A DNA stretch of 63,150 nt from Deltaproteobacteria bacterium RBG_16_49_23 (GTDB taxonomy: Bacteria > Desulfobacterota > BSN033 > UBA1163): NCBI GenBank assembly GCA_001798855.1, contig MGQQ01000149.1, positions 1 through 63,150 of the forward strand. The letters are read 5' to 3'. Below are positions 1 through 63,150 of this stretch, piece after piece. The notes beneath the pieces were generated by a model, which was given only the letters and a program-made list of their open reading frames with translations, was not told the DNA's origin and did not search any database. A program made the position numbers and the translations under genes. Within the stretch, counting starts at the first letter, position 1. The number at the start of each line of letters is the position of its first letter.

Positions 1-2
1 CC

Positions 3-401
3 TGTATTGGTCCGTCGCCTTTTTCGGATGTGCCTGCAAGCAGTCCCTTCTGCAGGAATATCGAGAGGCTTGTGTTCCTTGAGATCACTGCAGGATGCGG
101 ACCAGGTACCTACTGTCCCGGGAACAGTGTGCCCCGGGAACAGATGGCAGCCTTTCTTATAAGAGCAGTACTTCCAGGGAACCCTCCAGGAGTCTGTGCC
201 GCGCCCCCATTCCCGGATGTGCCGGTTGACAATCCCTTATGCACACACATCGAAGAACTTGTTGCGCGTGCGATAACATTAGGATGTATCGGAGATAATC
301 CGGGAACGCCGGAGAATGAAGCGCGCTTCTGTCCAACCAACCTGGTCACACGAGGTCAGATGGCGGTCTTCCTGGGAAGGGCATTCCTGGCTCTTCCTTA
401 G
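3..401 (+). CDS. SLH-like surface protein, 3' end only
   Basis: The reading frame is open from the first complete codon at base 3, so the gene begins outside the window and only about 132 C-terminal residues are seen. They hold two copies of a roughly 55-residue S-layer-homology-like unit: each has a 'PFSDVP'/'PFPDVP' start, an 'IE.L' helix, an 'IT.GC' turn, 'YCP'/'FCP' and an 'R.QMA.FL.RA' helix that ends it. SLH repeats normally attach exported proteins to the cell envelope. The paired cysteines in each unit (GC...YC and GC...FC) are unlike classical SLH domains but fit a variant I associate with deltaproteobacterial secreted proteins. What the missing N-terminal part does cannot be judged. 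A hairpin follows directly after the stop. Confidence 0.8.
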   Translation, partial: CIGPSPFSDVPASSPFCRNIERLVFLEITAGCGPGTYCPGNSVPREQMAAFLIRAVLPGNPPGVCAAPPFPDVPVDNPLCTHIEELVARAITLGCIGDNPGTPENEARFCPTNLVTRGQMAVFLGRAFLALP

Positions 402-408
402 GATCTAC

Positions 409-460
409 ACCTCTTCCGGGATTCCGGGACTTCACCCGGAAGAGGTGGCCCCTTCGGGGC
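409..460 (+). terminator. Double hairpin after the SLH-like gene
   Basis: A perfect 12-bp stem (acctcttccggg, 409-420, with its complement at 435-446) starts 8 bases after the stop codon at 401. A second short stem, gcccc/ggggc, lies at 448-460. There is no T-run, so this is either a weak intrinsic terminator or simply another palindromic module. Confidence 0.5.
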
Positions 461-643
461 AGTTATTTCCTGGTAGCCGCACCCTTCCCCGGCTCGCCCT
501 ATTTGTAGGCCGGGGCGGGAAGGTTGCGTTTCAGGGTTGGTATACCATTGAAGGCCGATACGCAGGCTAAAGCCTTCGGCTACCATTTTTGGTTTTCCCA
601 AATCATCGACAATCTTTTGTCGATATCGATTCCCTAAGGGCCT
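461..643. repeat. Dispersed repeat R1, copy 1 (loop occupied)
   Basis: This stretch is the reverse complement of 36191-36340. The shared parts include the taaagccttcggctacca segment and an atcgacaa/ttgtcgat hairpin. The two copies differ at one place. In the 36-kb copy the hairpin gcaacc-tgaa-ggttgc is intact. Here the tgaa loop is replaced by a second, roughly 40-bp palindrome (about 483-532) with ccggctcgccct and aggccggggcggg arms. Confidence 0.75.
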
Positions 644-1288
644 ACCTCTAAAAACTTCCCTCCTCCCCCAGTTATGACCTGATCCTTACCCATAAATAGG
701 GGCGCTGGACACAAGAGGCGCTCCGATAGATTCCCCATCCCCTTCCTGACCTCCCCCTTGAAGGGGGAGGAATCACGCGAAGCTCGTGATGATTACCTTC
801 CCTTTCAGGAGGAGGACCATAACGATTACCCTCCCCTTCAGGGGGAGGGTTGGGGTGGGGTACGCCAAAGCCTCAATTACACCAGTCGTACGTTCCATCC
901 TTGTGTCCAGCCCCCGACTTATGGGACACGGTAAGAGTTATGACAGGGGAGGGAGGGGAGTTTTTTATGGAGTGTTAGCCTTGAGAGAGAACAGAGATAA
1001 GATGAAAGAGCAGATTTATACTTTATTAAAATCGCACCTGAAAATCCCTCCCTGTGGACGGGGATGAAAGGGCGTCTGCCAAGGGCATAGAAAAGCGAAC
1101 CAGATGCTGAAACAAGTTCAGCACAAGGTTCAGAAGCATGACATAGAGGATTCGGGTCTTGTCTTTTTGTCATCCCGAACTTGTTTCGGGATCTCGATTT
1201 TGGGTTTAGGAATTTAGGTTTTTAAGCCCCGCCCTTATGGGCTGGGTTCTTTACTTTTTTATTCGAATTTAGAATTACTGACGCTATC
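644..1288. other. Non-coding gap rich in palindromes
   Basis: No convincing gene is present. Around 745-860 lie C/G-run hairpins of the cctcccccttgaagggggagg type in tandem. A gctgaa-caag-ttcagc hairpin is near 1105-1120, a tcccgaacttgtttcggga palindrome near 1173-1192, and a gccc...gggc stem near 1225-1245. Short open frames here translate these repeats and look spurious. Confidence 0.6.
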
Positions 1289-1492
1289 TTAACGGGGTGT
1301 TTCATCTGATCCCCCGCCGGTTAGGGTGCATTTTGTAAAATCAATTTCCTGATGGCAGTCCCTGCAAATATGCTTCCTGTCAAATTCATCGGAGAAGATC
1401 TCCGCTTCCTTCCCGCAATTTGGGCATTTGCAGACAAAAGATTTTAGATTTTTAAACCGCTCAAAACCAGGGCAGTGTTTCGGAATACTCAT
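1289..1492 (-). CDS. Small zinc-ribbon protein
   Basis: The 67-residue protein has two CxxC pairs, CPNC at about residues 24-27 and CRDC at about 43-46. Together they form a typical treble-clef or zinc-ribbon zinc site. It carries no membrane segment or signal peptide, so it is probably cytoplasmic. It is the last gene of a minus-strand run of redox genes; its start lies 13 bases beyond the stop of the exported peroxiredoxin. Co-expression with that cluster is likely. I recognise the general type (short conserved zinc proteins in anaerobic Proteobacteria) but know of no assigned function. The zinc site is well supported by sequence and the role is unknown. Confidence 0.75.
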   Translation of the reverse strand: MSIPKHCPGFERFKNLKSFVCKCPNCGKEAEIFSDEFDRKHICRDCHQEIDFTKCTLTGGGSDETPR

Positions 1493-1505
1493 TATTGCCT
1501 CCAGA

Positions 1506-2114
1506 TCATTTTCCCAGCTTCTCCAGCGCGCCCACTAAATCCTCGAGAGGGGGTCTTTTATTGATATCATGTACGTCAATGTATCGAATGGCCCCTTTTT
1601 TATCGATGACGAAGAGGGCCCTTTCAGAGACTCCGTTGGAACGAAGGACACCGTACTTTTTTGCCACCGCCCCGTGAGGCCAGAAGTCCGAGAGCACGGG
1701 AAACCATAACTTGCCCATCTGGTTGATCCATGCAAAGAGGGTAGGAATGTTGTCCACGGTGATTCCCAGCAGAATGGTATCATTCTGGTCGAACGTATCT
1801 TTAATAATATTGTAACCCGGCCATTGATCCGAACAGATAGGCGTCCAGGCCGCAGGGACAAAGGAGAGAGCGACATTCTTCTTTCCGCGAAATTGGCTAA
1901 GTGTAACCTTATCTCCCGAAACCGACGGAAGAGAAAAATCAGGGGCTTGATTTCCCTTTTTCACCACTAACTTGCTGTCAACCGGTTTAATCGTCCCCAC
2001 TTGGTAAATGTTTCCTTTGTAAGCGTCGGATATGGCAAAGGCCATGGAGACCGTGACAAATACTGATAGCATTCCAGCGACCATGATGAGATTGGCTAAT
2101 CTTATCTTTTGCAT
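1506..2114 (-). CDS. Exported AhpC/TSA-family peroxiredoxin, 1-Cys type
   Basis: The 202-residue protein begins with a hydrophobic segment (residues about 8-28) that should act as signal peptide or membrane anchor. A thioredoxin-fold peroxiredoxin domain follows from about residue 52. The motif PAAWTPIC places the peroxidatic cysteine at about residue 94 in the expected P-x3-T-x2-C pattern. No other cysteine is present, so a resolving thiol must come from a partner, plausibly the TlpA-like protein encoded just upstream. The family reduces hydrogen or organic peroxides. Within the cluster it would act in the periplasm while Tpx and rubrerythrin act in the cytoplasm. The family call is firm; export and partner are inference. 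Confidence 0.85.
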   Translation of the reverse strand: MQKIRLANLIMVAGMLSVFVTVSMAFAISDAYKGNIYQVGTIKPVDSKLVVKKGNQAPDFSLPSVSGDKVTLSQFRGKKNVALSFVPAAWTPICSDQWPGYNIIKDTFDQNDTILLGITVDNIPTLFAWINQMGKLWFPVLSDFWPHGAVAKKYGVLRSNGVSERALFVIDKKGAIRYIDVHDINKRPPLEDLVGALEKLGK

Positions 2115-2192
2115 GGTTTCCCCTCCTGCATAGAATTCTCTCCTTTGAGACAGGACGTATTCAATGAAATGATTTTACCCGGAAGCGAAGTT

Positions 2193-2768
2193 TTACTTTA
2201 ATCCGGAGGCTTTAAGCACAAGTTCCAGAAATGGGTCAGCTCCCGGATAGTCGCCTAACTGGGCATGGACGATCTGGTGAGTGCCGTCGTCATTAATCTT
2301 CACAACGATAAAATAGGGGGTCCTCACTTCAGCGCAGGCCTTATGGATGGTGAAGTCCTTATCAGGAAAGAGAGGAAATGGGACCTGATAGGTTTTCTTG
2401 TACACTTCCACTTCAAAAGGGGTATTGCCGGCTCCGATGCCAATTAATTTAATCTTATTTTTTAGATCCGGGTTTTTCTCAATGAAGGTATAGAGTTCAT
2501 TCACCCCGGGGGCATCTTTCTGGCAATAAGGGCAGTACATACTATAGATTTCTATGATCACCACCTTGGCTTTGATCTGTGGGATTTTGAAAAAACCATC
2601 ACCGGATAGCCCAAGATACACCTTTTCAGTTGGGTTCTTAGGAATGGGAAGATTGATCACAGGCAATACCCCACCTTTCTCCGGCGGTTTGTTGGCGGGT
2701 AGAGCGGACGAAACAAGTGTGAGAAGCAGAATGCCGATGACAGGCAATGTTGAATAGATATTTTTCAT
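2193..2768 (-). CDS. TlpA-like exported thiol-disulfide protein
   Basis: The 191-residue protein has an N-terminal hydrophobic signal (residues about 6-24, ending near SALPA) and a thioredoxin-like fold. The CPYC motif is at about residues 79-82, following the strand VVIIEIYSM. A 'TPYF' segment near residue 150 fits the cis-proline loop, and one extra cysteine (KAC) lies just before it. TlpA/ResA-type proteins reduce periplasmic disulfides in cytochrome maturation or supply electrons to peroxidases. The neighbours on both sides are peroxiredoxins, so service as reductant for the exported 1-Cys peroxiredoxin is a reasonable inference. The start has a GGGAGGGA ribosome binding site. Confidence 0.85.
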   Translation of the reverse strand: MKNIYSTLPVIGILLLTLVSSALPANKPPEKGGVLPVINLPIPKNPTEKVYLGLSGDGFFKIPQIKAKVVIIEIYSMYCPYCQKDAPGVNELYTFIEKNPDLKNKIKLIGIGAGNTPFEVEVYKKTYQVPFPLFPDKDFTIHKACAEVRTPYFIVVKINDDGTHQIVHAQLGDYPGADPFLELVLKASGLK

Positions 2769-2799
2769 ACTTTCATCCCTCCCTCAAATTAAATATTTT

Positions 2800-2937
2800 G
2801 TAACACTTTAGCGCTTTGAAAAAACTGATCTAATCCCCCTTTATCCCCCTTTGTCAAAAGGGGGAACACTTTCTCCTCCCTTTGGAAAAGGGAGGTTGGG
2901 AGGGATTTTACAAGATGATTTCAAACCGCTAAATTGA
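2800..2937. repeat. Dispersed repeat C, copy 1 (hairpin loop empty)
   Basis: The ends are inverted: tttagcgctttgaaa on the left and tttcaaaccgctaaa on the right. Inside are a cccccttt/aaaggggg hairpin at 2845-2864 and a ctccctttggaaaagggag hairpin. A second copy is at 35289-35461 and a diverged one at 50497-50612. The stop codon of tpx (2921) lies inside the right end of this repeat. Confidence 0.8.
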
Positions 2938-3448
2938 TACATTTTTTTAAAGCGGCCAGGACAGCTTCGTAATCAGGCTCCATGGAGAGCTCCTGGACCA
3001 GTTGGCTATATTGAAGAATCCCCTTCCGGTCCACCAGAAAGACGGCCCTGGCGAGAAGCCTCAACTCCTTAATCAGCACCCCATAGGAAGCGCCGAAGGA
3101 GGCATCGCGATGGTCCGACAAGGTTTGAACCTTATCCACTCCGCTTGCCGCGCACCAGCGTTTCTGGGCGAAAGGGAGGTCCATACTGATGGTTAAAATG
3201 ACCACATCCGGCCCCAGGCGGTCTGCTTCCTCATTAAATTTTCGAGTCTCTATATCACAGACAGGCGTGTCAAGTGAGGGGACAGAGGATAGGATAGCGA
3301 TTTTTCCACGGAAAGATGAAAACCGGATGGGAGTGAGATTGTTGTCCAGGACAGTAAAATCCGGCGCCTCCTCTCCCACTTGAAGTTCGTTTCCGGCCAG
3401 AGTGAGCGGGTTTCCTTTCATGGTTACGATGCCTGTTCGCTCTTTCAT
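2921..3448 (-). CDS. tpx: Thiol peroxidase
   Basis: The 175-residue protein matches the usual length of Tpx. It keeps the family signature PSLDTPVCD with peroxidatic Cys at about residue 64 and the resolving Cys at about residue 99 (KRWCAASG), the atypical two-cysteine arrangement of Tpx. It reduces peroxides in the cytoplasm or periplasm using thioredoxin. The start has a strong AAGGAGGG site 5 bases upstream. The last residues, NLAV, and the stop codon are encoded by the end of dispersed repeat C, so the C-terminus has been slightly remodelled by that repeat. It sits between rubrerythrin and the TlpA-like gene in the stress cluster. Confidence 0.92.
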   Translation of the reverse strand: MKERTGIVTMKGNPLTLAGNELQVGEEAPDFTVLDNNLTPIRFSSFRGKIAILSSVPSLDTPVCDIETRKFNEEADRLGPDVVILTISMDLPFAQKRWCAASGVDKVQTLSDHRDASFGASYGVLIKELRLLARAVFLVDRKGILQYSQLVQELSMEPDYEAVLAALKKCINLAV

Positions 3449-3506
3449 TGAACCCTCCTTGCTCTTTAGGAAATTCCAATCAATTTGTTGGTTTGAAAAC
3501 CGTCCG

Positions 3507-3535
3507 GTAGGGAACGGTTTTAAACCGTTCCCTAC
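3507..3535. repeat. 29-bp palindrome P, copy 1
   Basis: Two perfect 14-base arms, gtagggaacggttt and aaaccgttccctac, are separated by one base. The same palindrome is at 14137-14165, inside a gene, and at 57797-57825 with one mismatch in an arm. Confidence 0.85.
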
Positions 3536-3715
3536 TTGTCCTGTTCATTTCTGTCCCTGTTTTTATGAGAGGGTTTTTGATTGTCCCCCTCGGGGAATTG
3601 GAGAAAAACCCTCGCCTTTAGCCGAAGACTTTAGTTGAATTGGTGGCTTGCATTTTGCTCACCCTCCCCCCCGCCCCCTCCCGTCGAGGGAGGGGGAATT
3701 AAAATTTCCCTCTCC

Positions 3716-3857
3716 CCTTGAAGACTGTGTCGTAAGTCCGTTTATGGTTCGACAGGCTCACCACGAACGGAAAACCACCTATTTAAAATCAACTACTTAG
3801 CCGTTCACCCTGAGCGTGTCGAAGGGGGAACGGCTAAGTACGACACAGTCTTCAAGG
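3716..3857. repeat. MITE-like element A, copy 1, inside a C/G hairpin
   Basis: Perfect 19-bp terminal inverted repeats, ccttgaagactgtgtcgta at 3716-3734 and its complement at 3839-3857, enclose about 100 bp. The interior includes a ttcgac...gtcgaa-type REP module and a cttagccgtt/aacggctaag pair. The element occupies the loop of an outer ccctctccc/gggaagaggg hairpin. Copies are at 43523-43740 and 59505-59635 in the opposite orientation. No coding capacity. Confidence 0.8.
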
Positions 3858-3946
3858 GAAGAGGGACAGGGTGAGGGGGGAAACGGTATTTGACTTTAGT
3901 CGGCTTCCAGCCGATACCAAAGCTACCGGCTTCAGCCGGTAGTAGT

Positions 3947-4444
3947 TTACTCTATTTTATTAAACATCTCTCCTTTGGTTCCACAGACCGGACAGATTCC
4001 TGGAGGTTCCTTTTCCGCAGTGAACCCGCAGACCGGGCAGACATAATAAGGGAAAGTCCCCTGGGATTTTCCCAGATTGTCCAGAAGCGTCTGATAAAGA
4101 TGGGCATGCACCTTCTCCACCTCGTTGGCAAAATTGAAGGACTTTTCGGCCGCTTTATTTCCTTCTGCTTTGGCCCCTTCGATCATCTCAGGATACATCT
4201 TTTTAAACTCGTGGGTCTCGCCGGCGACCGCTTCCTGAAGGTTTTCCTTTGTGCTTTTAATTCCCTGAAGCGCCCTCAGATGGTTATGGGCATGAATGGT
4301 TTCAGCCTCTCCTGCGGCCCGGAAAAGGCGTGCGACCTGGGGATACCCCTCCTGGTCAGCCTTTGCCGCAAAGGCTAAATACTTGCGGTTTGCCTGAGAT
4401 TCTCCTGCAAATGCCTCCTTTAAATATTGTTCTGACTTCGACAT
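3947..4444 (-). CDS. rbr: Rubrerythrin
   Basis: The 165-residue protein has the rubrerythrin layout. A ferritin-like four-helix domain (residues 1-130) carries the di-iron ligands in E-x2-x-x motifs such as FAGESQANRKY, GEAETIHAHNH and NEVEKVHAH. A C-terminal rubredoxin-like domain has two CPVCG motifs (about residues 136-140 and 151-155) that bind one iron. Rubrerythrin reduces hydrogen peroxide with electrons from reduced rubredoxin or NADH-linked donors in anaerobes. The gene lies 80 bases downstream of the Fur/PerR gene on the same strand, a common arrangement, and is probably repressed by that protein. Confidence 0.93.
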   Translation of the reverse strand: MSKSEQYLKEAFAGESQANRKYLAFAAKADQEGYPQVARLFRAAGEAETIHAHNHLRALQGIKSTKENLQEAVAGETHEFKKMYPEMIEGAKAEGNKAAEKSFNFANEVEKVHAHLYQTLLDNLGKSQGTFPYYVCPVCGFTAEKEPPGICPVCGTKGEMFNKIE

Positions 4445-4524
4445 AGCGACATTCCTCCTTTCTTCTTTATTTGTTGGGTCAGTTTGTTATTGGAATTAAA
4501 GCGGTTGCTTTTGGGTCTCCTTTG

Positions 4525-4944
4525 TTAGTTTCTTCGCTTGCCCTTGCACTTTGAACAGACACCATAAAATTCGATGTGGCTTCCGATGATTTCAAACTCC
4601 TCAGATTCGATTTGTGGCGGGTCGAGAGAAAATTCGTTTTGGACATCCAGGATTTTCTGACAACTGACACAGATGACATGGTGATGGGGTCTGGGATTAG
4701 GATCGAAGCGTTTCTTAAAGGGATCGAAGTTGAGTTCCATGACCTGACCGCGCTTTCTTAAGGTCTCAAGGGTGTTATAGACAGTGGCGAATGACATGGT
4801 TGGGAACTTTTTCGATATTGCCTTATAGATGTCATCGGCCGAAGGGTGTTCCTTATTCCCTTCAAGATACTTCAGGATCGCCAGTCTCTGGGGTGTCAGT
4901 TTTAATCCCGCCTCTTTATACTTTTCCATCCCCTCTGCGCTCAT
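4525..4944 (-). CDS. Fur-family repressor, PerR-like
   Basis: The 139-residue protein has the Fur fold: a winged helix (residues about 10-85, with LTPQRLAILKYL and SFATVYNTLETL) and a dimerisation domain. HHHVICVSCQKI and VCSKCKGK supply the two CxxC pairs of the structural zinc site. It heads the rubrerythrin/peroxiredoxin cluster, which points to PerR-type peroxide sensing rather than iron or zinc sensing; that is inference from context. No Shine-Dalgarno is visible at the chosen ATG; a second ATG five codons in (4929) directly follows AGAGGGG, too close to be ideal. An AT-rich palindrome overlapping its own promoter suggests autoregulation. Confidence 0.88.
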   Translation of the reverse strand: MSAEGMEKYKEAGLKLTPQRLAILKYLEGNKEHPSADDIYKAISKKFPTMSFATVYNTLETLRKRGQVMELNFDPFKKRFDPNPRPHHHVICVSCQKILDVQNEFSLDPPQIESEEFEIIGSHIEFYGVCSKCKGKRRN

Positions 4945-4949
4945 ATAAT

Positions 4950-4983
4950 GGAATAATTATCATATTAGAATTATTATTGTCAA
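4950..4983 (-). promoter_or_regulatory. Promoter with Fur/PerR-like operator upstream of the regulator gene
   Basis: On the minus strand a TTGACA -35 box (4978-4983) is followed after 16 bases by GATAAT (4956-4961). The arms aataattatc (4952-4961) and gaattattatt (4968-4978) form an AT-rich imperfect palindrome resembling Fur/PerR boxes and overlap the -10 region. Binding by the adjacent repressor is inferred. Confidence 0.6.
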
Positions 4984-5005
4984 GTGGTTTTAAGAGATTT
5001 CTGAA

Positions 5006-5125
5006 AAAGCCCAGAAATCTCTGATTACACCGATTAGGGACCGATTACACAGATTAGAAATGCATTGAGTAAATAAAGAAAAATCTGTGTAATCATTTTT
5101 TGAAATCTGTGTAATCAGAGAGCGA
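5006..5125. repeat. Inverted repeat built from gattacacagatt units
   Basis: Left units tctgattacac and ccgattacacagatta (5010-5055) face right units aatctgtgtaatcat and aatctgtgtaatcaga (5087-5120). The gap 4984-5213 holds nothing else recognisable. Confidence 0.6.
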
Positions 5126-5213
5126 AAGGTAGTTTTTCAGAGCTCTCTTTAGGGGGTCTAAAAAGCACCCCGGATGGTATTCGAGGTCGTCCCTGCCCTT
5201 AAAAAAAGTTTTT

Positions 5214-5242
5214 TTTCAAAGATCAAAGTTTTATGGTATAAT
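5214..5242 (+). promoter_or_regulatory. Putative promoter of the DUF948/YtxH pair
   Basis: A perfect TATAAT at 5237-5242 lies about 30 bases before the start codon at 5273. Seventeen bases upstream is tttcaa (5214-5219), a weak -35 match, within an A/T-rich tract. Confidence 0.5.
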
Positions 5243-5272
5243 ATTATCAAATAGCCTTAAAGCGGAGGGGAG

Positions 5273-5695
5273 ATGAATACGGTCTTTTGGGGTCTTGTTG
5301 CTCTTGCGTTTACAGCTGGAGTCATCATATTTATCGTCGTCATGATCGAACTGAAGGGCGCTATCAAAGAATTAAAAGAGTTGACCCGGACGACCGAGAA
5401 GTCCATTAAACCGACTCTCGCTGAGCTTCAGGGGACTCTTAAAAGCATTCGAAATTTTACCGACAATATCAATGAGGTGGCTGAGGATGTAAGAGATTTT
5501 TCAGACTCAATCAGAGGGGTCAGTGAAAGCGTAAGAACTGCAAGTGAGAATGTAAGGCGTGTGAGTTCGATTGTTGGAGATATGAGTTCAATAGCGAGAG
5601 TTGAGGCCTCGAGCATGAAGGCGGGTGTCAGGGCAAGTTGCCGGGTTTTTTTAAAAAGTTTATTCGGACAACATAAAGACCAGTCTAAGGAATGA
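5273..5695 (+). CDS. DUF948-family membrane-anchored coiled-coil protein
   Basis: The 140-residue protein has one N-terminal membrane helix (residues about 4-25). A long amphipathic heptad-rich region follows (residues about 27-120, with repeated 'SIR', 'SVR' and 'NVR' turns), typical of DUF948 proteins. These are usually paired with YtxH proteins, and a YtxH gene follows 30 bases downstream here. They appear in general envelope-stress settings, but no molecular function is established. A GGAGGGG ribosome binding site and a TATAAT box support the start. Topology with the coiled coil outside the membrane is likely but not proven. Confidence 0.8.
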   Translation: MNTVFWGLVALAFTAGVIIFIVVMIELKGAIKELKELTRTTEKSIKPTLAELQGTLKSIRNFTDNINEVAEDVRDFSDSIRGVSESVRTASENVRRVSSIVGDMSSIARVEASSMKAGVRASCRVFLKSLFGQHKDQSKE

Positions 5696-5725
5696 AACCT
5701 TTGGACAGCAGAAAGGAGGCAGTCT

Positions 5726-6043
5726 ATGAAACATGAAGAAGGAAGTTATTGTCCTGGTCCATTGATCTTTTCTTTTTTCCTCGGAGGCTTGATTGGAGCA
5801 GGTGTCGCGCTCTTATTAGCCCCGAAATCAGGGAGTGAGACAAGGGAGAAGATTAAGGAGTTTGCAGGGGAAGCCAAGGGGAAGGCAGAAGAGGTGATCG
5901 AGCAGGTTAAGGGCAAGGTGACCTCTGCGGTAGAAAAAGGCAAAGAAGTCTTTGAGGAAAAGAAATCAATTGTGACGACGGCTATCGAAGCCGGCAAGGA
6001 AGCCTACGAAAAAGAGAAGGAGAAACTGGCGAAAGGGCATTAA
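5726..6043 (+). CDS. YtxH-domain protein
   Basis: The 105-residue protein opens with a glycine-rich transmembrane segment (residues about 12-32, FFLGGLIGAGVALLLAPKSG) that matches the YtxH signature, including the 'LLAPKSG...TR' turn. A charged Lys/Glu-rich helix follows to the end. YtxH proteins are small membrane proteins linked to general stress in Firmicutes and common in Deltaproteobacteria beside DUF948. The gene has an AAAGGAGG site and probably shares the transcript of the DUF948 gene. No enzymatic residues are present. Confidence 0.85.
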   Translation: MKHEEGSYCPGPLIFSFFLGGLIGAGVALLLAPKSGSETREKIKEFAGEAKGKAEEVIEQVKGKVTSAVEKGKEVFEEKKSIVTTAIEAGKEAYEKEKEKLAKGH

Positions 6044-6062
6044 ATATGCAATGGACAGTTCT

Positions 6063-6818
6063 TCACTTCTTTAAGTTTTCCTTTTGATGGTGAAACGCAG
6101 CCCGGGTAAAGGCGTAAAATAGCTTTTTCGAATAAGGATCATTCCTCCATGTACCCTCGGGGTGCCATTGGACCCCGAGGACAAACCCTTTAGAGGGATA
6201 CTCTACAGCCTCAATCACTCCGTCTTTGGCCTGAGCGCTGACGATCAGACCCGATGCCGCCTCCTTGATCGCCTGATGATGTTTTCCATTTACCCCAATC
6301 GCTTTTCTTCTTAAGATTTGATGAAGTAATGTCTTCTCCTCAATCCTTATCGAATGGGTATTTACTCCTTTATCTGCCTTTTGGGTATGATTCATACTCC
6401 CTTTTATCTGGTTGGCAATATCTTGATAGAGCGTTCCTCCCAAGGAAACATTTAGAACCTGAATGCCACGGCAAATAGCAAAGATTGGAAGGTCCCTCTT
6501 GAAAGCCATCTTCGCTATTTGGAGTTCCATTTGATCGAGACCTTCATCGATTTCTCCAAGACCTTCTAAGGGTTCTTCCCCGTAGAATCTCGGGTTGATA
6601 TCAGGTCCACCACTGAGGAGAAGGCCATCCAGTCGCTCAAGGATGGTCTGAAAGGTCTCACGATTTTGAGCAACCGGCAGGAGCACGGGAGCCCCTCCAG
6701 AATAGCAAATGGCTTGGCTATAATCGTCGAAAGTATAATCCATCATATGCCCTGGGGAGTAAAGCCCCCAAGCTCCTCCAACCACCCTTGAACAAGTGAT
6801 CCCGATCAATGGTCTCAT
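6063..6818 (-). CDS. Class I glutamine amidotransferase-fold hydrolase (peptidase C26, PuuD-like)
   Basis: The 251-residue protein belongs to the gamma-glutamyl-gamma-aminobutyrate hydrolase family. The nucleophile elbow is FAICRGIQ with Cys at about residue 116. The oxyanion segment is LSGGPDINP (about 69-77), and the GVQWHPEG segment supplies the catalytic His and Glu. Members cleave gamma-glutamyl amide bonds. The ATG at 6818 was chosen because a GAGGAAGAG site precedes it and because MRPLIGIT is the usual beginning; a longer frame to 6869 would overlap the upstream gene. It follows the isoaspartyl dipeptidase by 13 bases at the end of the peptide-transport operon, which suggests breakdown of unusual gamma-linked peptides. 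Confidence 0.85.
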   Translation of the reverse strand: MRPLIGITCSRVVGGAWGLYSPGHMMDYTFDDYSQAICYSGGAPVLLPVAQNRETFQTILERLDGLLLSGGPDINPRFYGEEPLEGLGEIDEGLDQMELQIAKMAFKRDLPIFAICRGIQVLNVSLGGTLYQDIANQIKGSMNHTQKADKGVNTHSIRIEEKTLLHQILRRKAIGVNGKHHQAIKEAASGLIVSAQAKDGVIEAVEYPSKGFVLGVQWHPEGTWRNDPYSKKLFYAFTRAAFHHQKENLKK

Positions 6819-6831
6819 CTCTTCCTCCTCG

Positions 6832-7992
6832 CTATGGCTCAAAGGCTCCCCTGACAATGATTTCATCATTGTGGACCATCATTTGGCCCTTTGCCATCAC
6901 CCATTCCATCTTCAACTCAGGATTTAAAATTAAGAGGTCGGCATCTTTTCCTTCTTCAATACTTCCTTTATGTTGATAAATCCCAGCCCTTTTGGCCGGA
7001 TTGGAGGTGACCATCTTTAATATATCCTCCAGAGAAAAGCCTGCTTTCGCTAACCCTCTCACTTCAAGGTAGAGATTTTGAATATCTCCAACGGCCAACT
7101 TGATCATATTCCCTTTCTCATCGAATATTGGCATGGACCCATTCGAGTCGGAACTCAAAGTGATCTGTTCTATGGTGGTTCCACCATCAAGAGCCATTTG
7201 TAAGGCTTTGGCCGTTGTCAATGGGAAATTTAACTCCTGCCCTCTTACGGTGAAATCAATATTTCCTCCCATCTTCGCAAACTGGATCGATTGCTCCAGA
7301 AGGGATTGCGTTCGAGTCACGTGGGTAGGGAGAAACTGACCGATGGGGATCTCTGTTTCTTTAACAATTCGAATGATTGGATCGAGCATACGCTTCCCAC
7401 TTCCCATATGAAGATGAACCAATCCCGCCTTGCCTCCGATCATTCCTCCAACTCTTGCCTCTGCCGCTACACGGCAGAGTTCCTCAAAAGTTGGCTGAGA
7501 GGAACGGTGATCTGAAACAGCAATCTCTCCGACGCCAATGACCTTTGGGATGAGGGCGATATCCTTTCGGACGCATCCAGTGATGGTGGCAAGCGGAAAC
7601 TGGTAAGAGCCACAATAGATATAGGTCGAAATCCCTTCCTCTTCGAGTTGCATCGCTTTAGCCAGAAGGGCCTCCGGTCTTCGGGAGACATCATCTGTGC
7701 CAAGACAACCCACCACGGTAGTGACCCCCGCCCGCGTGATCTTGGAAAGAGTGATTTCCGGGGTCCTCGTCCGGGGTCCTCCCTCTCCGCCTCCTCCCAA
7801 CAGATGGACGTGCAGATCGATCATCCCAGGCGTGATGACTTTTCCGGAAGCCGAAATCACCCGAGCCTCGAATTGCTCCGGCAGATCAATGTGCTCCGAA
7901 ACTCTGGCTATCGTTCTTCCGGCAATGAGGATATCCCGGCCCCCCATTTTTTCAGGACCATAAAGGGTTCCCCCCTTGATCAACGTGAACAT
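6832..7992 (-). CDS. iadA: Isoaspartyl dipeptidase (amidohydrolase superfamily)
   Basis: The 386-residue protein is close in length to E. coli IadA (about 390). It has the metal-binding HVH (residues 61 and 63) after PGMIDL, the GGGGE loop, FLPTHVTR with a metal-binding His, and LSSDSNGS with the catalytic Asp. It hydrolyses beta-linked aspartyl dipeptides arising from protein ageing. The lysine that E. coli uses (as carbamate) to bridge the two metals appears to be a glutamate here (GEIAVSDH, E156). The start at 7992 has an AGAGGAGGAA site; 22 extra upstream codons come from a repeat. The gene follows dppF and precedes the C26 hydrolase. Confidence 0.9.
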   Translation of the reverse strand: MFTLIKGGTLYGPEKMGGRDILIAGRTIARVSEHIDLPEQFEARVISASGKVITPGMIDLHVHLLGGGGEGGPRTRTPEITLSKITRAGVTTVVGCLGTDDVSRRPEALLAKAMQLEEEGISTYIYCGSYQFPLATITGCVRKDIALIPKVIGVGEIAVSDHRSSQPTFEELCRVAAEARVGGMIGGKAGLVHLHMGSGKRMLDPIIRIVKETEIPIGQFLPTHVTRTQSLLEQSIQFAKMGGNIDFTVRGQELNFPLTTAKALQMALDGGTTIEQITLSSDSNGSMPIFDEKGNMIKLAVGDIQNLYLEVRGLAKAGFSLEDILKMVTSNPAKRAGIYQHKGSIEEGKDADLLILNPELKMEWVMAKGQMMVHNDEIIVRGAFEP

Positions 7993-8029
7993 CGGTTCCT
8001 CCTCTTTGCTAAGTTTGGAGTTATGCGTT

Positions 8030-8105
8030 CGCCTGCCAAAGAACTTGCCTGCCTGCACGGAGCGTTTCGGCGAAGGCAGGTTCGGCGGGCAGGCGAAATC
8101 CGCAA
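8030..8105. repeat. REP-type module between dppF and iadA
   Basis: A cctgcctgcacggagcg/ggcgaaggcagg stem-loop of the same type as those at 14900-14935, 20785-20822 and 26341-26375 is followed by a ttcggcgggcagg unit. It separates dppF and iadA by about 120 bases within what is probably one transcript. Confidence 0.6.
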
Positions 8106-8110
8106 TCGCC

Positions 8111-9079
8111 TCATTCCGGGTAGAGGTGACAGGCTATCCACCTGGCATCCTCGCTCTGATGGAAAAAAGGCTCCTCCTCAAGACATTTTGGAAGGGCATA
8201 TTGACATCTCGTATGAAATCGGCAGCCCGCAGGAGGGTTGATGGGACTGGGGACATCCCCCTCAAGGATGACTTCAGCTCTCTTTCGCCTTGGGTCAAGA
8301 GAGGGGACGGCAGCTAATAGGGCCTTTGTATAGGGATGCGCTGGAGATTGAAAGAGGGTCCTTTTTTCTGCCATCTCTACGACTTTTCCCAAATACATGA
8401 CAGCGACCCGGTCACTGATGTGGCGGATGACGCTGATATTGTGTGAAATAAAAAGGTAGGTCAGTCCGAACTCCTTCTGGAGTCGTTTCATCAGATTAAG
8501 GATCTGAGCCTGGACGGACACGTCGAGGGCAGAAGTGGGTTCATCGGCCACAACCAGTTTGGGTTGAGTGGCCAGCGCCCTGGCGATTCCGATGCGTTGA
8601 CGTTGTCCGCCGGAAAATTCATGGGGATACCGGCTGAGGTGCTCTTTCATTAGCCCCACGGACTCGAGGAGCTGACAGACCTTTTCGACCCTCCGGGATC
8701 CTTCCACCAGGCCATGGATTTCCATCGGCCGTCCCACGATTTCGCTGACGGTCATCCGGGGATTGAGAGAGGCAAAAGGATCCTGAAAGATGATCTGGAA
8801 GGCACGCCTCAGGGGATGGATTTCCTTTTTATCCAGATGGGCAAGGTCCTTCCCTTCAAAGAGAATTTTTCCCTCACTGGGATCGATGAGCTTAAGGATG
8901 AGCCTTCCGACCGTTGTCTTTCCACATCCCGATTCTCCCACGAGCCCCAGGGTTTCTCCATGATGAATTGAAAGATCGATCCCGTCCACCGCCCGGACAA
9001 AGGTCTTTCCCTTCCTCCATCCACGGGCGATGGGAAAATATTTTTTAAGGTCTTTCACGTAGAGGAGAGGTTCATTCAT
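8111..9079 (-). CDS. dppF: Oligopeptide/dipeptide ABC transporter ATPase (DppF/OppF type)
   Basis: The 322-residue ATPase has Walker A GESGCGKT, the Q-loop [12 protein letters not shown], the signature [14 protein letters not shown], Walker [13 protein letters not shown] and the H-loop FISHN. The C-terminal oligo_HPY extension contains GCRFHTRC with cysteines typical of this subfamily. It pairs with the DppD-type ATPase to power peptide import. The ATG at 9079 was chosen because MNEPLLYV is the normal N-terminus and the codon overlaps the dppD stop by 8 bases, as expected for translational coupling; a 30-codon longer frame lacks support. Confidence 0.92.
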
Positions 9080-10055
9080 AGCGCTCTCCCTTTCCGTAGA
9101 GATAACAGGAGACAAGGTGCCCGGGGGAGGTTTGGGAAATCGGTGGAATTTTATGATCGCAGGGAGCAAATCGATGGGGACACCGAGGATGAAATTTACA
9201 ACCCGCGGGAGGTTGGCTCAGGTCCGGGACCGCCCCAGGAATGACCGCCAGGGTTTCCTTTTCCTGATCCACTCGCGGGATAGCTCCCCAGAGCCCCTGG
9301 GTATAGGGGTGTTTGGGCTCTTCAAAAATTTCTTCGACCCCTGCCTCCTCGACGATGGAGCCTGCATACATTACGGCCACCCGGTCGCACATCTCCGCAA
9401 TCACTCCGAGATCGTGGGTGATTAAAAGGATCGACGTTTGCAATTTCTTCCTCATCTCCTTGATGAGCCTGAGGATCTGGGCCTGGATGGTGACGTCCAG
9501 GGCGGTGGTGGGTTCATCGGCAATCAGAAGAAAGGGGTGGCAGGAGAGCTCCATGGCGATCATCACCCTCTGCCTCATCCCCCCACTCAATTGATGTGGG
9601 TATTGTTTCATCACCCGATCGGCATCCGGGATATGAACCCGCTCGAGCATCTCGAGACCCTTCTCGGAGGCACGGGACCGATCGAGTTTCTGATGGAGCA
9701 TGATCAGCTCCATCATTTGATCCCCGATACGAAATACAGGATTGAGAGAGGTCATCGGCTCCTGAAAGATCATCGAGATCTCCTTTCCCCGGATGGACCG
9801 CATCTCATCTTCCTTAAGATGGAGAAGATTTCTTCCCCTGAAGAGGATTTCCCCATCGATTATTTTCCCGGGAGGAAAAGGGATAAGCCTCAGGATCGAA
9901 AGGGCGGTGACCGATTTTCCACAACCCGTCTCTCCCACGAGCCCGAAGACTTCTCCTTCCTCGATATGGAAGCTTACGCCGTCAAGAGCCCGGATGGTCC
10001 GCCCCGACGAAAAAAACTGGGTCTTCAGATTATTTATGTTCAGAAGTGAACCCAT
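9072..10055 (-). CDS. dppD: Oligopeptide/dipeptide ABC transporter ATPase (DppD/OppD type)
   Basis: The 327-residue protein carries Walker [10 protein letters not shown]-loop [10 protein letters not shown], signature [15 protein letters not shown], Walker [13 protein letters not shown] and H-loop LITHD. The C-terminal cysteine motif GCKFHPRC is that of the oligopeptide importer ATPases. It forms the heterodimeric motor with DppF. It is separated from dppC by about 90 bases and overlaps dppF by 8 bases. Specificity cannot be read from the ATPase; the downstream isoaspartyl dipeptidase makes peptide import likely. Confidence 0.92.
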
Positions 10056-10145
10056 CCTTATGAAACCCCGCCTAACACATTGCCTGTAATTTTATTCTTA
10101 TTCTTATTTCATTCCGAATTCCGCATTCCACAATCCGAAGTTAAA

Positions 10146-11012
10146 TCAGTCTCTCAACCTCGGATCCAGAGAATCCCTCAAACCGTCACCGAAGAGGTTG
10201 AATCCCATTACCACCAGCATGATCGCCAGCCCCGGAACAGTGGCCACGTGAGGAGCGGTGATCATATAGGCTCTCGCGGTAGAAAGCATGGCGCCCCATT
10301 CCGGAGTGGGGGGTTGAACTCCGAGGCCAAGGAAGCTCAGGCCGGATGCAGTGAGGAGAACGGTGGCCATTCGGAGGGTAGTCTGAATAATGATGGGGGC
10401 CATGGAGTTCGGCAAAAGATAACGGAAGAGGATATTCAAGTCGTTTTCCCCCACTGCCCGGGCTGCTTCGATGAACTCCTTTTCTTTTAAGGAAAGGACA
10501 GATCCCCTGACAATTCTCGCGAACTGGGGAATCGAGTAGATCCCCGCGGCCAGCATCAGATTGTTCAAGCCGGGACCCAGGACGGCGATGATGGAGATGG
10601 CAAGGAAGATCCCCGGAAAGGCGAGGAGAATATCCATCAGTCTCATGATCAGGTTGTCGAATGTTCCCCCATAGTAACCTCCGACCATCCCGAGGAGCGT
10701 TCCGATGATGAGAGCGATGAAAACAGCGACCACCTGAATCTGAAGGGAGATCCGGGCTCCAAAGATGACCCGGCTCAGTTGATCCCTTCCAAGAGCATCA
10801 GTCCCCAGAAGATGTTCCTTGCTAGGAGGTTTCAGCCGTTTCGACAGATCTCCCTCATTGGGGGGGTAAGGGGAGATCCAGGGGGCCAGAATGGCGACAA
10901 AGACGAAGAGAAAAACGATCATCCCTCCCATCATGGCAGCACGGTTTCGTTTGAGTCTCCGCCAGACCTCTGCCGTCTGGCTTATTGTTTTTGTTCCTTT
11001 TATCTCATTCAT
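10146..11012 (-). CDS. dppC: Peptide ABC transporter permease (DppC type)
   Basis: The 288-residue integral membrane protein starts with the OppC_N region (WRRLKRNRAAMMGGMIVFLF) and a first helix. Five further helices follow, with the permease EAA-loop segment EFIEAARAVGENDLNILFRYLLPN near residues 180-205. It forms the channel with DppB in the inner membrane. Its start overlaps the end of dppB by 8 bases, indicating one operon. Confidence 0.92.
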   Translation of the reverse strand: MNEIKGTKTISQTAEVWRRLKRNRAAMMGGMIVFLFVFVAILAPWISPYPPNEGDLSKRLKPPSKEHLLGTDALGRDQLSRVIFGARISLQIQVVAVFIALIIGTLLGMVGGYYGGTFDNLIMRLMDILLAFPGIFLAISIIAVLGPGLNNLMLAAGIYSIPQFARIVRGSVLSLKEKEFIEAARAVGENDLNILFRYLLPNSMAPIIIQTTLRMATVLLTASGLSFLGLGVQPPTPEWGAMLSTARAYMITAPHVATVPGLAIMLVVMGFNLFGDGLRDSLDPRLRD

Positions 11013-11925
11013 ATCTTATTTTCGGGTCAAAGAAGGCATAGGCGATATCGGTTAGAAGATTGACCACGACGAACGTCGTTGCAACCAGAAGCATCGAGCC
11101 TTGAACGATGGGGTAATCTCGTTGGAAGATCCCTTCCACCATCAGCCTTCCCACTCCAGGTAATGAAAAGACCGTTTCGGTCAATACGGCCCCGCCGAGC
11201 ATGTATCCGAATTCGAGGCCGAAGACGGTGATGACAGGGATCATGGCATTTTTCAGAGCATGCTTGTAGATGACGATGAATTCGCGAAGACCATTGGCCC
11301 GGGCGGTTCGGATATAATCCTGCCGGATCACCTCAAGCATGGAAGCCCTGGTCATGCGGGCGATGACTGCCGATGAAGCAGCTCCCAAAGCAATGGCTGG
11401 AAGGATGAGGTGCAGGATCGTTCCTTTCCCCCCGGCTGGAAACCACCTCAGTTGAACAGAGAATACGAGCATGAGAAGCAGACCAAACCAAAAGATGGGC
11501 ATTGAGACACCGAAGAGGGCCCCTACCATGCTAAAGTTATCAAAGAGGGAATATTGCTTTGTTGCAGAGATCACACCTGCGACCAGACCGATGGAGCCTG
11601 CAATCAGAATAGAGAGGAAAGAGAGCTGGAGGGTAAAGAGGAATCGTTCCTTAAGAAGTTTAATGACAGGTTCCCGATTTCGGATGGAGATTCCGAAATC
11701 CCCCCGGACGACGTGGGAGATGAAATGAAAGTATTGAATATAAAGAGGCTGGTCTAACCCGTATTCCTTCCGAAGGGCCCGGATGAATTCTGGATTGGCT
11801 TCCTCTCCTGCCAGCAATTCGGCCGGGTCTCCGGGGACCATGTGGAGCAGGGAAAAGGAGACCAGAGAAACTCCTAAAAGGACAGGAAGAAGCATGAGGG
11901 TTCTTTTAAATATGTAACGTCCCAT
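11005..11925 (-). CDS. dppB: Peptide ABC transporter permease (DppB type)
   Basis: The 306-residue permease shows the DppB N-terminus (YIFKRTLMLLPVLLGVSLVSF, then LLHMVPGDPAELL). Six predicted membrane segments follow, with an EAA loop around YIRTARANGLREFIVIYKHALKNA. It pairs with DppC. It lies downstream of the binding-protein gene across an 84-base spacer that contains a strong hairpin, which would lower permease expression relative to the binding protein. Confidence 0.92.
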   Translation of the reverse strand: MGRYIFKRTLMLLPVLLGVSLVSFSLLHMVPGDPAELLAGEEANPEFIRALRKEYGLDQPLYIQYFHFISHVVRGDFGISIRNREPVIKLLKERFLFTLQLSFLSILIAGSIGLVAGVISATKQYSLFDNFSMVGALFGVSMPIFWFGLLLMLVFSVQLRWFPAGGKGTILHLILPAIALGAASSAVIARMTRASMLEVIRQDYIRTARANGLREFIVIYKHALKNAMIPVITVFGLEFGYMLGGAVLTETVFSLPGVGRLMVEGIFQRDYPIVQGSMLLVATTFVVVNLLTDIAYAFFDPKIRYE

Positions 11926-11949
11926 CCGTCTCCCTGGAAGATAAATAAA

Positions 11950-11977
11950 AGGGCGACTAATCCAATTCAGTCGCCCT
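11950..11977 (-). terminator. Hairpin between dppA and dppB
   Basis: Read on the minus strand, agggcgact pairs with agtcgccct and is followed by a T-rich tail, giving a terminator-like structure. Partial termination here would yield excess binding protein over permease, a usual arrangement for ABC importers. Confidence 0.7.
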
Positions 11978-12009
11978 CCGGTGGAATCATACCTATTGAG
12001 GGATAAACA

Positions 12010-13551
12010 TCATTTCTCAAGATAGGTCTGATGATCAAAATAAGTCAGTTCCAGCGGCGAGTTGATCACGCCGTGGAGGTTTTTACTCATGCCGATCGTC
12101 TCTTTGGTCACCAGAATGAAGATGGAAGGGGCTTCCTTGATAAGCAATTCCTGGGCGGCCTTCAGATATTTATCCATCTCCGCTTTATTTGTCGCCCGGG
12201 TAAATTTGGTGACCAACTCGTCAAACTCTTTATTTGAAAAGAAGCTTCGATTATTCCCCTTCGGCACCCATTGTTCGGTTGTAAAGAGGGGATAGAGAAT
12301 CCAGCGGGCTTCTGCCGTGGAGGGGGCCCATCCAAGCAGGAAGAGTTCGGATTCATTTTCTTCAGACCCTTTGCGGGTCGCGGCTAAATAGGCCGCCCAC
12401 TCCATGGTGTCGAGGGTGCAGTCAATCCCCACCTTTTTTAACTGTTGTTGAACCACTTGAGCCATCTCAAAGTCTTTGGGGTAACGGCCCTGAGGGCTCC
12501 AGAGCTTTGCCTTGAAGCCATTGGGATACCCCGCTTCAGCGAGGAGTTTTTTCGCCTTTTCCGGATCATAGGGGTATCCTTGAATCGGAAAGTAACCGGT
12601 GGTCAAAGGAGCAACAATTCCTGAAGTGACCAACGCCCTTCCCTGATAGATGTTTTTGACGATAGCCTCTTTATCGACTGCATAATTGAGCGCTTGTCTG
12701 ACTCGGGCATCCGTGAAAGGTTTTTTGAAGCAGTTGATCCCGATGTACAGAACACGGAGCGTTTCCGTAGAATCGAGTTTAATCTTCGCATCCTTTTCAA
12801 GTCTGGGAACATCTTCCGGAGGGATCCGGACGATCAACTGGGCATCCCCTGACTGGAGCATCATGACCCGGGCGCTGTCCTCCTTGACGGTCTTGACAAT
12901 GATCTTGTCGAGATTGGGTTTTCCTCCCCAGTAATCATCATTTCGAACAAGGGTGATGTGGTCGCCATGAATCCATTCGACAAACTTGAATGGACCGGTC
13001 CCCACAGGTTTACGGGCAATATCCTTTCCATGAGTCTTCAGAGCCGTGGGGCTGATGATTCCTGATGCGCTGTGGGCCAGGTTGTTAAGGAAAAAGGCAA
13101 AGGGAGTTTTCAAATGGATCTTGATCGTATAATCATCTACAATTTCTACCAAATTCACAAAAGGGACATAGAGGCCTGCACGGGAAGGCTTCTCCGGGCC
13201 AATCATCCTTTCAATAAAAACTTTGACCGCCTCTGAATTGAAAGGAGCGCCGTCATGAAACTTAACGCCCTTTCTTAGGAAAAAAGTCCAGGTCATTCCA
13301 TCCTTCGACTGTTCCCACTTGGTTGCCAACCCGGGAACGATATTCAGCTTCTCGTCAAATTTGGCAAGGTTCTCATACATCATTCGGTTGACCGCCTCTG
13401 AAGGGTTGCTCTCTGCATTCGCGGGATCAAGCCGGTCCGGATCTGCACCGGCCGCATAGGTCACGGTTCCTCCGGGTATTTTGGCCAGACCATAAGTGGG
13501 GAGGAACAGAAGGAATGAGATGAGTGATAGCACGAAGAAATATCGTTTCAT
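12010..13551 (-). CDS. dppA: Peptide-binding protein of the ABC importer (SBP family 5)
   Basis: The 513-residue protein has a Sec signal peptide (residues about 1-24, ending in GLA). The extracellular solute-binding family 5 fold follows, with GGTVTYAAGADPDRLDPANA at its start, KFHDGAPFNSEAV around residues 100-112 and the 'PVGTGPFKFVEW' segment. It captures peptides, or possibly nickel or other family-5 ligands, in the periplasm. Family 5 is broad, but the peptidases at the end of the operon support peptides. A TTGCAA-17-TATATT promoter lies about 75 bases upstream. Confidence 0.9.
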   Translation of the reverse strand: MKRYFFVLSLISFLLFLPTYGLAKIPGGTVTYAAGADPDRLDPANAESNPSEAVNRMMYENLAKFDEKLNIVPGLATKWEQSKDGMTWTFFLRKGVKFHDGAPFNSEAVKVFIERMIGPEKPSRAGLYVPFVNLVEIVDDYTIKIHLKTPFAFFLNNLAHSASGIISPTALKTHGKDIARKPVGTGPFKFVEWIHGDHITLVRNDDYWGGKPNLDKIIVKTVKEDSARVMMLQSGDAQLIVRIPPEDVPRLEKDAKIKLDSTETLRVLYIGINCFKKPFTDARVRQALNYAVDKEAIVKNIYQGRALVTSGIVAPLTTGYFPIQGYPYDPEKAKKLLAEAGYPNGFKAKLWSPQGRYPKDFEMAQVVQQQLKKVGIDCTLDTMEWAAYLAATRKGSEENESELFLLGWAPSTAEARWILYPLFTTEQWVPKGNNRSFFSNKEFDELVTKFTRATNKAEMDKYLKAAQELLIKEAPSIFILVTKETIGMSKNLHGVINSPLELTYFDHQTYLEK

Positions 13552-13626
13552 AATAAACCCCCTTTCTTTCTTCTCGCCCTTCTAATAGGGGAAAAGAAAA
13601 TGATTCTAGTGATTCTAGCGCTGGAG

Positions 13627-13655
13627 AATATACCAAAAAATTCCTGTCTTTGCAA
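13627..13655 (-). promoter_or_regulatory. Promoter of the peptide operon
   Basis: On the minus strand TTGCAA (13650-13655) and TATATT (13627-13632) are separated by exactly 17 bases. The expected start of transcription is near 13620, about 70 bases before dppA. Confidence 0.65.
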
Positions 13656-13662
13656 TCTAATT

Positions 13663-13953
13663 TTATTCTATCCTCAAGGTGGCAATCGTTGCTCCCCACG
13701 AGCCTGCCTCATGAGGTGCCGGTCTGAAAGATTCGACGAGAGGAAAGTTTTGGAGGAAGGCGTGGACGATTTGCCTCTGTACCCCTTTCCCCTTTCCATG
13801 AATAATGCGAACTTCCTTAAATCCTTTCTTTTGACACTCCATCAAATATTCCTCTAAAAGAGAAGGGATCTCTTTGGGTGAGAAGGTGTGAAGGTCAATC
13901 CAGTCTTCAATGGGAATACAAACTACCATTATACAGGAAATAGCATAGCGCAA
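13663..13953 (-). CDS. Smr-domain protein
   Basis: The protein (96 residues from the first ATG, 88 from the more typical MVVCIPIEDW start at 13929) is a stand-alone Smr domain. It has the DLHTF motif at its start and the conserved IIHGKGKGVQR loop in the centre. Smr domains in MutS2 nick branched or collided-ribosome substrates; stand-alone versions are common and poorly characterised. It lies downstream of the uracil-DNA glycosylase gene with a 50-base spacer holding a gtcccgct/agcgggac hairpin. Start choice is uncertain. Confidence 0.8.
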   Translation of the reverse strand: MRYAISCIMVVCIPIEDWIDLHTFSPKEIPSLLEEYLMECQKKGFKEVRIIHGKGKGVQRQIVHAFLQNFPLVESFRPAPHEAGSWGATIATLRIE

Positions 13954-14003
13954 AGAGTCCCGCTAAGAGCGGGACGCATAGCGAAAAAGATTGCCTCTAA
14001 CCT

Positions 14004-14738
14004 CTAACCTTTATTCTCAATCTTCTCTTTGACCATTTTAAAAATCTTATGAAACATCGGCCGGGTCAGCCTGCCGGTCTGTGTGTTCTGCTGGCTCGGA
14101 TGGTAGGTGGTGATCAAAGATATCATTCGGGGTGTAGTAGGGAACGGTTTCAAACCGTTCCCTACAGGAGTTCGAATGGGGAAGATTTTCCCATGACCAA
14201 AGGCAAGAGGAGGGACATCGAAGCTCTTCAGTCTCAAACATTTCAATGTCTGTGTAAAAGCAATTTGACCCAGCGGAACGACGACATTCACATTTTTCAA
14301 TAAGTCCAGCTCTTTTAAGAAATAAGGCCGGCAGTTTTCGATCTCTTCGGGCAAAGGTTTATTATCGGGCGGAGCGCATCGGATGGTTGCCGTGATGTAG
14401 CAATCGGTTAACGCAAAATCATCGTCCCGTCTGACCGAGTTGGGTCGATTGGCAAAACCGAACCGGTGAAGGGCTTCAAATAGCCATTCCCCGCTCCGGT
14501 CACCTGTGAACATTCTGCCCGTACGGTTACCGCCATTGGCTGCGGGGGCAAGGCCAACAATGAGCAGTCTGGCATCCGGATCTCCGAAACTGGGAAGAGG
14601 TTTGGACCAATAATCCCAATCTCTGAATCTCTTGGGTCTATGGTCTGAAACCTCCTGGAGATAGGCCACCAGTCTCGGACACTTCCGGCAATGGATGACC
14701 TTTTCCTGCAGCTTTTCCAATTCCCTGCCTAATTCCAT
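14004..14738 (-). CDS. Uracil-DNA glycosylase, family 5 (UdgB), with in-frame repeat insertion
   Basis: The 244-residue protein has the family 4/5 Fe-S cysteines near the N-terminus (HCRKCPRL) and two further Cys (about 113 and 121, in LTDCYI and TIRCAPP). The family 5 active-site motif GLAPAANGGNRTGRMFTGD is intact, as is TTYHPSQQNTQTGRLT at the C-terminal end. It excises uracil and other deaminated bases from DNA. Between FPIRT and ISLITTYHPS a stretch reading PVGNGLKPFPTTPR is translated from the 29-bp palindrome P and its flanks. The insertion is in frame and sits in a loop just before the HPS motif, so activity may be kept. Confidence 0.88.
   Translation of the reverse strand: MELGRELEKLQEKVIHCRKCPRLVAYLQEVSDHRPKRFRDWDYWSKPLPSFGDPDARLLIVGLAPAANGGNRTGRMFTGDRSGEWLFEALHRFGFANRPNSVRRDDDFALTDCYITATIRCAPPDNKPLPEEIENCRPYFLKELDLLKNVNVVVPLGQIAFTQTLKCLRLKSFDVPPLAFGHGKIFPIRTPVGNGLKPFPTTPRMISLITTYHPSQQNTQTGRLTRPMFHKIFKMVKEKIENKG
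14137..14165. repeat. 29-bp palindrome P, copy 2, inside the udg gene
   Basis: Perfect arms gtagggaacggttt and aaaccgttccctac with one central base. It lies within the coding region of the uracil-DNA glycosylase and keeps the reading frame together with its flanks. Confidence 0.88.
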
Positions 14739-14789
14739 CGTGAAATCATCTTACCTGTTTCTAAGCGCTTTTTCCAATAAGCAATGAGA

Positions 14790-15306
14790 CCCAAATCCCG
14801 ATTTAGAAATTTTAAAATAGTTCCCTCTCTCTTGACGGGAGAGGGTTAGGGTGAGGGTGAATAGTTCACCTTTAAGGTTACCCCTCCCCCTCGCCCCCTC
14901 CCCTGCCTTCGCCGAAGCGGCTTCGCGCAGGCAGGCGCAAGGGGCATAAGCGCTAACTTAATTAATCTGAAGCCCCGGAGGGGCTTGCATGACAATAGCC
15001 CAGCGATTCATCGCTGGGGAGAAAAGAGATTAAAGTATAGTCCCATCGGGACGATTGAATCCTACCCTGAAAGCGATGTGGACATAGAGGCTGATGTAAG
15101 AATTAGCCATTTCAGACCCCTTTTTCATTCGTCCCCATGGGACTCTCCTTTTTTCATTCCCATCACCGGCGATTAATCGCCGGTCTATTATCGAATATCC
15201 CTATTGGGATTTTCTCTTAAACCTCCCCTCTTCTTAGGTTAGCGCTTATGCCCGCAAGGGGAGGGGGATTTACCTGGAAAACAATTTTCTATCTCTGTTT
15301 TAAGGT
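14790..15306. repeat. Long inverted repeat IR200, left copy, interrupted by element H
   Basis: With the inserted element removed, about 200 bp match the reverse complement of 20734-20933. Shared parts are the outer edge (cccaaatcccgatttagaa), a ccctctctcttgacgggagaggg hairpin, a cctgccttcgccgaag/cttcgcgcaggcagg hairpin and the inner edge (acctggaaaacaattttc). The two copies face each other around the multicopper oxidase and two-component genes. Confidence 0.85.
14942..15253. mobile_element. 312-bp MITE-like element H with 5-bp target duplication
   Basis: The ends are perfect 16-bp inverted repeats, gggcataagcgctaac and gttagcgcttatgccc, flanked by the direct duplication gcaag at 14937-14941 and 15254-15258. 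The homologous site in the other IR200 copy (20782-20786) has a single gcaag and no element. Inside are five short hairpins: agccccggaggggct, cccagcgattcatcgctggg, gtcccatcgggac, ccggcgattaatcgccgg and atccctattgggat. No transposase is encoded, so it must have been moved in trans. Confidence 0.85.
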
Positions 15307-15322
15307 GAGATTCTCTTCAAAA

Positions 15323-15368
15323 AAACAGGGGCACATCCTTTTTTGTTAAATAGGATGTGCCCCTGTTT
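15323..15368 (-). terminator. Terminator of the multicopper oxidase gene
   Basis: A 17-bp perfect stem (aaacaggggcacatcct and its complement) is followed on the minus strand by a run of T. It lies 33 bases beyond the stop codon at 15401. Confidence 0.85.
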
Positions 15369-15400
15369 AAGGAGCAGCCCTTTTCAATCGTGATTATAAA

Positions 15401-17461
15401 CTACATACAACCGCCTCCAACGCAGAATGGCCGCATCATCTCGTTGTCTTCATGCGATAATATGTGGCAGTGCCACACGTAAAGCCCAGGAATATCGAAG
15501 AAGACCTTGATGCGGGTGACCTGGCCGGGGTATGCGATGACCGTGTCCTTGAACCCTGTCTCCCAGACCTCGCGCGGGATCGGGTCTCCGACCAGCACAG
15601 CAGGTGCCGTGGACATCCCTTCTTCATCGACCATCAGCGCCTGACGGTTCACCACCTGGAACATGGTCTGGTGCACGTGTATGGGGTGTGCATCTGCTGT
15701 GAAGTTGTAGAACTCCCAGATCTCGATGCCCAATCCCGGATTCTCGCTGATCTCATCCATCCAGGCCTTCGGCACCGGGAAACCGCCCTCGAGCGTGCCC
15801 AGGCGGGCTGAGGTGGGGCCAAAAAGCTCGCCCATGCCCGTGGGATCGAAGACCACGCTCCCGTTGGGACGGGTCGTTACAAATACGGTCTGAGAGCTAT
15901 CCTCGTTAAGGGAGAGCTGTCGCACATTAGTCTCGGGCCCCAGATTTACCAACCGCGGAAGGGGTAGAAATTGGGGCGGAAGGCTGAGATCGAAGGATTG
16001 ACGTGGCTTAACCACAAACTTCATCACCTGACCGGTGGTTCCAGGATCGGCGTAGGGAAAATCAACGCCTGGAACACCGCCGCCGAATGGTTCGTCAGGG
16101 CCTTCATTGATAAGATAAACCTCTGTTCCAACAGGAAGTTTGGAGAAGTCGACGATCACATCAGCCCGCTCTGCCAACGCGATGAGCAGGGTCTCCAGTC
16201 GAACCGGGGCGGGCAGAAATCCTCCTTCGGTGCCGATCTGCCAGAATGGCAACGCCGAGGTTGCCGGTCTCTCAGTCGGATCACCGGTCACAAGCTTGAG
16301 AATCACGAATCGCGAGTCAGACCCGTTGAGGAAGCGAAAGCGATATCTCATTTTCTCGACCTCAAGGACTGGCCAGGTGTTGCCGTTGACCACCATGGCG
16401 TTTCCGAAAAACTCCGGGTTCCAGATGGGTGACACGTCGCTTATGCCATTAACCGCAGGTTCCGGGATGAAGGGGATTTTAAGGAAGGGAACTTTTGGCG
16501 GTTTGTTCAACCCTTCGAAGAAGGCCCGGTTGTCGGGGTAGAACAGGGACCCATTCTTGTTAAAAGACTTGTCCTGGATGACGATGGGGATCTCGTGGTA
16601 CTTCTTCCCGGGTGAATCGCCCTGTTGGGGAGCCGGGCTTGGCAAGAGGACACTCGGCAGGTCCGAATTCCCGCCCCTGAGAATATAAAAGCCCGCAGGC
16701 CCCGCATACACATTGGCTCGAGTCATTCCCAGAGTATGGTCGTGAAACCAGAGAGCTGTAGCCCGTTGGTCATTACGATACTGGAAGAGAGCCGCCCCGG
16801 GGACATCGGGAGCGTCTGGGATTTGGTCGAACTTTGAACCCCTTTTGGAGTATCCTGTGGGAATATTGGTCGCGTTGGGCAAGTACCATGCTTCGGGGTA
16901 ACCATCACTGTCAGGGTTAACGTGAGCCCCATGAAGGTGGGTGATGATTGGGACGGGGCCTTTGTAGGGAAGTTGGCTGTCCCCCCGGCAGTCCGTCCTG
17001 GGTGGTCCTTCGATGCAGTCCTGAGGTGGGTTGGCCCAGTGCAGGGTCTGATCGATCGGCAGAAGGTGGGGGAGGAATTTGCCGGTCACGGGATCCTTGA
17101 GATCATTGATCCACTTGACTCGCACAGGTCGATCCACATCGGCCTCTATAGTGCGAGCAGGATAGCTGAAGGTGCCGGAGTGATTAACTGAACCGTAGCT
17201 CCACACTGTCGTCTTGGGCATCCCCAGGGGCAGCACCTGCTGCTGAAACTGTCTGACCGCGATTTCGTAATAGTCGATGCCGCCAGGCAATACACTGGTC
17301 TGGGGCATGGCCGGTGGGATCAACAGTGGAGAAACATACTTCGGGATTGTGGTGGGGTCCAGCGATCCACCCGGCACCTGGGCGAATGCGGCTGAGGCGC
17401 TTAACGCAAATACTGCAAAGAGCGCCAAAAACATAACAATGAGTTTTGATTTTTTAAACAT
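15401..17461 (-). CDS. Secreted multicopper oxidase (CotA/bilirubin oxidase type)
   Basis: The 686-residue protein has a signal peptide (about 1-28, ending in AFA) and cupredoxin domains with all four copper motifs: HLHGAH at about 175-180, WFHDHTLG at about 238-245, HPIHVH in the C-terminal third and WHCHILSHEDNEMM near the end. The last of these gives the type 1 copper ligands. The family couples one-electron oxidation of phenols, metals such as Mn(II) or Cu(I), or bilirubin-like substrates to reduction of oxygen to water. An AAAGGAGG site precedes the ATG. It is the only clearly oxygen-using oxidase here besides HemY. It lies with two-component genes inside a pair of ~200-bp inverted repeats and seems to have its own terminator. 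Confidence 0.9.
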   Translation of the reverse strand: MFKKSKLIVMFLALFAVFALSASAAFAQVPGGSLDPTTIPKYVSPLLIPPAMPQTSVLPGGIDYYEIAVRQFQQQVLPLGMPKTTVWSYGSVNHSGTFSYPARTIEADVDRPVRVKWINDLKDPVTGKFLPHLLPIDQTLHWANPPQDCIEGPPRTDCRGDSQLPYKGPVPIITHLHGAHVNPDSDGYPEAWYLPNATNIPTGYSKRGSKFDQIPDAPDVPGAALFQYRNDQRATALWFHDHTLGMTRANVYAGPAGFYILRGGNSDLPSVLLPSPAPQQGDSPGKKYHEIPIVIQDKSFNKNGSLFYPDNRAFFEGLNKPPKVPFLKIPFIPEPAVNGISDVSPIWNPEFFGNAMVVNGNTWPVLEVEKMRYRFRFLNGSDSRFVILKLVTGDPTERPATSALPFWQIGTEGGFLPAPVRLETLLIALAERADVIVDFSKLPVGTEVYLINEGPDEPFGGGVPGVDFPYADPGTTGQVMKFVVKPRQSFDLSLPPQFLPLPRLVNLGPETNVRQLSLNEDSSQTVFVTTRPNGSVVFDPTGMGELFGPTSARLGTLEGGFPVPKAWMDEISENPGLGIEIWEFYNFTADAHPIHVHQTMFQVVNRQALMVDEEGMSTAPAVLVGDPIPREVWETGFKDTVIAYPGQVTRIKVFFDIPGLYVWHCHILSHEDNEMMRPFCVGGGCM

Positions 17462-17575
17462 ACCAGCCTCCTTTATTTTGATTTACTTCATTTGATGATT
17501 GGTGGGTCGGCAGCCCTGTTTTCATTTAAAGCCTCGCTTGATTACACCTCCTTTCGATGCTACTAAAATTGGGGA

Positions 17576-17742
17576 GAATTCTGTAATCCCTCAGTTTCGA
17601 GTTTAAGTAATACAAATGCCTTTATACCCCTCTTTGGCAAAGAGGGGGAGGGGGAGATTTTCCAAACATATTTTTAAAATCCCCCTCCATCCCCCTTTTC
17701 CAAAGGGGGATAAAAAACCATAACTGAGGGGTTACAGAATTC
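17576..17742. repeat. MITE-like element G next to a truncated response regulator
   Basis: Inverted ends of 21 bp (gaattctgtaatccctcagtt at 17576, complement at 17722-17742, one mismatch) enclose C/G hairpins including cccctctttggcaaagagggg at 17627-17647. The right end lies 6 bases from the stop codon of the response regulator at 17749. The rest of 17462-17575 holds nothing recognisable. Confidence 0.75.
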
Positions 17743-17748
17743 CTATAC

Positions 17749-18204
17749 TCAGTCTTTCCCATTTCTAAAGTTTTCTTCTATCCAATCCATGGTCACTTCT
17801 TTGGAAAGGGAAGGAGAAACATAGGTTTTTCCTTCCCGAAGCGTTTCAATGGCAGAGAAGAGTTCTGTGGGTGCATCGTCTTTCAGCAGGTATCCCTCGG
17901 CGCCTTCAGTGAGCGCCTGGCAGAAATATTCTTTTTCCTTATGCATGGTGAGAATCATTACCTTAACACCCGGGAAAGAGGCCTTGATTGTTCGGATGAC
18001 CTCAATCCCTGAGAGATGAGGCATAGAGGCGTCAGCGATGACCAAGTGAGGACGTTGCACCATTAAGTTGAGAAGATTAAGGAGTTCAATACCATCTCCT
18101 GCTTCCCCTACGACCTTCAAATCGGCTCTTTCGGAAAGAATTTTCTTGATGCCTTCCCGAACCATGAGATGATCTTCCGCTAACACAATATGATAGAGAC
18201 CCAT
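17749..18204 (-). CDS. NarL-type response regulator receiver domain lacking its HTH
   Basis: The 151-residue product is a receiver domain with acidic residues AEDH, the phospho-acceptor Asp in LVIADASMPHLSG, the switch Thr in ILTMHKEKEY, and the YLLKD lysine. It closely resembles the complete regulator encoded at 18679-19326, including the C-terminal linker (TYVSPSLSKE...DWIE). It then stops where the paralogue continues into its LuxR-type DNA-binding domain. The stop is a few bases from the edge of element G, so truncation by that insertion is likely. It may be a decaying duplicate or a phosphate sink for the neighbouring kinase. The start is uncertain: 18204 gives a normal receiver N-terminus, and 18249 is also possible. 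Confidence 0.75.
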   Translation of the reverse strand: MGLYHIVLAEDHLMVREGIKKILSERADLKVVGEAGDGIELLNLLNLMVQRPHLVIADASMPHLSGIEVIRTIKASFPGVKVMILTMHKEKEYFCQALTEGAEGYLLKDDAPTELFSAIETLREGKTYVSPSLSKEVTMDWIEENFRNGKD

Positions 18205-18420
18205 CAAAGGATTCTTCTTCTCGGTTGAGTGATTTGTAAACCTGTACATCCATTCTCTTCCGGAGATGCATTCAAAATCAATTTGTAGAATTACCCATTT
18301 TAGCGTGAGTAAAACTACGTAAAAGAGGGAATAATGGAATGTTGGAATAATGGAACAATGGGGCAATCGCGCCAAGGCAAAGAAATCAGGGGATAGGGTA
18401 ACGATGAAACCTTACTATTA

Positions 18421-18605
18421 CCTAAATTGAGCGATTTATTTGGAAGGAACCTGTAGCCGAAGGCTTTAGCCTGCGGTTTCCTCTCACCCGTCGGGTGAGA
18501 AATCGTTTCCGACCCGCCTGCCAAAGAACTTGTTCGGCGGGCAGGTAAAATCACGCAACCTAAAGGTCGCAGCTACATTTAGAATAATAAATCGCTCAAT
18601 TTAGG
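18421..18605. repeat. MITE-like element I with 20-bp perfect inverted ends
   Basis: cctaaattgagcgatttatt at 18421-18440 has its exact complement at 18586-18605. The interior carries a gccgaaggctttagcc segment also found in repeat R1, a ctcacccgtcgggtgag hairpin and a gcctgcc/ggcgggcagg module. Outside it, ggaatgttggaat-type repeats at 18327-18362 face complementary ones at 18634-18664. The whole gap 18250-18678 is repeat material between the two response regulators. Confidence 0.8.
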
Positions 18606-18678
18606 TTTCACTTTATTTTATGAGGTTTTTCTATCATCACATTATTCCAAAATTCCAATATTCCATCCTTCCTGTTTC

Positions 18679-19326
18679 TTAGAGGTAACCTTTCTGCATG
18701 GCATATTTGACAAGATCGGCGGTTTTTCGCAGGTTTAATTTGTTCATGAGGTTGGCCCGATGGCGTTCTACTGTTCGAGCGCTTATGTAAAGAAGATCGG
18801 CGATCTCTTTGCTGGATTTTCCTTCAGCAATTAGCTTTAAAATTTCCCTTTCCCTCAGGGTTAGGGAATCGGTAGAAGAAAGCTCTTTTTTCCCACGGGC
18901 GAGCTGAATCCAATCCTGCATTGGCTCTTCGGAGAGGAATGGTGAAATATAAGTCCGCCCCCGTCGAATTGTGTCAATAGCAGAGAAAAGCTCTTTATCC
19001 GCGTCCTCTTTAAGGAGGTATCCTTCAGCGCCGGCGGAGATAGCCTGGTATAGGTAATCCTTTTCTTTGTGCATAGTAAGAATTAATATTTTTGTTCCGG
19101 GATGGTTAGACTTAATCTCATTAATTGCCTCTATCCCTCTCAGGTTGGGCATGGAGATATCGAGGATGACCATATTCGGGTTCACTTCTTGCAGGATCTT
19201 GAGGAGTTCAAGTCCGCAGCCTGCCTCTCCTATGACCTCCAGACCGGTTCTTTCTTCGATAATCCTTTTCAGCCCCTGCCGGAGTATGACATGGTCATCA
19301 GCCAGGATAATGCGGTAAGGGTTCAT
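18679..19326 (-). CDS. NarL/FixJ-family response regulator
   Basis: The 215-residue protein has a receiver domain (residues 1-120) with Asp in MVILDISMPNLRG and Lys in YLLKEDAD. A LuxR-type HTH follows (about 150-210) with LTLREREILKLIAEGKSSKEIADLLYISARTVERHR, ending in a dimerisation helix. It is a DNA-binding transcription regulator activated by phosphorylation. Its ATG overlaps the kinase stop by one base (TGATG), so the two are translationally coupled partners. Targets are unknown; the multicopper oxidase nearby on the same strand is a candidate. Confidence 0.92.
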   Translation of the reverse strand: MNPYRIILADDHVILRQGLKRIIEERTGLEVIGEAGCGLELLKILQEVNPNMVILDISMPNLRGIEAINEIKSNHPGTKILILTMHKEKDYLYQAISAGAEGYLLKEDADKELFSAIDTIRRGRTYISPFLSEEPMQDWIQLARGKKELSSTDSLTLREREILKLIAEGKSSKEIADLLYISARTVERHRANLMNKLNLRKTADLVKYAMQKGYL

Positions 19327-20327
19327 CAGCTTACCTCCCCCTCTATGGGGATAGAAAAGCGAATTTGGGTTCCTTTTCCCTCCTGACTTTTCAGATCAAG
19401 AGTTCCACCCAGCATCCAAACCCGTTCTCCCATGGCTGCCACACCCATACCTTTTTCGGCTCCATCTCTAAGGACAAATTCTCTCACATCGAACCCTTTC
19501 CCATCGTCTTCGATAAGAAATGAAATCATGCCATCCTGCTGTTTGGCTATCAGAGTTACCTTATTTGCCCGGGCATATTTCCCAATATTTGTTAACGCCT
19601 CTTGAAAGATCCTATATAAGACTATCTGATTCTTCTCGGGCAATAGGGGTTCAATGTTCTCAACATCCAAAGATATCCTGACGGGATGATGTTTGACAAA
19701 CTCATCAGCCAGCCGCTTCAGGGCTGCCGTAAGGCCGAGGTCAACAAGAATGGAAGGGCTCAAATCCCGCGAAAGGCGACGGACATTTTCAATGACCTGA
19801 TCGATGTATTGAAGCGAGTTATCGCATTCCCCTCTAAGCGCCCCCTGGTCCTCCGTCAATTTCCTTCCGATGTAGCTCAATCGTAGTTTCAGGACGGAGA
19901 GAGCCTGTCCTAACTCGTCATGGAGTTCCATAGAAATGCGTCTCCTCTCCCATTCCTGGGCAGTCAGGAGTTTTGAAGAGAGATGGCGGAGCCGCTTTTC
20001 CGATTCCTGGAGCGCTTCTTCCGCCTTTTTCCGTTCTATGATTTCTATCTGCAATTGCCTATTGGTGTCCACAAGTTTGTCTATTTGGGTTTTGAGCGGA
20101 CGGAACATGAAAAAATAGAGCACAGGGAAAAGGAGGCCGATCAACAGGAGGGAATCGAAAATAGCCTCAGCCCATATATAAGGAGACGGCAACTTCGAAA
20201 GATAAACCATAACAAGGAATTCCGAGACAAATATCGTAGAAGTTACTATGATCAGGAGTGAAACAGGAGATTGGAAGACTCTCTTTTGTTCAAGAATCCT
20301 TAAATAATTTTTTAATACATGGACCAT
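19326..20327 (-). CDS. Membrane sensor histidine kinase, NarX-type HisKA_3
   Basis: The 333-residue kinase has two membrane helices (about 21-42 and 52-73) with almost no periplasmic loop between them. A coiled-coil linker (about 80-115) precedes a HisKA_3 dimerisation domain with the phospho-acceptor His in RRISMELHDELGQAL, and an HATPase_c domain with LIEDDGKGFD and GMGVAAMGERV. The short loop suggests that it senses a membrane or intracellular signal. It phosphorylates the coupled NarL-type regulator and perhaps the truncated receiver further downstream. Confidence 0.9.
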   Translation of the reverse strand: MVHVLKNYLRILEQKRVFQSPVSLLIIVTSTIFVSEFLVMVYLSKLPSPYIWAEAIFDSLLLIGLLFPVLYFFMFRPLKTQIDKLVDTNRQLQIEIIERKKAEEALQESEKRLRHLSSKLLTAQEWERRRISMELHDELGQALSVLKLRLSYIGRKLTEDQGALRGECDNSLQYIDQVIENVRRLSRDLSPSILVDLGLTAALKRLADEFVKHHPVRISLDVENIEPLLPEKNQIVLYRIFQEALTNIGKYARANKVTLIAKQQDGMISFLIEDDGKGFDVREFVLRDGAEKGMGVAAMGERVWMLGGTLDLKSQEGKGTQIRFSIPIEGEVS

Positions 20328-20472
20328 AGGATTACAGTTTCCTTCGGGGATAATACCCTTACATTCTAAAGGGATGGCTAATAGGATTAATAAAGTAATC
20401 CCTGTATTTTTAGGACGCTGACACTGTATTCCTTGGATATGACATCCAATGGAATCGGCTAAACATTAAAAT

Positions 20473-20601
20473 CTCGTAAAAAGTCAACATCACCCTTCGA
20501 CAGGCTCAGGGTGAACGGTCTAACCTATTGATATTCCGTTCGTGTCCCGCGAAACGCGGGATCGAAGCATGAACGGAATATAGAAAACGACTTTTTACGA
20601 G
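20473..20601. repeat. MITE-like element D, copy 1
   Basis: The ends ctcgtaaaaagtc and gactttttacgag are inverted. The interior has a cccttcgacaggctcagggt REP module and a hairpin with arms tcccgcgaaacgcggga enclosed by attccgttcgtg/catgaacggaat. A second element with the same ends but a different interior is at 55515-55634. The surrounding gap 20328-20733 shows no gene. Confidence 0.8.
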
Positions 20602-20733
20602 TCCATCATCAATATAATAAGCAAAAAAAATACCAAAGGTAGAACTTATGGATTTCATGATAGTTTTTAAAACTTAGAAATTGGGAAGTCCGGCAACCTG
20701 CCCGAATAGGGGGGCAATTTGCCCGAAATATGG

Positions 20734-20933
20734 ACCCTAAAACAGAGATAGAAAATTGTTTTCCAGGTAAATCCCCCTCCCCTTGCGCCTGCCTGCGCGA
20801 AGCCGCTTCGGCGAAGGCAGGGGAGGGGGTGAGGGAGAGGGGTAACCCTAAAGGTGAACTATTCACTCTCACCCTAACCCTCTCCCGTCAAGGGAGAGGG
20901 AACTATTTTAAAATTTCTAAATCGGGATTTGGG
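20734..20933. repeat. Long inverted repeat IR200, right copy (uninterrupted)
   Basis: This 200-bp element is the reverse complement of 14790-15306 minus element H. The empty target site of H is at 20782-20786. Its own ends are loosely inverted to each other (accctaaaacagagatag and the complement of cccaaatcccgatttag), which suggests that each copy is itself a small mobile element. Confidence 0.82.
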
Positions 20934-21096
20934 ATGGATAGGGGACTTGTAGGAATCAGAAAATTTGGAACAGAGTGAATTCAGTTTCTATGAGAATTCT
21001 GAAACAGGATCGAAGATCTAAGTTCTTTTTTGACATGGGAATTTTTTCTTGTTAAAAATAGTTATTATCTTCTACAAAACAATGATGAGGTAACGG

Positions 21097-22302
21097 ATGC
21101 CGACCTATTCACACTCCCAGCTCTCCACCTATGAAACCTGTCCCCATCAATATCGACTTCACTACATCCAGAAAATTAAGGTTGACACAGCGGGAATTGA
21201 GGCTTTCATGGGATCGAGGGTTCACGATGCCCTGGAGAAGCTCTATCGTGACCTGAAGATGACCAAACTCAATACCCTCGAAGAACTTCTTACCTTTTAT
21301 CATCAAAGCTGGGAGAAGAACTGGAGCGAGACGGTTCAGATCATAAGGAAAGAATACAGCGCGGAGGACTATCGCCGCCTGGGAGAGAAATGCATCACAG
21401 ACTATTACAAACGTTATTATCCCTTTGATCAGGGAAAGACATTGGGCATCGAAGAGACCATCTACTTCCCCCTGGAAGAGGAAAAGGGATACTGGATACG
21501 GGGAGTGGTAGATCGGATCGCACTCCTGGACGGCTCTATCCTCGAAATTCATGATTATAAAACCTCCAGTAGGCTCCCTGGCCAGGCGGATGTCGAAGCG
21601 GACCGCCAGCTCGCTTTCTATCATATGGGAGTGGAAGGAAAATGGAAAGATATCAAGGAGATCAAACTGATCTGGCACTATCTTGCCTTCGATGCGGAGA
21701 TCCAATCCCTAAGAACTCCCGAGAAACTTCAACAGCTCCGCCAGGAGACCGCGGAGCTCATCAGGAGGATTGAGTCGGACAGGGATTTTTCTCCCCGAGA
21801 GAGCCCCCTCTGTGACTGGTGCGATTATCAGGGTCTCTGCCCGAAAAGAAAGCATCGGATTGTGGCGGAAAGTCTCCCCCCGAATGAATATCTTCAGGAA
21901 GAAGGGGTGGACCTGGTCAACCGGCTGGTGGAGTTGAAAGAAAAGAAGGGGGTTTTAATCGAAGAGATTGACTCTGAACTGGCCAGGGTGGAGGAAGCGC
22001 TCTTTGCTTATGCTCAGCGGGAGGAGTTAGAAGCTGTTTACGGGCGCGACTTCGTCGCCAAGATTAAGGCCGAGATAAAAGAGAAGTACCCTTTAAAGGG
22101 AGATCCGAATCGAAAGGCATTGGATGAGTTTATTAAGAATGCCGGAAAGTGGATGGAAGTTTCTGATTTGAACCCATGGATGCTGGCCAGGATTCTCGAA
22201 CGGGGGGGATGGCCTCCCTCCCTCGCCAAAAAGGTTAAGGAATTTTCCACCATCGAAAAGAACCGCTCCATAACCCTAACAAAACTGAAAGTTAGAGATT
22301 AA
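21097..22302 (+). CDS. PD-(D/E)XK nuclease-family protein with Fe-S cysteines
   Basis: The 401-residue protein matches the RecB/Cas4-like PD-(D/E)XK group. The N-terminal SQLSTYETCPHQYRLHY motif provides one cysteine (residue 15). GVVDRI gives the catalytic Asp, EIHDYKTS gives the E/D-x-K pair, and Q-x3-Y (RQLAFYHMG) follows. The cluster CDWCDYQGLC at about 248-257 supplies the remaining three cysteines of a 4Fe-4S site. The C-terminal 130 residues are a charged helical extension. Such nucleases process DNA ends in recombination or repair. No helicase partner (AddA or RecB-like) and no cas genes are adjacent, so the role is open. Confidence 0.85.
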   Translation: MPTYSHSQLSTYETCPHQYRLHYIQKIKVDTAGIEAFMGSRVHDALEKLYRDLKMTKLNTLEELLTFYHQSWEKNWSETVQIIRKEYSAEDYRRLGEKCITDYYKRYYPFDQGKTLGIEETIYFPLEEEKGYWIRGVVDRIALLDGSILEIHDYKTSSRLPGQADVEADRQLAFYHMGVEGKWKDIKEIKLIWHYLAFDAEIQSLRTPEKLQQLRQETAELIRRIESDRDFSPRESPLCDWCDYQGLCPKRKHRIVAESLPPNEYLQEEGVDLVNRLVELKEKKGVLIEEIDSELARVEEALFAYAQREELEAVYGRDFVAKIKAEIKEKYPLKGDPNRKALDEFIKNAGKWMEVSDLNPWMLARILERGGWPPSLAKKVKEFSTIEKNRSITLTKLKVRD

Positions 22303-22660
22303 TGTTCGATAAGGCAATGCCAAATGTCAAAATCCAAATGCCAAATGAAATCCAAAGTTCAAATTAAAAACTTTTTGGAATTATTAATCGGTCCTTAATT
22401 GAATAGACATCTGATTAACCCCACCCCCACCCTTCCCCTCCCCCTGAAGGGGAGGGAAATCATTGAGTTCCTCCCCCTTCCCCCGGTCCCGCCCTATTCA
22501 ACAGACCGGGGCGGGGAAGGGGGAGGTTAGGAGGGGGATGGGGATTTGTCGGAGCAGTATAAATGTGTCTTCTCAATCAAGGACTCATTGATAAGTTATT
22601 TGTCATTCATTTGAACTTTGACATTTGAACTTAGGATGACGAGATCCAGCGGAGGTTCCT
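22303..22660. repeat. Gap of nested inverted repeats
   Basis: ccaaatgtcaaa/ttcaaat units near 22320-22370 face their complements near 22600-22635. Inside, cctccccctgaaggggagg is followed by a larger cctcccccttccccc/gggggaggttagg hairpin whose loop carries a ggtcccgccc...gggcgggg palindrome. No gene is seen. Confidence 0.6.
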
Positions 22661-24151
22661 ATGGACATCCGGGTAGAAAAAGGCAGATCCGAGAAATATC
22701 CCTCTGAACTTCTCCTTCTCTTTTCTTTTGAATCGCCGGAACCCCTGGAAGGGCCGACCAGGAGCGTCGATGTGGAATGGAAGGGGTTTCTCTCCACAAT
22801 CATCCATCAGGGTGATTTCAAAGGGGAGTTATTCCAGTGCCGACTCATTCATACCCAGGGGGCCCTTCCGGCCGACAGGGTAGCGCTGGCTGGTCTCGGC
22901 AAAAAAGCGGAATTCGATCTGGAGAAATGGAGAGGCGCGGTTTCAAAGGCCGGGCAGTTTATCCGGGATTCGGGGATAAAGCGGTTTGCCTTTCAGATAG
23001 AAAGGCTGGATGACTTTTCAGAAGAGGAACTGACCGAGGCCTTTGTGACAGGACTGCTTCTTGGACTCTATCAGTTCAATGAATTTAAAACGCTTGAGAG
23101 GGAAAAGATTAAGGCGATTGAGGAACTGGTTCTCCTTGGAGAAACAGATAAAAAGATTCAGTCCATCGGAGAGGGTTCAAGGAAAGGAAAGGTTATTTCG
23201 GAAGCGGTCTGCATGGCAAGAAATCTGGTCAACGGGCCCAGCAATCAGATCACCCCTACATTGCTGGCTGAAAAGGCCCGTCAGATTGCCAGGGACCACT
23301 CCATGGAGATCCAGGCGCTGGAGGTGAGTGAAGCGGAGGCCATGGGCATGGGAGCTTTTTCCGCTGTAGCTCGGGGAAGTCAGGAGCCTGGGAAGTTTAT
23401 CGTGCTGGAGTATAATAAAGGGAAAGGGTTGGATACGATCGCTTTGGTCGGGAAGGGGATCACTTTCGACAGCGGCGGGATCTCCATTAAGCCTTCGGAA
23501 GGAATGGAGCGGATGAAGGATGATATGTCCGGGGCCGCAGCCGTTCTTGGAACAATGCAGGCCGCTGCCCGGCTCGAACTGCCTCTCCATCTTGTCTGCA
23601 TCATTCCGGCCACGGAAAATCTTCCGAGCGGAAAGGCCTATAAACCCGGGGATGTTCTTAAGACCCTTTCAGGCCAGACCGTTGAAGTGATCAGCACGGA
23701 CGCCGAGGGAAGGCTCGTCCTCTGTGATGGACTGACCTACAGCCTTCGTTATCAACCCAAGGCGATTTTTGACATCGCCACCCTGACCGGAGCCTGTGTC
23801 ATCGCCCTGGGGGATCATGTGATCGGCATCATGGGAAATGACGATGGTCTCTTAAAAAAGATCGAAGAGGCCTCCAGGACCGGAGAAAAGGTCTGGCGGT
23901 TGCCCCTCTGGGATGAATACTTCGATTATCTCAAAAGCGATACTGCGGATTTCAGAAATGTGGGGACCCGGGCTGCGGGGACGATCATTGGAGGGATCTT
24001 TTTAAGTAAGTTTGTTGAAAAGACACCATGGGTCCATCTGGATATTGCAGGCCCGGCATCGATTGAGAAAGAGAGACCCTATATTCCCAGGGGCGGTACG
24101 GGTGTTGGAGTCAGGTTAATGATTCAATTACTGAGAGATTGGAAAAGTTAA
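22661..24151 (+). CDS. pepA: Leucyl aminopeptidase (M17)
   Basis: The 496-residue protein has the M17 layout: a variable N-terminal domain (1-165) and a catalytic domain. Metal and active-site motifs are VGKGITFDSGGISIKPS (Lys and Asp ligands), DMSGAA, the signature STDAEGRLVLCD (consensus NTDAEGRL) and the carbonate-binding Arg within it. It removes N-terminal residues from peptides in the cytoplasm with two divalent metals. It would finish the breakdown of peptides brought in by the importer at 8-13.5 kb. The gene runs with hemE-hemH-hemY but is separated from hemE by a 113-base repeat gap. Confidence 0.95.
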   Translation: MDIRVEKGRSEKYPSELLLLFSFESPEPLEGPTRSVDVEWKGFLSTIIHQGDFKGELFQCRLIHTQGALPADRVALAGLGKKAEFDLEKWRGAVSKAGQFIRDSGIKRFAFQIERLDDFSEEELTEAFVTGLLLGLYQFNEFKTLEREKIKAIEELVLLGETDKKIQSIGEGSRKGKVISEAVCMARNLVNGPSNQITPTLLAEKARQIARDHSMEIQALEVSEAEAMGMGAFSAVARGSQEPGKFIVLEYNKGKGLDTIALVGKGITFDSGGISIKPSEGMERMKDDMSGAAAVLGTMQAAARLELPLHLVCIIPATENLPSGKAYKPGDVLKTLSGQTVEVISTDAEGRLVLCDGLTYSLRYQPKAIFDIATLTGACVIALGDHVIGIMGNDDGLLKKIEEASRTGEKVWRLPLWDEYFDYLKSDTADFRNVGTRAAGTIIGGIFLSKFVEKTPWVHLDIAGPASIEKERPYIPRGGTGVGVRLMIQLLRDWKS

Positions 24152-24158
24152 AAAGAGA

Positions 24159-24237
24159 CGTGTGTAGCGCCCTGATTTATTGAGGGCGAATTGAGCGAGA
24201 TCGTCGGCAGTCCTGCCGCAAGTGCCGACGCTACATC
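24159..24237. repeat. Palindromic module between pepA and hemE
   Basis: gtgtagcg on the left and cgctacat on the right are inverted and enclose gtcggcagtcctgccgcaagtgccgac-type hairpins (written here as gtcggca ... gtgccgac). No promoter was recognised. Confidence 0.5.
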
Positions 24238-24264
24238 CTAATTACAAATTGAGGAGTATTTCGA

Positions 24265-25305
24265 ATGAAAGAGGCTGAGGATCGATATCCATTTTTAATG
24301 GCCTGTCGAGGGCAATCGACAGAATATACACCCATCTGGCTGATGCGTCAGGCAGGAAGGTATATGAAGGAGTACCGGGCGCTCCGGAAGAAGTTTTCAT
24401 TTCTGGAGATGTGCAAAAAGCCCGAATTGGCGGCGGAGGTGACACTTCAGCCTCTTCAAAAATTTAAACTCGACGCCGCCATCATCTTTTCGGATATCCT
24501 TATCCCCCTGGAGCCGATGGGAGTCGAATTTGAATTTGAGAAAGGGGAGGGCCCTGTTTTTCACCGTCCCGTTCGGGAAATGAAAGATGTCGAACGCTTG
24601 AAGATCATCGAACCGGAAGAGGAGACTCCGTTTCTCATGGAGGCGATTCGCATCGTCCGGAGAGAATTGGAGGGAAAGACTCCCCTGATCGGATTTTCAG
24701 GGGCTCCTTTTACCCTTGCCAGCTATATGATCGAAGGAGGTCACTCCAGGAATTACATTCTCACAAAAGGGTTGATGTATCAGCATCGCCCGGTATGGGA
24801 TCTCCTGATGGAGAAGATTTCAGAAACGCTGATTCGATATCTCAATGCCCAGGTCCGGGCAGGCGCGCAGGCCCTGCAGATTTTTGACTCATGGGTGGGA
24901 AGCCTGACCCCGGACGATTACGAAGAGTATGTTCTCCCATACTCTAAAAGGATTATCGATGGCGTAGACAAAAGTGTCCCGCTCATCCATTTTGCCACAT
25001 CCTCTTCCACCCTTTTAGAACGGATGAAACAGGCAGGGGGGAATGTCATCGGGGTGGATTGGAGGGTGGACCTGGGTGAGGCCTGGGCCCGAATAGGATA
25101 TGATGTCGGTATCCAGGGGAATCTCGACCCTGTCGTCCTATTTGGCCCCGTCGATTTGATTAAGAAGGAAGCAAAACGAATCCTTGATAGGGCAGGAGCC
25201 CGGCCCGGCCACATCTTCAATCTGGGTCATGGCATTCTTCCCGATACTCCCGTGGACCATGTGGCCGCCTTAGTCGATATGGTCCATGAGTATAGTTCAA
25301 GATAG
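24265..25305 (+). CDS. hemE: Uroporphyrinogen decarboxylase
   Basis: The 346-residue enzyme removes the four acetate carboxyls of uroporphyrinogen III to give coproporphyrinogen III. The signature WLMRQAGRYMKEYR (about residues 28-41) carries the substrate-binding arginines. The FSDIL segment with the catalytic Asp and GFSGAPFTLASYM with the second family motif are intact, and the C-terminal NLGHGILPDTPV is typical. An AGGAG site precedes the ATG. It starts the hemE-hemH-hemY block and lies close to the usual length of about 350. Confidence 0.96.
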   Translation: MKEAEDRYPFLMACRGQSTEYTPIWLMRQAGRYMKEYRALRKKFSFLEMCKKPELAAEVTLQPLQKFKLDAAIIFSDILIPLEPMGVEFEFEKGEGPVFHRPVREMKDVERLKIIEPEEETPFLMEAIRIVRRELEGKTPLIGFSGAPFTLASYMIEGGHSRNYILTKGLMYQHRPVWDLLMEKISETLIRYLNAQVRAGAQALQIFDSWVGSLTPDDYEEYVLPYSKRIIDGVDKSVPLIHFATSSSTLLERMKQAGGNVIGVDWRVDLGEAWARIGYDVGIQGNLDPVVLFGPVDLIKKEAKRILDRAGARPGHIFNLGHGILPDTPVDHVAALVDMVHEYSSR

Positions 25306-25415
25306 AAATAGTTGGAGGTTAGAGGAGCGCTGCCTGCCGATAGGCAGGCGCTTGAGGTTAGAGGTAAAAGAATTTGCCTCAATCCTCCAGCCTCAAACCT
25401 CAAACTGAGGTTTTT

Positions 25416-26402
25416 GTGAGAGCTCTTCTTCTCTTAGCTTTTGGAGGCCCCCGTTCACTGGATGAGGTTGAATTTATGCTGACATGCCTCTTCGGGCGAA
25501 AACCCTCTCCGGAACAGCTTGAAGGGGTTAAGGAACGTTACCGTTTGATCGGGGGTTCATCGCCCCTTCCCGCCATCACGGAGAAGCAGGCTAAGGCCAT
25601 CGAAGAGAGGCTGAATTCCAGGGGTTATTCATCCAAATCCTATGTGGGGATGCGATACTGTCATCCATTGGTTGAGCAGACCTTAAAGGAGATTCTTCAA
25701 GATGGCGTTGAAGAAGTCATTGCTATTCCCATGGCTCCTTTCCGGTCTCGTTTCAGCACGGGGGCTTATCAAGAGGAGCTGAATCGTGCAAATAAGGCTT
25801 TTGGAGATAGATTAAAAGTCACTTTTATTGAAGGATGGCATTCCAATCCTCTCTTTCTGGATGCAATCGCGGAAAGGGTGAGAGAAGGATTAAGTCAATT
25901 CACCCCTGATGAAAGAGAGAGGCTTCATCTCATCTTTTCAGCGCACAGCCTTCCGGAGTCAGTCATCAAGAGCGATCCCTATGTTGACGATTTCAGGGAG
26001 AGCGCTGAAGGAGTTCTGAAAAGGATCGGACTATTTCACTGGCATATGGCCTTCCAGAGCAAAGGGCGCGGGCCGGAGAGGTGGATAGGTCCGGATGTCG
26101 AATCCGTGTTGATCGAACTCAAAAAGATTAATGTTCGGAAAGTCCTGGTCGTCCCTGTTGGATTTGTTTCGGACCATATCGAGATTCTCTACGATATTGA
26201 TATCCTGTACCGGAAGAAGGCTGAGGCCCTGGGGATGATATTGAAGCGGACAACCTCGCTTAATCTTTCGGAGCGTTTTATCGAAGCCCTAACAAACATT
26301 GTGGAAGCCCATATCCATAACCTATCCCCCTCTCCCTTGACGCCTGCCTGCACGAAGCGTTTCGGCGAAGGCAGGGGAGAGGGCAGGGGTGAGGGTGATT
26401 AG
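25416..26402 (+). CDS. hemH: Ferrochelatase with repeat-derived C-terminal tail
   Basis: The 328-residue protein inserts ferrous iron into the porphyrin. It shows the family start RALLLLAFGGPRSLDEV, the active-site His in IFSAHSLPESV and the acidic site DHIEILYDID near the C-terminus. The GTG at 25416 was chosen because a GAGG site precedes it and because the first 14 codons of the longer frame (from TTG 25374) come from a repeat. The last 25 or so residues (from NLSPSPLTPACTK on, Gly/Glu/Arg-rich) are encoded by a C/G hairpin with a REP module in its loop. The natural stop seems to have been lost when that repeat arrived. Confidence 0.92.
   Translation: MRALLLLAFGGPRSLDEVEFMLTCLFGRKPSPEQLEGVKERYRLIGGSSPLPAITEKQAKAIEERLNSRGYSSKSYVGMRYCHPLVEQTLKEILQDGVEEVIAIPMAPFRSRFSTGAYQEELNRANKAFGDRLKVTFIEGWHSNPLFLDAIAERVREGLSQFTPDERERLHLIFSAHSLPESVIKSDPYVDDFRESAEGVLKRIGLFHWHMAFQSKGRGPERWIGPDVESVLIELKKINVRKVLVVPVGFVSDHIEILYDIDILYRKKAEALGMILKRTTSLNLSERFIEALTNIVEAHIHNLSPSPLTPACTKRFGEGRGEGRGEGD
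26326..26394. repeat. Hairpin B with REP module in its loop, inside hemH 3' end
   Basis: Outer arms ccccctctccc and gggagagggcagggg frame a cgcctgcctgcacgaag/cgaaggcagg palindrome (26341-26375). A related outer hairpin without the insert (ccctctctcttgacgggagaggg) is at 14823-14846. Confidence 0.75.
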
Positions 26403-26416
26403 ATTTTAGGAGATCT

Positions 26417-27919
26417 ATGAAACGAATCATCATCATCGGCGGCGGCATTGCCGGGCTTGGGGCGGCCTACAAAGTGAACCGGGCGGCATCCGAAGGCCAT
26501 GAAGTCGAGTTCATTCTGCTGGAGAAGGACCGGCGTCTCGGCGGCAAGATCCAGACAGAGATGGTGCCCGATCCCTCAGAGAAGGGCAGGTTCATTGTGG
26601 ATGGCGGCCCGGATTGTTTCCTGACCGAGAAACCGGCCTGTCACCGTATTGCTAAACTTACCGGGATCTTCGACGAGGAGTTGCCGACAGACGACACCCG
26701 GAGGCGCACATGGATATTGTCGCGCGGCAAGCTTCATCAAATGCCTGATGGTGTCATGATGTTCGCACCGACGAAGTTCGTGCCCTTTGCCACAACCGGC
26801 CTCTTTTCCTGGCCCGGCAAAATCCGGATGGGCATGGACCTCTTCATCCCGCCGAAGAAGGTTGTGCCGGGAGAGTTGAACGATGAGACGCTCGAAAGAT
26901 TTGTGGTCAGACGCATGGGACGGGAATGTCTCGATCGTCTTGCGGAGCCGCTCGTAGGGGGTGTTCACGCCTCCGATCCGAAACAGATGTCGCTTGCGGC
27001 AACCTTCCCCCGTCTCCTTGAGATGGAACAAAATTATGGGTCTCTGCTAAAAGCTTTCATCGCAGTCCGCCGCAAGATCGAGGAGATGCGGCGAAAATAT
27101 CCCGCCAAGCGGGACGAAAAACCCCGCACGTTCTTCACCTCGTTTGTAAATGGAATGCAACAAATCACCGACGCCATGGCTGACTCCGCAGGCCGTGAGA
27201 AAATGCGCACGGGCGTCGCTGTCACATCGCTCCATCGTGCCGGCAACGGGGAATGGATCGCCCGGCTTTCCGACGGTTCCACCGTGGATGGCAGCGCCAT
27301 CATCCTCGCCACCGAGTCATGGGCTGCTGAGCCGCTCGTCCGGCCGCATGATGCCGCCATTGCGGATGCGCTTGCTGCCATACCGACCTCTTCCTCGGCG
27401 ACGGTCTCGATCGCTTTCAACGAGGCTGAAGTTGGTTTCGACTTGAATGCATTTGGAGTTCTGTGTCCCCTTGTCGAGGGCCGGGCGCTCATGGCGGCGA
27501 CTTACTCCTCCACCAAATGGCCGGGACGGGCCCCAAAGGGAAAGGCGCTGTTACGTGGTTTCGTGGGAGGTCCGCACAACCAGGAGATTTTAAAGCGTTC
27601 GGACGAAAACCTCGTGCAGACGGTCCTTTCCGAGTTTCAGGAAATCCTGGGGCTTAATCTTTTTGCGAAGCCCCTCTTCTCCCGGGTTTTCCGGTGGCAT
27701 CTCGGCATGCCGCAGTATACGCTTGGCCATCTTGACCGGATCGGATTGATCGAAGACCGGTGCGGTCAGATTCCCGGCCTTGCCCTTGCCGGAGGCAGCT
27801 ACAGGGGCGTAGGCGTCCCGAATTGCATTGAAAGCGGTGAGCAGGCTGTCTCCAAGATTCTCGGGGAGTGGGGCATCGACCTCGCCGAGGACCACATCGA
27901 AGAGAAGCGTTACTATTAG
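26417..27919 (+). CDS. hemY: Oxygen-dependent protoporphyrinogen oxidase
   Basis: The 500-residue flavoprotein oxidises protoporphyrinogen IX to protoporphyrin IX. The N-terminal FAD-binding GGGIAGLGAAY and LLEKDRRLGGK motifs, the mid-protein PLVGGVHASDP segment typical of HemY/PPOX, and the C-terminal GVGVPNCIESGEQAV FAD motif are all present. HemY-type enzymes use molecular oxygen, so the cell can probably meet some oxygen. The gene follows hemH by 14 bases. Its codons look visibly more G/C-rich than hemE and hemH (many gcc, ggc and cgc), which may reflect acquisition from another lineage. Confidence 0.93.
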   Translation: MKRIIIIGGGIAGLGAAYKVNRAASEGHEVEFILLEKDRRLGGKIQTEMVPDPSEKGRFIVDGGPDCFLTEKPACHRIAKLTGIFDEELPTDDTRRRTWILSRGKLHQMPDGVMMFAPTKFVPFATTGLFSWPGKIRMGMDLFIPPKKVVPGELNDETLERFVVRRMGRECLDRLAEPLVGGVHASDPKQMSLAATFPRLLEMEQNYGSLLKAFIAVRRKIEEMRRKYPAKRDEKPRTFFTSFVNGMQQITDAMADSAGREKMRTGVAVTSLHRAGNGEWIARLSDGSTVDGSAIILATESWAAEPLVRPHDAAIADALAAIPTSSSATVSIAFNEAEVGFDLNAFGVLCPLVEGRALMAATYSSTKWPGRAPKGKALLRGFVGGPHNQEILKRSDENLVQTVLSEFQEILGLNLFAKPLFSRVFRWHLGMPQYTLGHLDRIGLIEDRCGQIPGLALAGGSYRGVGVPNCIESGEQAVSKILGEWGIDLAEDHIEEKRYY

Positions 27920-27949
27920 TGAGAACGACCCCGCTCAACTTACAATAGC

Positions 27950-28160
27950 ATTGTTAACAGTTTCAGAATTGCATTGACATAACCTTTGAAAAATCTCCCC
28001 CCCTGCCTATGCCGAAGCGGCTTCGCGCAGGCAGGTCACCCCTCTTTGCCCTCCGGGCCAGAGGCCCTATGGGCCGGCGGCCAAAGAGGGATAATGCCTC
28101 CCTTAGGAAAAGGGAGGTCAGGAGGAATTTTACGAATCGATGTCTTTACTATTTTGATAC
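27950..28160. repeat. Repeat gap with occupied hairpin loop
   Basis: cccctctttg at 28039-28048 and ccaaagaggg at 28081-28090 form an outer stem, and a ccctccgggcc/gggccggcgg palindrome (28049-28080) fills the loop. The empty form of the same outer hairpin is at 17627-17647. A cctgcctatgccgaag/cttcgcgcaggcagg module lies just upstream (28002-28035). The outermost ends, ttgttaacagtttc and actgttaataac, are loosely inverted. Confidence 0.75.
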
Positions 28161-28162
28161 TG

Positions 28163-28888
28163 TTAATAACTAGTTTTGATCTTTTCTATGTCCAGATCGT
28201 CCAGGACCACAATTCCTTTGGCTTTCATTTCATCGAGGGCTTTCTGCGAAGTATCCGGAGCCACTCCCCTGCTTAAATTTTTGATCATGATCACTTTGTA
28301 ACCTGCGGCTGCAGCATCGAGGGCCGTCGCCCTCACACAATAATCCGTCGCGATGCCGTAGACCACCACTTTTTTGATCTTATTCTTTTTGAGGAGTTTA
28401 TCCATCTCGGTCTTTTTTCCGCCATCGTCCTGGAAACCGGAATAACTGTCATACTGTGAATCCATTCCTTTTTTGACGACGGCCTTGAATAATTTTTTGT
28501 CCAATAAGATCGCCGCTCCGGGAGTCTTCTGGACACAATGAGGGGGCCAGAGCACCTGATCCCTATTGTTCAGTTTGATGACATCAAATGCCTTCTTTCC
28601 CGGATGGTTGGTGAAGAAAGAGGCATGGTTGGCGGGGTGCCAGTCCTGTGTGGCATAGATGGGAAAACCTGCAGCTTTCAGTTTTCTGGTATTTTCTTCT
28701 ACAGCTTTGATGTAGGCCTCATCCGTTCCTTCGACGGCCAAAGAACCATTCTTGAGCTTCGTAAAATCCCCCTGAATATCCACGACAATGACACCTATTT
28801 TTACTGATTCTTTTGCCATGGCCGATCCTCCAAATACAAGCGTGAAAAATAATACCCCCACTAATATCATTATCCCACAATTTTTCAT
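28163..28888 (-). CDS. Exported isochorismatase-fold hydrolase (nicotinamidase-like)
   Basis: The 241-residue protein has a Sec signal (about 1-25, ending in AMA) and then a cysteine-hydrolase domain. VDIQGDF holds the catalytic Asp, DWHPANHASF the metal-binding D-x-H-x3-H, WPPHCVQ the loop seen in nicotinamidases, and GIATDYCVRATA the nucleophilic Cys. PncA-type enzymes convert nicotinamide to nicotinate. A signal peptide is unusual because NAD salvage is cytoplasmic, so the true substrate may be an external amide. Neighbours do not clarify this: the next gene on the same strand is an aminotransferase. Confidence 0.85.
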   Translation of the reverse strand: MKNCGIMILVGVLFFTLVFGGSAMAKESVKIGVIVVDIQGDFTKLKNGSLAVEGTDEAYIKAVEENTRKLKAAGFPIYATQDWHPANHASFFTNHPGKKAFDVIKLNNRDQVLWPPHCVQKTPGAAILLDKKLFKAVVKKGMDSQYDSYSGFQDDGGKKTEMDKLLKKNKIKKVVVYGIATDYCVRATALDAAAAGYKVIMIKNLSRGVAPDTSQKALDEMKAKGIVVLDDLDIEKIKTSY

Positions 28889-28966
28889 AAAGCACCTCCT
28901 TGATTGTAATAAAAGGTTAAGGTTTAGGTTAAGGTTGAGAATGCTTTATTTTCTTAACCTCAGCCT

Positions 28967-30307
28967 TTAATTCTCTTCTTTCATTTTCATCTCTTTGGCG
29001 ACTTCCCTTGCCGCACGGATGATCCTTTCAATGTCCTCATCCGAATGGGCCATCGATAGACTGCCCCCCCCGTGCATCACATGAACTCCATGGTTCAGCA
29101 TCCGGATACGAAACTCCACTTCTCTTTTCTCCGTATCGGTCAGTTGATTGATGGAATGGGGAGAATTGAGAGTCACCTCTCCCTGGAAAGGGAAATGGGT
29201 CTGAAAGAGAGAACCAATCCCTGTAACAACGGCATTGAGCCCTTCCCGATCAAAAACCTCCTGGAGACCCCTCCGAATTTCCTCGCCTTTTGTTTCCAAG
29301 AAAGGATAGACTTCCTCTTCATAATCCTTCAGGTAACCAAGCATAGCCAATCCCGCAGCCGCAGTAAAAGGATGAGAGGAAAAGGTGCCTCCCCCGATGA
29401 GAATCTTTTCCCACTTCTTTACCTTCCTCTCCGGAGAGGTCGTCTCAAGGATCTCTTTTTTTCCTACCAGCGCTCCAACCGGGAAACCACCCCCCACAAT
29501 TTTCCCCAGGGTGGTCAAATCCGGGATAATCCCGAATCTTTCCTGGGCGCCGCCCAAAGCCACCCGGAATCCTGATATCACTTCATCATAGATGAGAAGG
29601 GCGCTGAGCCGCTCCGTCTCTGAGCGAAGCATGTCCAGATATTCTTTGGAAGCCGGAGCAAATCCTCCCTCACCGACAACAGGTTCGAGGATAATGGCAG
29701 CTAAATCCTCCCGGTTTTGATGAATGGTCTCAAGTGATCCTGTGATGTCATTGAAGGGGATTGTCTTTGTGTATTGGATGAGTTCAGGCGGAAGGCCGAG
29801 GCTCTCCTCTCGGTCATAGGGCAATTTGACACCCATGGCGAGATCAGGGTTGGCGCCATGCCAGCCTCCGGCGATCTTTAAGATCGTTTTCTTCCCTGTA
29901 AATCCCCGGGCGAGGCGGACCGCATACATCGTCGCCTCCGTCCCGGAGCAGCAGAAACGGACCATCTCCGCTGAGGGGATTAATTTCTGGATGAGTTCGG
30001 CCCACTCGACCTGTTTTTCAAAGAGGATGCCCCAGTGAATTCCCTCTTTTAATTGCTGTTCGATGGCTTCGACGATGATTTCGGGATGATGGCCGAGGAT
30101 ATGCGTATAGTGGCCCATCCAGAGATCGATATACTCATTTCCGTCCACATCCCGAATTTTTGAACCTTTGGCTTCCTTCAGGAAGAAGGGGTAGGGAGGA
30201 AAGTAATGAACGTTATGAGAAATTCCCCCCGGCATCACCCCTTTCGATCTTTTAAAAAGTTTTTCTGAGAGTTGGTTTTTTTGTCGATAGAGATCAAAAA
30301 AGTTCAT
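28967..30307 (-). CDS. Class III aminotransferase, glutamate-1-semialdehyde aminomutase-like
   Basis: The 446-residue PLP enzyme resembles HemL. RSKGVMPGGISHNVHYF and VDGNEYIDLWMGHYTHILGHHP are at the start, CCSGTEATMYAVRLAR binds the cofactor phosphate, LLIYDEVISGFRVA contains the PLP-binding Asp, and TLGKIVGGGFPVGA the Schiff-base Lys. It is somewhat longer than HemL and carries a histidine-rich C-terminus (NHGVHVMHGGGSLSMAHSDED). A catabolic aminotransferase of this family is equally possible, so no symbol is assigned. It is divergent from the TAXI transporter genes, with which it may share a substrate. Confidence 0.85.
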   Translation of the reverse strand: MNFFDLYRQKNQLSEKLFKRSKGVMPGGISHNVHYFPPYPFFLKEAKGSKIRDVDGNEYIDLWMGHYTHILGHHPEIIVEAIEQQLKEGIHWGILFEKQVEWAELIQKLIPSAEMVRFCCSGTEATMYAVRLARGFTGKKTILKIAGGWHGANPDLAMGVKLPYDREESLGLPPELIQYTKTIPFNDITGSLETIHQNREDLAAIILEPVVGEGGFAPASKEYLDMLRSETERLSALLIYDEVISGFRVALGGAQERFGIIPDLTTLGKIVGGGFPVGALVGKKEILETTSPERKVKKWEKILIGGGTFSSHPFTAAAGLAMLGYLKDYEEEVYPFLETKGEEIRRGLQEVFDREGLNAVVTGIGSLFQTHFPFQGEVTLNSPHSINQLTDTEKREVEFRIRMLNHGVHVMHGGGSLSMAHSDEDIERIIRAAREVAKEMKMKEEN

Positions 30308-30397
30308 GAGATACCCCTCCGGTTGGTTTAGGGTTTTAATAGCACATTTATTTTAGATTGGGAATGGTTCTCGTCGCTTTTATTTTTTGAAAAATAT

Positions 30398-30424
30398 TTG
30401 ACAAGTGTTTCAAATTCATATAAA
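30398..30424 (+). promoter_or_regulatory. Promoter of the TAXI transporter operon
   Basis: A perfect TTGACA (30398-30403) is followed after 15 bases by TATAAA (30419-30424). A leader of roughly 90 bases runs to the start codon at 30522. The spacer is a little short. Confidence 0.55.
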
Positions 30425-30521
30425 TAAAAAGGTGATTGAAGAAGGGGGGTGAGAAGGAAACCCAGGGGGTAATAATCCGTTGTTTTTGCAATCTATTTCT
30501 AATAGAAAAGGAGGGGTTGTG

Positions 30522-31490
30522 ATGAAAAGGAAGTTGCTTGTCGGAGTGATGATTTTATGTCTGGTGGTTTTCGTTTCAGCCATGCGATCTGATCCGGCCC
30601 ATGCCCAGAGGAAGTACGTCTCCATTGCCTCGGGCTGGGTGGTGGGAGTCTATTTTCCGCTTGCGGGTGCCCTTTCAAGAATTGCTCATGAGAAACTCCC
30701 TGACATTAAGATTACGGTGGAATCCTCAGGCGCCTCGGTTGCCAATGCCAAGTTGATTGCTTCCGGCGATGCGGATCTGGCCATTCTTCAAAATGATATC
30801 GCATTTTATGCCCTTCAGGGAACAAAACCGATGTTTGACAAAGCAGTTCCCAATATCCGCGGAGTTGCCGCTCTTTATCCCGAACATTGTCAGATCCATG
30901 CCCGGAAAGATGCAAAGGTTGCAACCGTTAAGGACCTCAAAGGCAAAAAGGTGGCTGTGGGTCCCCTGGGAAGCGGGACAGAACAGAATGCCATGCAGAT
31001 CCTGGAGGCTTACGGGCTCAAGTTTGAAGACCTGGGAAGGGTCGAGAGGCTGTCTGCTGCAGAGTCTGCCGATTATCTGAAAGACGGCCGGATCGATGCC
31101 GCCTTCTATACTGTTGGTGTCGGAGCCTCCGCCATTATTGACAGCGCAATGATGATAGAGACCCTGATCGTTCCGATTGACGGCGCCCAGGCGGATGCAC
31201 TGGTCAAGAAATATCCTTTCTATGCGAAGGATAAAATCCCTGCCGGTATATATAAGGGGATAGGAGATGTTCCTACCGTGGCTGTTTTAGCGATCTTAGT
31301 AGCCAAGGCTGAGTTAGAAGAGGATATCGTTTATCGGATTACTAAGGCCATGTTTGAGAACATAAAGACCATCGAAGGGGCTCATGCCAAAGGCAAAGAA
31401 GTGAAGCTGGAGAAGGCTCTTATCGGCATGCCGATTCCTCTTCATCCGGGGGCTGATAAATTCTACAAAGAGAAAGGATTGAAGAAATAG
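30522..31490 (+). CDS. TAXI-family TRAP transporter binding protein
   Basis: The 322-residue protein has a signal peptide (about 1-26, ending in AHA) and the TAXI solute receptor fold. The segments SGWVVGVYFPLAGALSRI, ESSGASVANAKLIASGDADLAILQND and KGKKVAVGPLGSGTEQNAMQILEAYG are characteristic of TAXI/TtgA-like receptors. The best-studied member binds glutamate or glutamine. It delivers the ligand to the fused TRAP permease encoded two genes downstream. The ATG at 30522 follows an AAGGAGGGG site; an upstream in-frame start is less likely. Confidence 0.92.
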   Translation: MKRKLLVGVMILCLVVFVSAMRSDPAHAQRKYVSIASGWVVGVYFPLAGALSRIAHEKLPDIKITVESSGASVANAKLIASGDADLAILQNDIAFYALQGTKPMFDKAVPNIRGVAALYPEHCQIHARKDAKVATVKDLKGKKVAVGPLGSGTEQNAMQILEAYGLKFEDLGRVERLSAAESADYLKDGRIDAAFYTVGVGASAIIDSAMMIETLIVPIDGAQADALVKKYPFYAKDKIPAGIYKGIGDVPTVAVLAILVAKAELEEDIVYRITKAMFENIKTIEGAHAKGKEVKLEKALIGMPIPLHPGADKFYKEKGLKK

Positions 31491-31525
31491 ATAGAAGTGA
31501 AGAGGGGAGGTATCCTGTTTTTATA

Positions 31526-32005
31526 TTGAAATGGGGATGCCTCCTCTTCATTTTTTTTCTGGCCATCCTCTTCTATCCCGTGCCCACCCTTGAGGTGAGG
31601 AATGAGAAGGATGGCAGGGTCATTTTTTCAAAGAAGGTTTCTCCGGGCGAAGGGTTTGAGTTTTTTTACATCCATTCCGTAGACAAAACACCTGTCACCG
31701 GATATTTCATCATCACCTCCGGCAAAAAGATCAAGCCTGTCGAGACCCGATTCGAATCCTACGGACCTGGTCTTCCTTCCGTGGAAAAGGATGTAACGGT
31801 TGAAGGCGGGAAGATCAAAGTAAAGACGGATGCTTTGGAGATGGAATATTTCTCTTTCTTTGTTTCTCCCATGACCCAGCAGGCCATGATTTTTAGAGGT
31901 GAGAGATTGGAGTTCTCTTCCTTCAAGGAGGGAGAGGTGATGACCATCGGGGTGAAGTCCTATCCGCTATTTCGGGAGGTAATTTTCAGACATGGGAACC
32001 GATAA
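31526..32005 (+). CDS. DUF1850 protein
   Basis: The 159-residue protein has an N-terminal hydrophobic segment (about 4-18) and matches DUF1850, with the conserved FFYIHSVDKTPVTGYF and YGPGLPS segments. DUF1850 genes usually sit between the TAXI receptor and the fused TRAP permease, exactly as here, so it is probably an accessory of the transporter on the periplasmic face. The likely start is a TTG; the only visible GGGGAGG site is about 15 bases away, so initiation may be weak. It overlaps the permease gene by 14 bases. Confidence 0.85.
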   Translation: MKWGCLLFIFFLAILFYPVPTLEVRNEKDGRVIFSKKVSPGEGFEFFYIHSVDKTPVTGYFIITSGKKIKPVETRFESYGPGLPSVEKDVTVEGGKIKVKTDALEMEYFSFFVSPMTQQAMIFRGERLEFSSFKEGEVMTIGVKSYPLFREVIFRHGNR

Positions 32006-34010
32006 AAGCGCACCGGACCAGGTTTCGTTAGAGAAATCAAAGGAGATCGCCGAAGGAGCAGATTATGGAACCCGTCGCCTCTCAGGGCCCATTTTCTATC
32101 TCTCTGCAATGATCGCCTTTGCGATGTCCTGTTTTCAGCTCTATACAGCCGTCTTCGGGACATTGACCGGAACGCTTCAACGTTCGATCCATCTATGTTT
32201 TGCCCTGGTTCTCTGTTTCTTATTCTTTCCGATGACTAAAAGGTCAAAAACGAAAGAGATTCCGGTTTACGACCTGATCCTGGCAGCCATTGGAGGGTTA
32301 GGCGCCATTTATGTCACCCTCTTTTATGCCGATCTGGTCAAGAGGATCGGTAATCCGTCTCCGTTAGACGTCGTGATGGGGATAATCACCATCCTCTTTG
32401 TCCTGGAAGCGGCAAGAAGGGCGATTGGGTTGCCCCTTCCCCTCATATCGGCCATTTTCATCACATACGCCTTTGTCGGACCGTATTTGCCCGATCTCAT
32501 TGCTCACCGGGGTTATGGCTTTCGAAGGGTGATTGACCATCTTTATCTCACCATGGAAGGCATTTTTGGCGTCCCCCTATGGGTTTCCTCCACCTTCGTC
32601 TTTGCCTTTGTCCTATTCGGAGCCTTCCTTGAGAAGACAGGGGCGATGGACTACTTCATGAAGATAGCGTTTTCTCTGGTTGGCCATACACGGGGAGGAC
32701 CCGCAAAGGTTGCTGTAGTATCGAGCGCCTTTATGGGAATGATCTCCGGAAGCGGTGTTGCCAATGTTGTGACTACCGGCTCTGTAACCATCCCCTTGAT
32801 GAAGCGAATGGGGTTTAAACCGGAGATCGCCGGCGCCATAGAAACCGCAGCGAGTGGTAATGGCCAGTTGATGCCGCCTGTCATGGGAGCGGCCGCCTTC
32901 GTCATGGCGGAGTTTTTAGGAATTTCTTATCTCGAGGTGGTGACCGCAGCTATCCTTCCTGCGGTGATCGACCAGCTTGCCCTTCTGGGTGCGGTTCATC
33001 TCCTTTCTGTCAAATTCGGTCTAAAGGGTATGCCACGAAAGGAGCTTCCAAAATTCTTTCCCATACTGATACGAGGAACTCACTTTCTCGTTCCCATTGG
33101 TGTTCTCTTATACTACCTTATTGTTAGAAGAGCGACACCTCTCACTTCAGCGGCCATGGGAATTACCGCTACGATTTTGGTCTTTTTCATACAGACAGTG
33201 ATGGGAAGCTTCGGATTGGGGAGCCATTCCGGAAAGAATTCTGAAGGACAAAAGGTGAATTCATGGAGGCCCGTGGCTTTGTTTGGGATCAATATGGCCG
33301 ATGCAATGTATAAGGCCGCAAGGATGATGGCGGGTATCGGGGCAACCTGCGCCTGCGCCGGCATTGTCGTGGGCGTAGTGACCCTCACCGGAGCCGGGTT
33401 AAATATGACCAACATCATCATCGGTCTTTCCGGTGGGAATCTTTACTTCGGACTTTTCCTAACGATGGTTACCTGCCTCATCTTAGGGATGGGAGTTCCC
33501 ACCACGGCGAACTATGTCATCATGGCAACCATCATGGCTCCCGCGCTTAAAGCCATGAATCCTGATGTTCCCATCATTGCCATCCACCTCTTCGTCTTCT
33601 ACTTTGGAATTCTGGCGGATGGAACTCCTCCGGTTTGTGTGGCCGCCTATGCCGCCGCCGGCATCGCAGGCTCTGATCCTCTGAAGACTGGAGTCAATGC
33701 ATTCAAACTGGATATGAGGACGTTTCTTCTCCCCTTCATGTTCATCACTGCTCCGGAAATGCTCCTCATCAATACAAATTTTATTGAGGCCTCCTGGATT
33801 TTTATCTCCGCTTCCATCGGGATGTATGCCTTAGCGGCTTCGATGCAGGGATTTCTGCTGACGGATTTGAAATGGCATGAAAGGATTATCCTGTTTGCCT
33901 CGGCAGTTGCTCTTGTCAAACCTGGGCTGATTACGGATGTTTTAGGCTTGATCGGATTTGGGGTGATCTATTACCTGCAAAGAAAAGCGGCGAAGGGAGC
34001 CATCATCTAA
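31992..34010 (+). CDS. TRAP transporter fused permease (small plus large subunit, TAXI type)
   Basis: The 672-residue membrane protein fuses the four-helix DctQ-like part (about 35-180) to the large DctM-like part (about 190-660). Visible family segments are SGSGVANVVTTGSVTIPLMKR, ETAASGNGQLMPPVMGAAAF and GMGVPTTANYVIMATIMAPAL, the last being a typical ion- and substrate-path motif. It uses a sodium or proton gradient to import the ligand bound by the TAXI receptor. It overlaps the DUF1850 gene, so the three genes form one transcript. A glutamate-related substrate is inferred from the receptor family and the neighbouring D-glutamate cyclase-like gene. Confidence 0.93.
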   Translation: MGTDKSAPDQVSLEKSKEIAEGADYGTRRLSGPIFYLSAMIAFAMSCFQLYTAVFGTLTGTLQRSIHLCFALVLCFLFFPMTKRSKTKEIPVYDLILAAIGGLGAIYVTLFYADLVKRIGNPSPLDVVMGIITILFVLEAARRAIGLPLPLISAIFITYAFVGPYLPDLIAHRGYGFRRVIDHLYLTMEGIFGVPLWVSSTFVFAFVLFGAFLEKTGAMDYFMKIAFSLVGHTRGGPAKVAVVSSAFMGMISGSGVANVVTTGSVTIPLMKRMGFKPEIAGAIETAASGNGQLMPPVMGAAAFVMAEFLGISYLEVVTAAILPAVIDQLALLGAVHLLSVKFGLKGMPRKELPKFFPILIRGTHFLVPIGVLLYYLIVRRATPLTSAAMGITATILVFFIQTVMGSFGLGSHSGKNSEGQKVNSWRPVALFGINMADAMYKAARMMAGIGATCACAGIVVGVVTLTGAGLNMTNIIIGLSGGNLYFGLFLTMVTCLILGMGVPTTANYVIMATIMAPALKAMNPDVPIIAIHLFVFYFGILADGTPPVCVAAYAAAGIAGSDPLKTGVNAFKLDMRTFLLPFMFITAPEMLLINTNFIEASWIFISASIGMYALAASMQGFLLTDLKWHERIILFASAVALVKPGLITDVLGLIGFGVIYYLQRKAAKGAII

Positions 34011-34016
34011 ATCAAA

Positions 34017-34112
34017 TTCCAATGGAATATTGGAATGGCGGCGAAGCGATAAAAAATTATGCTGTGAGAATAAACCCAATATTCCAGCCTTCCATTCTTC
34101 CATTATTCCAAC
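34017..34112. repeat. Inverted ggaatattggaat-type repeats between convergent genes
   Basis: ccaatggaatattggaatgg at 34019-34038 faces aatattccagccttccattc-type sequence at 34079-34110. It lies between convergent genes and could act as a bidirectional terminator. The same repeat family brackets 18327-18664 and 40282-40472. Confidence 0.55.
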
Positions 34113-34119
34113 GGATGAT

Positions 34120-35181
34120 TTATTCGAAGGCAATCTCTATCACCCGTTCGATCACTTTCATATAATCCTTAAATTCGATTCCATCGACGGAGTGGTCCTG
34201 TTTGCAGGTGATTCCATCGATGGCTGGGCCATGATGGACGAGGTAGTCCAGGACCTTTCCTTCCTGTTCCGGCGTAACTTTTTGGAGAATATCGAGTTTA
34301 TCTCTGGCCAGAGCCATTCCTGCCATCAACGCATATCCCCCCCAATTTGAGATTCCGCTTGAGATAAAATAGTCCGTTTCCATCCGGCAGCAGAAAACGG
34401 GTTCCCGGTGAGTGATGGCGTGTTCCCAAAAAACCTCCCACGGTATCCTTCCCGAGCCGATCTCATTGCCACGATCTCCGATTCCGATTGTCTCAACAGA
34501 GAGATTCCATCTTTTTTTAAATTCAAGAAGAAGATGAGTCCTGGCTGTAAACCGGGTAATATCCTCCAGGCGGGAATTGAAACACCGGTTTCTGATAGAA
34601 GGGGTGAGGACGGATTCAAACTCTTTTACCGGCGGGTTTCCTTTTCGATCCTGAGCGAGAAAGGATTCGAGCGTGTGATTGGGACCCACCCGTTCGATAT
34701 AAATGAGGTGAGAAAGGTCCAGCCCCAATGGGCCGTTGAGAAGTTCCTCAATGAAACGGAGAGACAAAGGGCTGGCGTGATCCATATCGGAGCGCTCCAG
34801 CGGAAAACAGATGAGGGGAACCTCCTTTTCAGAGAGGTTGAGTATCTTCAGACCTGCCTTAAGGGTTGGAAGGGTGTATTCATCAGAGAGAAGGGAGACC
34901 TCCATGCCCAAATATTTTAGCCCTTCCGCCAGAATGAGGGCGCCAGGAGGACCATCGGTCTCCGTGGCCGGAGGTTCTCCGGCAGGGATATAAAAGCCGG
35001 TAACGATCATCACTTTTCGCCCATTCTCGACGAGAGAGGAGACCGCCCCTGTTAAATCGGAATAGGGGACCATGGAAAGGTTTTCCCAGTGATAGTTTCG
35101 GTGGTTCAGGAGAGAGGTCGGGAAATTGATCACCTCCTCCATCAAAAACAACTTATCCCGAATCGTTTTAGGTAAGGCCAT
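34120..35181 (-). CDS. D-glutamate cyclase-like protein (DUF4392)
   Basis: The 353-residue protein carries the DUF4392/GLUCM_C signature. VMIVTGFYIPAGEPPATETDGPPGALILAEGL is near the N-terminus (residues about 57-88), IERVGPNH lies in the middle, and IGIGDRGNEIGSG is at about 238-250. In mammals this domain converts D-glutamate to 5-oxo-D-proline. The bacterial versions are little studied. It is convergent with the TAXI-TRAP operon, whose receptor family binds glutamate, so uptake and handling of glutamate, D-glutamate or pyroglutamate is a reasonable hypothesis. No signal peptide is seen, so it is cytoplasmic. Confidence 0.82.
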   Translation of the reverse strand: MALPKTIRDKLFLMEEVINFPTSLLNHRNYHWENLSMVPYSDLTGAVSSLVENGRKVMIVTGFYIPAGEPPATETDGPPGALILAEGLKYLGMEVSLLSDEYTLPTLKAGLKILNLSEKEVPLICFPLERSDMDHASPLSLRFIEELLNGPLGLDLSHLIYIERVGPNHTLESFLAQDRKGNPPVKEFESVLTPSIRNRCFNSRLEDITRFTARTHLLLEFKKRWNLSVETIGIGDRGNEIGSGRIPWEVFWEHAITHREPVFCCRMETDYFISSGISNWGGYALMAGMALARDKLDILQKVTPEQEGKVLDYLVHHGPAIDGITCKQDHSVDGIEFKDYMKVIERVIEIAFE

Positions 35182-35288
35182 AAGATTTGTTTATCGTTGT
35201 CGATGCTCGTATCGATGCTTGTTTACAACGAGACTCGATTTTCGATTTTAAGATTCGATACCAGCCTCGCCAACGAACACCGGGTTTC

Positions 35289-35461
35289 GTAACAGTTTAG
35301 CGCTTTGAAAAACTAATCTAATCCCCCTTTATCCCCCTCCTTCGACAAGCTCAGGATGGTGAGCAAGTCGAACCATTTGTCAAAAGGGGGAAATGTTTTT
35401 CCTCCCTTTGGAAAAGGGAGGTTGGGAGGGATTTTACAAGACGATTTCAAACAGCTAAATT
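35289..35461. repeat. Dispersed repeat C, copy 2 (loop occupied)
   Basis: It matches 2800-2937 end to end except that the cccccttt/aaaggggg hairpin is split by a 38-bp insert at 35339-35376. The insert begins ccttcgacaagctcagg and ends gcaagtcgaacc and is itself palindromic at its ends. Nothing else is recognised in 35182-35473. Confidence 0.82.
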
Positions 35462-35473
35462 GCCGCCGAGTTT

Positions 35474-36121
35474 CTATGTTTTCATTTTGGATCCATAATC
35501 ACACCACTTTCGAATCACACAGATTTCGCAGAGGGGCTTTCTTGCGATACAGGTTTTCCGGCCATGCCAGACGAGGAGGTTTGAAAAATGGGTCCACTTC
35601 TCTTTCGGAACGATCTCCATCAGATCGAACTCAATCTTAACCGGATCATCATTTTTTGTCAGTCCGATCCTCTGGCTCACCCTGCGGACGTGGGTATCCA
35701 CTACAATTCCCGGAATCCCGAAAGCATTTCCGAGGAGGACATTAGCGGTCTTGCGTCCCACACCCGGGAGTGTCACCAGGACCTCCAGCGTTTTCGGGAC
35801 CTTTCCTCCAAATCGGTCCATCAGCTCCTGGCAAGACCTCTGGATTGATTTTGTCTTATTCCGGTAGAATCCAGTGGGCCGGATATCCTCCTCCAGTTCT
35901 TTCGATTCCGCTTCCGCATAGTCCTTCGGAGAGCGATATTTTTTGAACAAGCCTTTTGTCACTTCATTCACCCTGACATCGGTGCACTGGGCAGAGAGAA
36001 TCGTGGCGATCAGGAGCTCAAAGGGGTTTGAAAATTTCAAAGCGATTTGTGAGTCGGGAATCTCTTTCGAAAGAGCCTTGATGATCTCTATTATCCTTTT
36101 CCGTTTGGATTGATTTTTCAT
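35474..36121 (-). CDS. nth: Endonuclease III
   Basis: The 215-residue DNA glycosylase/AP lyase has the helix-hairpin-helix LPGVGRKTANVLL, the catalytic Lys in that segment, and the Asp in GIVVDTHVRR. The C-terminal 4Fe-4S motif is C-x6-C-x2-C-x5-C (CIARKPLCEIC then KWC). It removes oxidised pyrimidines in base excision repair. The ATG at 36121 follows an AAGGAGG site. A 16-codon upstream extension is read from a repeat and is rejected. Confidence 0.95.
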   Translation of the reverse strand: MKNQSKRKRIIEIIKALSKEIPDSQIALKFSNPFELLIATILSAQCTDVRVNEVTKGLFKKYRSPKDYAEAESKELEEDIRPTGFYRNKTKSIQRSCQELMDRFGGKVPKTLEVLVTLPGVGRKTANVLLGNAFGIPGIVVDTHVRRVSQRIGLTKNDDPVKIEFDLMEIVPKEKWTHFSNLLVWHGRKTCIARKPLCEICVIRKWCDYGSKMKT

Positions 36122-36190
36122 GAAGACCTCCTTTGTAACGAAGAACGATGAACAATGAACAATGGACAAAGAACTCTCAACTTTGAATTT

Positions 36191-36340
36191 AGGCCCTTAG
36201 GGAATCGATATCAACAAAAGATTGTCGATGGTTTGGGAAAAACAAATGGTAGCCGAAGGCTTTAGCCTGCGTATCGGCCTCCAATGTAATATCGACCCTG
36301 AAACGCAACCTGAAGGTTGCGGCTACCAGGAAATAACTGC
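36191..36340. repeat. Dispersed repeat R1, copy 2 (loop empty)
   Basis: It is the reverse complement of 461-643, with the intact gcaacctgaaggttgc hairpin at about 36305-36320. Further on, a ccgttcatgcttcgatcccg/cgggacacgaacgg module (36490-36530) matches the core of element D copy 1. No gene is seen in 36122-36784. Confidence 0.75.
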
Positions 36341-36784
36341 CCGAAGTCCCGCTCTTAGCGGGATTCCGGGCGAAGTCTCGGACGAGGCATAGATTCTTAC
36401 ACAATAAAGTCTGAGAATTTATCTCTAACATTTAACAAAGGCCCTCACAAAACTGTCCCCTCCCCCGTCGAAGGGTGGGTAATTGAAGCCGTTCATGCTT
36501 CGATCCCGCGTTTCGCGGGACACGAACGGCTTATGTGAACAGCATTAAGCTTAGTCTCAATAATGGATGGATTTTAACTGATATTCTTCCCAAGAGACAA
36601 CAGAAAAGAGGGCGGGGAAGAATTTGAACATGAGGTGGGCAAGAAATGGCCTTTTAATCTTTTTAATATGGTGGGGGGCAAAATAATCTCTTTTAATATT
36701 ATTAGGTTAAATTGCATAGAAAGATTTGGTATGGGAAATGCAGTAGTAAACACCTATCAAATCCCGTATAGGGGGAGGAAAACG

Positions 36785-36976
36785 ATGTTAAGTGAAAATG
36801 GTGTGATGACAACTCAGGAAGCCTGCCAGTATCTGAGGATTTCGAGGCCCACCTATCTGAAATATCTCTATCTCGGGCGGATTAAGGGGGCAAAGGCTGG
36901 AAAAGGATGGAAGGTCCTCAGGTCGGAACTGGATCGATTCCTGAAGGGAGAAATCTCAAACAACATGATGGGATGA
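36785..36976 (+). CDS. Excisionase/MerR-like HTH protein
   Basis: The 63-residue protein is a helix_turn_helix_17 domain. MTTQEACQYLRISRPTYLKYLYLGRIKGAKAGKGWKVLRSELDRFL has the usual 'T..EAA..L.IS..T......G.I......G..W...R..LD.FL' pattern. It should bind DNA as a small winged-helix protein. The ATG at 36785 follows GGGGGAGG; a longer frame to 36635 lacks support. It is followed after 7 bases by the HEAT-repeat gene, so the two are likely cotranscribed and form a module with the HD-GYP gene. Confidence 0.85.
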   Translation: MLSENGVMTTQEACQYLRISRPTYLKYLYLGRIKGAKAGKGWKVLRSELDRFLKGEISNNMMG

Positions 36977-36983
36977 GCGACTT

Positions 36984-38708
36984 ATGGAGAAGAAAGTATC
37001 CCAATTCAAAGAGAAGTCAAAAAATCAGGAGGAGATTTTTGAGGAAAAGTCCGTCAAAGCCACGCGGGCGCTGATCCAGACCTTTCTTCAGACGCTGAAG
37101 GCCTTCCGGATATATGAAGCCAACCACCCGATCCTCCTGAAATTTATGGAACGACTGAAGAAGGATTTTGACAATTACTTCGAGGAGTTCGATTCTTTTC
37201 CGCTATTGGTGGGAGAACACCGGCTCTTCTACCGGGGAAAGGTCGTTTATGAAAGCCAGGATGTAAAGGAGAGCCTGGCCTTCTTCTTTTTTAAAGATGG
37301 AATCCGTGAAATAAAATTCCTCAAAGGCCTGGAATTCAAAGAGGTGGTCGATTTTCTTCATGTTGTGAGGAGGAGCGAGTCCGTCAGCCGCATGGAAGAC
37401 GACCTCGTCACGCTCCTCTGGGAAAAGGATTTTTCCCACATCACCTTCGGGACCGTAGATGAGTTTTTGGAAAGTGGAAGCCATTTCACTCCGGCTACAG
37501 AGGAAGATTTTATTGGGCGATTGGAATTCAAAGGCTTTAGAGAAGAAGCGGGGGATGAGATTGCTTCTGAGAGGGAAAGAGAAGAGGCCTCTGCTCTGGG
37601 AGCTGAGGGTTTAAAGCAGGCCCTGAATCCATTGCCAGGCCAATCCCTGGTCGATGCCTGTCAGCTCACACCGGATGAGATCGAAGAGATCAACCGGGAG
37701 ATTGAACAGGAGTACCAGCCGGATTACATTTATGTGTTGATTGATAACCTCGTAGAGATCCTCCTTCACCTGGGTGAGGATATGGATGCCTATGAGAATA
37801 TGATCTCCTACTTCGAAAGGACGACCGGATCCTTCCTCGAGCAAAGAGAAGTGGGGAAGGCCGTGGCCGTTTTGAAGAGACTGAATGACACCACGGAGTC
37901 CATGGTCCTCAAAGACAAACAGATCTTTGCAATTCGCCGCATCCTCGATACTTTTTCCGGTACCCATTCTATCGAGCTTTTAGGGGAGGCGGTGAAAGGA
38001 ATTGGAGAGACAAACTCGGAAGCGATCCTCCAGTATCTCCGGCTCCTGACGAAGAAGGGGGTCGAGCCCCTCTGCCTTTTATTGAAGAAGGTGGAATCCG
38101 GGAAATGGAGAAAAGCCATCTGCAATATTCTGGCTGAACTTGCCCGGGAAGACATCCAACCCCTCCTCAAATATTTATCCGACCCGGACCCTTTCCTGGT
38201 CTGTCACATCCTCTATGTGCTCGGTAAGATCGGAGATCCCTCCGTCGTAAGACACTTAGATAATCTGGTGGTCCATGAGGACCAGAAAGTGAGAGAAGAG
38301 ACCCTCCAGGCGCTCAAGAAATTCGGTGAAAGGGGAAAGGATCAAATTCGAAAATTCTTAAAGGATCCCCTTCCGGGGATGAGGGCGAAGGCCTCGCTCA
38401 TTTTTGCAAAGGTCGCCAAGGAGGAAGCAGCCAAATCCCTTACCGGGGTCATTCTCTCCGAAGAGTTTTTTAAAAGGGATTATGAAGAGAAAGCTTCTTT
38501 CTTTAAAGCCTTAGGGGAGACAGGATCGCAGGAGGCGGTCCCGGTTTTAAAGAAGATCGCACAGAAGAGAAGGTGGTTTCAGAAAGGAAAATGGGATGAG
38601 ATGCGGCTCTGTGCTCAAAATGCCCTGAGGATGTTAGGAGCGGATGAAGGATTGGATTCCTCCAGGGCAAAGGAAAGAATGAAACACATCGCACGGTCAA
38701 TCCATTAA
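36984..38708 (+). CDS. HEAT-repeat protein with HD-GYP-associated N-terminal domain
   Basis: The 574-residue cytoplasmic protein has two parts. Residues about 20-165 form a mixed domain (RALIQTFLQTLKAFRIYEANHP, then LFYRGKVVYES and FFKDGIREIKFLKGLEFKEVVDFL). The C-terminal half (about 300-560) consists of HEAT/PBS-lyase-like repeats such as DPDPFLVCHILYVLGKIGDPSVV. The middle is acidic. The N-terminal domain resembles the N-terminus of the next gene's HD-GYP protein in order and spacing of its segments. HEAT repeats bind proteins, so this could be the effector or scaffold of a c-di-GMP module. No catalytic residues are visible. Confidence 0.78.
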   Translation: MEKKVSQFKEKSKNQEEIFEEKSVKATRALIQTFLQTLKAFRIYEANHPILLKFMERLKKDFDNYFEEFDSFPLLVGEHRLFYRGKVVYESQDVKESLAFFFFKDGIREIKFLKGLEFKEVVDFLHVVRRSESVSRMEDDLVTLLWEKDFSHITFGTVDEFLESGSHFTPATEEDFIGRLEFKGFREEAGDEIASEREREEASALGAEGLKQALNPLPGQSLVDACQLTPDEIEEINREIEQEYQPDYIYVLIDNLVEILLHLGEDMDAYENMISYFERTTGSFLEQREVGKAVAVLKRLNDTTESMVLKDKQIFAIRRILDTFSGTHSIELLGEAVKGIGETNSEAILQYLRLLTKKGVEPLCLLLKKVESGKWRKAICNILAELAREDIQPLLKYLSDPDPFLVCHILYVLGKIGDPSVVRHLDNLVVHEDQKVREETLQALKKFGERGKDQIRKFLKDPLPGMRAKASLIFAKVAKEEAAKSLTGVILSEEFFKRDYEEKASFFKALGETGSQEAVPVLKKIAQKRRWFQKGKWDEMRLCAQNALRMLGADEGLDSSRAKERMKHIARSIH

Positions 38709-38798
38709 GAAGGACTCCTCCGGGAACCGTGTGAGTGGGCCCCTTTTCCCCAAAGGGGGGACACAGAGGAGTCTGAAGAACCCAAAAAAGAGGCGGAG

Positions 38799-40277
38799 AT
38801 GATGGAATCAGCCATTCAATCCCAGAAGGTGGTCCCCAGATCGTCAGAGGCAATGGACTCCGAGTTGTCAAAGCTGGGGAACACCCTCATCACCAAATTT
38901 CATGTATTGATGAGAATCTCTCAGATTTACGATTCGAAGAATGTGGCCCTGCATCAATTTATACAGGAGTCGCTTATTGCCATCAACACCTTTATCCGGG
39001 AGAAAGGAAACCTTTGCCTTAAAATCGTAGCCGCTGACATCTTCCTTAATGAGCAGAGACTCCGCTACTCCGTAGAGGGTTTTACCAGCTTTAAGTACCT
39101 CCTGGTCCAGTGGAAGAAACGGTTCATCGGAGAGGTCCTCTACAAAGAGGTCCTTGATGAGGAAACGTTACGGGAGTTCATCTATATTCTGATGGGCTTG
39201 GAAGAAGGGCGGGAAGAGAATGCCGCTCTCTTTAATGAGAGACTGAGAGAACATCACATTTCCACAATTGAGGTGAGTCCCTTAGAGGTTTCCGAAAGGG
39301 AAGAAGGCGCTTACACCCTTGAGAAGGAGGACTCTCGTGAAGTGGGCAAAAAGGTGTTTTTCGAGACCATCGGGACCCTCAAGGAAGTGATCACCCACAT
39401 CAAGGGGAAACAGCATGCCGATGTGAGAAAGTTGAAACGGCTGGTCCGGAAGGCCGTCCACCTCGTCATGGAGGATGAATCGATCCTTCTTGGAATGACG
39501 ACGATCAAGAATTACGATGAATACACCTTCAACCACTCCGTCAATGTGGCCATCTATTCCCTCGCGATGGGAAGGCGATTGGGATTCTCCAGGGGGATCC
39601 TGAGCGAATTGGGAATCACGGCCATGCTTCATGATATCGGGAAATCTAAAATCCCGCTCGATGTGCTGAATAAACCCGGCGCTCTCAGCGATGAAGAATG
39701 GGGTCAGATGAAGAAGCATCCTCTCGCAGGTGTGGAGATCGTTCTCAACCTGAAGCAGTTGGGCGAGGTCAATACGAAGATGGTCATCGGCATCTTCGAT
39801 CACCACCTGAAGAACGACCTTTCAGGATACCCCAAACTCTTTCGGAAAAAGAGGGTGAGCCTCTTCGGCCGGATCATTCAGATTGTGGATGCCTATGACG
39901 CCATGACCACTCCGAGGATCTATAAGAAAGTTCCTTATACGCCGGAACAGGCGCTGGCCGTCATGCTAAAAGAACGGGATGTCCATTTTGACTCGGTCCT
40001 TCTCAAAATGTTTATCGGCCTGGTGGGAGTATATCCCATCGGTTCTCTCGTTCTCCTCGATACCCATGAGATGGGAATTGTGTTCAAGCCCAATACGGAT
40101 CCCCAGTGGATGGACCGTCCTCAGGTGGTCCTGGTTGAGAGGGATAAGCGGGGAAAGGGAAAGAAGGATCTGGTTGACCTTACCGAAAAGAACGGAGGAA
40201 ACGGTTTCAAGCGGAGCATTGTGAAGGCGCTGGACCCCAACAAATACCACATCGACATCGCCAAGTATTTCCTGTAA
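38799..40277 (+). CDS. HD-GYP domain protein (putative cyclic-di-GMP phosphodiesterase)
   Basis: The 492-residue protein has an N-terminal domain (about 25-160) like that of the preceding HEAT protein, then an HD-GYP domain (about 235-400). FNHSVNVAIYSLA, MLHDIGKSKIPLDVL (HD at about 278-279), HPLAGVEI, HHLKNDLSGYP (GYP at about 343-345) and IVDAYDAMTTPR are visible. HD-GYP enzymes hydrolyse cyclic di-GMP. The usual HHE of the GYP segment reads HHL and the following DG reads DL, so the metal site may be modified. It is 90 bases downstream of the HEAT gene. Confidence 0.88.
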   Translation: MMESAIQSQKVVPRSSEAMDSELSKLGNTLITKFHVLMRISQIYDSKNVALHQFIQESLIAINTFIREKGNLCLKIVAADIFLNEQRLRYSVEGFTSFKYLLVQWKKRFIGEVLYKEVLDEETLREFIYILMGLEEGREENAALFNERLREHHISTIEVSPLEVSEREEGAYTLEKEDSREVGKKVFFETIGTLKEVITHIKGKQHADVRKLKRLVRKAVHLVMEDESILLGMTTIKNYDEYTFNHSVNVAIYSLAMGRRLGFSRGILSELGITAMLHDIGKSKIPLDVLNKPGALSDEEWGQMKKHPLAGVEIVLNLKQLGEVNTKMVIGIFDHHLKNDLSGYPKLFRKKRVSLFGRIIQIVDAYDAMTTPRIYKKVPYTPEQALAVMLKERDVHFDSVLLKMFIGLVGVYPIGSLVLLDTHEMGIVFKPNTDPQWMDRPQVVLVERDKRGKGKKDLVDLTEKNGGNGFKRSIVKALDPNKYHIDIAKYFL

Positions 40278-40281
40278 AACC

Positions 40282-40475
40282 ATGGAATGGTGGAATATTG
40301 GAATAGTGGAATATTGGGTAAAGATTACCACTACCTCAAACCCAAAAAAAATTGGCATTTTTTCTATTCAAATCATGTCTTCTATTTACCCCGTTAGAAA
40401 TAATGCCCCGCTGGAATTTCTAACGGGGTTTACTTCATTATTCCATCATTCCATTATTCCAAAATTCCATTTCCG
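40282..40475. repeat. Nested inverted repeat downstream of the HD-GYP gene
   Basis: ggaatggtggaatattggaat-type units (40284-40318; core ggaatattgg) face attccattattccaaaattc-type units (40447-40470). Inside is a hairpin with arms ccccgttagaaat and atttctaacgggg (40389-40431). Confidence 0.65.
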
Positions 40476-40489
40476 CATTCCCCATCACC

Positions 40490-41839
40490 CTATCTCCCCA
40501 TCTTCCCCTTGGGGGAAGGGGGCGCCGGTTCCTTGCAGTCGGACCTCACCCATTCCTCATTGAGCCTCCTCAGGATCTCCTGTTGCTGGCGCGTGGCAAA
40601 ATCGGCATATTTCGGATCTTTCCTCCGGTAATTCTTTTCAATAAAGGAGATGGCGCTCTGGGTGGTTCGAACCTGAGAGAAGATCATCTCGCATTTCCTG
40701 AGTCCCCACCGGGCTTCAATAGAGTCCCGGGGATGAGGGGAGAGCCAGAGGTGGTTCTGGAAAAGATGGTGAAAGGTAACGGATTGCCCTTTCTGAATGG
40801 GAATTGAAATAGCTTCCATTGTCTCTCTTACCCTCTCCAAATCAAGATGATTCGATTCAATGATCCGGCGAAGGTGATCCATCAGGAGGACGATTCTGCC
40901 ATCGCGTCCAGGCGTGCTGTGGATCTCCCATAGCGGGGACTCCTCCCTGCACCCTCCCCTGCGACATCGCCGGTATCCTGCCTCGACCACAGGGACCCTG
41001 TCCATGAGATAACGGGTCGTGGTATTGAGTACCCTCTCCATCTTCTCCCAGGGGTCGTAATCGGCCGGATCCATCCGTTTTGCCACTGCTTCAACAAAAT
41101 CAGCATAACCTTCATAGAAATCCGAAGCATACTGCTCCAGCGAATAGAAGGGATGTTCTGCCACAGGGAGGTATTCCCATTTCCCATTTTTAAAAATCGG
41201 CCAGCGGAACTTCACCAGACCGGAATAGACTGTGGACTCCGGCCTCGGGGTCATAAAGTCTCTTCCACTCAATTTTTGAATCTTAGCAGGCGATGTGGCT
41301 TCCCATGTCTGAAGGGGATGACCACTGCTTCCGTCTAAGATGACATGGCCGATCACACCGGAATGGGACTCTGTGACAAAGAACATTGTTCCAGGAGCGA
41401 CCGATTCCTGATCGATTCGAATGGGGTAGGTGTCGAGTGGAAGGGTTCGGGTGGTTGTCTCCGAGAGCATATGAAGAAGGGCTTTGCGGAAACGAAGGTC
41501 TTTATGCCACTCTGCGTGGGTGGAGAGATGATTCCAATCCGTGGACCAATGGCCGATGAGTTTGTCGTTTTTAGTCGTGGCTCCTGCAGGCAGGCCGGCG
41601 ATCCGTGCATAGATCCATCGGATGGCATAAGGGACATCCGCACAGTCAACTGGAATTTTATGGCGGATGAAGAAATCTTCTGCAATATTTTCTTCGACCC
41701 ATCCGGCGAAATTCAATTCCTCTTCATTTGTCCATCGCTGTTCCTCAACCTTCCAAACTTGAAGGGGTGATTCTTTAAACGATTCACCGAAAGCAGGTAG
41801 GGCAGGGAGGAGGAGCAGAATGATAAGCAATGCCTTCAT
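40490..41839 (-). CDS. Secreted protein, putative cysteine hydrolase of unknown family
   Basis: I do not recognise a named family. The 449-residue product has a clear signal peptide (about 1-18, ending in AFG). A DCADVPYAIRWIYARIAGLP segment at about 65-84 resembles the Cys-containing helix of transglutaminase-like or NlpC/P60 peptidases. A possible partner histidine is in GVIGHVILD (about 160-168). The later part has a cysteine pair (YRRCRRGGCREE) and several Trp/Tyr-rich segments. It would act in the periplasm. The last dozen residues (PAPPSPKGKMGR) come from a C/G hairpin repeat, so the original end may have been lost. It stands alone between signalling genes. Confidence 0.65.
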   Translation of the reverse strand: MKALLIILLLLPALPAFGESFKESPLQVWKVEEQRWTNEEELNFAGWVEENIAEDFFIRHKIPVDCADVPYAIRWIYARIAGLPAGATTKNDKLIGHWSTDWNHLSTHAEWHKDLRFRKALLHMLSETTTRTLPLDTYPIRIDQESVAPGTMFFVTESHSGVIGHVILDGSSGHPLQTWEATSPAKIQKLSGRDFMTPRPESTVYSGLVKFRWPIFKNGKWEYLPVAEHPFYSLEQYASDFYEGYADFVEAVAKRMDPADYDPWEKMERVLNTTTRYLMDRVPVVEAGYRRCRRGGCREESPLWEIHSTPGRDGRIVLLMDHLRRIIESNHLDLERVRETMEAISIPIQKGQSVTFHHLFQNHLWLSPHPRDSIEARWGLRKCEMIFSQVRTTQSAISFIEKNYRRKDPKYADFATRQQQEILRRLNEEWVRSDCKEPAPPSPKGKMGR

Positions 41840-41904
41840 AAAATCATATTAAAAAGATTCATGAAAGATTGTCAACCGAAAGAAAATAAGGTATTTTAAG
41901 GGTG

Positions 41905-42030
41905 GATTCATCCTCCCTTTCATCCCCTCCCATCAGGGGAGGGGAAAGACTTTCTTTAGGTTAAAATATTCCCTCCCCCGTCGAGGGGGAGGGTGAGGGT
42001 GGGGGTGAGAGAGGGGAAATACGTGGGCCG
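41905..42030. repeat. Tandem C/G-run hairpins before the kinase gene
   Basis: Two stem-loops of the cccctccc...ggggagggg and cctcccccgtcgagggggagg types lie between the divergent genes. A frame starting at 41993 reads through them and is not taken as the kinase N-terminus. Confidence 0.55.
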
Positions 42031-42034
42031 GGAG

Positions 42035-43537
42035 ATGCGCATTTTAATAGCAGAAGAAGATTTCAGTTTCTTGAAGATGGTTGAAGATTCTTTGAAGGTT
42101 TCAGGTAGCCTTTATCATATTGAGAAGGTTTCCTCTGGAGAAGAGTGTTTGAGAATGCTCCAGAAAGAGAAATTCGACATCCTTCTCTTAGACCACCTCC
42201 TCCCTGATGGAGAGGGGTTGAACTGGCTCAGGCGGTTTAATGAGTTGGGCATTGGGATTCCCACAATTTTTGTTACAGCCAAAGGGGACCCACAGATGTC
42301 CGTCCTGGCGATGAAGGAGGGGGTCTTTGACTACATCAACCGGTCCGCTGAATGCGCCAAAGCCTTCCCCTTTGTCGTCAACCGTGCTGTGGAGGGCCAT
42401 ACGTTAATGGTAGAAAAAGTCAGGCTTCAGAAGGAACTGATCGAAACAAAGAACTTTCTCGAATCGATCGTGGAGAAGGCAGGAGATGCCATTTCAGTGG
42501 TTGACCTTGAAGGGAAGATTCTTTATTGGAATGAAGGGGCGGAACAGATTTACGGGTATAGGAAAGATGAGATGTTAGGGAAAAAACTCTCTGATTTTCT
42601 CTACCCTCGAGATAAAAAGTTGAGAGAAGAAGAAACGAAATTGATGGGAAGCATTATGGAGCGGGTCAAGAAGGGAGAGGTAGTTCCCAACATGGAAGTG
42701 AAGAGGCAGACCAAGGAGGGAAGGGAGATCATTACAAGCATGACGATCTCACCGCTTAAGGATGCGGAAGGAAGGGTCATCGGCGCCTCTCGCATCTGTA
42801 AAGATATCACCCAGTTGAAGAAGGTGGAGGAACGACTCGCCCTAACAGAAAGGTTAACCTCTTTAGGGGAGCTTACGGCAGGAGTGGCTCATGAACTTCG
42901 AAATCCATTGGCAGGAATCAAAATCAATACACAGATCCTGTCAAGGAAGAGAGACTTTCCTGAAATGGAGAGACGCCTATTGGATAGCACATTGGAAGGG
43001 ATCGGGAAGATCCAGAAGATTGTCGATGATATGCTCCATTTTGCCAAACCGAAAGCTTCCCATTTTAAACTGGAGGAGATCAATGAGGTGGCGGAAAGCA
43101 GTCTTGCCATCTTTCAGACAAAATTGAAGAAGGGCAATATATCTCTACTATTCCAAAAAGGCGAGGCCCTGCCGAAGGTTTGGATCGATGCCCACCAGAT
43201 CCAGCAGGTCCTGACCAACCTGATGCTCAATGCCATTCAAGCAATGGAGAAGGGTGGCACATTGGCTTTACGGACCTTTTCAGATGGAAAAAATGAAGTG
43301 GGCATTGAGGTGAAGGATACCGGTGCCGGGATTCCAAAATCCCATCTCAAAAAGATTTTCGATCCCTTTTTTACGACCAAATCCGAAGGCACGGGACTCG
43401 GCCTCTCCATTAGTATTAATATTTTAGGAAGTCATGGAGCGACTATTGATGTGGTTAGCGAGGAGGGAAAGGGGTCAACCTTTATCATTCATTTTTCCCC
43501 CTCACTTTCCCCTCTCCCCACCGAGACTGTGTCGTAA
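42035..43537 (+). CDS. Hybrid sensor: REC-PAS-HisKA-HATPase histidine kinase
   Basis: The 500-residue cytoplasmic kinase begins with a receiver domain (1-120; Asp in ILLLDHLLPDGEG; the usual KP is NR in FDYINRS). A PAS domain follows (about 140-270; DAISVVDLEGKILYWNEGAEQIYGY), then HisKA with the phospho-acceptor in GVAHELRNPLAG and HATPase_c with DTGAGIPKSHLKKIFDPFFTTK and GTGLGLSI. The start at 42035 has a GGGAG site. The last residues (SPSLSPLPTETVS) and the stop are encoded by hairpin B and the left end of element A. It is the likely partner of the NtrC-type activator that follows. Confidence 0.9.
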   Translation: MRILIAEEDFSFLKMVEDSLKVSGSLYHIEKVSSGEECLRMLQKEKFDILLLDHLLPDGEGLNWLRRFNELGIGIPTIFVTAKGDPQMSVLAMKEGVFDYINRSAECAKAFPFVVNRAVEGHTLMVEKVRLQKELIETKNFLESIVEKAGDAISVVDLEGKILYWNEGAEQIYGYRKDEMLGKKLSDFLYPRDKKLREEETKLMGSIMERVKKGEVVPNMEVKRQTKEGREIITSMTISPLKDAEGRVIGASRICKDITQLKKVEERLALTERLTSLGELTAGVAHELRNPLAGIKINTQILSRKRDFPEMERRLLDSTLEGIGKIQKIVDDMLHFAKPKASHFKLEEINEVAESSLAIFQTKLKKGNISLLFQKGEALPKVWIDAHQIQQVLTNLMLNAIQAMEKGGTLALRTFSDGKNEVGIEVKDTGAGIPKSHLKKIFDPFFTTKSEGTGLGLSISINILGSHGATIDVVSEEGKGSTFIIHFSPSLSPLPTETVS

Positions 43538-43740
43538 TTCGCCGTTCACCCTTCGACACACTCAGGGCGAACGGCTAAGTAATTGATTTTAAATGTGCCT
43601 TTTTCCGTTCGTGGTGAGCCCTTCCTTCGACTTCGCTCAGGACATTCGGAAAAACCGTTCGCCCTGAGGCTCTCGAAGGGACGAACGGTTCGCTCAGGAC
43701 AGGCCCTGTCGAACCATGAACGGACTTATGACACAGTCTC
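43523..43740. repeat. MITE-like element A, copy 2
   Basis: gagactgtgtcgtaa on the left and ttatgacacagtctc on the right are inverted ends with one mismatch. This copy is longer because additional ttcgac/gtcgaa REP modules are inserted in its middle. The histidine kinase ends inside its left terminus. It lies in the loop of an outer ctctcccc/ggagaggg hairpin. Confidence 0.8.
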
Positions 43741-43777
43741 CATTGAGGAGAGGGAGGAGTAAGGGGAAGAGGGAACC

Positions 43778-45157
43778 ATGCGATTTACAATCCTGGTGAT
43801 TGACGACGAACCTATTCTGAGGGAATCTCTCGAGGTGGCGCTCAAGACATTGGGACATGATGTCATCATCGCGGGAACCGGAGAGGAAGGATTGGAACTT
43901 TTTCGAAAGGAAAATCCTGATCTCGTTCTCCTGGATCACTGGTTGCCTGGCATCAATGGGGACGAAGTTCTTCAAAAGATAAAAGAGCGAGAGCCTGAGA
44001 TCCCTGTCATCATCATGACCGCCCAGGGTTCGGTCGAACTGGCTGTCCATTCAATGAAGATGGGGGCTTTTGATTTTCTGGTCAAACCCTTTGATCTCGA
44101 TCAGATCGAGAGCCTCGTCCAGAAAGGTCTTGAGCGAACCCGCCTGAGAAAGGAGGTCGAATGGCTCCGCACCCAATATCAGGAGAGATTCCGTTCCGGA
44201 GGCTTTATTGGAGTCAGCCGGAAGATGAAGGATGTTCTGGGGCTTGCAGAAAAAACCGCTCAGAGTATGGACACCACCCTTCTCATAGAGGGAGAAACCG
44301 GGACAGGGAAAGAACTCCTTGCAGAGTACATCCATTTCTTAAGTCCGCGTTCTTCCTTTCCATTCATTCCCATAAACTGTGGGGCGATCCCCAAAGACCT
44401 CTTTGAAAGCGAACTCTTCGGTTATGAAAGGGGGGCTTTTACCGGGGCTCTGGAGAAGGGAAAGATGGGGAAGGTGGAGGCCGCAGACAAAGGGACCCTC
44501 TTCCTCGATGAGGTGGGAGAACTTTCTCCCCCGGCACAGGTTAAAGTTCTAAGGGTTCTTGAAGAAAAGGATTATTTTAAAGTCGGAGGAATTGAAAAGA
44601 AGAAAGCGGATATCCGGATCATTGCGGCAACGAATAAGGATCTGGGGGCGGAGGTGAAGAGAGGAAATTTTCGAGACGACCTCTATTTCAGGCTCAATGT
44701 CGTAAGGCTGCCCATTCCTCCACTTCGTGATCGAAGGGAAGATATTCTGCCCCTTTTTAGATTCTTTCTGGGGAGATTCAATGAACAGTTCAAAAAAGGA
44801 TTTCTCCGGATCTCAAGCGAAGCGGAGGAGCAAATCCATTCCTATCCGTGGCCAGGCAATGTTCGGGAACTGAGGAATGCTGTGGAACGGATTGTCCTCC
44901 TGGAAAAAGGCGAAACCATTTTCGGAAAGCACTTCTCTTTTCTCAGTGGCAAGAAGAATCAGGAAGAAGTCATCTCATTCAAGCCCACTCTCCCGTCCCA
45001 GGGGATCGTCTTGGATGAAGTGGAGAAAGCCTATATCCTTGAAGCCCTGAAGCTGAAAAAAGGGAATAAGATTCAAGCCGCTAAAATGCTCGGCATCTCC
45101 AGGTCCGCCCTTATCTACCGCATGGAAAAATACGGAATCAAAATTGTGGACTGGTGA
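43778..45157 (+). CDS. NtrC-family sigma-54-dependent response regulator
   Basis: The 459-residue activator has a receiver domain (Asp53 in LVLLDHWLPG; Lys in LVKPF). The AAA+ domain has Walker A GETGTGKE (about 172-179), the sigma-54 contact loop GAFTGA (219-224), Walker B GTLFLDEVGEL and the arginine finger segment FRDDLYFRLNVV. A Fis-type HTH lies at the end (KGNKIQAAKMLGISRSALIYR). It opens sigma-54 promoters when phosphorylated. A good -24/-12 promoter lies 320 bases downstream in front of the REC-rhodanese-molybdoenzyme genes, which are its obvious candidates. It has its own ATG 38 bases after element A. Confidence 0.95.
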   Translation: MRFTILVIDDEPILRESLEVALKTLGHDVIIAGTGEEGLELFRKENPDLVLLDHWLPGINGDEVLQKIKEREPEIPVIIMTAQGSVELAVHSMKMGAFDFLVKPFDLDQIESLVQKGLERTRLRKEVEWLRTQYQERFRSGGFIGVSRKMKDVLGLAEKTAQSMDTTLLIEGETGTGKELLAEYIHFLSPRSSFPFIPINCGAIPKDLFESELFGYERGAFTGALEKGKMGKVEAADKGTLFLDEVGELSPPAQVKVLRVLEEKDYFKVGGIEKKKADIRIIAATNKDLGAEVKRGNFRDDLYFRLNVVRLPIPPLRDRREDILPLFRFFLGRFNEQFKKGFLRISSEAEEQIHSYPWPGNVRELRNAVERIVLLEKGETIFGKHFSFLSGKKNQEEVISFKPTLPSQGIVLDEVEKAYILEALKLKKGNKIQAAKMLGISRSALIYRMEKYGIKIVDW

Positions 45158-45477
45158 TCACCTGTGAACACCAGAATTTCAAATGCTTCCTCCCTCCATT
45201 TTCCCCCGCACAGTGGTATTGTCTGTTTACAAACGAACTATTTGAAATCAGACATAGGTCTAATTCTTGAATCCTTTTAGAGGCCTATCTTCTCTTCTCT
45301 TCTTCCGATGTCTGTTATCAAACAAATTTTTATATCCTCTGACTCTCCATTTTAACCCTCTCTGCTCATTTCAATAAATGGTTCACCCCCCTTTGGAAAA
45401 TCTAATGGCCTGATTTTAATAGGAATCTCGAGCCTCAAGATTTGAATCTCTAAAATATTTGAACTTCAACCCCTCTT

Positions 45478-45493
45478 TGGCATTACCCTTGCT
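45478..45493 (+). promoter_or_regulatory. Sigma-54 promoter (-24/-12)
   Basis: TGGCATTACCCTTGCT keeps the invariant GG (45479-45480) and GC (45491-45492) exactly 10 bases apart and matches the TGGCAY-N5-TTGCW consensus. Transcription should begin near 45503-45505. The rest of 45158-45477 holds no gene; upstream activator sites were not identified by eye. Confidence 0.8.
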
Positions 45494-45509
45494 ATTCCCC
45501 TGATTGATT

Positions 45510-45908
45510 ATGAAAGTTTTAATCATTGAGAAAGATAAAACCGTTCGGCAATCGCTTTCGTATTTCATAGAGCGTCTCAGAAATTGTGAAGTCTTTCTTG
45601 CAAGTTCAAAAGAAGAGGGAATCTCCTTTTTTAAAATCATCCCCTTTGATATCGTTCTGTGCGGGGATCGTCTCCCGGATGGAGATGGTTTGGAAGTATT
45701 AAAGGGATGGACAAAGGCGAAACCCAGGCTCATCTCGGTTCTGATGACGGCTCACAGTGATGAACAGTTGAGACAGGAGGCAGAGAAGGCTGGAATTAGA
45801 GGTTATTTAGAGAAACCCTTCGATCTGAAACAATTAGAAGAAGCAATGGGAATAGGAAGTTCGGAATTGAGAGTGAGGAGTTCGGAGTTAGGAATTTTAG
45901 GTAAATAA
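45510..45908 (+). CDS. Single-domain receiver protein
   Basis: The 132-residue protein is a receiver domain with IIEKDKT acidic residues, phospho-acceptor Asp53 (IVLCGDRLPDGDG), Thr in LMTAHSD and Lys in YLEKPFD. No output domain follows. The tail (SSELRVRSSELGILGK) is translated from a gttcggag-type repeat that also occurs at 49514-49540. The ATG lies only about six bases after the expected sigma-54 transcript start and lacks a Shine-Dalgarno, so it may be translated as a leaderless message or poorly. It could modulate the upstream kinase. Confidence 0.8.
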   Translation: MKVLIIEKDKTVRQSLSYFIERLRNCEVFLASSKEEGISFFKIIPFDIVLCGDRLPDGDGLEVLKGWTKAKPRLISVLMTAHSDEQLRQEAEKAGIRGYLEKPFDLKQLEEAMGIGSSELRVRSSELGILGK

Positions 45909-45928
45909 GCAATGAAAGGAGGTGAAAG

Positions 45929-46393
45929 ATGATGAAGAAGAGAATGTTTGTTTGGATGTTGGCTTTTGTTTTCGTTCTTTCGATGGTCAGCCTGACACTG
46001 GCTCAGGATAAGCCGAAGGTTCCTACCTGGCAGACCACACCCGTGAAAGATACGGTAGCCAAGGCAAAGACGGAGATCAAGAAGGTTACTCCGGCCGATG
46101 TGAAGGAAGCCATTGATAAGAAGGAGAAGGCCGTTATTCTCGATGTCAGGGATCCCGGGGAGTATACGGCAGGGCATCTTCCCGGAGCCATCAATGTATC
46201 GAGAGGGAAATTGGAGTTCAACGTCTGGGATAGTGTCCCGGATAAGGACGCCAAAATCTATGTTTATTGTTTAACGGCAGCCCGTTCAGCGCTGGCCACC
46301 AAGACCCTGAACGATCTTGGCTACAAGAATGCCGTATTGATGGATGCGCCATTTGAGGCCTGGGTGAAAGCGGGTTATCCAGTGGCAAGATAA
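45929..46393 (+). CDS. Periplasmic rhodanese-domain sulfurtransferase
   Basis: The 154-residue protein has a signal peptide (about 1-25, ending in LAQ) and one rhodanese domain. VILDVRDPGEYTAGHLPGAINVSRG is the first conserved segment, and IYVYCLTAARSALATKTL gives the active-site Cys and loop. Periplasmic single-domain rhodaneses such as Sud of Wolinella carry polysulfide sulfur to polysulfide reductase. The gene precedes a Psr/Phs-type molybdoenzyme gene and follows a sigma-54 promoter, so this role is likely but inferred. An AAAGGAGGTG site precedes its ATG. Confidence 0.9.
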   Translation: MMKKRMFVWMLAFVFVLSMVSLTLAQDKPKVPTWQTTPVKDTVAKAKTEIKKVTPADVKEAIDKKEKAVILDVRDPGEYTAGHLPGAINVSRGKLEFNVWDSVPDKDAKIYVYCLTAARSALATKTLNDLGYKNAVLMDAPFEAWVKAGYPVAR

Positions 46394-46403
46394 GTTTTTT
46401 TGT

Positions 46404-46445
46404 TCCCTCATCCCCCAATCTATCCAAATATGGGGGGGTGAGGGA
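46404..46445 (+). terminator. Hairpin between rhodanese and molybdoenzyme genes
   Basis: tccctcatccccc pairs with gggggggtgaggga and is followed by ttttaaaaa. It would give partial termination, making the rhodanese more abundant than the oxidoreductase. Confidence 0.65.
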
Positions 46446-46470
46446 TTTTAAAAATGGATGAGTTTAAATA

Positions 46471-48777
46471 GTGAAATTGGAAATAATGCTGGGCATCAAT
46501 AAAATTCTTTCCCATTTCGGGATTCAGGTCCTTCCGCAGTTCATCGGAAAGGATGAAGTGATGGACCATCCCATCGTCGATATGAAAAGCCCGGTCAACT
46601 TCCGGATGACCCGGAGGGGTTTTTTAAAGGTGGCTGGAACAGGTCTTACAGCCGCCACTCTTGGTAACACTCTTCTCGATTTTGCTGCCTGGGAGAAGGA
46701 AATCCAGGCCGCACCCACTGAGATGATTCCCACACAATGCAATGGATGCGGAAACCGCTGTGGAATTTTGGCCTATGTCAAAAACGGAAGAATATGGAAG
46801 ATCGAAGGGAATCCCGAAGCGAATGGAAATCTCGGCCTCATCTGTCCAAAAGGGCATGGATATGTTCATGAACTATATAACCCACAACGTCTGAAAGGAC
46901 CGCTGAAAAGAGTTGGGAACCGATTTGAGCCCATCTCCTGGGAACAGGCTTATAAAGAGATAGCTCAAAAGATAAATTTAATTCTTTTGGAGAACGGTCC
47001 TCAGTCCATCTTCTGGGTCAATTACCCTCAATCGAACAATCTCTACGCCCTCAGGTTGATGCACGCCCTCGGAAGCCCCCACTATTTCACTCATGGTTCG
47101 ACTTGCTATACGGCGAGAAATGCCGGTTGGAAGGTAACGGTTGGGCAGCTTCCATGCAATGACCTTGGGAATGCAAAATATATTCTGATCATCGGCCGGA
47201 ACCCGGCTGGCGGGATTGATCTGGCCCAGGTGAAGGAAATTGTGGAGGCAAAGGAGAAGGGAGCCAAATTGGTCGTTGTCGATCCAAGGCATAGCGAGAC
47301 GGCTGTCATCGCAGATGAATGGCTTCCCATCAAACCCGGAACGGATCTGGCCCTTCTTCTTTCAATGATCCATGTCATGATCAAGGAAGAGCTTTACGAT
47401 AAGGAGTTTATCAAGAATAAGACAGTGGGTTTTCAAGAGTTAGAGGACGAGACGGTCAACTACCCTCCGGAATGGGCGGAGAAAGTTTGCGAGATTCCTG
47501 CAAAGACGATTGTCCGGATCACCCGCGAGATGGCTCAGGCCAGGCCCAAAGCCCTCCTTCATCGAGGATACCACGGAGCCTTCGGGTCTCAATACCTCAA
47601 CAGTTTTCAGACCGCCAGAGCGCTTGCCATTGCCAATAGCCTTCTTGGAAACATCAACCGGGAAGGGGGAATTATCTTCCCCAAGTCGGCAAAGCTCGGG
47701 GAACTTCAGCCCAAACATCCGGCTCCGGAACTTCCAAAAGTCCAAAAAGCGGATGGAACCGGAATCCCCGGAAGATACCCGGTGGGAAGTTATGGCGATG
47801 GGATTACACATGCCATTCCGGAACTGGCGCTCAGCGGAGAGTTGAAGGCCGGATTTGTCTATCACAATAATCCTCTCCGGACCAACCCGAATCCCAAAAG
47901 GGTGATCGCCGGTTATAAAAAATTGGAACTTCTGGTGGCGATTGATACTGTTCTCTCTGAGACTGCATCCATTGCCCACTATGTCCTGCCGGAATCGTTC
48001 TATCTGGAGAGAACGGAAGCTGTCGATACGAAGCACAGCGGCAAGAGGGCACAGGTGAGCATCCAGCAGCAGGTTGTTAAGCCATTATATAACACCCGGC
48101 CCGGAACGCAGATCATCATTGATCTGGCGAAACATTTAGGTGTGGAGAAGTATTTCAATTTCGACATTGAAGAGGGCAACCGTCTTCGGCTTCAACCCTT
48201 TGGTGTTACGCTGGAAGAGTTGAAGAAGAAGGGGATGCTGTTTGTGGGTGAGGAATGGAAGGAAGGCCTCTCTAAATTGGAGACCCCATCCGGAAAGGTG
48301 GAAATCTATTCTAAGGCCCTGGAGGATCTGGGTTTTTCACCTCTTCCTCGCTGGGAAGAACCACTGGTATCTCCTGACCCTAAAGACCCCCGTTCTTTTC
48401 GACTTCTTCACGGAAAGCAGGCAATCCATACCCATTCCATGACAGCCAATCAGCCTTATCTCATGGAGATCAGCCGTTATTATGACATGGTGAGGCTCTG
48501 GATGAATTCAGAAAGAGGGAAAACGCTTGGCCTAAAAGATGGGGATGAAATAGAAATCGAGTCAAGCATAGGAAAAGGGAGTATTCGGGTGAGGCTGACC
48601 GAAGGGATCCATCCCTCTGCAGTCTGGTTGCCGAGCGGGTATGGCATCTATTCCCGGAATCTTAATAATGCATTTGGAGTGGGTCTTTCCTATAATGATT
48701 TTGTTCCGACCCTTTTCGATCCTGCAGTGGGTCATGCCATGACCTCCGAGGTGATCGTGAGGATTAAAAAAGCATAA
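46471..48777 (+). CDS. Tat-exported molybdopterin oxidoreductase catalytic subunit (PsrA/PhsA type)
   Basis: The 768-residue protein has a twin-arginine signal (TRRGFLKVAGTG, Arg at about 48-49). A 4Fe-4S site follows with Cys at about 90, 93, 97 and 125 (CNGCGNRC ... LICPKGHG). Bis-MGD binding regions include IIGRNPAGGIDL, VVVDPRHSETA and KPGTDLALL. Cys at about 212 (GSTCYTARNAG) is in the position that ligates molybdenum in the Psr/Phs/nitrate reductase group. The C-terminal domain ends normally. It reduces a sulfur oxyanion, polysulfide or similar periplasmic acceptor. The GTG at 46471 leaves a long pre-signal; ATG 46561 is an alternative. Confidence 0.92.
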   Translation: MKLEIMLGINKILSHFGIQVLPQFIGKDEVMDHPIVDMKSPVNFRMTRRGFLKVAGTGLTAATLGNTLLDFAAWEKEIQAAPTEMIPTQCNGCGNRCGILAYVKNGRIWKIEGNPEANGNLGLICPKGHGYVHELYNPQRLKGPLKRVGNRFEPISWEQAYKEIAQKINLILLENGPQSIFWVNYPQSNNLYALRLMHALGSPHYFTHGSTCYTARNAGWKVTVGQLPCNDLGNAKYILIIGRNPAGGIDLAQVKEIVEAKEKGAKLVVVDPRHSETAVIADEWLPIKPGTDLALLLSMIHVMIKEELYDKEFIKNKTVGFQELEDETVNYPPEWAEKVCEIPAKTIVRITREMAQARPKALLHRGYHGAFGSQYLNSFQTARALAIANSLLGNINREGGIIFPKSAKLGELQPKHPAPELPKVQKADGTGIPGRYPVGSYGDGITHAIPELALSGELKAGFVYHNNPLRTNPNPKRVIAGYKKLELLVAIDTVLSETASIAHYVLPESFYLERTEAVDTKHSGKRAQVSIQQQVVKPLYNTRPGTQIIIDLAKHLGVEKYFNFDIEEGNRLRLQPFGVTLEELKKKGMLFVGEEWKEGLSKLETPSGKVEIYSKALEDLGFSPLPRWEEPLVSPDPKDPRSFRLLHGKQAIHTHSMTANQPYLMEISRYYDMVRLWMNSERGKTLGLKDGDEIEIESSIGKGSIRVRLTEGIHPSAVWLPSGYGIYSRNLNNAFGVGLSYNDFVPTLFDPAVGHAMTSEVIVRIKKA

Positions 48778-48835
48778 TTATCGTTTGGAGTGGTGAGTTT
48801 TAATCTGATAGATTGCAAAAAGAATCCCCCCTTCT

Positions 48836-48904
48836 GTCACTCCCGCGAAAGCGGGAGTCCAGAAGACTTTTAAATAACTGGATTCCTGCTTTCGCAGGAA
48901 TGAC
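48836..48904. repeat. Inverted cactcccgcgaaagcgggag repeat between subunits A and B
   Basis: A hairpin with arms ctcccgc/gcgggag is followed by a second with arms attcctgc/gcaggaat, and the two halves are inverted to each other. This type of repeat is widespread in bacterial genomes. It interrupts the operon without a terminator tail. Confidence 0.7.
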
Positions 48905-48962
48905 TTTTGGGGATACAAAAGGTGTCTTAAGCACCATGCTAAAATCTGACATTTGGTGAGAA

Positions 48963-49505
48963 ATGCCGCGATACGGAATGTTTATTGATGCGACGAAATG
49001 TGTGGGATGCCATGCCTGCCGGGTGGCCTGCCAGAACCAGAATGAGCTTCCGGCAAAGGAGAATTTCAACCGTATCGAGGAGCGGGAGTACGGCAGGTTT
49101 CCGAACTTCAACCGGGAATTCCTTCCGGTTCAGTGCCAGCACTGTGACAATCCTCCCTGTTTAAAGGTTTGCCCCACTGGAGCCACTTATAAAAGAAAGG
49201 ACGGCGTTGTGCTGGTGGATGATAAAAAATGCGTGGGATGCAAATACTGTATGGTCGCCTGCCCCTATTCGGTGAGGGTGATCAGCGAAGAGCATGGTGT
49301 TGTGGAGAAATGCCGGTTCTGCATAGAAATGGTCGAAAAGGGAAAGGAGCCTGCCTGTGTCACAACCTGTATGACAAAGGCCAGGACCTTCGGTGACCTC
49401 AACGATCCGAATAGCGAGGTCTCAAAGAAGATTGGGAAATATAAGGCCAAAACATTAAGAGCCGACTTAAATACCAAACCGTCGCTGTATTATCGGAAGA
49501 CATAG
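48963..49505 (+). CDS. Ferredoxin-like 4Fe-4S electron-transfer subunit (PsrB/NrfC type)
   Basis: The 180-residue protein has sixteen cysteines in the four-cluster arrangement. CVGCHACRVAC is followed by CQHCDNPPCLKVCP, then CVGCKYCMVACP, then CRFCIEM with CVTTCMT. It has no signal peptide and would be co-exported with the Tat-borne catalytic subunit. It carries electrons between the membrane subunit and the molybdenum protein. It follows the A subunit after a 185-base repeat gap. The first cluster motif at residues 13-23 fixes the start at 48963. Confidence 0.94.
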   Translation: MPRYGMFIDATKCVGCHACRVACQNQNELPAKENFNRIEEREYGRFPNFNREFLPVQCQHCDNPPCLKVCPTGATYKRKDGVVLVDDKKCVGCKYCMVACPYSVRVISEEHGVVEKCRFCIEMVEKGKEPACVTTCMTKARTFGDLNDPNSEVSKKIGKYKAKTLRADLNTKPSLYYRKT

Positions 49506-49577
49506 CCGGACAGAAGTTCGGAGTTCGGCGTTCGGAGTGAGGAGATAATTCTGAAATCAGAAACCCGCAACCAAGCA

Positions 49578-50207
49578 TTGAAAAAGGCAGAGGTGGCACG
49601 CACCCTTGCATGGCTTCTGACTGAGCCGGACGACGAGATGGCCGAGTTTCTAAGGGAGAGAGATATCTACCATATCTTCTCTGATTATTTCAAAACGGAT
49701 AATGGAGGATCTCCTTCCCTGGAAGGATTCCTCACCCAGGAGAATAGAAACGATCTCCTTCAAGAGATGAAGCAGGGTTATGGGGAACTTTTTCAAAACC
49801 CTCAGTCAGGCGATTTATGGTGGGTTGAGTCGGTCCATAAAGCCTGGACAAACGATCCAGAGTGTCGGTTGTCAATGGCGAGGGGAAAGGGATATGTGAT
49901 GGGCGATCCAGCCCTCCATATGCTGGAGCTTTATCGATCCTTTGGGATAGAGATACCGGGAAGTTATTCCGGCCTGCCGGATCACATCGTCCTGGAATTG
50001 GATTTTTTAGCGTTTCTAATCGAAAGGGATTCAGAGGAATCTGTCAAGGTATTTCTGAGGGATCATCTTGATTGGGTTTCGGAGATGGTGAGGCGAGGGA
50101 GGGAGTATCAACCCTCTCCTTTTTACAGCTCGGTTTTTGAAGCCTTAGAGGTTTTTATCGCATCGGAAAAGAAGGAAGCGGATAGGGAGGCTTCACACTA
50201 TGCTTGA
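49578..50207 (+). CDS. TorD/DmsD-family molybdoenzyme chaperone
   Basis: The 209-residue all-helical protein resembles TorD/NarJ chaperones. It has an N-terminal LAWLLTEPDDEMAEFL segment and the family motif around GLPDHIVLELDFLAFLIERDSE (about 135-156). It would bind the Tat signal of the catalytic subunit and insert the cofactor. The best standard start is TTG 49578, but no ribosome site is near it. A GGAG site at 49541-49544 is spaced for an ATT (49548) or CTG (49551) start in the same frame, so the protein may be ten residues longer. It overlaps the next gene by 8 bases. Confidence 0.85.
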   Translation: MKKAEVARTLAWLLTEPDDEMAEFLRERDIYHIFSDYFKTDNGGSPSLEGFLTQENRNDLLQEMKQGYGELFQNPQSGDLWWVESVHKAWTNDPECRLSMARGKGYVMGDPALHMLELYRSFGIEIPGSYSGLPDHIVLELDFLAFLIERDSEESVKVFLRDHLDWVSEMVRRGREYQPSPFYSSVFEALEVFIASEKKEADREASHYA

Positions 50208-50454
50208 AAATATTAAGATAAAGATTCTCATCCTTCTCCTTGCCGCCACCTTAATCATCCCGGCCTTTCTGATGGCCTATCAACCCAAAGAATCTAAAAG
50301 CCCAAGATTGGCTGAGGACTTATGGGTCACAATAGAATCTTCCCATGCGCCCGAACAGAAAGCCATGGCTCACTCAAAAGACTTCCCAGGAGGCTTCAGG
50401 GATGCCTCGATGGGGAAAGCGGTTGCAGGTCCGATCAAGGTGGAAGGGGGCTGA
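50200..50454 (+). CDS. Small single-pass exported protein of unknown function
   Basis: The 84-residue protein has one hydrophobic N-terminal segment (about 8-26) acting as signal or anchor and a soluble tail rich in Ser, Lys and Pro without cysteines. It overlaps the chaperone gene by 8 bases and lies inside the molybdoenzyme operon, so it is probably an accessory of that system. No family was recognised. Confidence 0.65.
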   Translation: MLENIKIKILILLLAATLIIPAFLMAYQPKESKSPRLAEDLWVTIESSHAPEQKAMAHSKDFPGGFRDASMGKAVAGPIKVEGG

Positions 50455-50496
50455 AGTTAGCCGGATTCCGCCGGAGGCGGAATAAAGCAGAAAATA

Positions 50497-50612
50497 CGTA
50501 ACAGTTTAGTGATTTGAAAAAGGTTTCATAAAATCCCTCCCAACCTCCCTTTACCAAAGGGAGGAGAAACACTTCCCCCTTTGCAAAAGGGGGATTGAGG
50601 GGGATTTAAAGC
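50497..50612. repeat. Diverged copy of repeat C
   Basis: The left end gtaacagtttagtgatttgaaaaa matches the ends of repeat C (2800, 35289; core aacagtttag). A ctccctttaccaaagggag hairpin and a ccccctttgcaaaaggggg hairpin follow. It separates the small protein gene from the stomatin gene. Confidence 0.65.
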
Positions 50613-50656
50613 GCGTATTCGAATTTCGGATTTATGATTTTTGAAAGGGGGTTCTT

Positions 50657-51415
50657 ATGTTTCAATTGACTCAAACATCGATTGTGCTCATTGCTGGTTT
50701 CTGGGTGCTGGTTTTGCTTAGCCTGGCGATTAAGATCGTCAAACAATATCAGAGAGGAGTCGTCCTGAGATTTGGAAAACTGATGAGAACACGGAATCCA
50801 GGGTTTAATCTCATCATTCCGGTTGTAGACCGAATGTTCAAGATCGATCTCCGGGTGGTTACCATGGTGGTTGAACCTCAGGCCGTCATCACAAAGGATA
50901 ATGTGACGATCAAGGTGGATGCCGTTGTTTACTTCAAGGTGATGGATCCGGTCAAGGCAGTCCTTCAGGTTCAGGATTACATGAAAGCAACGACCCAGAT
51001 TGCCTTGACCACCCTTCGAAGTGTTCTGGGGCAATCGGATCTGGATGAGCTTCTCTTTGAGAGGGATAAGATCAATAAGAAGCTGGGGGAAATCATTGAC
51101 AATCATACCGAACCCTGGGGGATCATGGTGGATGTGGTCGAGGTCAAGGATGTCCAACTTCCGGAGACCATGCAGAGGGCCATGGCAAGGCAGGCCGAGG
51201 CAGAGAGGGAGAAACGGGCAAAAGTTATCCACGCACAGGGTGAATATATGGCAGCCGAGACACTGAAGGATGCAGCCCATATTATTTCGATAGAGCCAGC
51301 CGCCCTTCAGCTCCGGTACCTCCAGACCCTGACCGAAATCGCAGGAGAGAAGAATAGCACCGTCATTCCGCTTCCGATGGACATCCTCGGAGTTCTTCAG
51401 AAGAGCCAGAAGTAA
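50657..51415 (+). CDS. Stomatin/slipin-type SPFH protein
   Basis: The 252-residue protein has one N-terminal membrane helix (about 9-27). The SPFH/band 7 domain follows (about 33-190) with [36 protein letters not shown] and [14 protein letters not shown], and then a charged helix. Slipins form membrane scaffolds and are often paired with NfeD proteases, but none is here. Its place between the chaperone and the NrfD-like membrane subunit is unusual and suggests that it organises the oxidoreductase in the membrane. Confidence 0.9.
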
Positions 51416-51422
51416 TTGTTTA

Positions 51423-51540
51423 ATGCGGATTTTGCCTGCCCGCCGCACAGCTATGGCAGGCGGGGATTGCGGAATTCGGAATTGACGAAATTCTTCAACT
51501 TTTTTAACTCCGCACTCCACAATCCGCATTCCGAATTATA
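51423..51540. repeat. Inverted gcggaattcggaatt-type repeat with REP insert
   Basis: aatgcggatt/gattgcggaattcgg units face caatccgcattccgaatt. A ttgcctgcccgcc/ggcaggcgggg module (about 51434-51464) splits the left arm. Similar arms bracket 56890-56995 and occur at 10110-10140. Confidence 0.6.
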
Positions 51541-51557
51541 CGAGAAGGATGTGTACG

Positions 51558-52535
51558 ATGGAACCTCTAATGAAGATTCATCCCATTCCCATTGATTATG
51601 CGTGGGGAGTGTTGCCAGCGTTCTACTTCTATCTCACCGGCCTGAGCGCGGCCTCGTTTGTGATCTCTACGCTCGCCAATGTCTTCGGGATGGGCAAGTT
51701 CAAGGCTGTTGGAAGAATCGGGGCGCTACTGGCTCCTCTCTGTCTTGTTCTTGCACCGGCCACATTGATCTTAGACCTGGAGTCTCCCTGGAGGTTCTGG
51801 TATCTGCTCCGTTACAATTTCTTTCCCCATTTTCATCCCGCTTCACCGATGGCCTTCGGGACATGGCTTTTAAGCATTTATCCTCTTGAAGCCATTGTTT
51901 ACGCCTACTTCCTTTTTACGGGAAACCAGAAGGTGGCAAAGATCTTCGGAGTGATTGGAATCCCCCTTGCCATTTCTGTTCATGGTTATACGGGTTTTGT
52001 TTTAGCCGTGGTTCCAGGAAAACACCTGTGGAATACCGCTTTAATGCCCTTTCTTTTCCTGATCTCTGCCATGGTTTCAGGATATGCTCTCGTTATTCTG
52101 GTAAGCATCGTGAAAGAAAGATTTGTTTCGAACTCCCGATGGCTTAAGGAGCGCTATCCCCAGCACCTGAAACTCTTTAACCACTTTTTCCCGACAGTTG
52201 AGAAAGAAGTCATTTCTGATCTTACCAAACACCTCATAGGTTTCATCGCTCTTGACCTCTTCCTCATTTTTTCCGATGTGATCGTGATGCTCGTTTCGAC
52301 GGAGGAATCCTACCATACGGTGATGAGTCTACTGATTGGGAAATTTGCCCCACTCTTTCTCGGCGTGGAGATACTTCTGGGGGCGTTTATTCCTCTTTTT
52401 CTCCTCTCCTATTCCAGGACAAAAGCAATTCAAGCTTGGCAGGTCTTGGCCTCAATTCTGGTGCTCACGGGCATTATGACGATGCGATACATCGTCATCA
52501 TCGGCGGCCAGAGTTTTCCCGTCCAGTTGATTTGA
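51558..52535 (+). CDS. NrfD/PsrC-type membrane subunit
   Basis: The 325-residue protein has about eight to nine membrane helices and resembles the NrfD/PsrC quinol-interacting subunit of complex iron-sulfur molybdoenzymes. WGVLPAFYFYLTGLSAASFVIS is the first helix, LESPWRFWYLL and FNHFFP are loop segments, and TRKAIQAWQ-like charges lie before the last helix (read here as SRTKAIQAW). It passes electrons between the quinone pool and the 4Fe-4S subunit. Placement after the stomatin rather than after subunit B is unusual. The second in-frame ATG (51558) has the better AAGGA spacing. Confidence 0.9.
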   Translation: MEPLMKIHPIPIDYAWGVLPAFYFYLTGLSAASFVISTLANVFGMGKFKAVGRIGALLAPLCLVLAPATLILDLESPWRFWYLLRYNFFPHFHPASPMAFGTWLLSIYPLEAIVYAYFLFTGNQKVAKIFGVIGIPLAISVHGYTGFVLAVVPGKHLWNTALMPFLFLISAMVSGYALVILVSIVKERFVSNSRWLKERYPQHLKLFNHFFPTVEKEVISDLTKHLIGFIALDLFLIFSDVIVMLVSTEESYHTVMSLLIGKFAPLFLGVEILLGAFIPLFLLSYSRTKAIQAWQVLASILVLTGIMTMRYIVIIGGQSFPVQLI

Positions 52536-52639
52536 CCTCTTCTATATTTCTTGCCCTGCTTAGAAAAGAATTGCAAAAAGACTTGAATTATGCTCTATTA
52601 AGCCTGTCTGATCAATTAAAACCAAAAGGGGGATTGAGA

Positions 52640-53941
52640 ATGGATCTGATGAAGATGAAGTTGAGGATGAGGATGATTCTTTTTACTGTGGCTATTCTCT
52701 CGATGTTCATAGCGAGCGGAGTATGGGCCGAGCCGCAGAAAATTCTTTCCGCGATTGATGCCAACAGCAGCAATTGCAAAGTCGTCTCACAGAAGGTCTT
52801 CGATTTCAAGGAGCTCGGCCAGCAGGAATTTAAAAGCTCCGCACTCCTCATGGAGGAGTTGCGAAAGCTCGGGTTTAAGGTGGAAGGGGATCTGAAGGTT
52901 CCTGCAGATCTGGTCAAGGATGGCATTGCAAAAACAGCCTTCCGGGCTGAACTGCAGGGAAAGGGTCCGGGCCCCACCATTACCATCATGCTTGAATACG
53001 ATGCACTCAAAAACGGCCATTCCTGCGGTCATAATCTGATTGCGACTTCCGGTCTTCTTGCGGCCGCAGGTCTGGCTCAGGTGATGAAAGATACACCGGG
53101 CCGGATTCTCGTTATTGGGACGCCCGACGAAGAGAGAGGCTCCCTCGGCGGTGGGAAAATAGCCCTGCTCGAGGGAGGATACTTCGAGGGTTCGGATATC
53201 GTCTTCATCACTCACCCTGCGGATCGCTGGAACGCCGATATGCGTTACCTCGCCATGAAAAGAGGCACGTTTGTATTTAAGGGGAAGGCTTCCCATGCAG
53301 CGGCATCTCCCCATAAGGGGATCAGCGCCCTCGATGCAGTGGTTCTTATGTTTAATGCTACTGACATGCTCCGGGAACATGTCCGCCAGGATGTCCGTAT
53401 CCATGGAATTATCAAGAAGGGAGGAGACGCGGTGAATATTGTCCCTGAAATTGCCGAAGCCGAGTTCGCGGTTCGGGCTCTCGACACAACTACGATGGAG
53501 GAGACGTATAATAAAGTGGTCAACTGTGCGAGAGCAGGAGAACTCGCCACGGGCGCCAAGCTGGAGTTCAAGGAACCCCGGACTTCCCTGAAGGCTCCGA
53601 TCATCGTTCCTCCACTGACAAAGATGGTGCTCGATCAAGCAAAAGCCCTCGGTGTAACAGAAAGCGAAATCAAGGCTTCAGTCGACTCGGGATCGTCCGA
53701 TCTCGGAAACGTGGGGAATACTTATCCGACAGCAGAGCTCAAGTTTAAGATCGCTCCGGAAGGCACCCCCGGTCATTCTGATGCATTTAGAGATTATGCA
53801 GGGTCCGAAGAGGGGTGGAAGGCCACAATCATTACGGGTAAGGCCATCGCCCTGGCAGCGTATGATCTGTTGATTCATCCGGATAAGGTAAAAGCCATCC
53901 AGGAGAAGTTCAAGGAATTGAAAGCGAAAGAAGGGAAATAG
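52640..53941 (+). CDS. Exported M20-family peptidase/amidohydrolase
   Basis: The 433-residue protein has a signal peptide (about 1-30, ending in VWA) and an M20D-like amidase domain. MLEYDALKNGHSCGHNLI binds metal, GTPDEERGSLGGGK holds the catalytic Glu pair, KGKASHAAASPHKGISALDAVV is the dimerisation-domain motif, and PGHSDAFRDYAGS lies near the C-terminus. The closest types are aminobenzoyl-glutamate or amino-acid amide hydrolases. An exported form would release amino acids from external conjugates. The start at 52640 follows GGGGGA; a longer frame overlapping the NrfD-like gene lacks support. Confidence 0.87.
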   Translation: MDLMKMKLRMRMILFTVAILSMFIASGVWAEPQKILSAIDANSSNCKVVSQKVFDFKELGQQEFKSSALLMEELRKLGFKVEGDLKVPADLVKDGIAKTAFRAELQGKGPGPTITIMLEYDALKNGHSCGHNLIATSGLLAAAGLAQVMKDTPGRILVIGTPDEERGSLGGGKIALLEGGYFEGSDIVFITHPADRWNADMRYLAMKRGTFVFKGKASHAAASPHKGISALDAVVLMFNATDMLREHVRQDVRIHGIIKKGGDAVNIVPEIAEAEFAVRALDTTTMEETYNKVVNCARAGELATGAKLEFKEPRTSLKAPIIVPPLTKMVLDQAKALGVTESEIKASVDSGSSDLGNVGNTYPTAELKFKIAPEGTPGHSDAFRDYAGSEEGWKATIITGKAIALAAYDLLIHPDKVKAIQEKFKELKAKEGK

Positions 53942-53987
53942 GGGAACCAGGTTAAGGTTGAGTTTAAGGCTAAAGCAAAGATTTATT

Positions 53988-55472
53988 TTATCGCTTCAGT
54001 AAGCTCTTAAAACTTCGTTTTAAACGTTTCCAGAGGGTTCGTTTTTCGAAGACGAAGAGTCCCTCTCTTGTATTAAAGATGACATTTTCACCCATCTTCA
54101 ATTTCTTGGGAGACCGGTAATCCGGATTGCAGGCCAACACTCTCTCACCTGTTTCGGTCCGGACAAAACCGAAGGTGAGGGGAGAGCGAAATCCCTCCGG
54201 TGTGGCATAGAGTAGGGTGAATGTTTCCAGGGCGCCCATGCCTTGGGGGGGAGGTGAAACGGCCATCTTTTGGGCCGCTTTCATTTCTGGATGATAATCG
54301 GGTGTAAACCCCTCGCTCATCACCCGCTTCCGATCGCTTCGCTCGAGGATGGTGACCAGGTTATTGTTTCCCAATCCGCCAACGCTCTGCGCCAATCCAA
54401 TCCCGGCTCTTTCCAATTGCCTTTCCTTACCCGCTTCTCCCCGGAGTTGATAGACAATCTCCACGAGTTGGGCAAGGCCGGAAGCGCCCACAGGATGACC
54501 TCTCGCCTTCAAGCCTCCGGAAGGATTGATCGGAAGTTTTCCCCGGAGATGCGTCTTCATGTCTTCAACCGCTTTCCATCCCTCTCCTTGAGGAAAGAAT
54601 CCCAGATCCTCTATCCCGATGAGCTCGAAGATGGTAAAGGCATCGTGGACCTCGGCAAAATGGATGTCCGACGGATTGATCTGCGCCATCGTATAGGCTT
54701 TTAGGGCCGCCTCTTTTGTGGAGTTGAAAGAAGTGAGGGAACCCCGGCGCCGGACCGCCAGGGTATCCGTCGCATGACCGATGCCAGAGACTTTAATGGC
54801 GGTGGGCCGGGAGGTGAGGATGAGAGCGGTTGCTCCATCCGTAATAGGCGCGCAATCATAAAGGCGCAGGGGATAAGAGACCATCCGGCTTTTCAGATAG
54901 TCGTCTCGGGTGATCGTCTTTCTGAACTGAGCACGGGGATTGAGGGAGCCATTGGAATGGTTTTTCACAGCGACCTGAGCCAGAATCTCTTCCAGCTTTG
55001 AGAAGGAGAGATTAAATTCCTTTGCATATTTTTGCGCAATCATGGCTGCCAGGGCGGGCATGGTTGCCCCATACTTGCGCTCGGAACGATCGATCACCTC
55101 TGATAGAATACGGGTCGTTTTAGCGGTTGAGAGATGGGTCATCTTCTCTCCGGCAATAACAAGGACATTCTTCATGTGGCCTGAAGCGGCCGCATAAAAG
55201 GCGGTCTCAAAAGCTCCAGCGCCTGTGGAAGAGGCCGTCTCCACCCTGGTGGAAGGAATACCGGTAAGGCCGAGGGTATCGGCCAGTAGGGCAGCGAAGT
55301 TGGAGTCCCCTACAAATTCCTCCACATTCATCACTCCAATATAGATGGCATCCACCCGTTCCAGTTGAGCATCTTTCAAGGCGAGTGCAGCCGCATCTGC
55401 CATCATCTTTTCAAGAGAATCCTTTGACTTTCCGAATTTCGTCATCCCCACGCCAGAGATATAAACATCCAT
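53988..55472 (-). CDS. Thiolase-superfamily protein fused to a DUF35 OB domain, nucleophile Cys absent
   Basis: The 494-residue protein has a thiolase/SCP-x-type core (1-385) with GVGMTKFGK at the start, HDAFTIFELIGIEDLGF and NPSGGLKARGHPVGASG. A DUF35-like OB-fold tail follows (about 400-494) with FGFVRTETGERVLACNPDYR. In SCP-type thiolases the nucleophile lies in a CSTG motif; here VETASSTGAGA has Ser at residue 81 instead. Acyl transfer by the normal mechanism is therefore doubtful. DUF35 proteins usually are separate partners of thiolases. The start at 55472 has a GGAG site; the longer frame runs into element D. Confidence 0.85.
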   Translation of the reverse strand: MDVYISGVGMTKFGKSKDSLEKMMADAAALALKDAQLERVDAIYIGVMNVEEFVGDSNFAALLADTLGLTGIPSTRVETASSTGAGAFETAFYAAASGHMKNVLVIAGEKMTHLSTAKTTRILSEVIDRSERKYGATMPALAAMIAQKYAKEFNLSFSKLEEILAQVAVKNHSNGSLNPRAQFRKTITRDDYLKSRMVSYPLRLYDCAPITDGATALILTSRPTAIKVSGIGHATDTLAVRRRGSLTSFNSTKEAALKAYTMAQINPSDIHFAEVHDAFTIFELIGIEDLGFFPQGEGWKAVEDMKTHLRGKLPINPSGGLKARGHPVGASGLAQLVEIVYQLRGEAGKERQLERAGIGLAQSVGGLGNNNLVTILERSDRKRVMSEGFTPDYHPEMKAAQKMAVSPPPQGMGALETFTLLYATPEGFRSPLTFGFVRTETGERVLACNPDYRSPKKLKMGENVIFNTREGLFVFEKRTLWKRLKRSFKSLLKR

Positions 55473-55514
55473 TCTTCGATCTCCATAAAGTGGTCTTAAT
55501 TGAAACATGATGGT

Positions 55515-55634
55515 CTCGTAAAAAGTGCCTTTAGTCCTGGTTTTGTCATTCCGGAGAAAGTCGGAATCCAGTGTTTTCAATCGGTTAAGAATTCCTGGAC
55601 TCCGGTTTTCACCGGAATGACGACTTTTTACGAG
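55515..55634. repeat. MITE-like element D, copy 2
   Basis: It has the same inverted ends as copy 1 (ctcgtaaaaagt and gactttttacgag). The interior is different: gtcattccggagaaagtcgg and ccggttttcaccggaatgac arms with tccagtg/ctggact, a common bacterial repeat module. Confidence 0.8.
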
Positions 55635-55726
55635 TTTATCAAACATATTAAAACAAAATGTATGGATTTAACAGGTAAAGGCTAACCTATTGAAAATACT
55701 TATTAATATTTTGTGAAAATTTTTCT

Positions 55727-55755
55727 TTGACCTCCCCATCTGAAGGTATTATACT
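55727..55755 (+). promoter_or_regulatory. Promoter of the zincin gene
   Basis: TTGACC (55727-55732) and TATACT (55750-55755) are separated by exactly 17 bases. The leader to the ATG at 55879 is about 115 bases and holds no recognised structure. Confidence 0.68.
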
Positions 55756-55878
55756 AATGTATAGTCAAAATAAGGGGCTGCAGTTAGAAGCTTTCTAACA
55801 TAATTCCTCCTTTATGCGGATACCTGCTTTAAAACAATACAACCCATCAGGTTGGTCTAAACCGGGGGCTTCAAGAAA

Positions 55879-56874
55879 ATGGATGAAATCAGCTACCAGA
55901 AATTTTTAACAACCAGAATCTGCGACCTGACCCTCGATGTGGACCAGAGTCTGAGCCATTGTTTTAAGAAGCTGAAGAGGGAACTGAAGTTTCATCAGAT
56001 TCTTCTCTGGCCCGATTTCTATTTCGGGAATGAGTGGGGCTGTGTGAACAAAAAAATCTCCATCAGCATTCCTTTCTATTATGCCTCCCCTGAGTTGAGA
56101 GAGCTTGAAGGGGATGTCCCGACGAGTGAAGGAATCGTCAAAACCTTTCGCCATGAGACCGGGCATGCCGTCAATTATGCCTATCGCCTCTGGCAACGAA
56201 AGGATTGGAAAGAGTTATTCGGAGATTTTAACAAGAAATACAGGGATGGGTATCTCTACAGGGTGAATCCCTGGTCAAAGAGTTATGTCCGTCACCTTCA
56301 TTACCTGGGTGACCCCCATTATGCGCAGAAACATCCGGACGAAGACTGGGCAGAGACCTTTGCCATCTGGCTCGATCCGCGCTCGCATTGGGAAAAGAAG
56401 TACCGGAACTGGCCCAATGCCCTGGAGAAATTGACCTATGTGGATCATCTGATGGAGGAGATCGCGGGGGAGAAGACGCTCAGCCTGAAGAGGAAAAGGG
56501 AAGGGGAATATACGGCGATCGAAGAAACCGTCTCCGAGTGGTGGGGGCTGGATGGAGAGATGCTGGATCAGGAACTCCAGGAATATCTCAACGATATGAA
56601 TGAGCTCTTCATCAGGCCGGCCAATGGCCGGAGAAAACCCCTTCCCGCATGGAGGTTAATCCGGAAATATGCAAGGCTTTTGACGGAGCAGGTTAGCCAG
56701 TGGATATTGGGATCGAATCAGCACACCGTTCGAAAAAGCCTTCGCCGGTGGGAGGCCATCTGCAGAAATGAATCATTGGGATACCTTCCTGAAGATGAAG
56801 AACGGAAGTTGATCGAATTGACAACCCTCCTCACCTACCATGTCGTGGACGGAGTCCACCAACTTCGAGGGTAA
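55879..56874 (+). CDS. Putative zinc metallopeptidase (Peptidase_Mx type)
   Basis: The 331-residue protein lacks a signal peptide. FRHETGHAVNYAYRLW at about 94-109 is the HExxH zincin site (HETGH), and DEDWAETFAIW at about 155-165 supplies the third, glutamate ligand, a spacing known in the 'putative zinc-binding metallopeptidase' family (PF15887). That family usually also carries an N-terminal zinc ribbon, which is missing here; two isolated cysteines (residues 15 and 28) remain. The C-terminal 120 residues are helical and basic. A clear promoter precedes it and it has no same-strand partner. Substrate unknown. Confidence 0.75.
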   Translation: MDEISYQKFLTTRICDLTLDVDQSLSHCFKKLKRELKFHQILLWPDFYFGNEWGCVNKKISISIPFYYASPELRELEGDVPTSEGIVKTFRHETGHAVNYAYRLWQRKDWKELFGDFNKKYRDGYLYRVNPWSKSYVRHLHYLGDPHYAQKHPDEDWAETFAIWLDPRSHWEKKYRNWPNALEKLTYVDHLMEEIAGEKTLSLKRKREGEYTAIEETVSEWWGLDGEMLDQELQEYLNDMNELFIRPANGRRKPLPAWRLIRKYARLLTEQVSQWILGSNQHTVRKSLRRWEAICRNESLGYLPEDEERKLIELTTLLTYHVVDGVHQLRG

Positions 56875-56889
56875 TGGTTGGAAAAATTA

Positions 56890-56995
56890 TTAAAATGGGG
56901 ATTGCCGATTGCGGAATGCGGAATTAAATCCAATATCCAGAAACCACAGTGACAATAAAATATTCCGCAATCCGAATTCCGAAATCCGCAATTGA
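56890..56995. repeat. Inverted gcggaattcggaatt-type repeat between convergent genes
   Basis: gattgcggaatgcggaatt faces attccgcaatccgaattcc. It can fold as a hairpin between the convergent zincin and LOG genes and may terminate both. Confidence 0.6.
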
Positions 56996-56996
56996 A

Positions 56997-57653
56997 TCAG
57001 AGGATCACGGTTTTCTTGATGGTCCGGACGATTTCTTCGGGCTCATCAATCAATTGAAGGATGCCTAAGTCCTCCAGCGAGATCCTTCCTTCTTTCAGGA
57101 CCACCTCTTTGATCCAATCCAAAAGCCCTTTCCAGTAATTTGATCCAACCAGGATAACCGGGAAAGGTTTGATCTTGTGGGTTTGAATGAGTGTCACCGA
57201 CTCAAAGAGTTCATCCATGGTTCCGAAACCACCGGGGAGAATGATATAGGCCACCGCATATTTGACAAACATCACCTTCCGGACAAAGAAATAACGGTAT
57301 CTCAATGTGATATTGGCGTAGGGATTTGGCTTCTGTTCCAGCGGAAGTTCAATATTGAGGCCGATCGAATTGCCTCCTGCGAGGGAGGCCCCCTTGTTGG
57401 CCGCCTCCATGGCCCCCGGGCCTCCGCCCGTGATCACACTGAATCCATTCTCTGCAAGGAGCCGGCCAATTCGCTCCGCCTTCTGGTAGACCTCATCTTC
57501 AGGCTTGGCACGGGTGGAACCGAAGATGGACACAGCCGGACGGTATCTGGCCAGAGCATCAAACCCTTCCACAAACTCCGCCATGATGTGGAACATCCTC
57601 CACGATTCCTGGGCCGATATCCTATCGACAACATACTGATTGTTATCTGCCAT
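56997..57653 (-). CDS. LOG-family Rossmann-fold protein
   Basis: The 218-residue protein has SIFGSTRAK near the start, GGGPGAMEAANKGA (about 75-88) and PGGFGTMDELFE (about 139-150). These are the nucleotide-binding and catalytic motifs of LOG-type phosphoribohydrolases, long misnamed lysine decarboxylases. The family cleaves the ribose-phosphate bond of cytokinin or other nucleoside monophosphates. It is monocistronic here. A GAGG site lies just before the ATG. Confidence 0.92.
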   Translation of the reverse strand: MADNNQYVVDRISAQESWRMFHIMAEFVEGFDALARYRPAVSIFGSTRAKPEDEVYQKAERIGRLLAENGFSVITGGGPGAMEAANKGASLAGGNSIGLNIELPLEQKPNPYANITLRYRYFFVRKVMFVKYAVAYIILPGGFGTMDELFESVTLIQTHKIKPFPVILVGSNYWKGLLDWIKEVVLKEGRISLEDLGILQLIDEPEEIVRTIKKTVIL

Positions 57654-57796
57654 ATTTCCTCCTTGAAACCATTATGGGTTCTATTTCGCCATTCGTCAAT
57701 GGCCTCCTATTCTTCAATATCTCCGTTTCTTATTGAAAATGGAGAGGGTTTTGTATTAGGAAAAAGGGGGTTTTAAGTAAATTCTCGACCGCAGAG

Positions 57797-57825
57797 GCAG
57801 GGAACGGTTTGAAACCGTTCCCTAC
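57797..57825. repeat. 29-bp palindrome P, copy 3
   Basis: gcagggaacggttt and aaaccgttccctac form the arms, with one mismatch. It ends about 30 bases before the start codon of the beta-CASP protein. Confidence 0.8.
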
Positions 57826-57853
57826 GAGAAGCAATCAAGGAGAAAACGGATCG

Positions 57854-59467
57854 ATGAAAGTTGAATTTTTGGGAGGAGCCAGAACCGTAACCGGTTCAGC
57901 CACTCTTTTAGAGAAAGGATCGTTAAAATGGCTCGTCGATTGCGGAATGTTTCAGGGCGGGAAGGAGATCGAGAAGAGGAATCATAACACTCGCTCTTAC
58001 CGCCCCGAAACCCTCTCTTTTATCCTCCTGACTCACGCTCATATTGATCATACCGGCCTCATCCCGAAACTGGTCAGAGAAGGTTTCCAAGGGAGGGTAA
58101 TCTGTACCCAGGCGACTCTTGACCTGTGCGAGGTGATGCTAAGGGACAGCGGCCATATACAGGAGACAGAAGCGGAATGGCAGAACCGAAAGAGCAAAAG
58201 GTCCGGCGGGAAAGGGGCGTCTCCTCTCTATACGGTTGAGGATGCGGAGAAGAGCCTGCGATTCTTTTCCCCTGTAAAGTATGATGAGGTCATCTCTCTG
58301 AACGATGGAATCAAAGTCCGGTTTCAGGATGCAGGCCACATCCTGGGATCGGCAATAATCGAACTCTGGGTCGATGAGGGGGGAGGGGAGAAAAAACTGG
58401 TTTTCTCAGGGGACCTTGGCAATTCAGGACAACCCATTGTCAGGGATCCTTCCTGGATCAAAGAAGCGGACCTCCTCTGGTTAGAATCGACCTATGGAAA
58501 CCGGCTCCATAAGTCGAGGGAAGAGACCCTCCGGGAATTGTTAAAGATCGTTCAGGAGGCCCTTGCCCATCAGGCCAAGGTGATCATCCCGGCATTTGCC
58601 GTGGAACGGACCCAGGATATCATCTATACACTCGGCCAGTTTATAAGAGAGGGACTCATTCCGTCCATTCCCGTTTATATCGATAGCCCGCTGGCGATCT
58701 CGGCCACTGAAATCTTCAAGAAGAATTCGGATTACTTTGACCGGGAGACGGAACAAATTCTATCAGGAGGGGATGACCCTTTAGACCTGCCGGAGATGAT
58801 CTATACCCGGACGACGGAGAAGTCTAAAGCGATCAACGAGGATAAGGGAGCGGGGATCATTATCTCTGCGAGCGGAATGTGCGACTCCGGAAGGATCAAG
58901 CACCATTTGAAACATCACCTCTGGCAGGAGCAGTCCCATGTGGTCTTCATCGGTTATCAGGGGGAGGGGACGATTGGGCGTAGGATTGTTGATGGGGCCA
59001 AGAGCGTCAGACTCTTTGGAGAGGAGGTGGCGATCCGGGCGCATATTCACACCCTGGGAGGTTTCTCCGCCCATGCCGATCAAAAGGGGCTCCTCGAATG
59101 GCTCTCTCACTTCGAGAATTCGCAACTTGAGGTCTTTGTCAACCACGGTGAAGAGAAGAATTCGCTTGAACTGAGTCATCTCATCCATGAACATTTCCAT
59201 CTCAATACCAGCGTGCCTCAGTGGCGAGAGAAAAGAACCTTCTTCGTCCCTGAAGAGAGGACCCTGCCGGAAAAAGAGGGGGGGGAAGTTACTCCTTCCG
59301 AGGAAACTTTCCATACCCTATTCAGGCACCTGGATAGAAATTTTAAGAGGCTTCGTAAAAAATTGAGAAGCATGAGATCGAAAGGGGAGATCGTTCAGGA
59401 TCCACGATGGTTAGAAAAGTTGGGAGAAATGAACAGAAAGATCGAAGAGATGGAATCGGAGCTATAA
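57854..59467 (+). CDS. MBL-fold/beta-CASP ribonuclease-like protein
   Basis: The 537-residue protein has a metallo-beta-lactamase core with THAHIDHTG (about 67-75), further metal ligands in DAGHILGSA and SGDLG, and a beta-CASP insert. LLWLESTYGNRLH, PAFAVERTQDIIY, SGMCDSGRIKHHL and HTLGGFSAHADQ are the signature segments. The group includes CPSF73-like and archaeal-type exo/endoribonucleases. A helical C-terminal tail of about 70 residues (HRHLDRNFKRLRKKLRS-like) follows. The ATG at 57854 is the normal MKVEFLGGARTVTGS start; the frame upstream enters palindrome P. Confidence 0.92.
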   Translation: MKVEFLGGARTVTGSATLLEKGSLKWLVDCGMFQGGKEIEKRNHNTRSYRPETLSFILLTHAHIDHTGLIPKLVREGFQGRVICTQATLDLCEVMLRDSGHIQETEAEWQNRKSKRSGGKGASPLYTVEDAEKSLRFFSPVKYDEVISLNDGIKVRFQDAGHILGSAIIELWVDEGGGEKKLVFSGDLGNSGQPIVRDPSWIKEADLLWLESTYGNRLHKSREETLRELLKIVQEALAHQAKVIIPAFAVERTQDIIYTLGQFIREGLIPSIPVYIDSPLAISATEIFKKNSDYFDRETEQILSGGDDPLDLPEMIYTRTTEKSKAINEDKGAGIIISASGMCDSGRIKHHLKHHLWQEQSHVVFIGYQGEGTIGRRIVDGAKSVRLFGEEVAIRAHIHTLGGFSAHADQKGLLEWLSHFENSQLEVFVNHGEEKNSLELSHLIHEHFHLNTSVPQWREKRTFFVPEERTLPEKEGGEVTPSEETFHTLFRHLDRNFKRLRKKLRSMRSKGEIVQDPRWLEKLGEMNRKIEEMESEL

Positions 59468-59504
59468 AAGCAATTCACCCCTCACCCTCCCCTCTCCCCC
59501 ACTG

Positions 59505-59635
59505 GAGACTGTGTCGTAATTCGCCGTTCCCCTTCGACACGCTCAGGGCGAACGGCTAAGTAGTTGATTTTAAATGGGTGGTTTTCCGTTCGTGGTGAGC
59601 TTGTCGAACCATAAACGGACTTACGACACAGTCTC
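59505..59635. repeat. MITE-like element A, copy 3
   Basis: gagactgtgtcgtaa (59505-59519) and ttacgacacagtctc (59621-59635) are perfect inverted ends. It lies in the loop of a larger cctcaccctcccc/gtgggatagggtgagg hairpin (about 59479-59662). It is the shortest, cleanest copy. Confidence 0.85.
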
Positions 59636-59690
59636 CCGGGGAGTGGGATAGGGTGAGGGGGAAAAATTTAGAAGGGGAAAGAAATCAGTC

Positions 59691-60908
59691 GTGGTTGAGC
59701 TGATCAAGATCGGTATTGTTTTTTTGACCATCATCGTCCTGATGTATAGAAAGGTGAGTCTCTGGCTGAGTCTTTTATCGGCTACTTTCTTACTTGGAAT
59801 TCTCTTTCACCTACCCTTATGGAAAATCTCAACGGATGTCGCCTCTTCGATCATCGATACGAAGACGCTTCTTATCATCGGAGCCTTCGTGTCTATTCTC
59901 TTCTTCAGCAATCTCTTGAAAGAGACAGGCCGGATGAACCAGATCCTGGAAGGGTTTCGATCCACGTTAAAGGATATCCGGCTGGTCATTGCTTTGCTCC
60001 CGGCGATCATCGGGCTGATGCCCATTGTGGGAGGCGCATTGGTCTCCGCCCCTATGGTGGTGGAAGGCTCGGATGAATTGAAGCTCACGCCGGAGCGGAG
60101 AACTTTTATCAACTACTGGTTCCGCCATGTCTGGGAATATGTGCTCCCTACCTATCCGGCCCTTGTCCTGGCCGCTTCCCTGATCGGCATTCCCGTTAGG
60201 AAACTCTGCTGGCTCAACCTTCCCCTCACCCCTGCTGCTATCCTCAGCGGAATCATGGTCGGCTACTGGGGGGTGTCAAGATCTACAAAGGAATATAAAA
60301 ACTTATCGGGAAGAACAGCAATTTCGATTTTATTGAAAAACCTCGCCCCCCTTCTTTTTGCTCTCATTCTGGTAGTAGGTTTTAAAGTGGAGCTCGTCTA
60401 TGCTTTTGGCATTACGATTGCGGGGATGATCCTTCTCTTCCGGATCGGGAGGGAAAAAATTTTAAAAGGATTTAAAGAGAGCATCGGGGTTGAACTCCTC
60501 TTGACCGTGGCCTTTGTCATGGGATTTAAGAAGGTGCTGGAATCGTCTCAGGCCATTCCCGCTGTTTCCGAAACCTTATCTTCCTTCGGGATTCCACTCT
60601 GGTTGATTGCGATGTTGATTCCCCTGCTGGTCGGGGTGATGACCGGCGTGACCATAGCGCCCATAGGCATCGGTTTTCCGATCCTCATTCCCTTGATCCA
60701 GACCCATCCTGATTTCCTCTATTATATGATGCTGGGCTTTGCCGGAGGAATATGCGGCGTATTGCTTTCTCCCCTCCACCTCTGTCTCATTCTGACGAAG
60801 GAATATTTCCATGCCGACTGGAAAGGGGTCTATCGTCTCATCTGGTTTCCGGTGGCTTCGGTTTTGATTGCAGGCCTTGTATGGGTTGCCCTTTTTAGTG
60901 GGCCTTGA
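59691..60908 (+). CDS. DUF401-family membrane transporter-like protein
   Basis: The 405-residue protein has about ten membrane helices and matches DUF401, with GLMPIVGGALVSAPMVVEG (about 106-124) and GVTIAPIGIGFPILIPL (about 322-338). Their repeated helix-break motifs resemble those of ion-transporter-superfamily permeases. A substrate is not known. The start codon is GTG with a GAAGGGGAAAG site. The next gene is a truncated secreted protein. Confidence 0.85.
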   Translation: MVELIKIGIVFLTIIVLMYRKVSLWLSLLSATFLLGILFHLPLWKISTDVASSIIDTKTLLIIGAFVSILFFSNLLKETGRMNQILEGFRSTLKDIRLVIALLPAIIGLMPIVGGALVSAPMVVEGSDELKLTPERRTFINYWFRHVWEYVLPTYPALVLAASLIGIPVRKLCWLNLPLTPAAILSGIMVGYWGVSRSTKEYKNLSGRTAISILLKNLAPLLFALILVVGFKVELVYAFGITIAGMILLFRIGREKILKGFKESIGVELLLTVAFVMGFKKVLESSQAIPAVSETLSSFGIPLWLIAMLIPLLVGVMTGVTIAPIGIGFPILIPLIQTHPDFLYYMMLGFAGGICGVLLSPLHLCLILTKEYFHADWKGVYRLIWFPVASVLIAGLVWVALFSGP

Positions 60909-60974
60909 TGTTACAAATCAGTTCATAATTCCCTCCCCCTTCGAGGGGGGAGGGAGGGTGTGGGGGTGGACAAG

Positions 60975-61373
60975 ATGGAAAAGAGACTTCTGGTTTTTTC
61001 GGGATTGATCGGGTTTCTTTTATCTACTGTTTTGATTCCGGTTTGCCGTGCGGGCGTGGTCATCGAAGAGATTCACAGGAATATGGAGGGCAGGATGAGC
61101 AGGGTCATCCGCTACTTTTCGGGAGACCAATTTCGCACAGACCACCCGGAGGGGGGAGTGTCAACCATCATTGACTTCAAGGGAGACCGGATTATCATGA
61201 TTGACCACTCATCGAGAAGTTATGTCGAAATTAAATTCTCCCTCTCCCCCCATTCGTCACCATTCGTGAAATTCGTTCGTAGTAATCATTTTCTTCATTC
61301 GTGCCTGCGCGCTGAAGTGCTGTGTTTCGGCACGCAGGCGTGGGTGCCCTCTGGGCATGATGTAATTACCTAA
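60975..61373 (+). pseudogene. Exported DUF4412-like protein, truncated by repeat
   Basis: The first 90 residues look genuine: a signal peptide (about 1-26) and a beta-rich start with RVIRYFSGDQFRTDHPEGG and IIDFKGDRIIMIDHSSRSYVEI. They resemble the beginning of DUF4412-type periplasmic proteins, normally over 180 residues long. From about residue 92 the sequence becomes repeat-derived (SPHSSPFVKFVRSNHF, then translation of a gcctgcgcgctgaag/gcacgcaggcg hairpin at 61301-61340). The gene has therefore lost its 3' half. It converges on and overlaps the next gene by 4 bases. Confidence 0.6.
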
Positions 61374-61861
61374 AACTTCACATCGAATTGGTTGAGACGG
61401 GGATCAATGCCTGCCCGGATATCCGAATCTTCAAGCACGCCAATCGCGATCACCACCTTTACAGAAGTCAGGGTTCCGGGCGTGAGATGTCCTCCCAGAG
61501 TGACCACCTGATCGTTCATCACTGTCGAGGCAGAGAAGTGGGCATGGATTTCTGCTCCGCCATCTTCCCGGGCGGCAATCCATCCGGTGAGGGAGACGAT
61601 CTCCATGGGCTGCTCCAATTCAAGGTAGAGGCGATGGCGCTTCTCCACCTTTAAATCGGGAGGCAATATCTTTAAATTCCTGAAAGTGGCCTTTTTCAAA
61701 GCCCCGATGCCCGAGAGAATCACTCCGGTTTTGATTCTTTCTTTTTTAACAAGCTCTTCGATCCCTTCCAAAAGATCGACATCCATTCTTAGCTTTCCCA
61801 TCAGCACACGGTCCATCCGGCCCCTTCCCACTCCTTCCAGCAGATCGCAAGCGCTTCCCAT
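61370..61861 (-). CDS. PPC/DUF296-domain protein
   Basis: The 163-residue protein matches the PPC (PD1-like, DUF296) domain. GKLRMDVDLLEGIEELVKKERIKTGVILSGIGAL is at the front, SLTGWIAAREDGGAEIHAHFSAS in the middle and GGHLTPGTLTSVKVVIAIGVLED near the end. The HAHF segment and GGHL histidine resemble the metal-binding residues of bacterial members. Plant homologues bind AT-rich DNA, while bacterial ones form trimers of unknown role. A GGGAGATAG site precedes the ATG. It is monocistronic. Confidence 0.88.
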   Translation of the reverse strand: MGSACDLLEGVGRGRMDRVLMGKLRMDVDLLEGIEELVKKERIKTGVILSGIGALKKATFRNLKILPPDLKVEKRHRLYLELEQPMEIVSLTGWIAAREDGGAEIHAHFSASTVMNDQVVTLGGHLTPGTLTSVKVVIAIGVLEDSDIRAGIDPRLNQFDVKF

Positions 61862-62353
61862 CTCTATCTCCCTTCAATTTCTATTAACCCCGTCATTGTA
61901 ATTGAGTAGTCCCAAACATTGCAATCAATTGCCAAAAAATTTCAATTATTGTCATAATTTACTGTTTTTGGTATATGTAGGGCACTCAGGGTGGGGGAAT
62001 TTAATTCTTGAATAGAAATTTAGTGAAGAGGAAAAGTTAGGTGTTACGACTAACCCCTGACGCCTTGCCTGCCTGCACGAAGCCTTGGCGAAGGATGACG
62101 CTACCTGTCCTCCGCAGTCCCGCCCGCTGCGCCGGCGCGACAGCGCGGCGAGCAAGGCGGGACGTAGGAGGATGCGCTCTGCGTTGTGTTGATATGGGAG
62201 TGGGTGAGATTTCTGAAAGAAAAAGAGAAGTGAACGATTTCGACAACGTCCCTGGACTTCGATGGACTTCACGGCCCCCATTTGACGAAAGTTTGATTCG
62301 CTTAATGATATCTGCTTGCTGAACGCTGAGTAGCTGACAGTTAATTGTTTCTA
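61862..62353. repeat. Gap with repeat E copy 1 (loop occupied)
   Basis: 62060-62195 matches the reverse complement of 62930-63040. Its gtcccgcc...ggcgggac hairpin (62117-62163) carries in its loop a gctgcgccggcgcgac/agcgcggcg palindrome (about 62124-62152). The rest of the gap holds no gene. Confidence 0.7.
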
Positions 62354-62548
62354 TTAAATCTCCGCTTTATCCACCAGCTCCCTGTAATAGGCAATGCACT
62401 TGGGGCAGGATTTATCTTTCTCCTGCCATTGCGGATGGTCTTTTTTTATCAATTCAATAAGATATTCATCGGCTTTCACGTGCACCAGTGCATGGTCTTC
62501 ATGCACCATCCGGCCGCATATCTGGCATTCATATTTTTTCCGTTCCAT
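62354..62548 (-). CDS. Small zinc-finger-like protein
   Basis: The 64-residue protein has two CxxC pairs, CQIC at residues 8-11 and CPKC at about 48-51, separated by a His-rich stretch (MVHEDHALVHVKADEY). This is a likely mononuclear zinc site. It is cytoplasmic, has no partner gene nearby and no recognised family. The pattern resembles short conserved proteins of Deltaproteobacteria. Confidence 0.7.
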   Translation of the reverse strand: MERKKYECQICGRMVHEDHALVHVKADEYLIELIKKDHPQWQEKDKSCPKCIAYYRELVDKAEI

Positions 62549-63150
62549 GGATTGATAAGAACTCGCTTGGGGATGAGTTGAATATACAAAAGAAGGAGTA
62601 GTATGTCAAGGAAAAGCGACCTCAAGATATGGGAGTGCGTTCTTCATCCATTCAAACTTCAGCCCGGTACCGGACTTGAAAGCTGGGTCGAAGCACCCTG
62701 AGAAAGGAGTTTCGCAGATTGTAACCACAAAATCATAAGCGCTTAAGAATCTTTGATTCAATTTTCAACAAGGAGTTAAATGGGGCATCCACAGGAAGGG
62801 GGGATTCGCCTTTCTTCATCTGAGAGGACCGGTTTATGGGGTCAAAGAGGCGGGGTCAAATCTTTATCCTTGACTTTGTCAGAAATACCGGTGTCACCCA
62901 CAAAAAAGTTAGCCCTGTTTTATCAGCGGGGCGCGTAAAGCATCCATCCTACGTCCCGCCTTGCGGGACTACGGAGGACAAGTAGCGCCCGCCTACGCCA
63001 AGGCTTCGGTGGGCAGGCATAGCGCAGAGCGATATCTCAAGCTCAATACAGAGAGATGGGCTCGGGCGAGACCCTTTCGAATCAAGTTTGAAGATGAAAG
63101 CCGATACATTTGACCCTTTCCTTTTTCCTTCCTCTTTTATTCTGGAAGCA
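62549..63150. repeat. Terminal gap with repeat E copy 2 and inverted gggtcaaat ends
   Basis: No gene is recognised. gggtcaaat at 62853-62861 and atttgaccc at 63108-63116 are inverted; in many genomes such ends flank REP-associated tyrosine transposase (RAYT) genes or their remnants. No such coding sequence is visible between them. Within lies repeat E copy 2 (62930-63040) with the empty hairpin gtcccgccttgcgggac at 62953-62969. Confidence 0.6.

Follow-up and report, generated by a model that had tools for sequence, protein, structure and literature searches.

The window, the whole stretch of 63,150 nucleotides analyzed here, comes from Deltaproteobacteria bacterium RBG_16_49_23 (contig MGQQ01000149.1) and carries hairpins that are found both as plain stem-loops and with a second palindrome inside (Table 1; family names such as Z and R1 were assigned in this analysis). 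The nesting of palindromes in these hairpins is real, and pairs 1 to 4 of the empty and filled hairpins first picked out in the window are insertions between homologous repeat copies.

Table 1. Hairpins, host repeats and inserted palindromes in the window.
Feature	Positions	Strand	Remarks
MITE-C copy, both hairpins empty	2796..2941 (ends approximate)	+	hairpin 1 2845-2864, hairpin 2 2875-2895
MITE-C copy, hairpin 1 filled (35333-35390)	35285..35466 (ends approximate)	+	hairpin 2 empty, 35401-35421
R2-type 38-nt palindrome in MITE-C hairpin 1 stem arm	35338..35375	+	L028 and L047 carry this insert at the identical position
Family E hairpin, empty	17627..17647	+	
Family E hairpin, filled at tip TTTG^GCAAAG	28039..28090	-	
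Z insert, 33 nt, in family E tip	28050..28082	-	
R1 module adjoining, outside family E hairpin	28002..28035	-	
GCAACCT-GA-AGGTTGC hairpin, empty	36305..36320	+	
33-nt palindrome, family of X at 22481-22516, in GA loop	488..520	-	filled copy 477-540
GTCCCGC-CTT-GCGGGAC hairpin, empty	62953..62969	+	
V-type 30-nt palindrome at loop edge of GTCCCGC-CTT-GCGGGAC hairpin	62123..62152	-	filled copy 62117-62163
X, 36-nt palindrome in B-type hairpin tip	22481..22516	-	host 22470-22526; 4 distinct empty copies
Y (perfect hairpin of 17 nt) in place of R2-type hairpin tip	36504..36520	+	host 36489-36529
Y in second R2-type hairpin	20545..20561	-	host 20536-20576
MITE-D hairpin, 14-nt loop empty	40389..40428	+	several different inserts fill the loop in other copies
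B hairpin (CT-rich, REP-like), empty	14823..14846	+	
R1 module, 3′ edge of B-type loop	20788..20821	+	homologous empty copy L035:12193
R1-type module, 3′ edge of B loop	26342..26375	+	
R1 module, 3′ edge of B-type loop	14902..14935	-	
Element A in B hairpin	3721..3852	+	
Element A in B hairpin, enlarged by inner insert	43523..43740	+	
Element A in B hairpin	59505..59635	+	
Third-level insert, 86-nt palindrome in R2-like hairpin within element A	43620..43705	+	6 distinct empty copies

The hosts of pair 1 are copies of one repeat of ~140 nt with inverted ends, MITE-C, whose ungapped stretches are 92-97% identical and whose hairpin 1 is empty in 17 distinct copies of the sample. The original prediction was correct in treating them as empty and filled forms of the same hairpin but not in placing the insert in the loop, since the 38 nt were inserted into the 5′ arm of the stem, after CCCCC or CCCCCT and 3 nt short of the 4-nt loop. 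The members of pair 2 belong to one family, E, and are linked via L043, where a copy with the same kind of insert matches 17638 in alignments of 54 and 100 nt; the insert is a 33-nt palindrome at the tip. The two members are homologous and on opposite strands in both pair 3 (36305-36320 and 477-540) and pair 4 (62953-62969 and 62117-62163), the latter having been missed by the automatic listing and aligned separately. In pair 3 the 33-nt insert occupies the GA loop of a hairpin with five distinct empty copies, and in pair 4 the 30-nt insert lies at the 3′ edge of the loop.

The fifth pair, in which the B hairpin had been proposed to be filled by element A and by a REP module (R1), rests on one hairpin type. 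The procedure found a homologous empty copy only for R1 at 20788, and the other sites share the hairpin type with 14823-14846. The R1 module is not specific to loops: it is found at the loop edges of B and also, in MITE-C and family E, at places outside hairpins. Intact R1 copies are directly followed by GGRG in 23/24 cases and preceded by G or A in 24/24, in and outside hairpins. Insertion of R1 is led by sequence and often takes place outside hairpins.

Element A is a MITE. Its 31 sampled copies (124-277 bp, 19 of them 124-132 bp) have 15-bp terminal inverted repeats, GAGACTGTGTCGTAA, and are too short to encode a transposase; 23 of them are located in loops, where 8.8 were expected. A perfect 3-bp target duplication flanks 17 of the 31 copies, 15 of which lie in a loop, and the duplicated bases vary in sequence; the duplication is absent in the other 14, including all three copies in the window. 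Agreement between the duplicated positions was 0.78 for matched and 0.32 for swapped flanks, the best among the offsets and widths scanned, a scan after which a 5-bp duplication was replaced by one of 3 bp. Flanks swapped between copies still formed a hairpin in 55% of the pairings (74% when matched), since a CT-rich left arm and a GA-rich right arm are common to nearly all sites. Target duplication is typical of cut-and-paste elements and is not known from IS200/IS605 or RAYT elements. No target duplication was seen at R1 or Z, and at least two chemistries are involved in the insertions, one with duplication (A) and one without (Z and R1).

The preference of inserted repeats for hairpin loops, across many families, is supported by counts in the organism's own genome and in the sister species G007. 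A total of 151 filled sites, 86 of them with at least two distinct empty copies, was reduced to 121 strict sites by removing 30 whose flanks were weak, whose inserts were short or tandem or whose junctions were not clean, and these were grouped into 54 site-by-insert clusters. In 713 kb of the own genome, loops hold 28 of the 54 clusters, compared with 12.2 expected, and none of 100,000 simulations reached 28, under a uniform null that takes no account of sequence preference and a generous loop rule that also counts the stem-arm insert of pair 1. A simulation with random junctions gave a mean of 11.2 and a maximum of 18 in 150 rounds. When a single event was counted per host group, 10.7 fell in loops (4.1 expected). 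Without the strict filter, the loops hold 30/67 clusters (14.4 expected), and loops of at most 8 nt hold 24/67 (10.8 expected; the largest of 20,000 simulations was 22). Some of the listed clusters are probably alignment shifts and not insertions, and the 26 of the 54 strict clusters that lie outside loops count against the preference. In G007 the count was 10/19 (5.56 expected), a value reached in 1,281 of 100,000 simulations. The sample is enriched for repeats: the first 20 stretches were picked because of MITE-C or Y1 matches on their contigs, 15 of the next 16 for element A ends, and those of G007 for MITE-C or A matches. In three relatives, 26 gaps between aligned genes (9 with L021, 9 with L022 and 8 with L023) kept, as judged by eye, a comparable repeat only in the 36.5-kb gap of L023; the intergenic DNA of these relatives is almost wholly turned over, and they therefore provide no orthologous empty sites.

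Several processes could produce such a distribution. Sequence alone might guide insertion, with a target motif that happens to fall in loops, as the bases around R1 would suggest and as would the G found after 28 of 30 Z copies in the register used, although this G may belong to Z itself. However, the enrichment inside the same host sequences holds against two nulls, element A keeps to loops while its duplications vary, and the tips entered by Z are unlike (TTTG^GCAAA, CTGCA^GAGCAG, CCCA^GAG), all of which make guidance by sequence only an unlikely explanation. Alternatively, insertion could be random, with survival of those copies that keep an outer stem acting as a terminator or RNA structure. 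Loop-filled copies keep that stem by definition, but many of the hosts are mobile repeats in their own right, and insertions outside loops are retained in 26/54 clusters (including 5/7 of R1, 8/14 of Z and 2/5 of U/W), so that survival bias appears improbable. Template switching, which the original prediction also named, would together with slippage or deletion at hairpins yield long and short forms without transposition. The replacement, rather than interruption, of the R2 tip by Y (4/10 Y matches) and the tandem runs of Z units in some places are consistent with such events. They are nevertheless a poor fit to the recurrence of the same inserts (Z, U/W, V, X, A) in unrelated hosts, to the target duplications of element A and to the multiple empty copies of most filled sites, and are very improbable as the source of the nesting.

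A single enzyme was also considered, namely a single-strand transposase of the RAYT or IS200/IS605 type that acts in trans on the hairpin tips it recognizes and mobilizes every inserted palindrome. Eight Y1 (Y1_Tnp) loci exceed the cut-off in the genome, Z and R1 insert without target duplication, and Z units resemble REPs in combining a hairpin with a short conserved tail. Over 17 genomes, those with more Y1 matches loosely tend to have more Z hits (Spearman 0.50, p 0.04; 0.59, p 0.07 for the 10 genomes of the genus), yet 13 Y1 matches go with 3 Z hits in G003 and 9 with 192 in G000. Four of the seven Y1 loci examined (L001, L004, L005, L007) lie between inverted ends of their own, of the GGGGTCAG type. 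L003 alone is accompanied by several REPs that are its own, and these belong to a different family. The 1.9-3.3 kb fetched at each of the eight loci held neither an A end nor R1; a Z-like unit was present only at L001, on one side and adjoining a MITE-C end, and no locus had Z on both sides. Host repeats do occur near Y1 loci (MITE-C hairpin at L003 and L006, MITE-D at L002, B at L006). The inserts examined measure 12-277 nt and, unlike IS200/IS605, hold no Y1 transposase. Taken with the 3-bp duplication of element A and the sequence-led insertion of R1, these observations argue against one tip-recognizing mechanism for all inserts, which we regard as quite improbable, and RAYT as the agent of nesting is unproven.

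The enzyme that moves element A was sought separately. No autonomous partner was found among four transposase families searched in the own assembly (171 contigs), and among the 72 A ends listed, no two faced each other at a spacing fit for a transposase unless a nearer partner was present. PF01609 and PF13751 gave 0 hits in the own genome, and IS110-type transposases (PF02371) gave two partial hits without A ends. The ISAzo13 family (PF07592), a candidate on the basis of its end and duplication rules, had 0 hits in the own genome and matches in 3/10 genus genomes (G001, as a broken piece, G002 and G005); the stretches fetched around these matches held no A-like end with fewer than five mismatches.

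Small dispersed repeats of Nostoc are said, in work of Elhai et al. from 2008, to be 21-27 nt long, to conserve their structure through compensating changes and to be nested in their own copies. They belong to a different phylum and the likeness is one of description, not of compared sequences; the tip preference was measured here. Contrary to the original prediction, which knew of no described system, nesting is in print (PMC3733652, section 7; PMC1525189; PMC2670323). As reported in PMC1525189, ISPsy8 inserts at the symmetry axis of a REP with a 3-bp duplication and ISRm22 at the axis of palindromy. These REP-targeting insertion sequences (also IS1397 and IS621) enter a palindromic repeat as element A does, but A is gene-less. 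In three bacteria, REPs lie inside other palindromes (GTAG-15, GTAG-23 and CGTC-1), cases that PMC3733652 notes in passing with one REP family per species and one palindrome type, in contrast to the many insert families and hosts, the several levels and the measured loop preference found here. The organelle DNA of Volvox carteri often has palindromes inserted within palindromes, which PMC2670323 describes for mutually related families and, in the passages on this nesting, without insertion-site statistics.

A more far-reaching reading, which we regard as unlikely, is that this lineage has a general, structure-directed pathway by which small folded repeats of unrelated families enter exposed hairpin tips of any sequence, building Russian-doll palindromes of at least three levels. 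The observations bear on how gene-less repeats of 17-35 nt spread through bacterial genomes. Several repeat families here have a common, measurable landing preference, their host copies are both empty and filled, and element A shows its own cut; the landing step can thereby be tested by population sequencing and biochemistry. It also provides an instance of structure-directed targeting outside the known REP-targeting insertion sequences.

Z is a high-copy short palindrome (192 motif hits, 1 for the control), and its clusters lean towards tips (6/14, 3.1 expected). Its arms were complementary in 65/303 cases and in 1/145 of a reversed-tail control; a YCT-loop control, with 40/212 complementary, overlaps TCT and is not clean. 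The arm test was weak in G007 (10/126, 4 arm types, the shuffle maximum also being 4). With its small hairpin and short tail, CRGAG, Z resembles the REPIN/RAYT (TnpAREP) systems as described in PMC3116915 and PMC8266576, but its two units are direct repeats and not an inverted pair, no Y1 locus has Z on both sides in the stretches fetched, and the GTAG or CGTC tag of the REPs in PMC3733652 is absent. U/W was rejected as a statistically supported hairpin-plus-tail family, its 15 distinct complementary arm pairs being within the shuffled range (mean 11.1, maximum 27), and the claim made for it is therefore limited to its recurrence at tips (3/5 clusters, 1.6 expected).

The position of inserts within hairpins was measured in 712,816 bases of the genome (the window plus 36 stretches), a 3.83-Mb draft of 171 contigs of which the window is contig C149. 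All repeats were compared mutually, and the pairs that differed by an insert of 12-260 nt between homologous flanks were retained and realigned. The 151 filled sites, at which a host hairpin carries a second palindrome, formed 54 strict site-by-insert clusters. The loop of the empty-copy hairpin holds 28 clusters, compared with 12.2 expected from an even spread over the same empty sequences, and 0 of 100,000 simulations reached 28; the other 26 lie outside loops. When the same inserts were placed at random and realigned, the loop count averaged 11.2 over 150 rounds and never exceeded 18; the excess is therefore not made by the aligner. Counting one event per host group (26 groups) left 10.7 in loops versus 4.1. 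Applied to the sister species, G007 (347 kb), the same procedure placed 10 of 19 clusters in loops versus 5.56 expected (1,281 of 100,000 simulations reach 10), or 11 of 23 versus 6.02 when empty copies from genome G000 were added (811 of 100,000 reach 11). The preference for loops proposed in the original prediction is real, about twofold and not absolute.

The five empty/filled pairs behind that proposal were each checked by folding and alignment. Pairs 3 and 4 are homologous copies on opposite strands; the insert of pair 3 lies inside the loop, and that of pair 4 at its 3′ edge. The 33-nt insert of pair 2 is placed at the palindrome tip, TTTG^GCAAAG. Both members of pair 1 are copies of one inverted-end repeat of about 140 nt (MITE-C), but the 38-nt insert interrupts the 5′ arm of the stem, 3 nt off the loop. 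As for pair 5, CT-rich B hairpins carry element A at three sites, and R1, the REP module, occupies B loops at their 3′ edge; the automatic search found a homologous empty copy for a single R1 site, the remaining sites sharing only the hairpin type. Separately, in each of two species a different palindrome fills a hairpin of the type GTCATTCC..GGAATCCAG close to the tip.

Coordinates of the features (window positions unless a fetched stretch, L, is named)
Feature	Empty or single location	Filled or further locations
Pair 1 (MITE-C)	2845-2864	35333-35390
Pair 2 (family E hairpin)	17627-17647	28039-28090
Pair 3	36305-36320	477-540
Pair 4	62953-62969	62117-62163
Pair 5 (hairpin B), R1 with homologous empty copy		20788
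Three-level nest		43495-43765
GTCATTCC..GGAATCCAG hairpin		L066:4136-4167; L091:17435-17467
Y1 transposase locus	L003:1228-2023	
Protein held by relatives	34120-35181	
Adjoining repeated stretches	8487-9956	
GTAGGGAACGGTTTNAAACCGTTCCCTAC palindrome	3507-3535	14137-14165; 57797-57825
Second GTAG repeat	18453	36249
ATTCCA tandem runs	18626-18673	34079-34110; 40430-40469

The 29 R1 matches listed comprise 24 intact copies and 5 that represent the 3′ part of T-filled ones. GGRG follows 23 of the 24 intact copies, G or A precedes all 24, and R1 lies at the B loop edge in some copies and below the MITE-C or family E hairpin in others. This flanking sequence and varied position mean that R1, which had been cited in support of tip recognition, provides no evidence for it.

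The genome has 72 matches to the ends of element A, GAGACTGTGTCGTAA, at one mismatch or fewer (backward control, 1), and one window copy used as a query matched 8 of 21 genomes, all in the window's genus. The 31 copies in the sample measure 124-277 bp, with 19 in the range 124-132 bp. Of the 31, 17 are bounded by a perfect 3-bp direct repeat; the other 14 include all three in the window. At the best of the scanned offsets, flank agreement reached 0.78 in matched pairings and 0.32 after swapping. Taking one repeat out re-forms palindromes, for example CCTCTCCCC-CCA-GGGGAGAGG, whose loop contains the duplicated bases. Loops hold 23 of the 31 copies (8.8 expected) and 15 of the 17 with perfect duplications (5.7 expected). 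Two results count against this: a hairpin still forms in 55% of cases after swapping flanks between copies, because CT-rich left and GA-rich right arms are common to nearly all sites, and the 14 copies mentioned have no perfect duplication. ISPsy8, a REP-targeting IS, is described (PMC1525189) as duplicating 3 bp at the axis of symmetry of the REP it targets. By this analogy A works like a REP-targeting IS, a likeness of behaviour and not an IS-family assignment. In the transposase families searched, no carrier of A ends turned up. An ISAzo13-type transposase matched 3 of 10 genus genomes (L099, L100 and L101, one a broken piece) and 0 of 14 control genomes.

Nesting reaches three levels at one locus, where a B hairpin contains element A and A's R2-like hairpin (R2 being a 38-nt palindrome type) contains an 86-nt palindromic insert; six distinct empty copies exist for the latter site. 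A largely continuous nested fold is predicted for the whole with RNA energy parameters.

Three results favour insertion over deletion: the duplication at A, the recurrence of identical kinds of insert in hosts unrelated to one another, and at least two distinct empty copies at 86 of the 151 sites (up to 25). In the search for orthologous empty sites, intergenic gaps relative to stretches L021, L022 and L023 were nearly all filled by other sequence. One window protein is held by three named Thermodesulfobacteriota/Deltaproteobacteria metagenome bins, including Yes70-18, at 81-88% amino-acid identity, and the orthologous genes in genome G006 are on its contig C138.

The single-strand transposases suggested as agents are present, with eight Y1 loci above the Pfam cut-off, but no A end or R1 was found beside any of them within the 1.9-3.3 kb fetched around each. 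The same regions hold one Z-like unit (Z being a 33-nt palindrome family) at L001 and host repeats near L002, L003 and L006. Own inverted ends of GGGGTCAG type bound four of the seven loci examined for repeats (L001, L004, L005 and L007). The L003 locus is bounded by its own GTAACTC-tagged palindromes, five of GTAACTCA type; this is a typical REP-RAYT arrangement, its palindromes having no sequence relation to the nested repeats. Across 17 family genomes the numbers of Y1 matches and Z hits show a weak correlation (Spearman 0.50, p 0.04; within the genus alone 0.59, p 0.07); the Y1 count of genome G012 is too high, since it includes at least 11 short, equally scoring end fragments. The Z motif has 17 hits in G112, a genome of the same phylum and another family, and at most 5 in any other genome listed from beyond the window's family.

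Small dispersed repeats in Nostoc are reportedly nested. The work on them is cited in PMC3116915 and PMC3733652. Nesting had been put forward as an undescribed system, but published sources note REPs inside palindromes in three bacteria (PMC3733652), ISs at REP axes (PMC1525189) and, in the organelles of Volvox, palindromes lying inside other palindromes (PMC2670323). They also report that GC clusters merge in yeast mitochondria (PMC4478555); the passages of PMC2800124 examined, on sponge mitochondrial hairpin elements, mention no nesting. The literature searched, which covered few subscription papers, yielded no other bacterium with many families nesting at loops and a measured preference.

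Other repeats were observed in the window. Two adjoining stretches with common repeated pieces (71 and 83% identity) are perhaps a tandem gene duplication. The 29-nt palindrome GTAGGGAACGGTTTNAAACCGTTCCCTAC, in three copies, is bounded by GTAG on one side and by the complement of GTAG on the other, with a GCAG start in one copy; a second repeat also starts with GTAG. Short tandem runs in three places are built from a unit of roughly 8 nt that contains ATTCCA.
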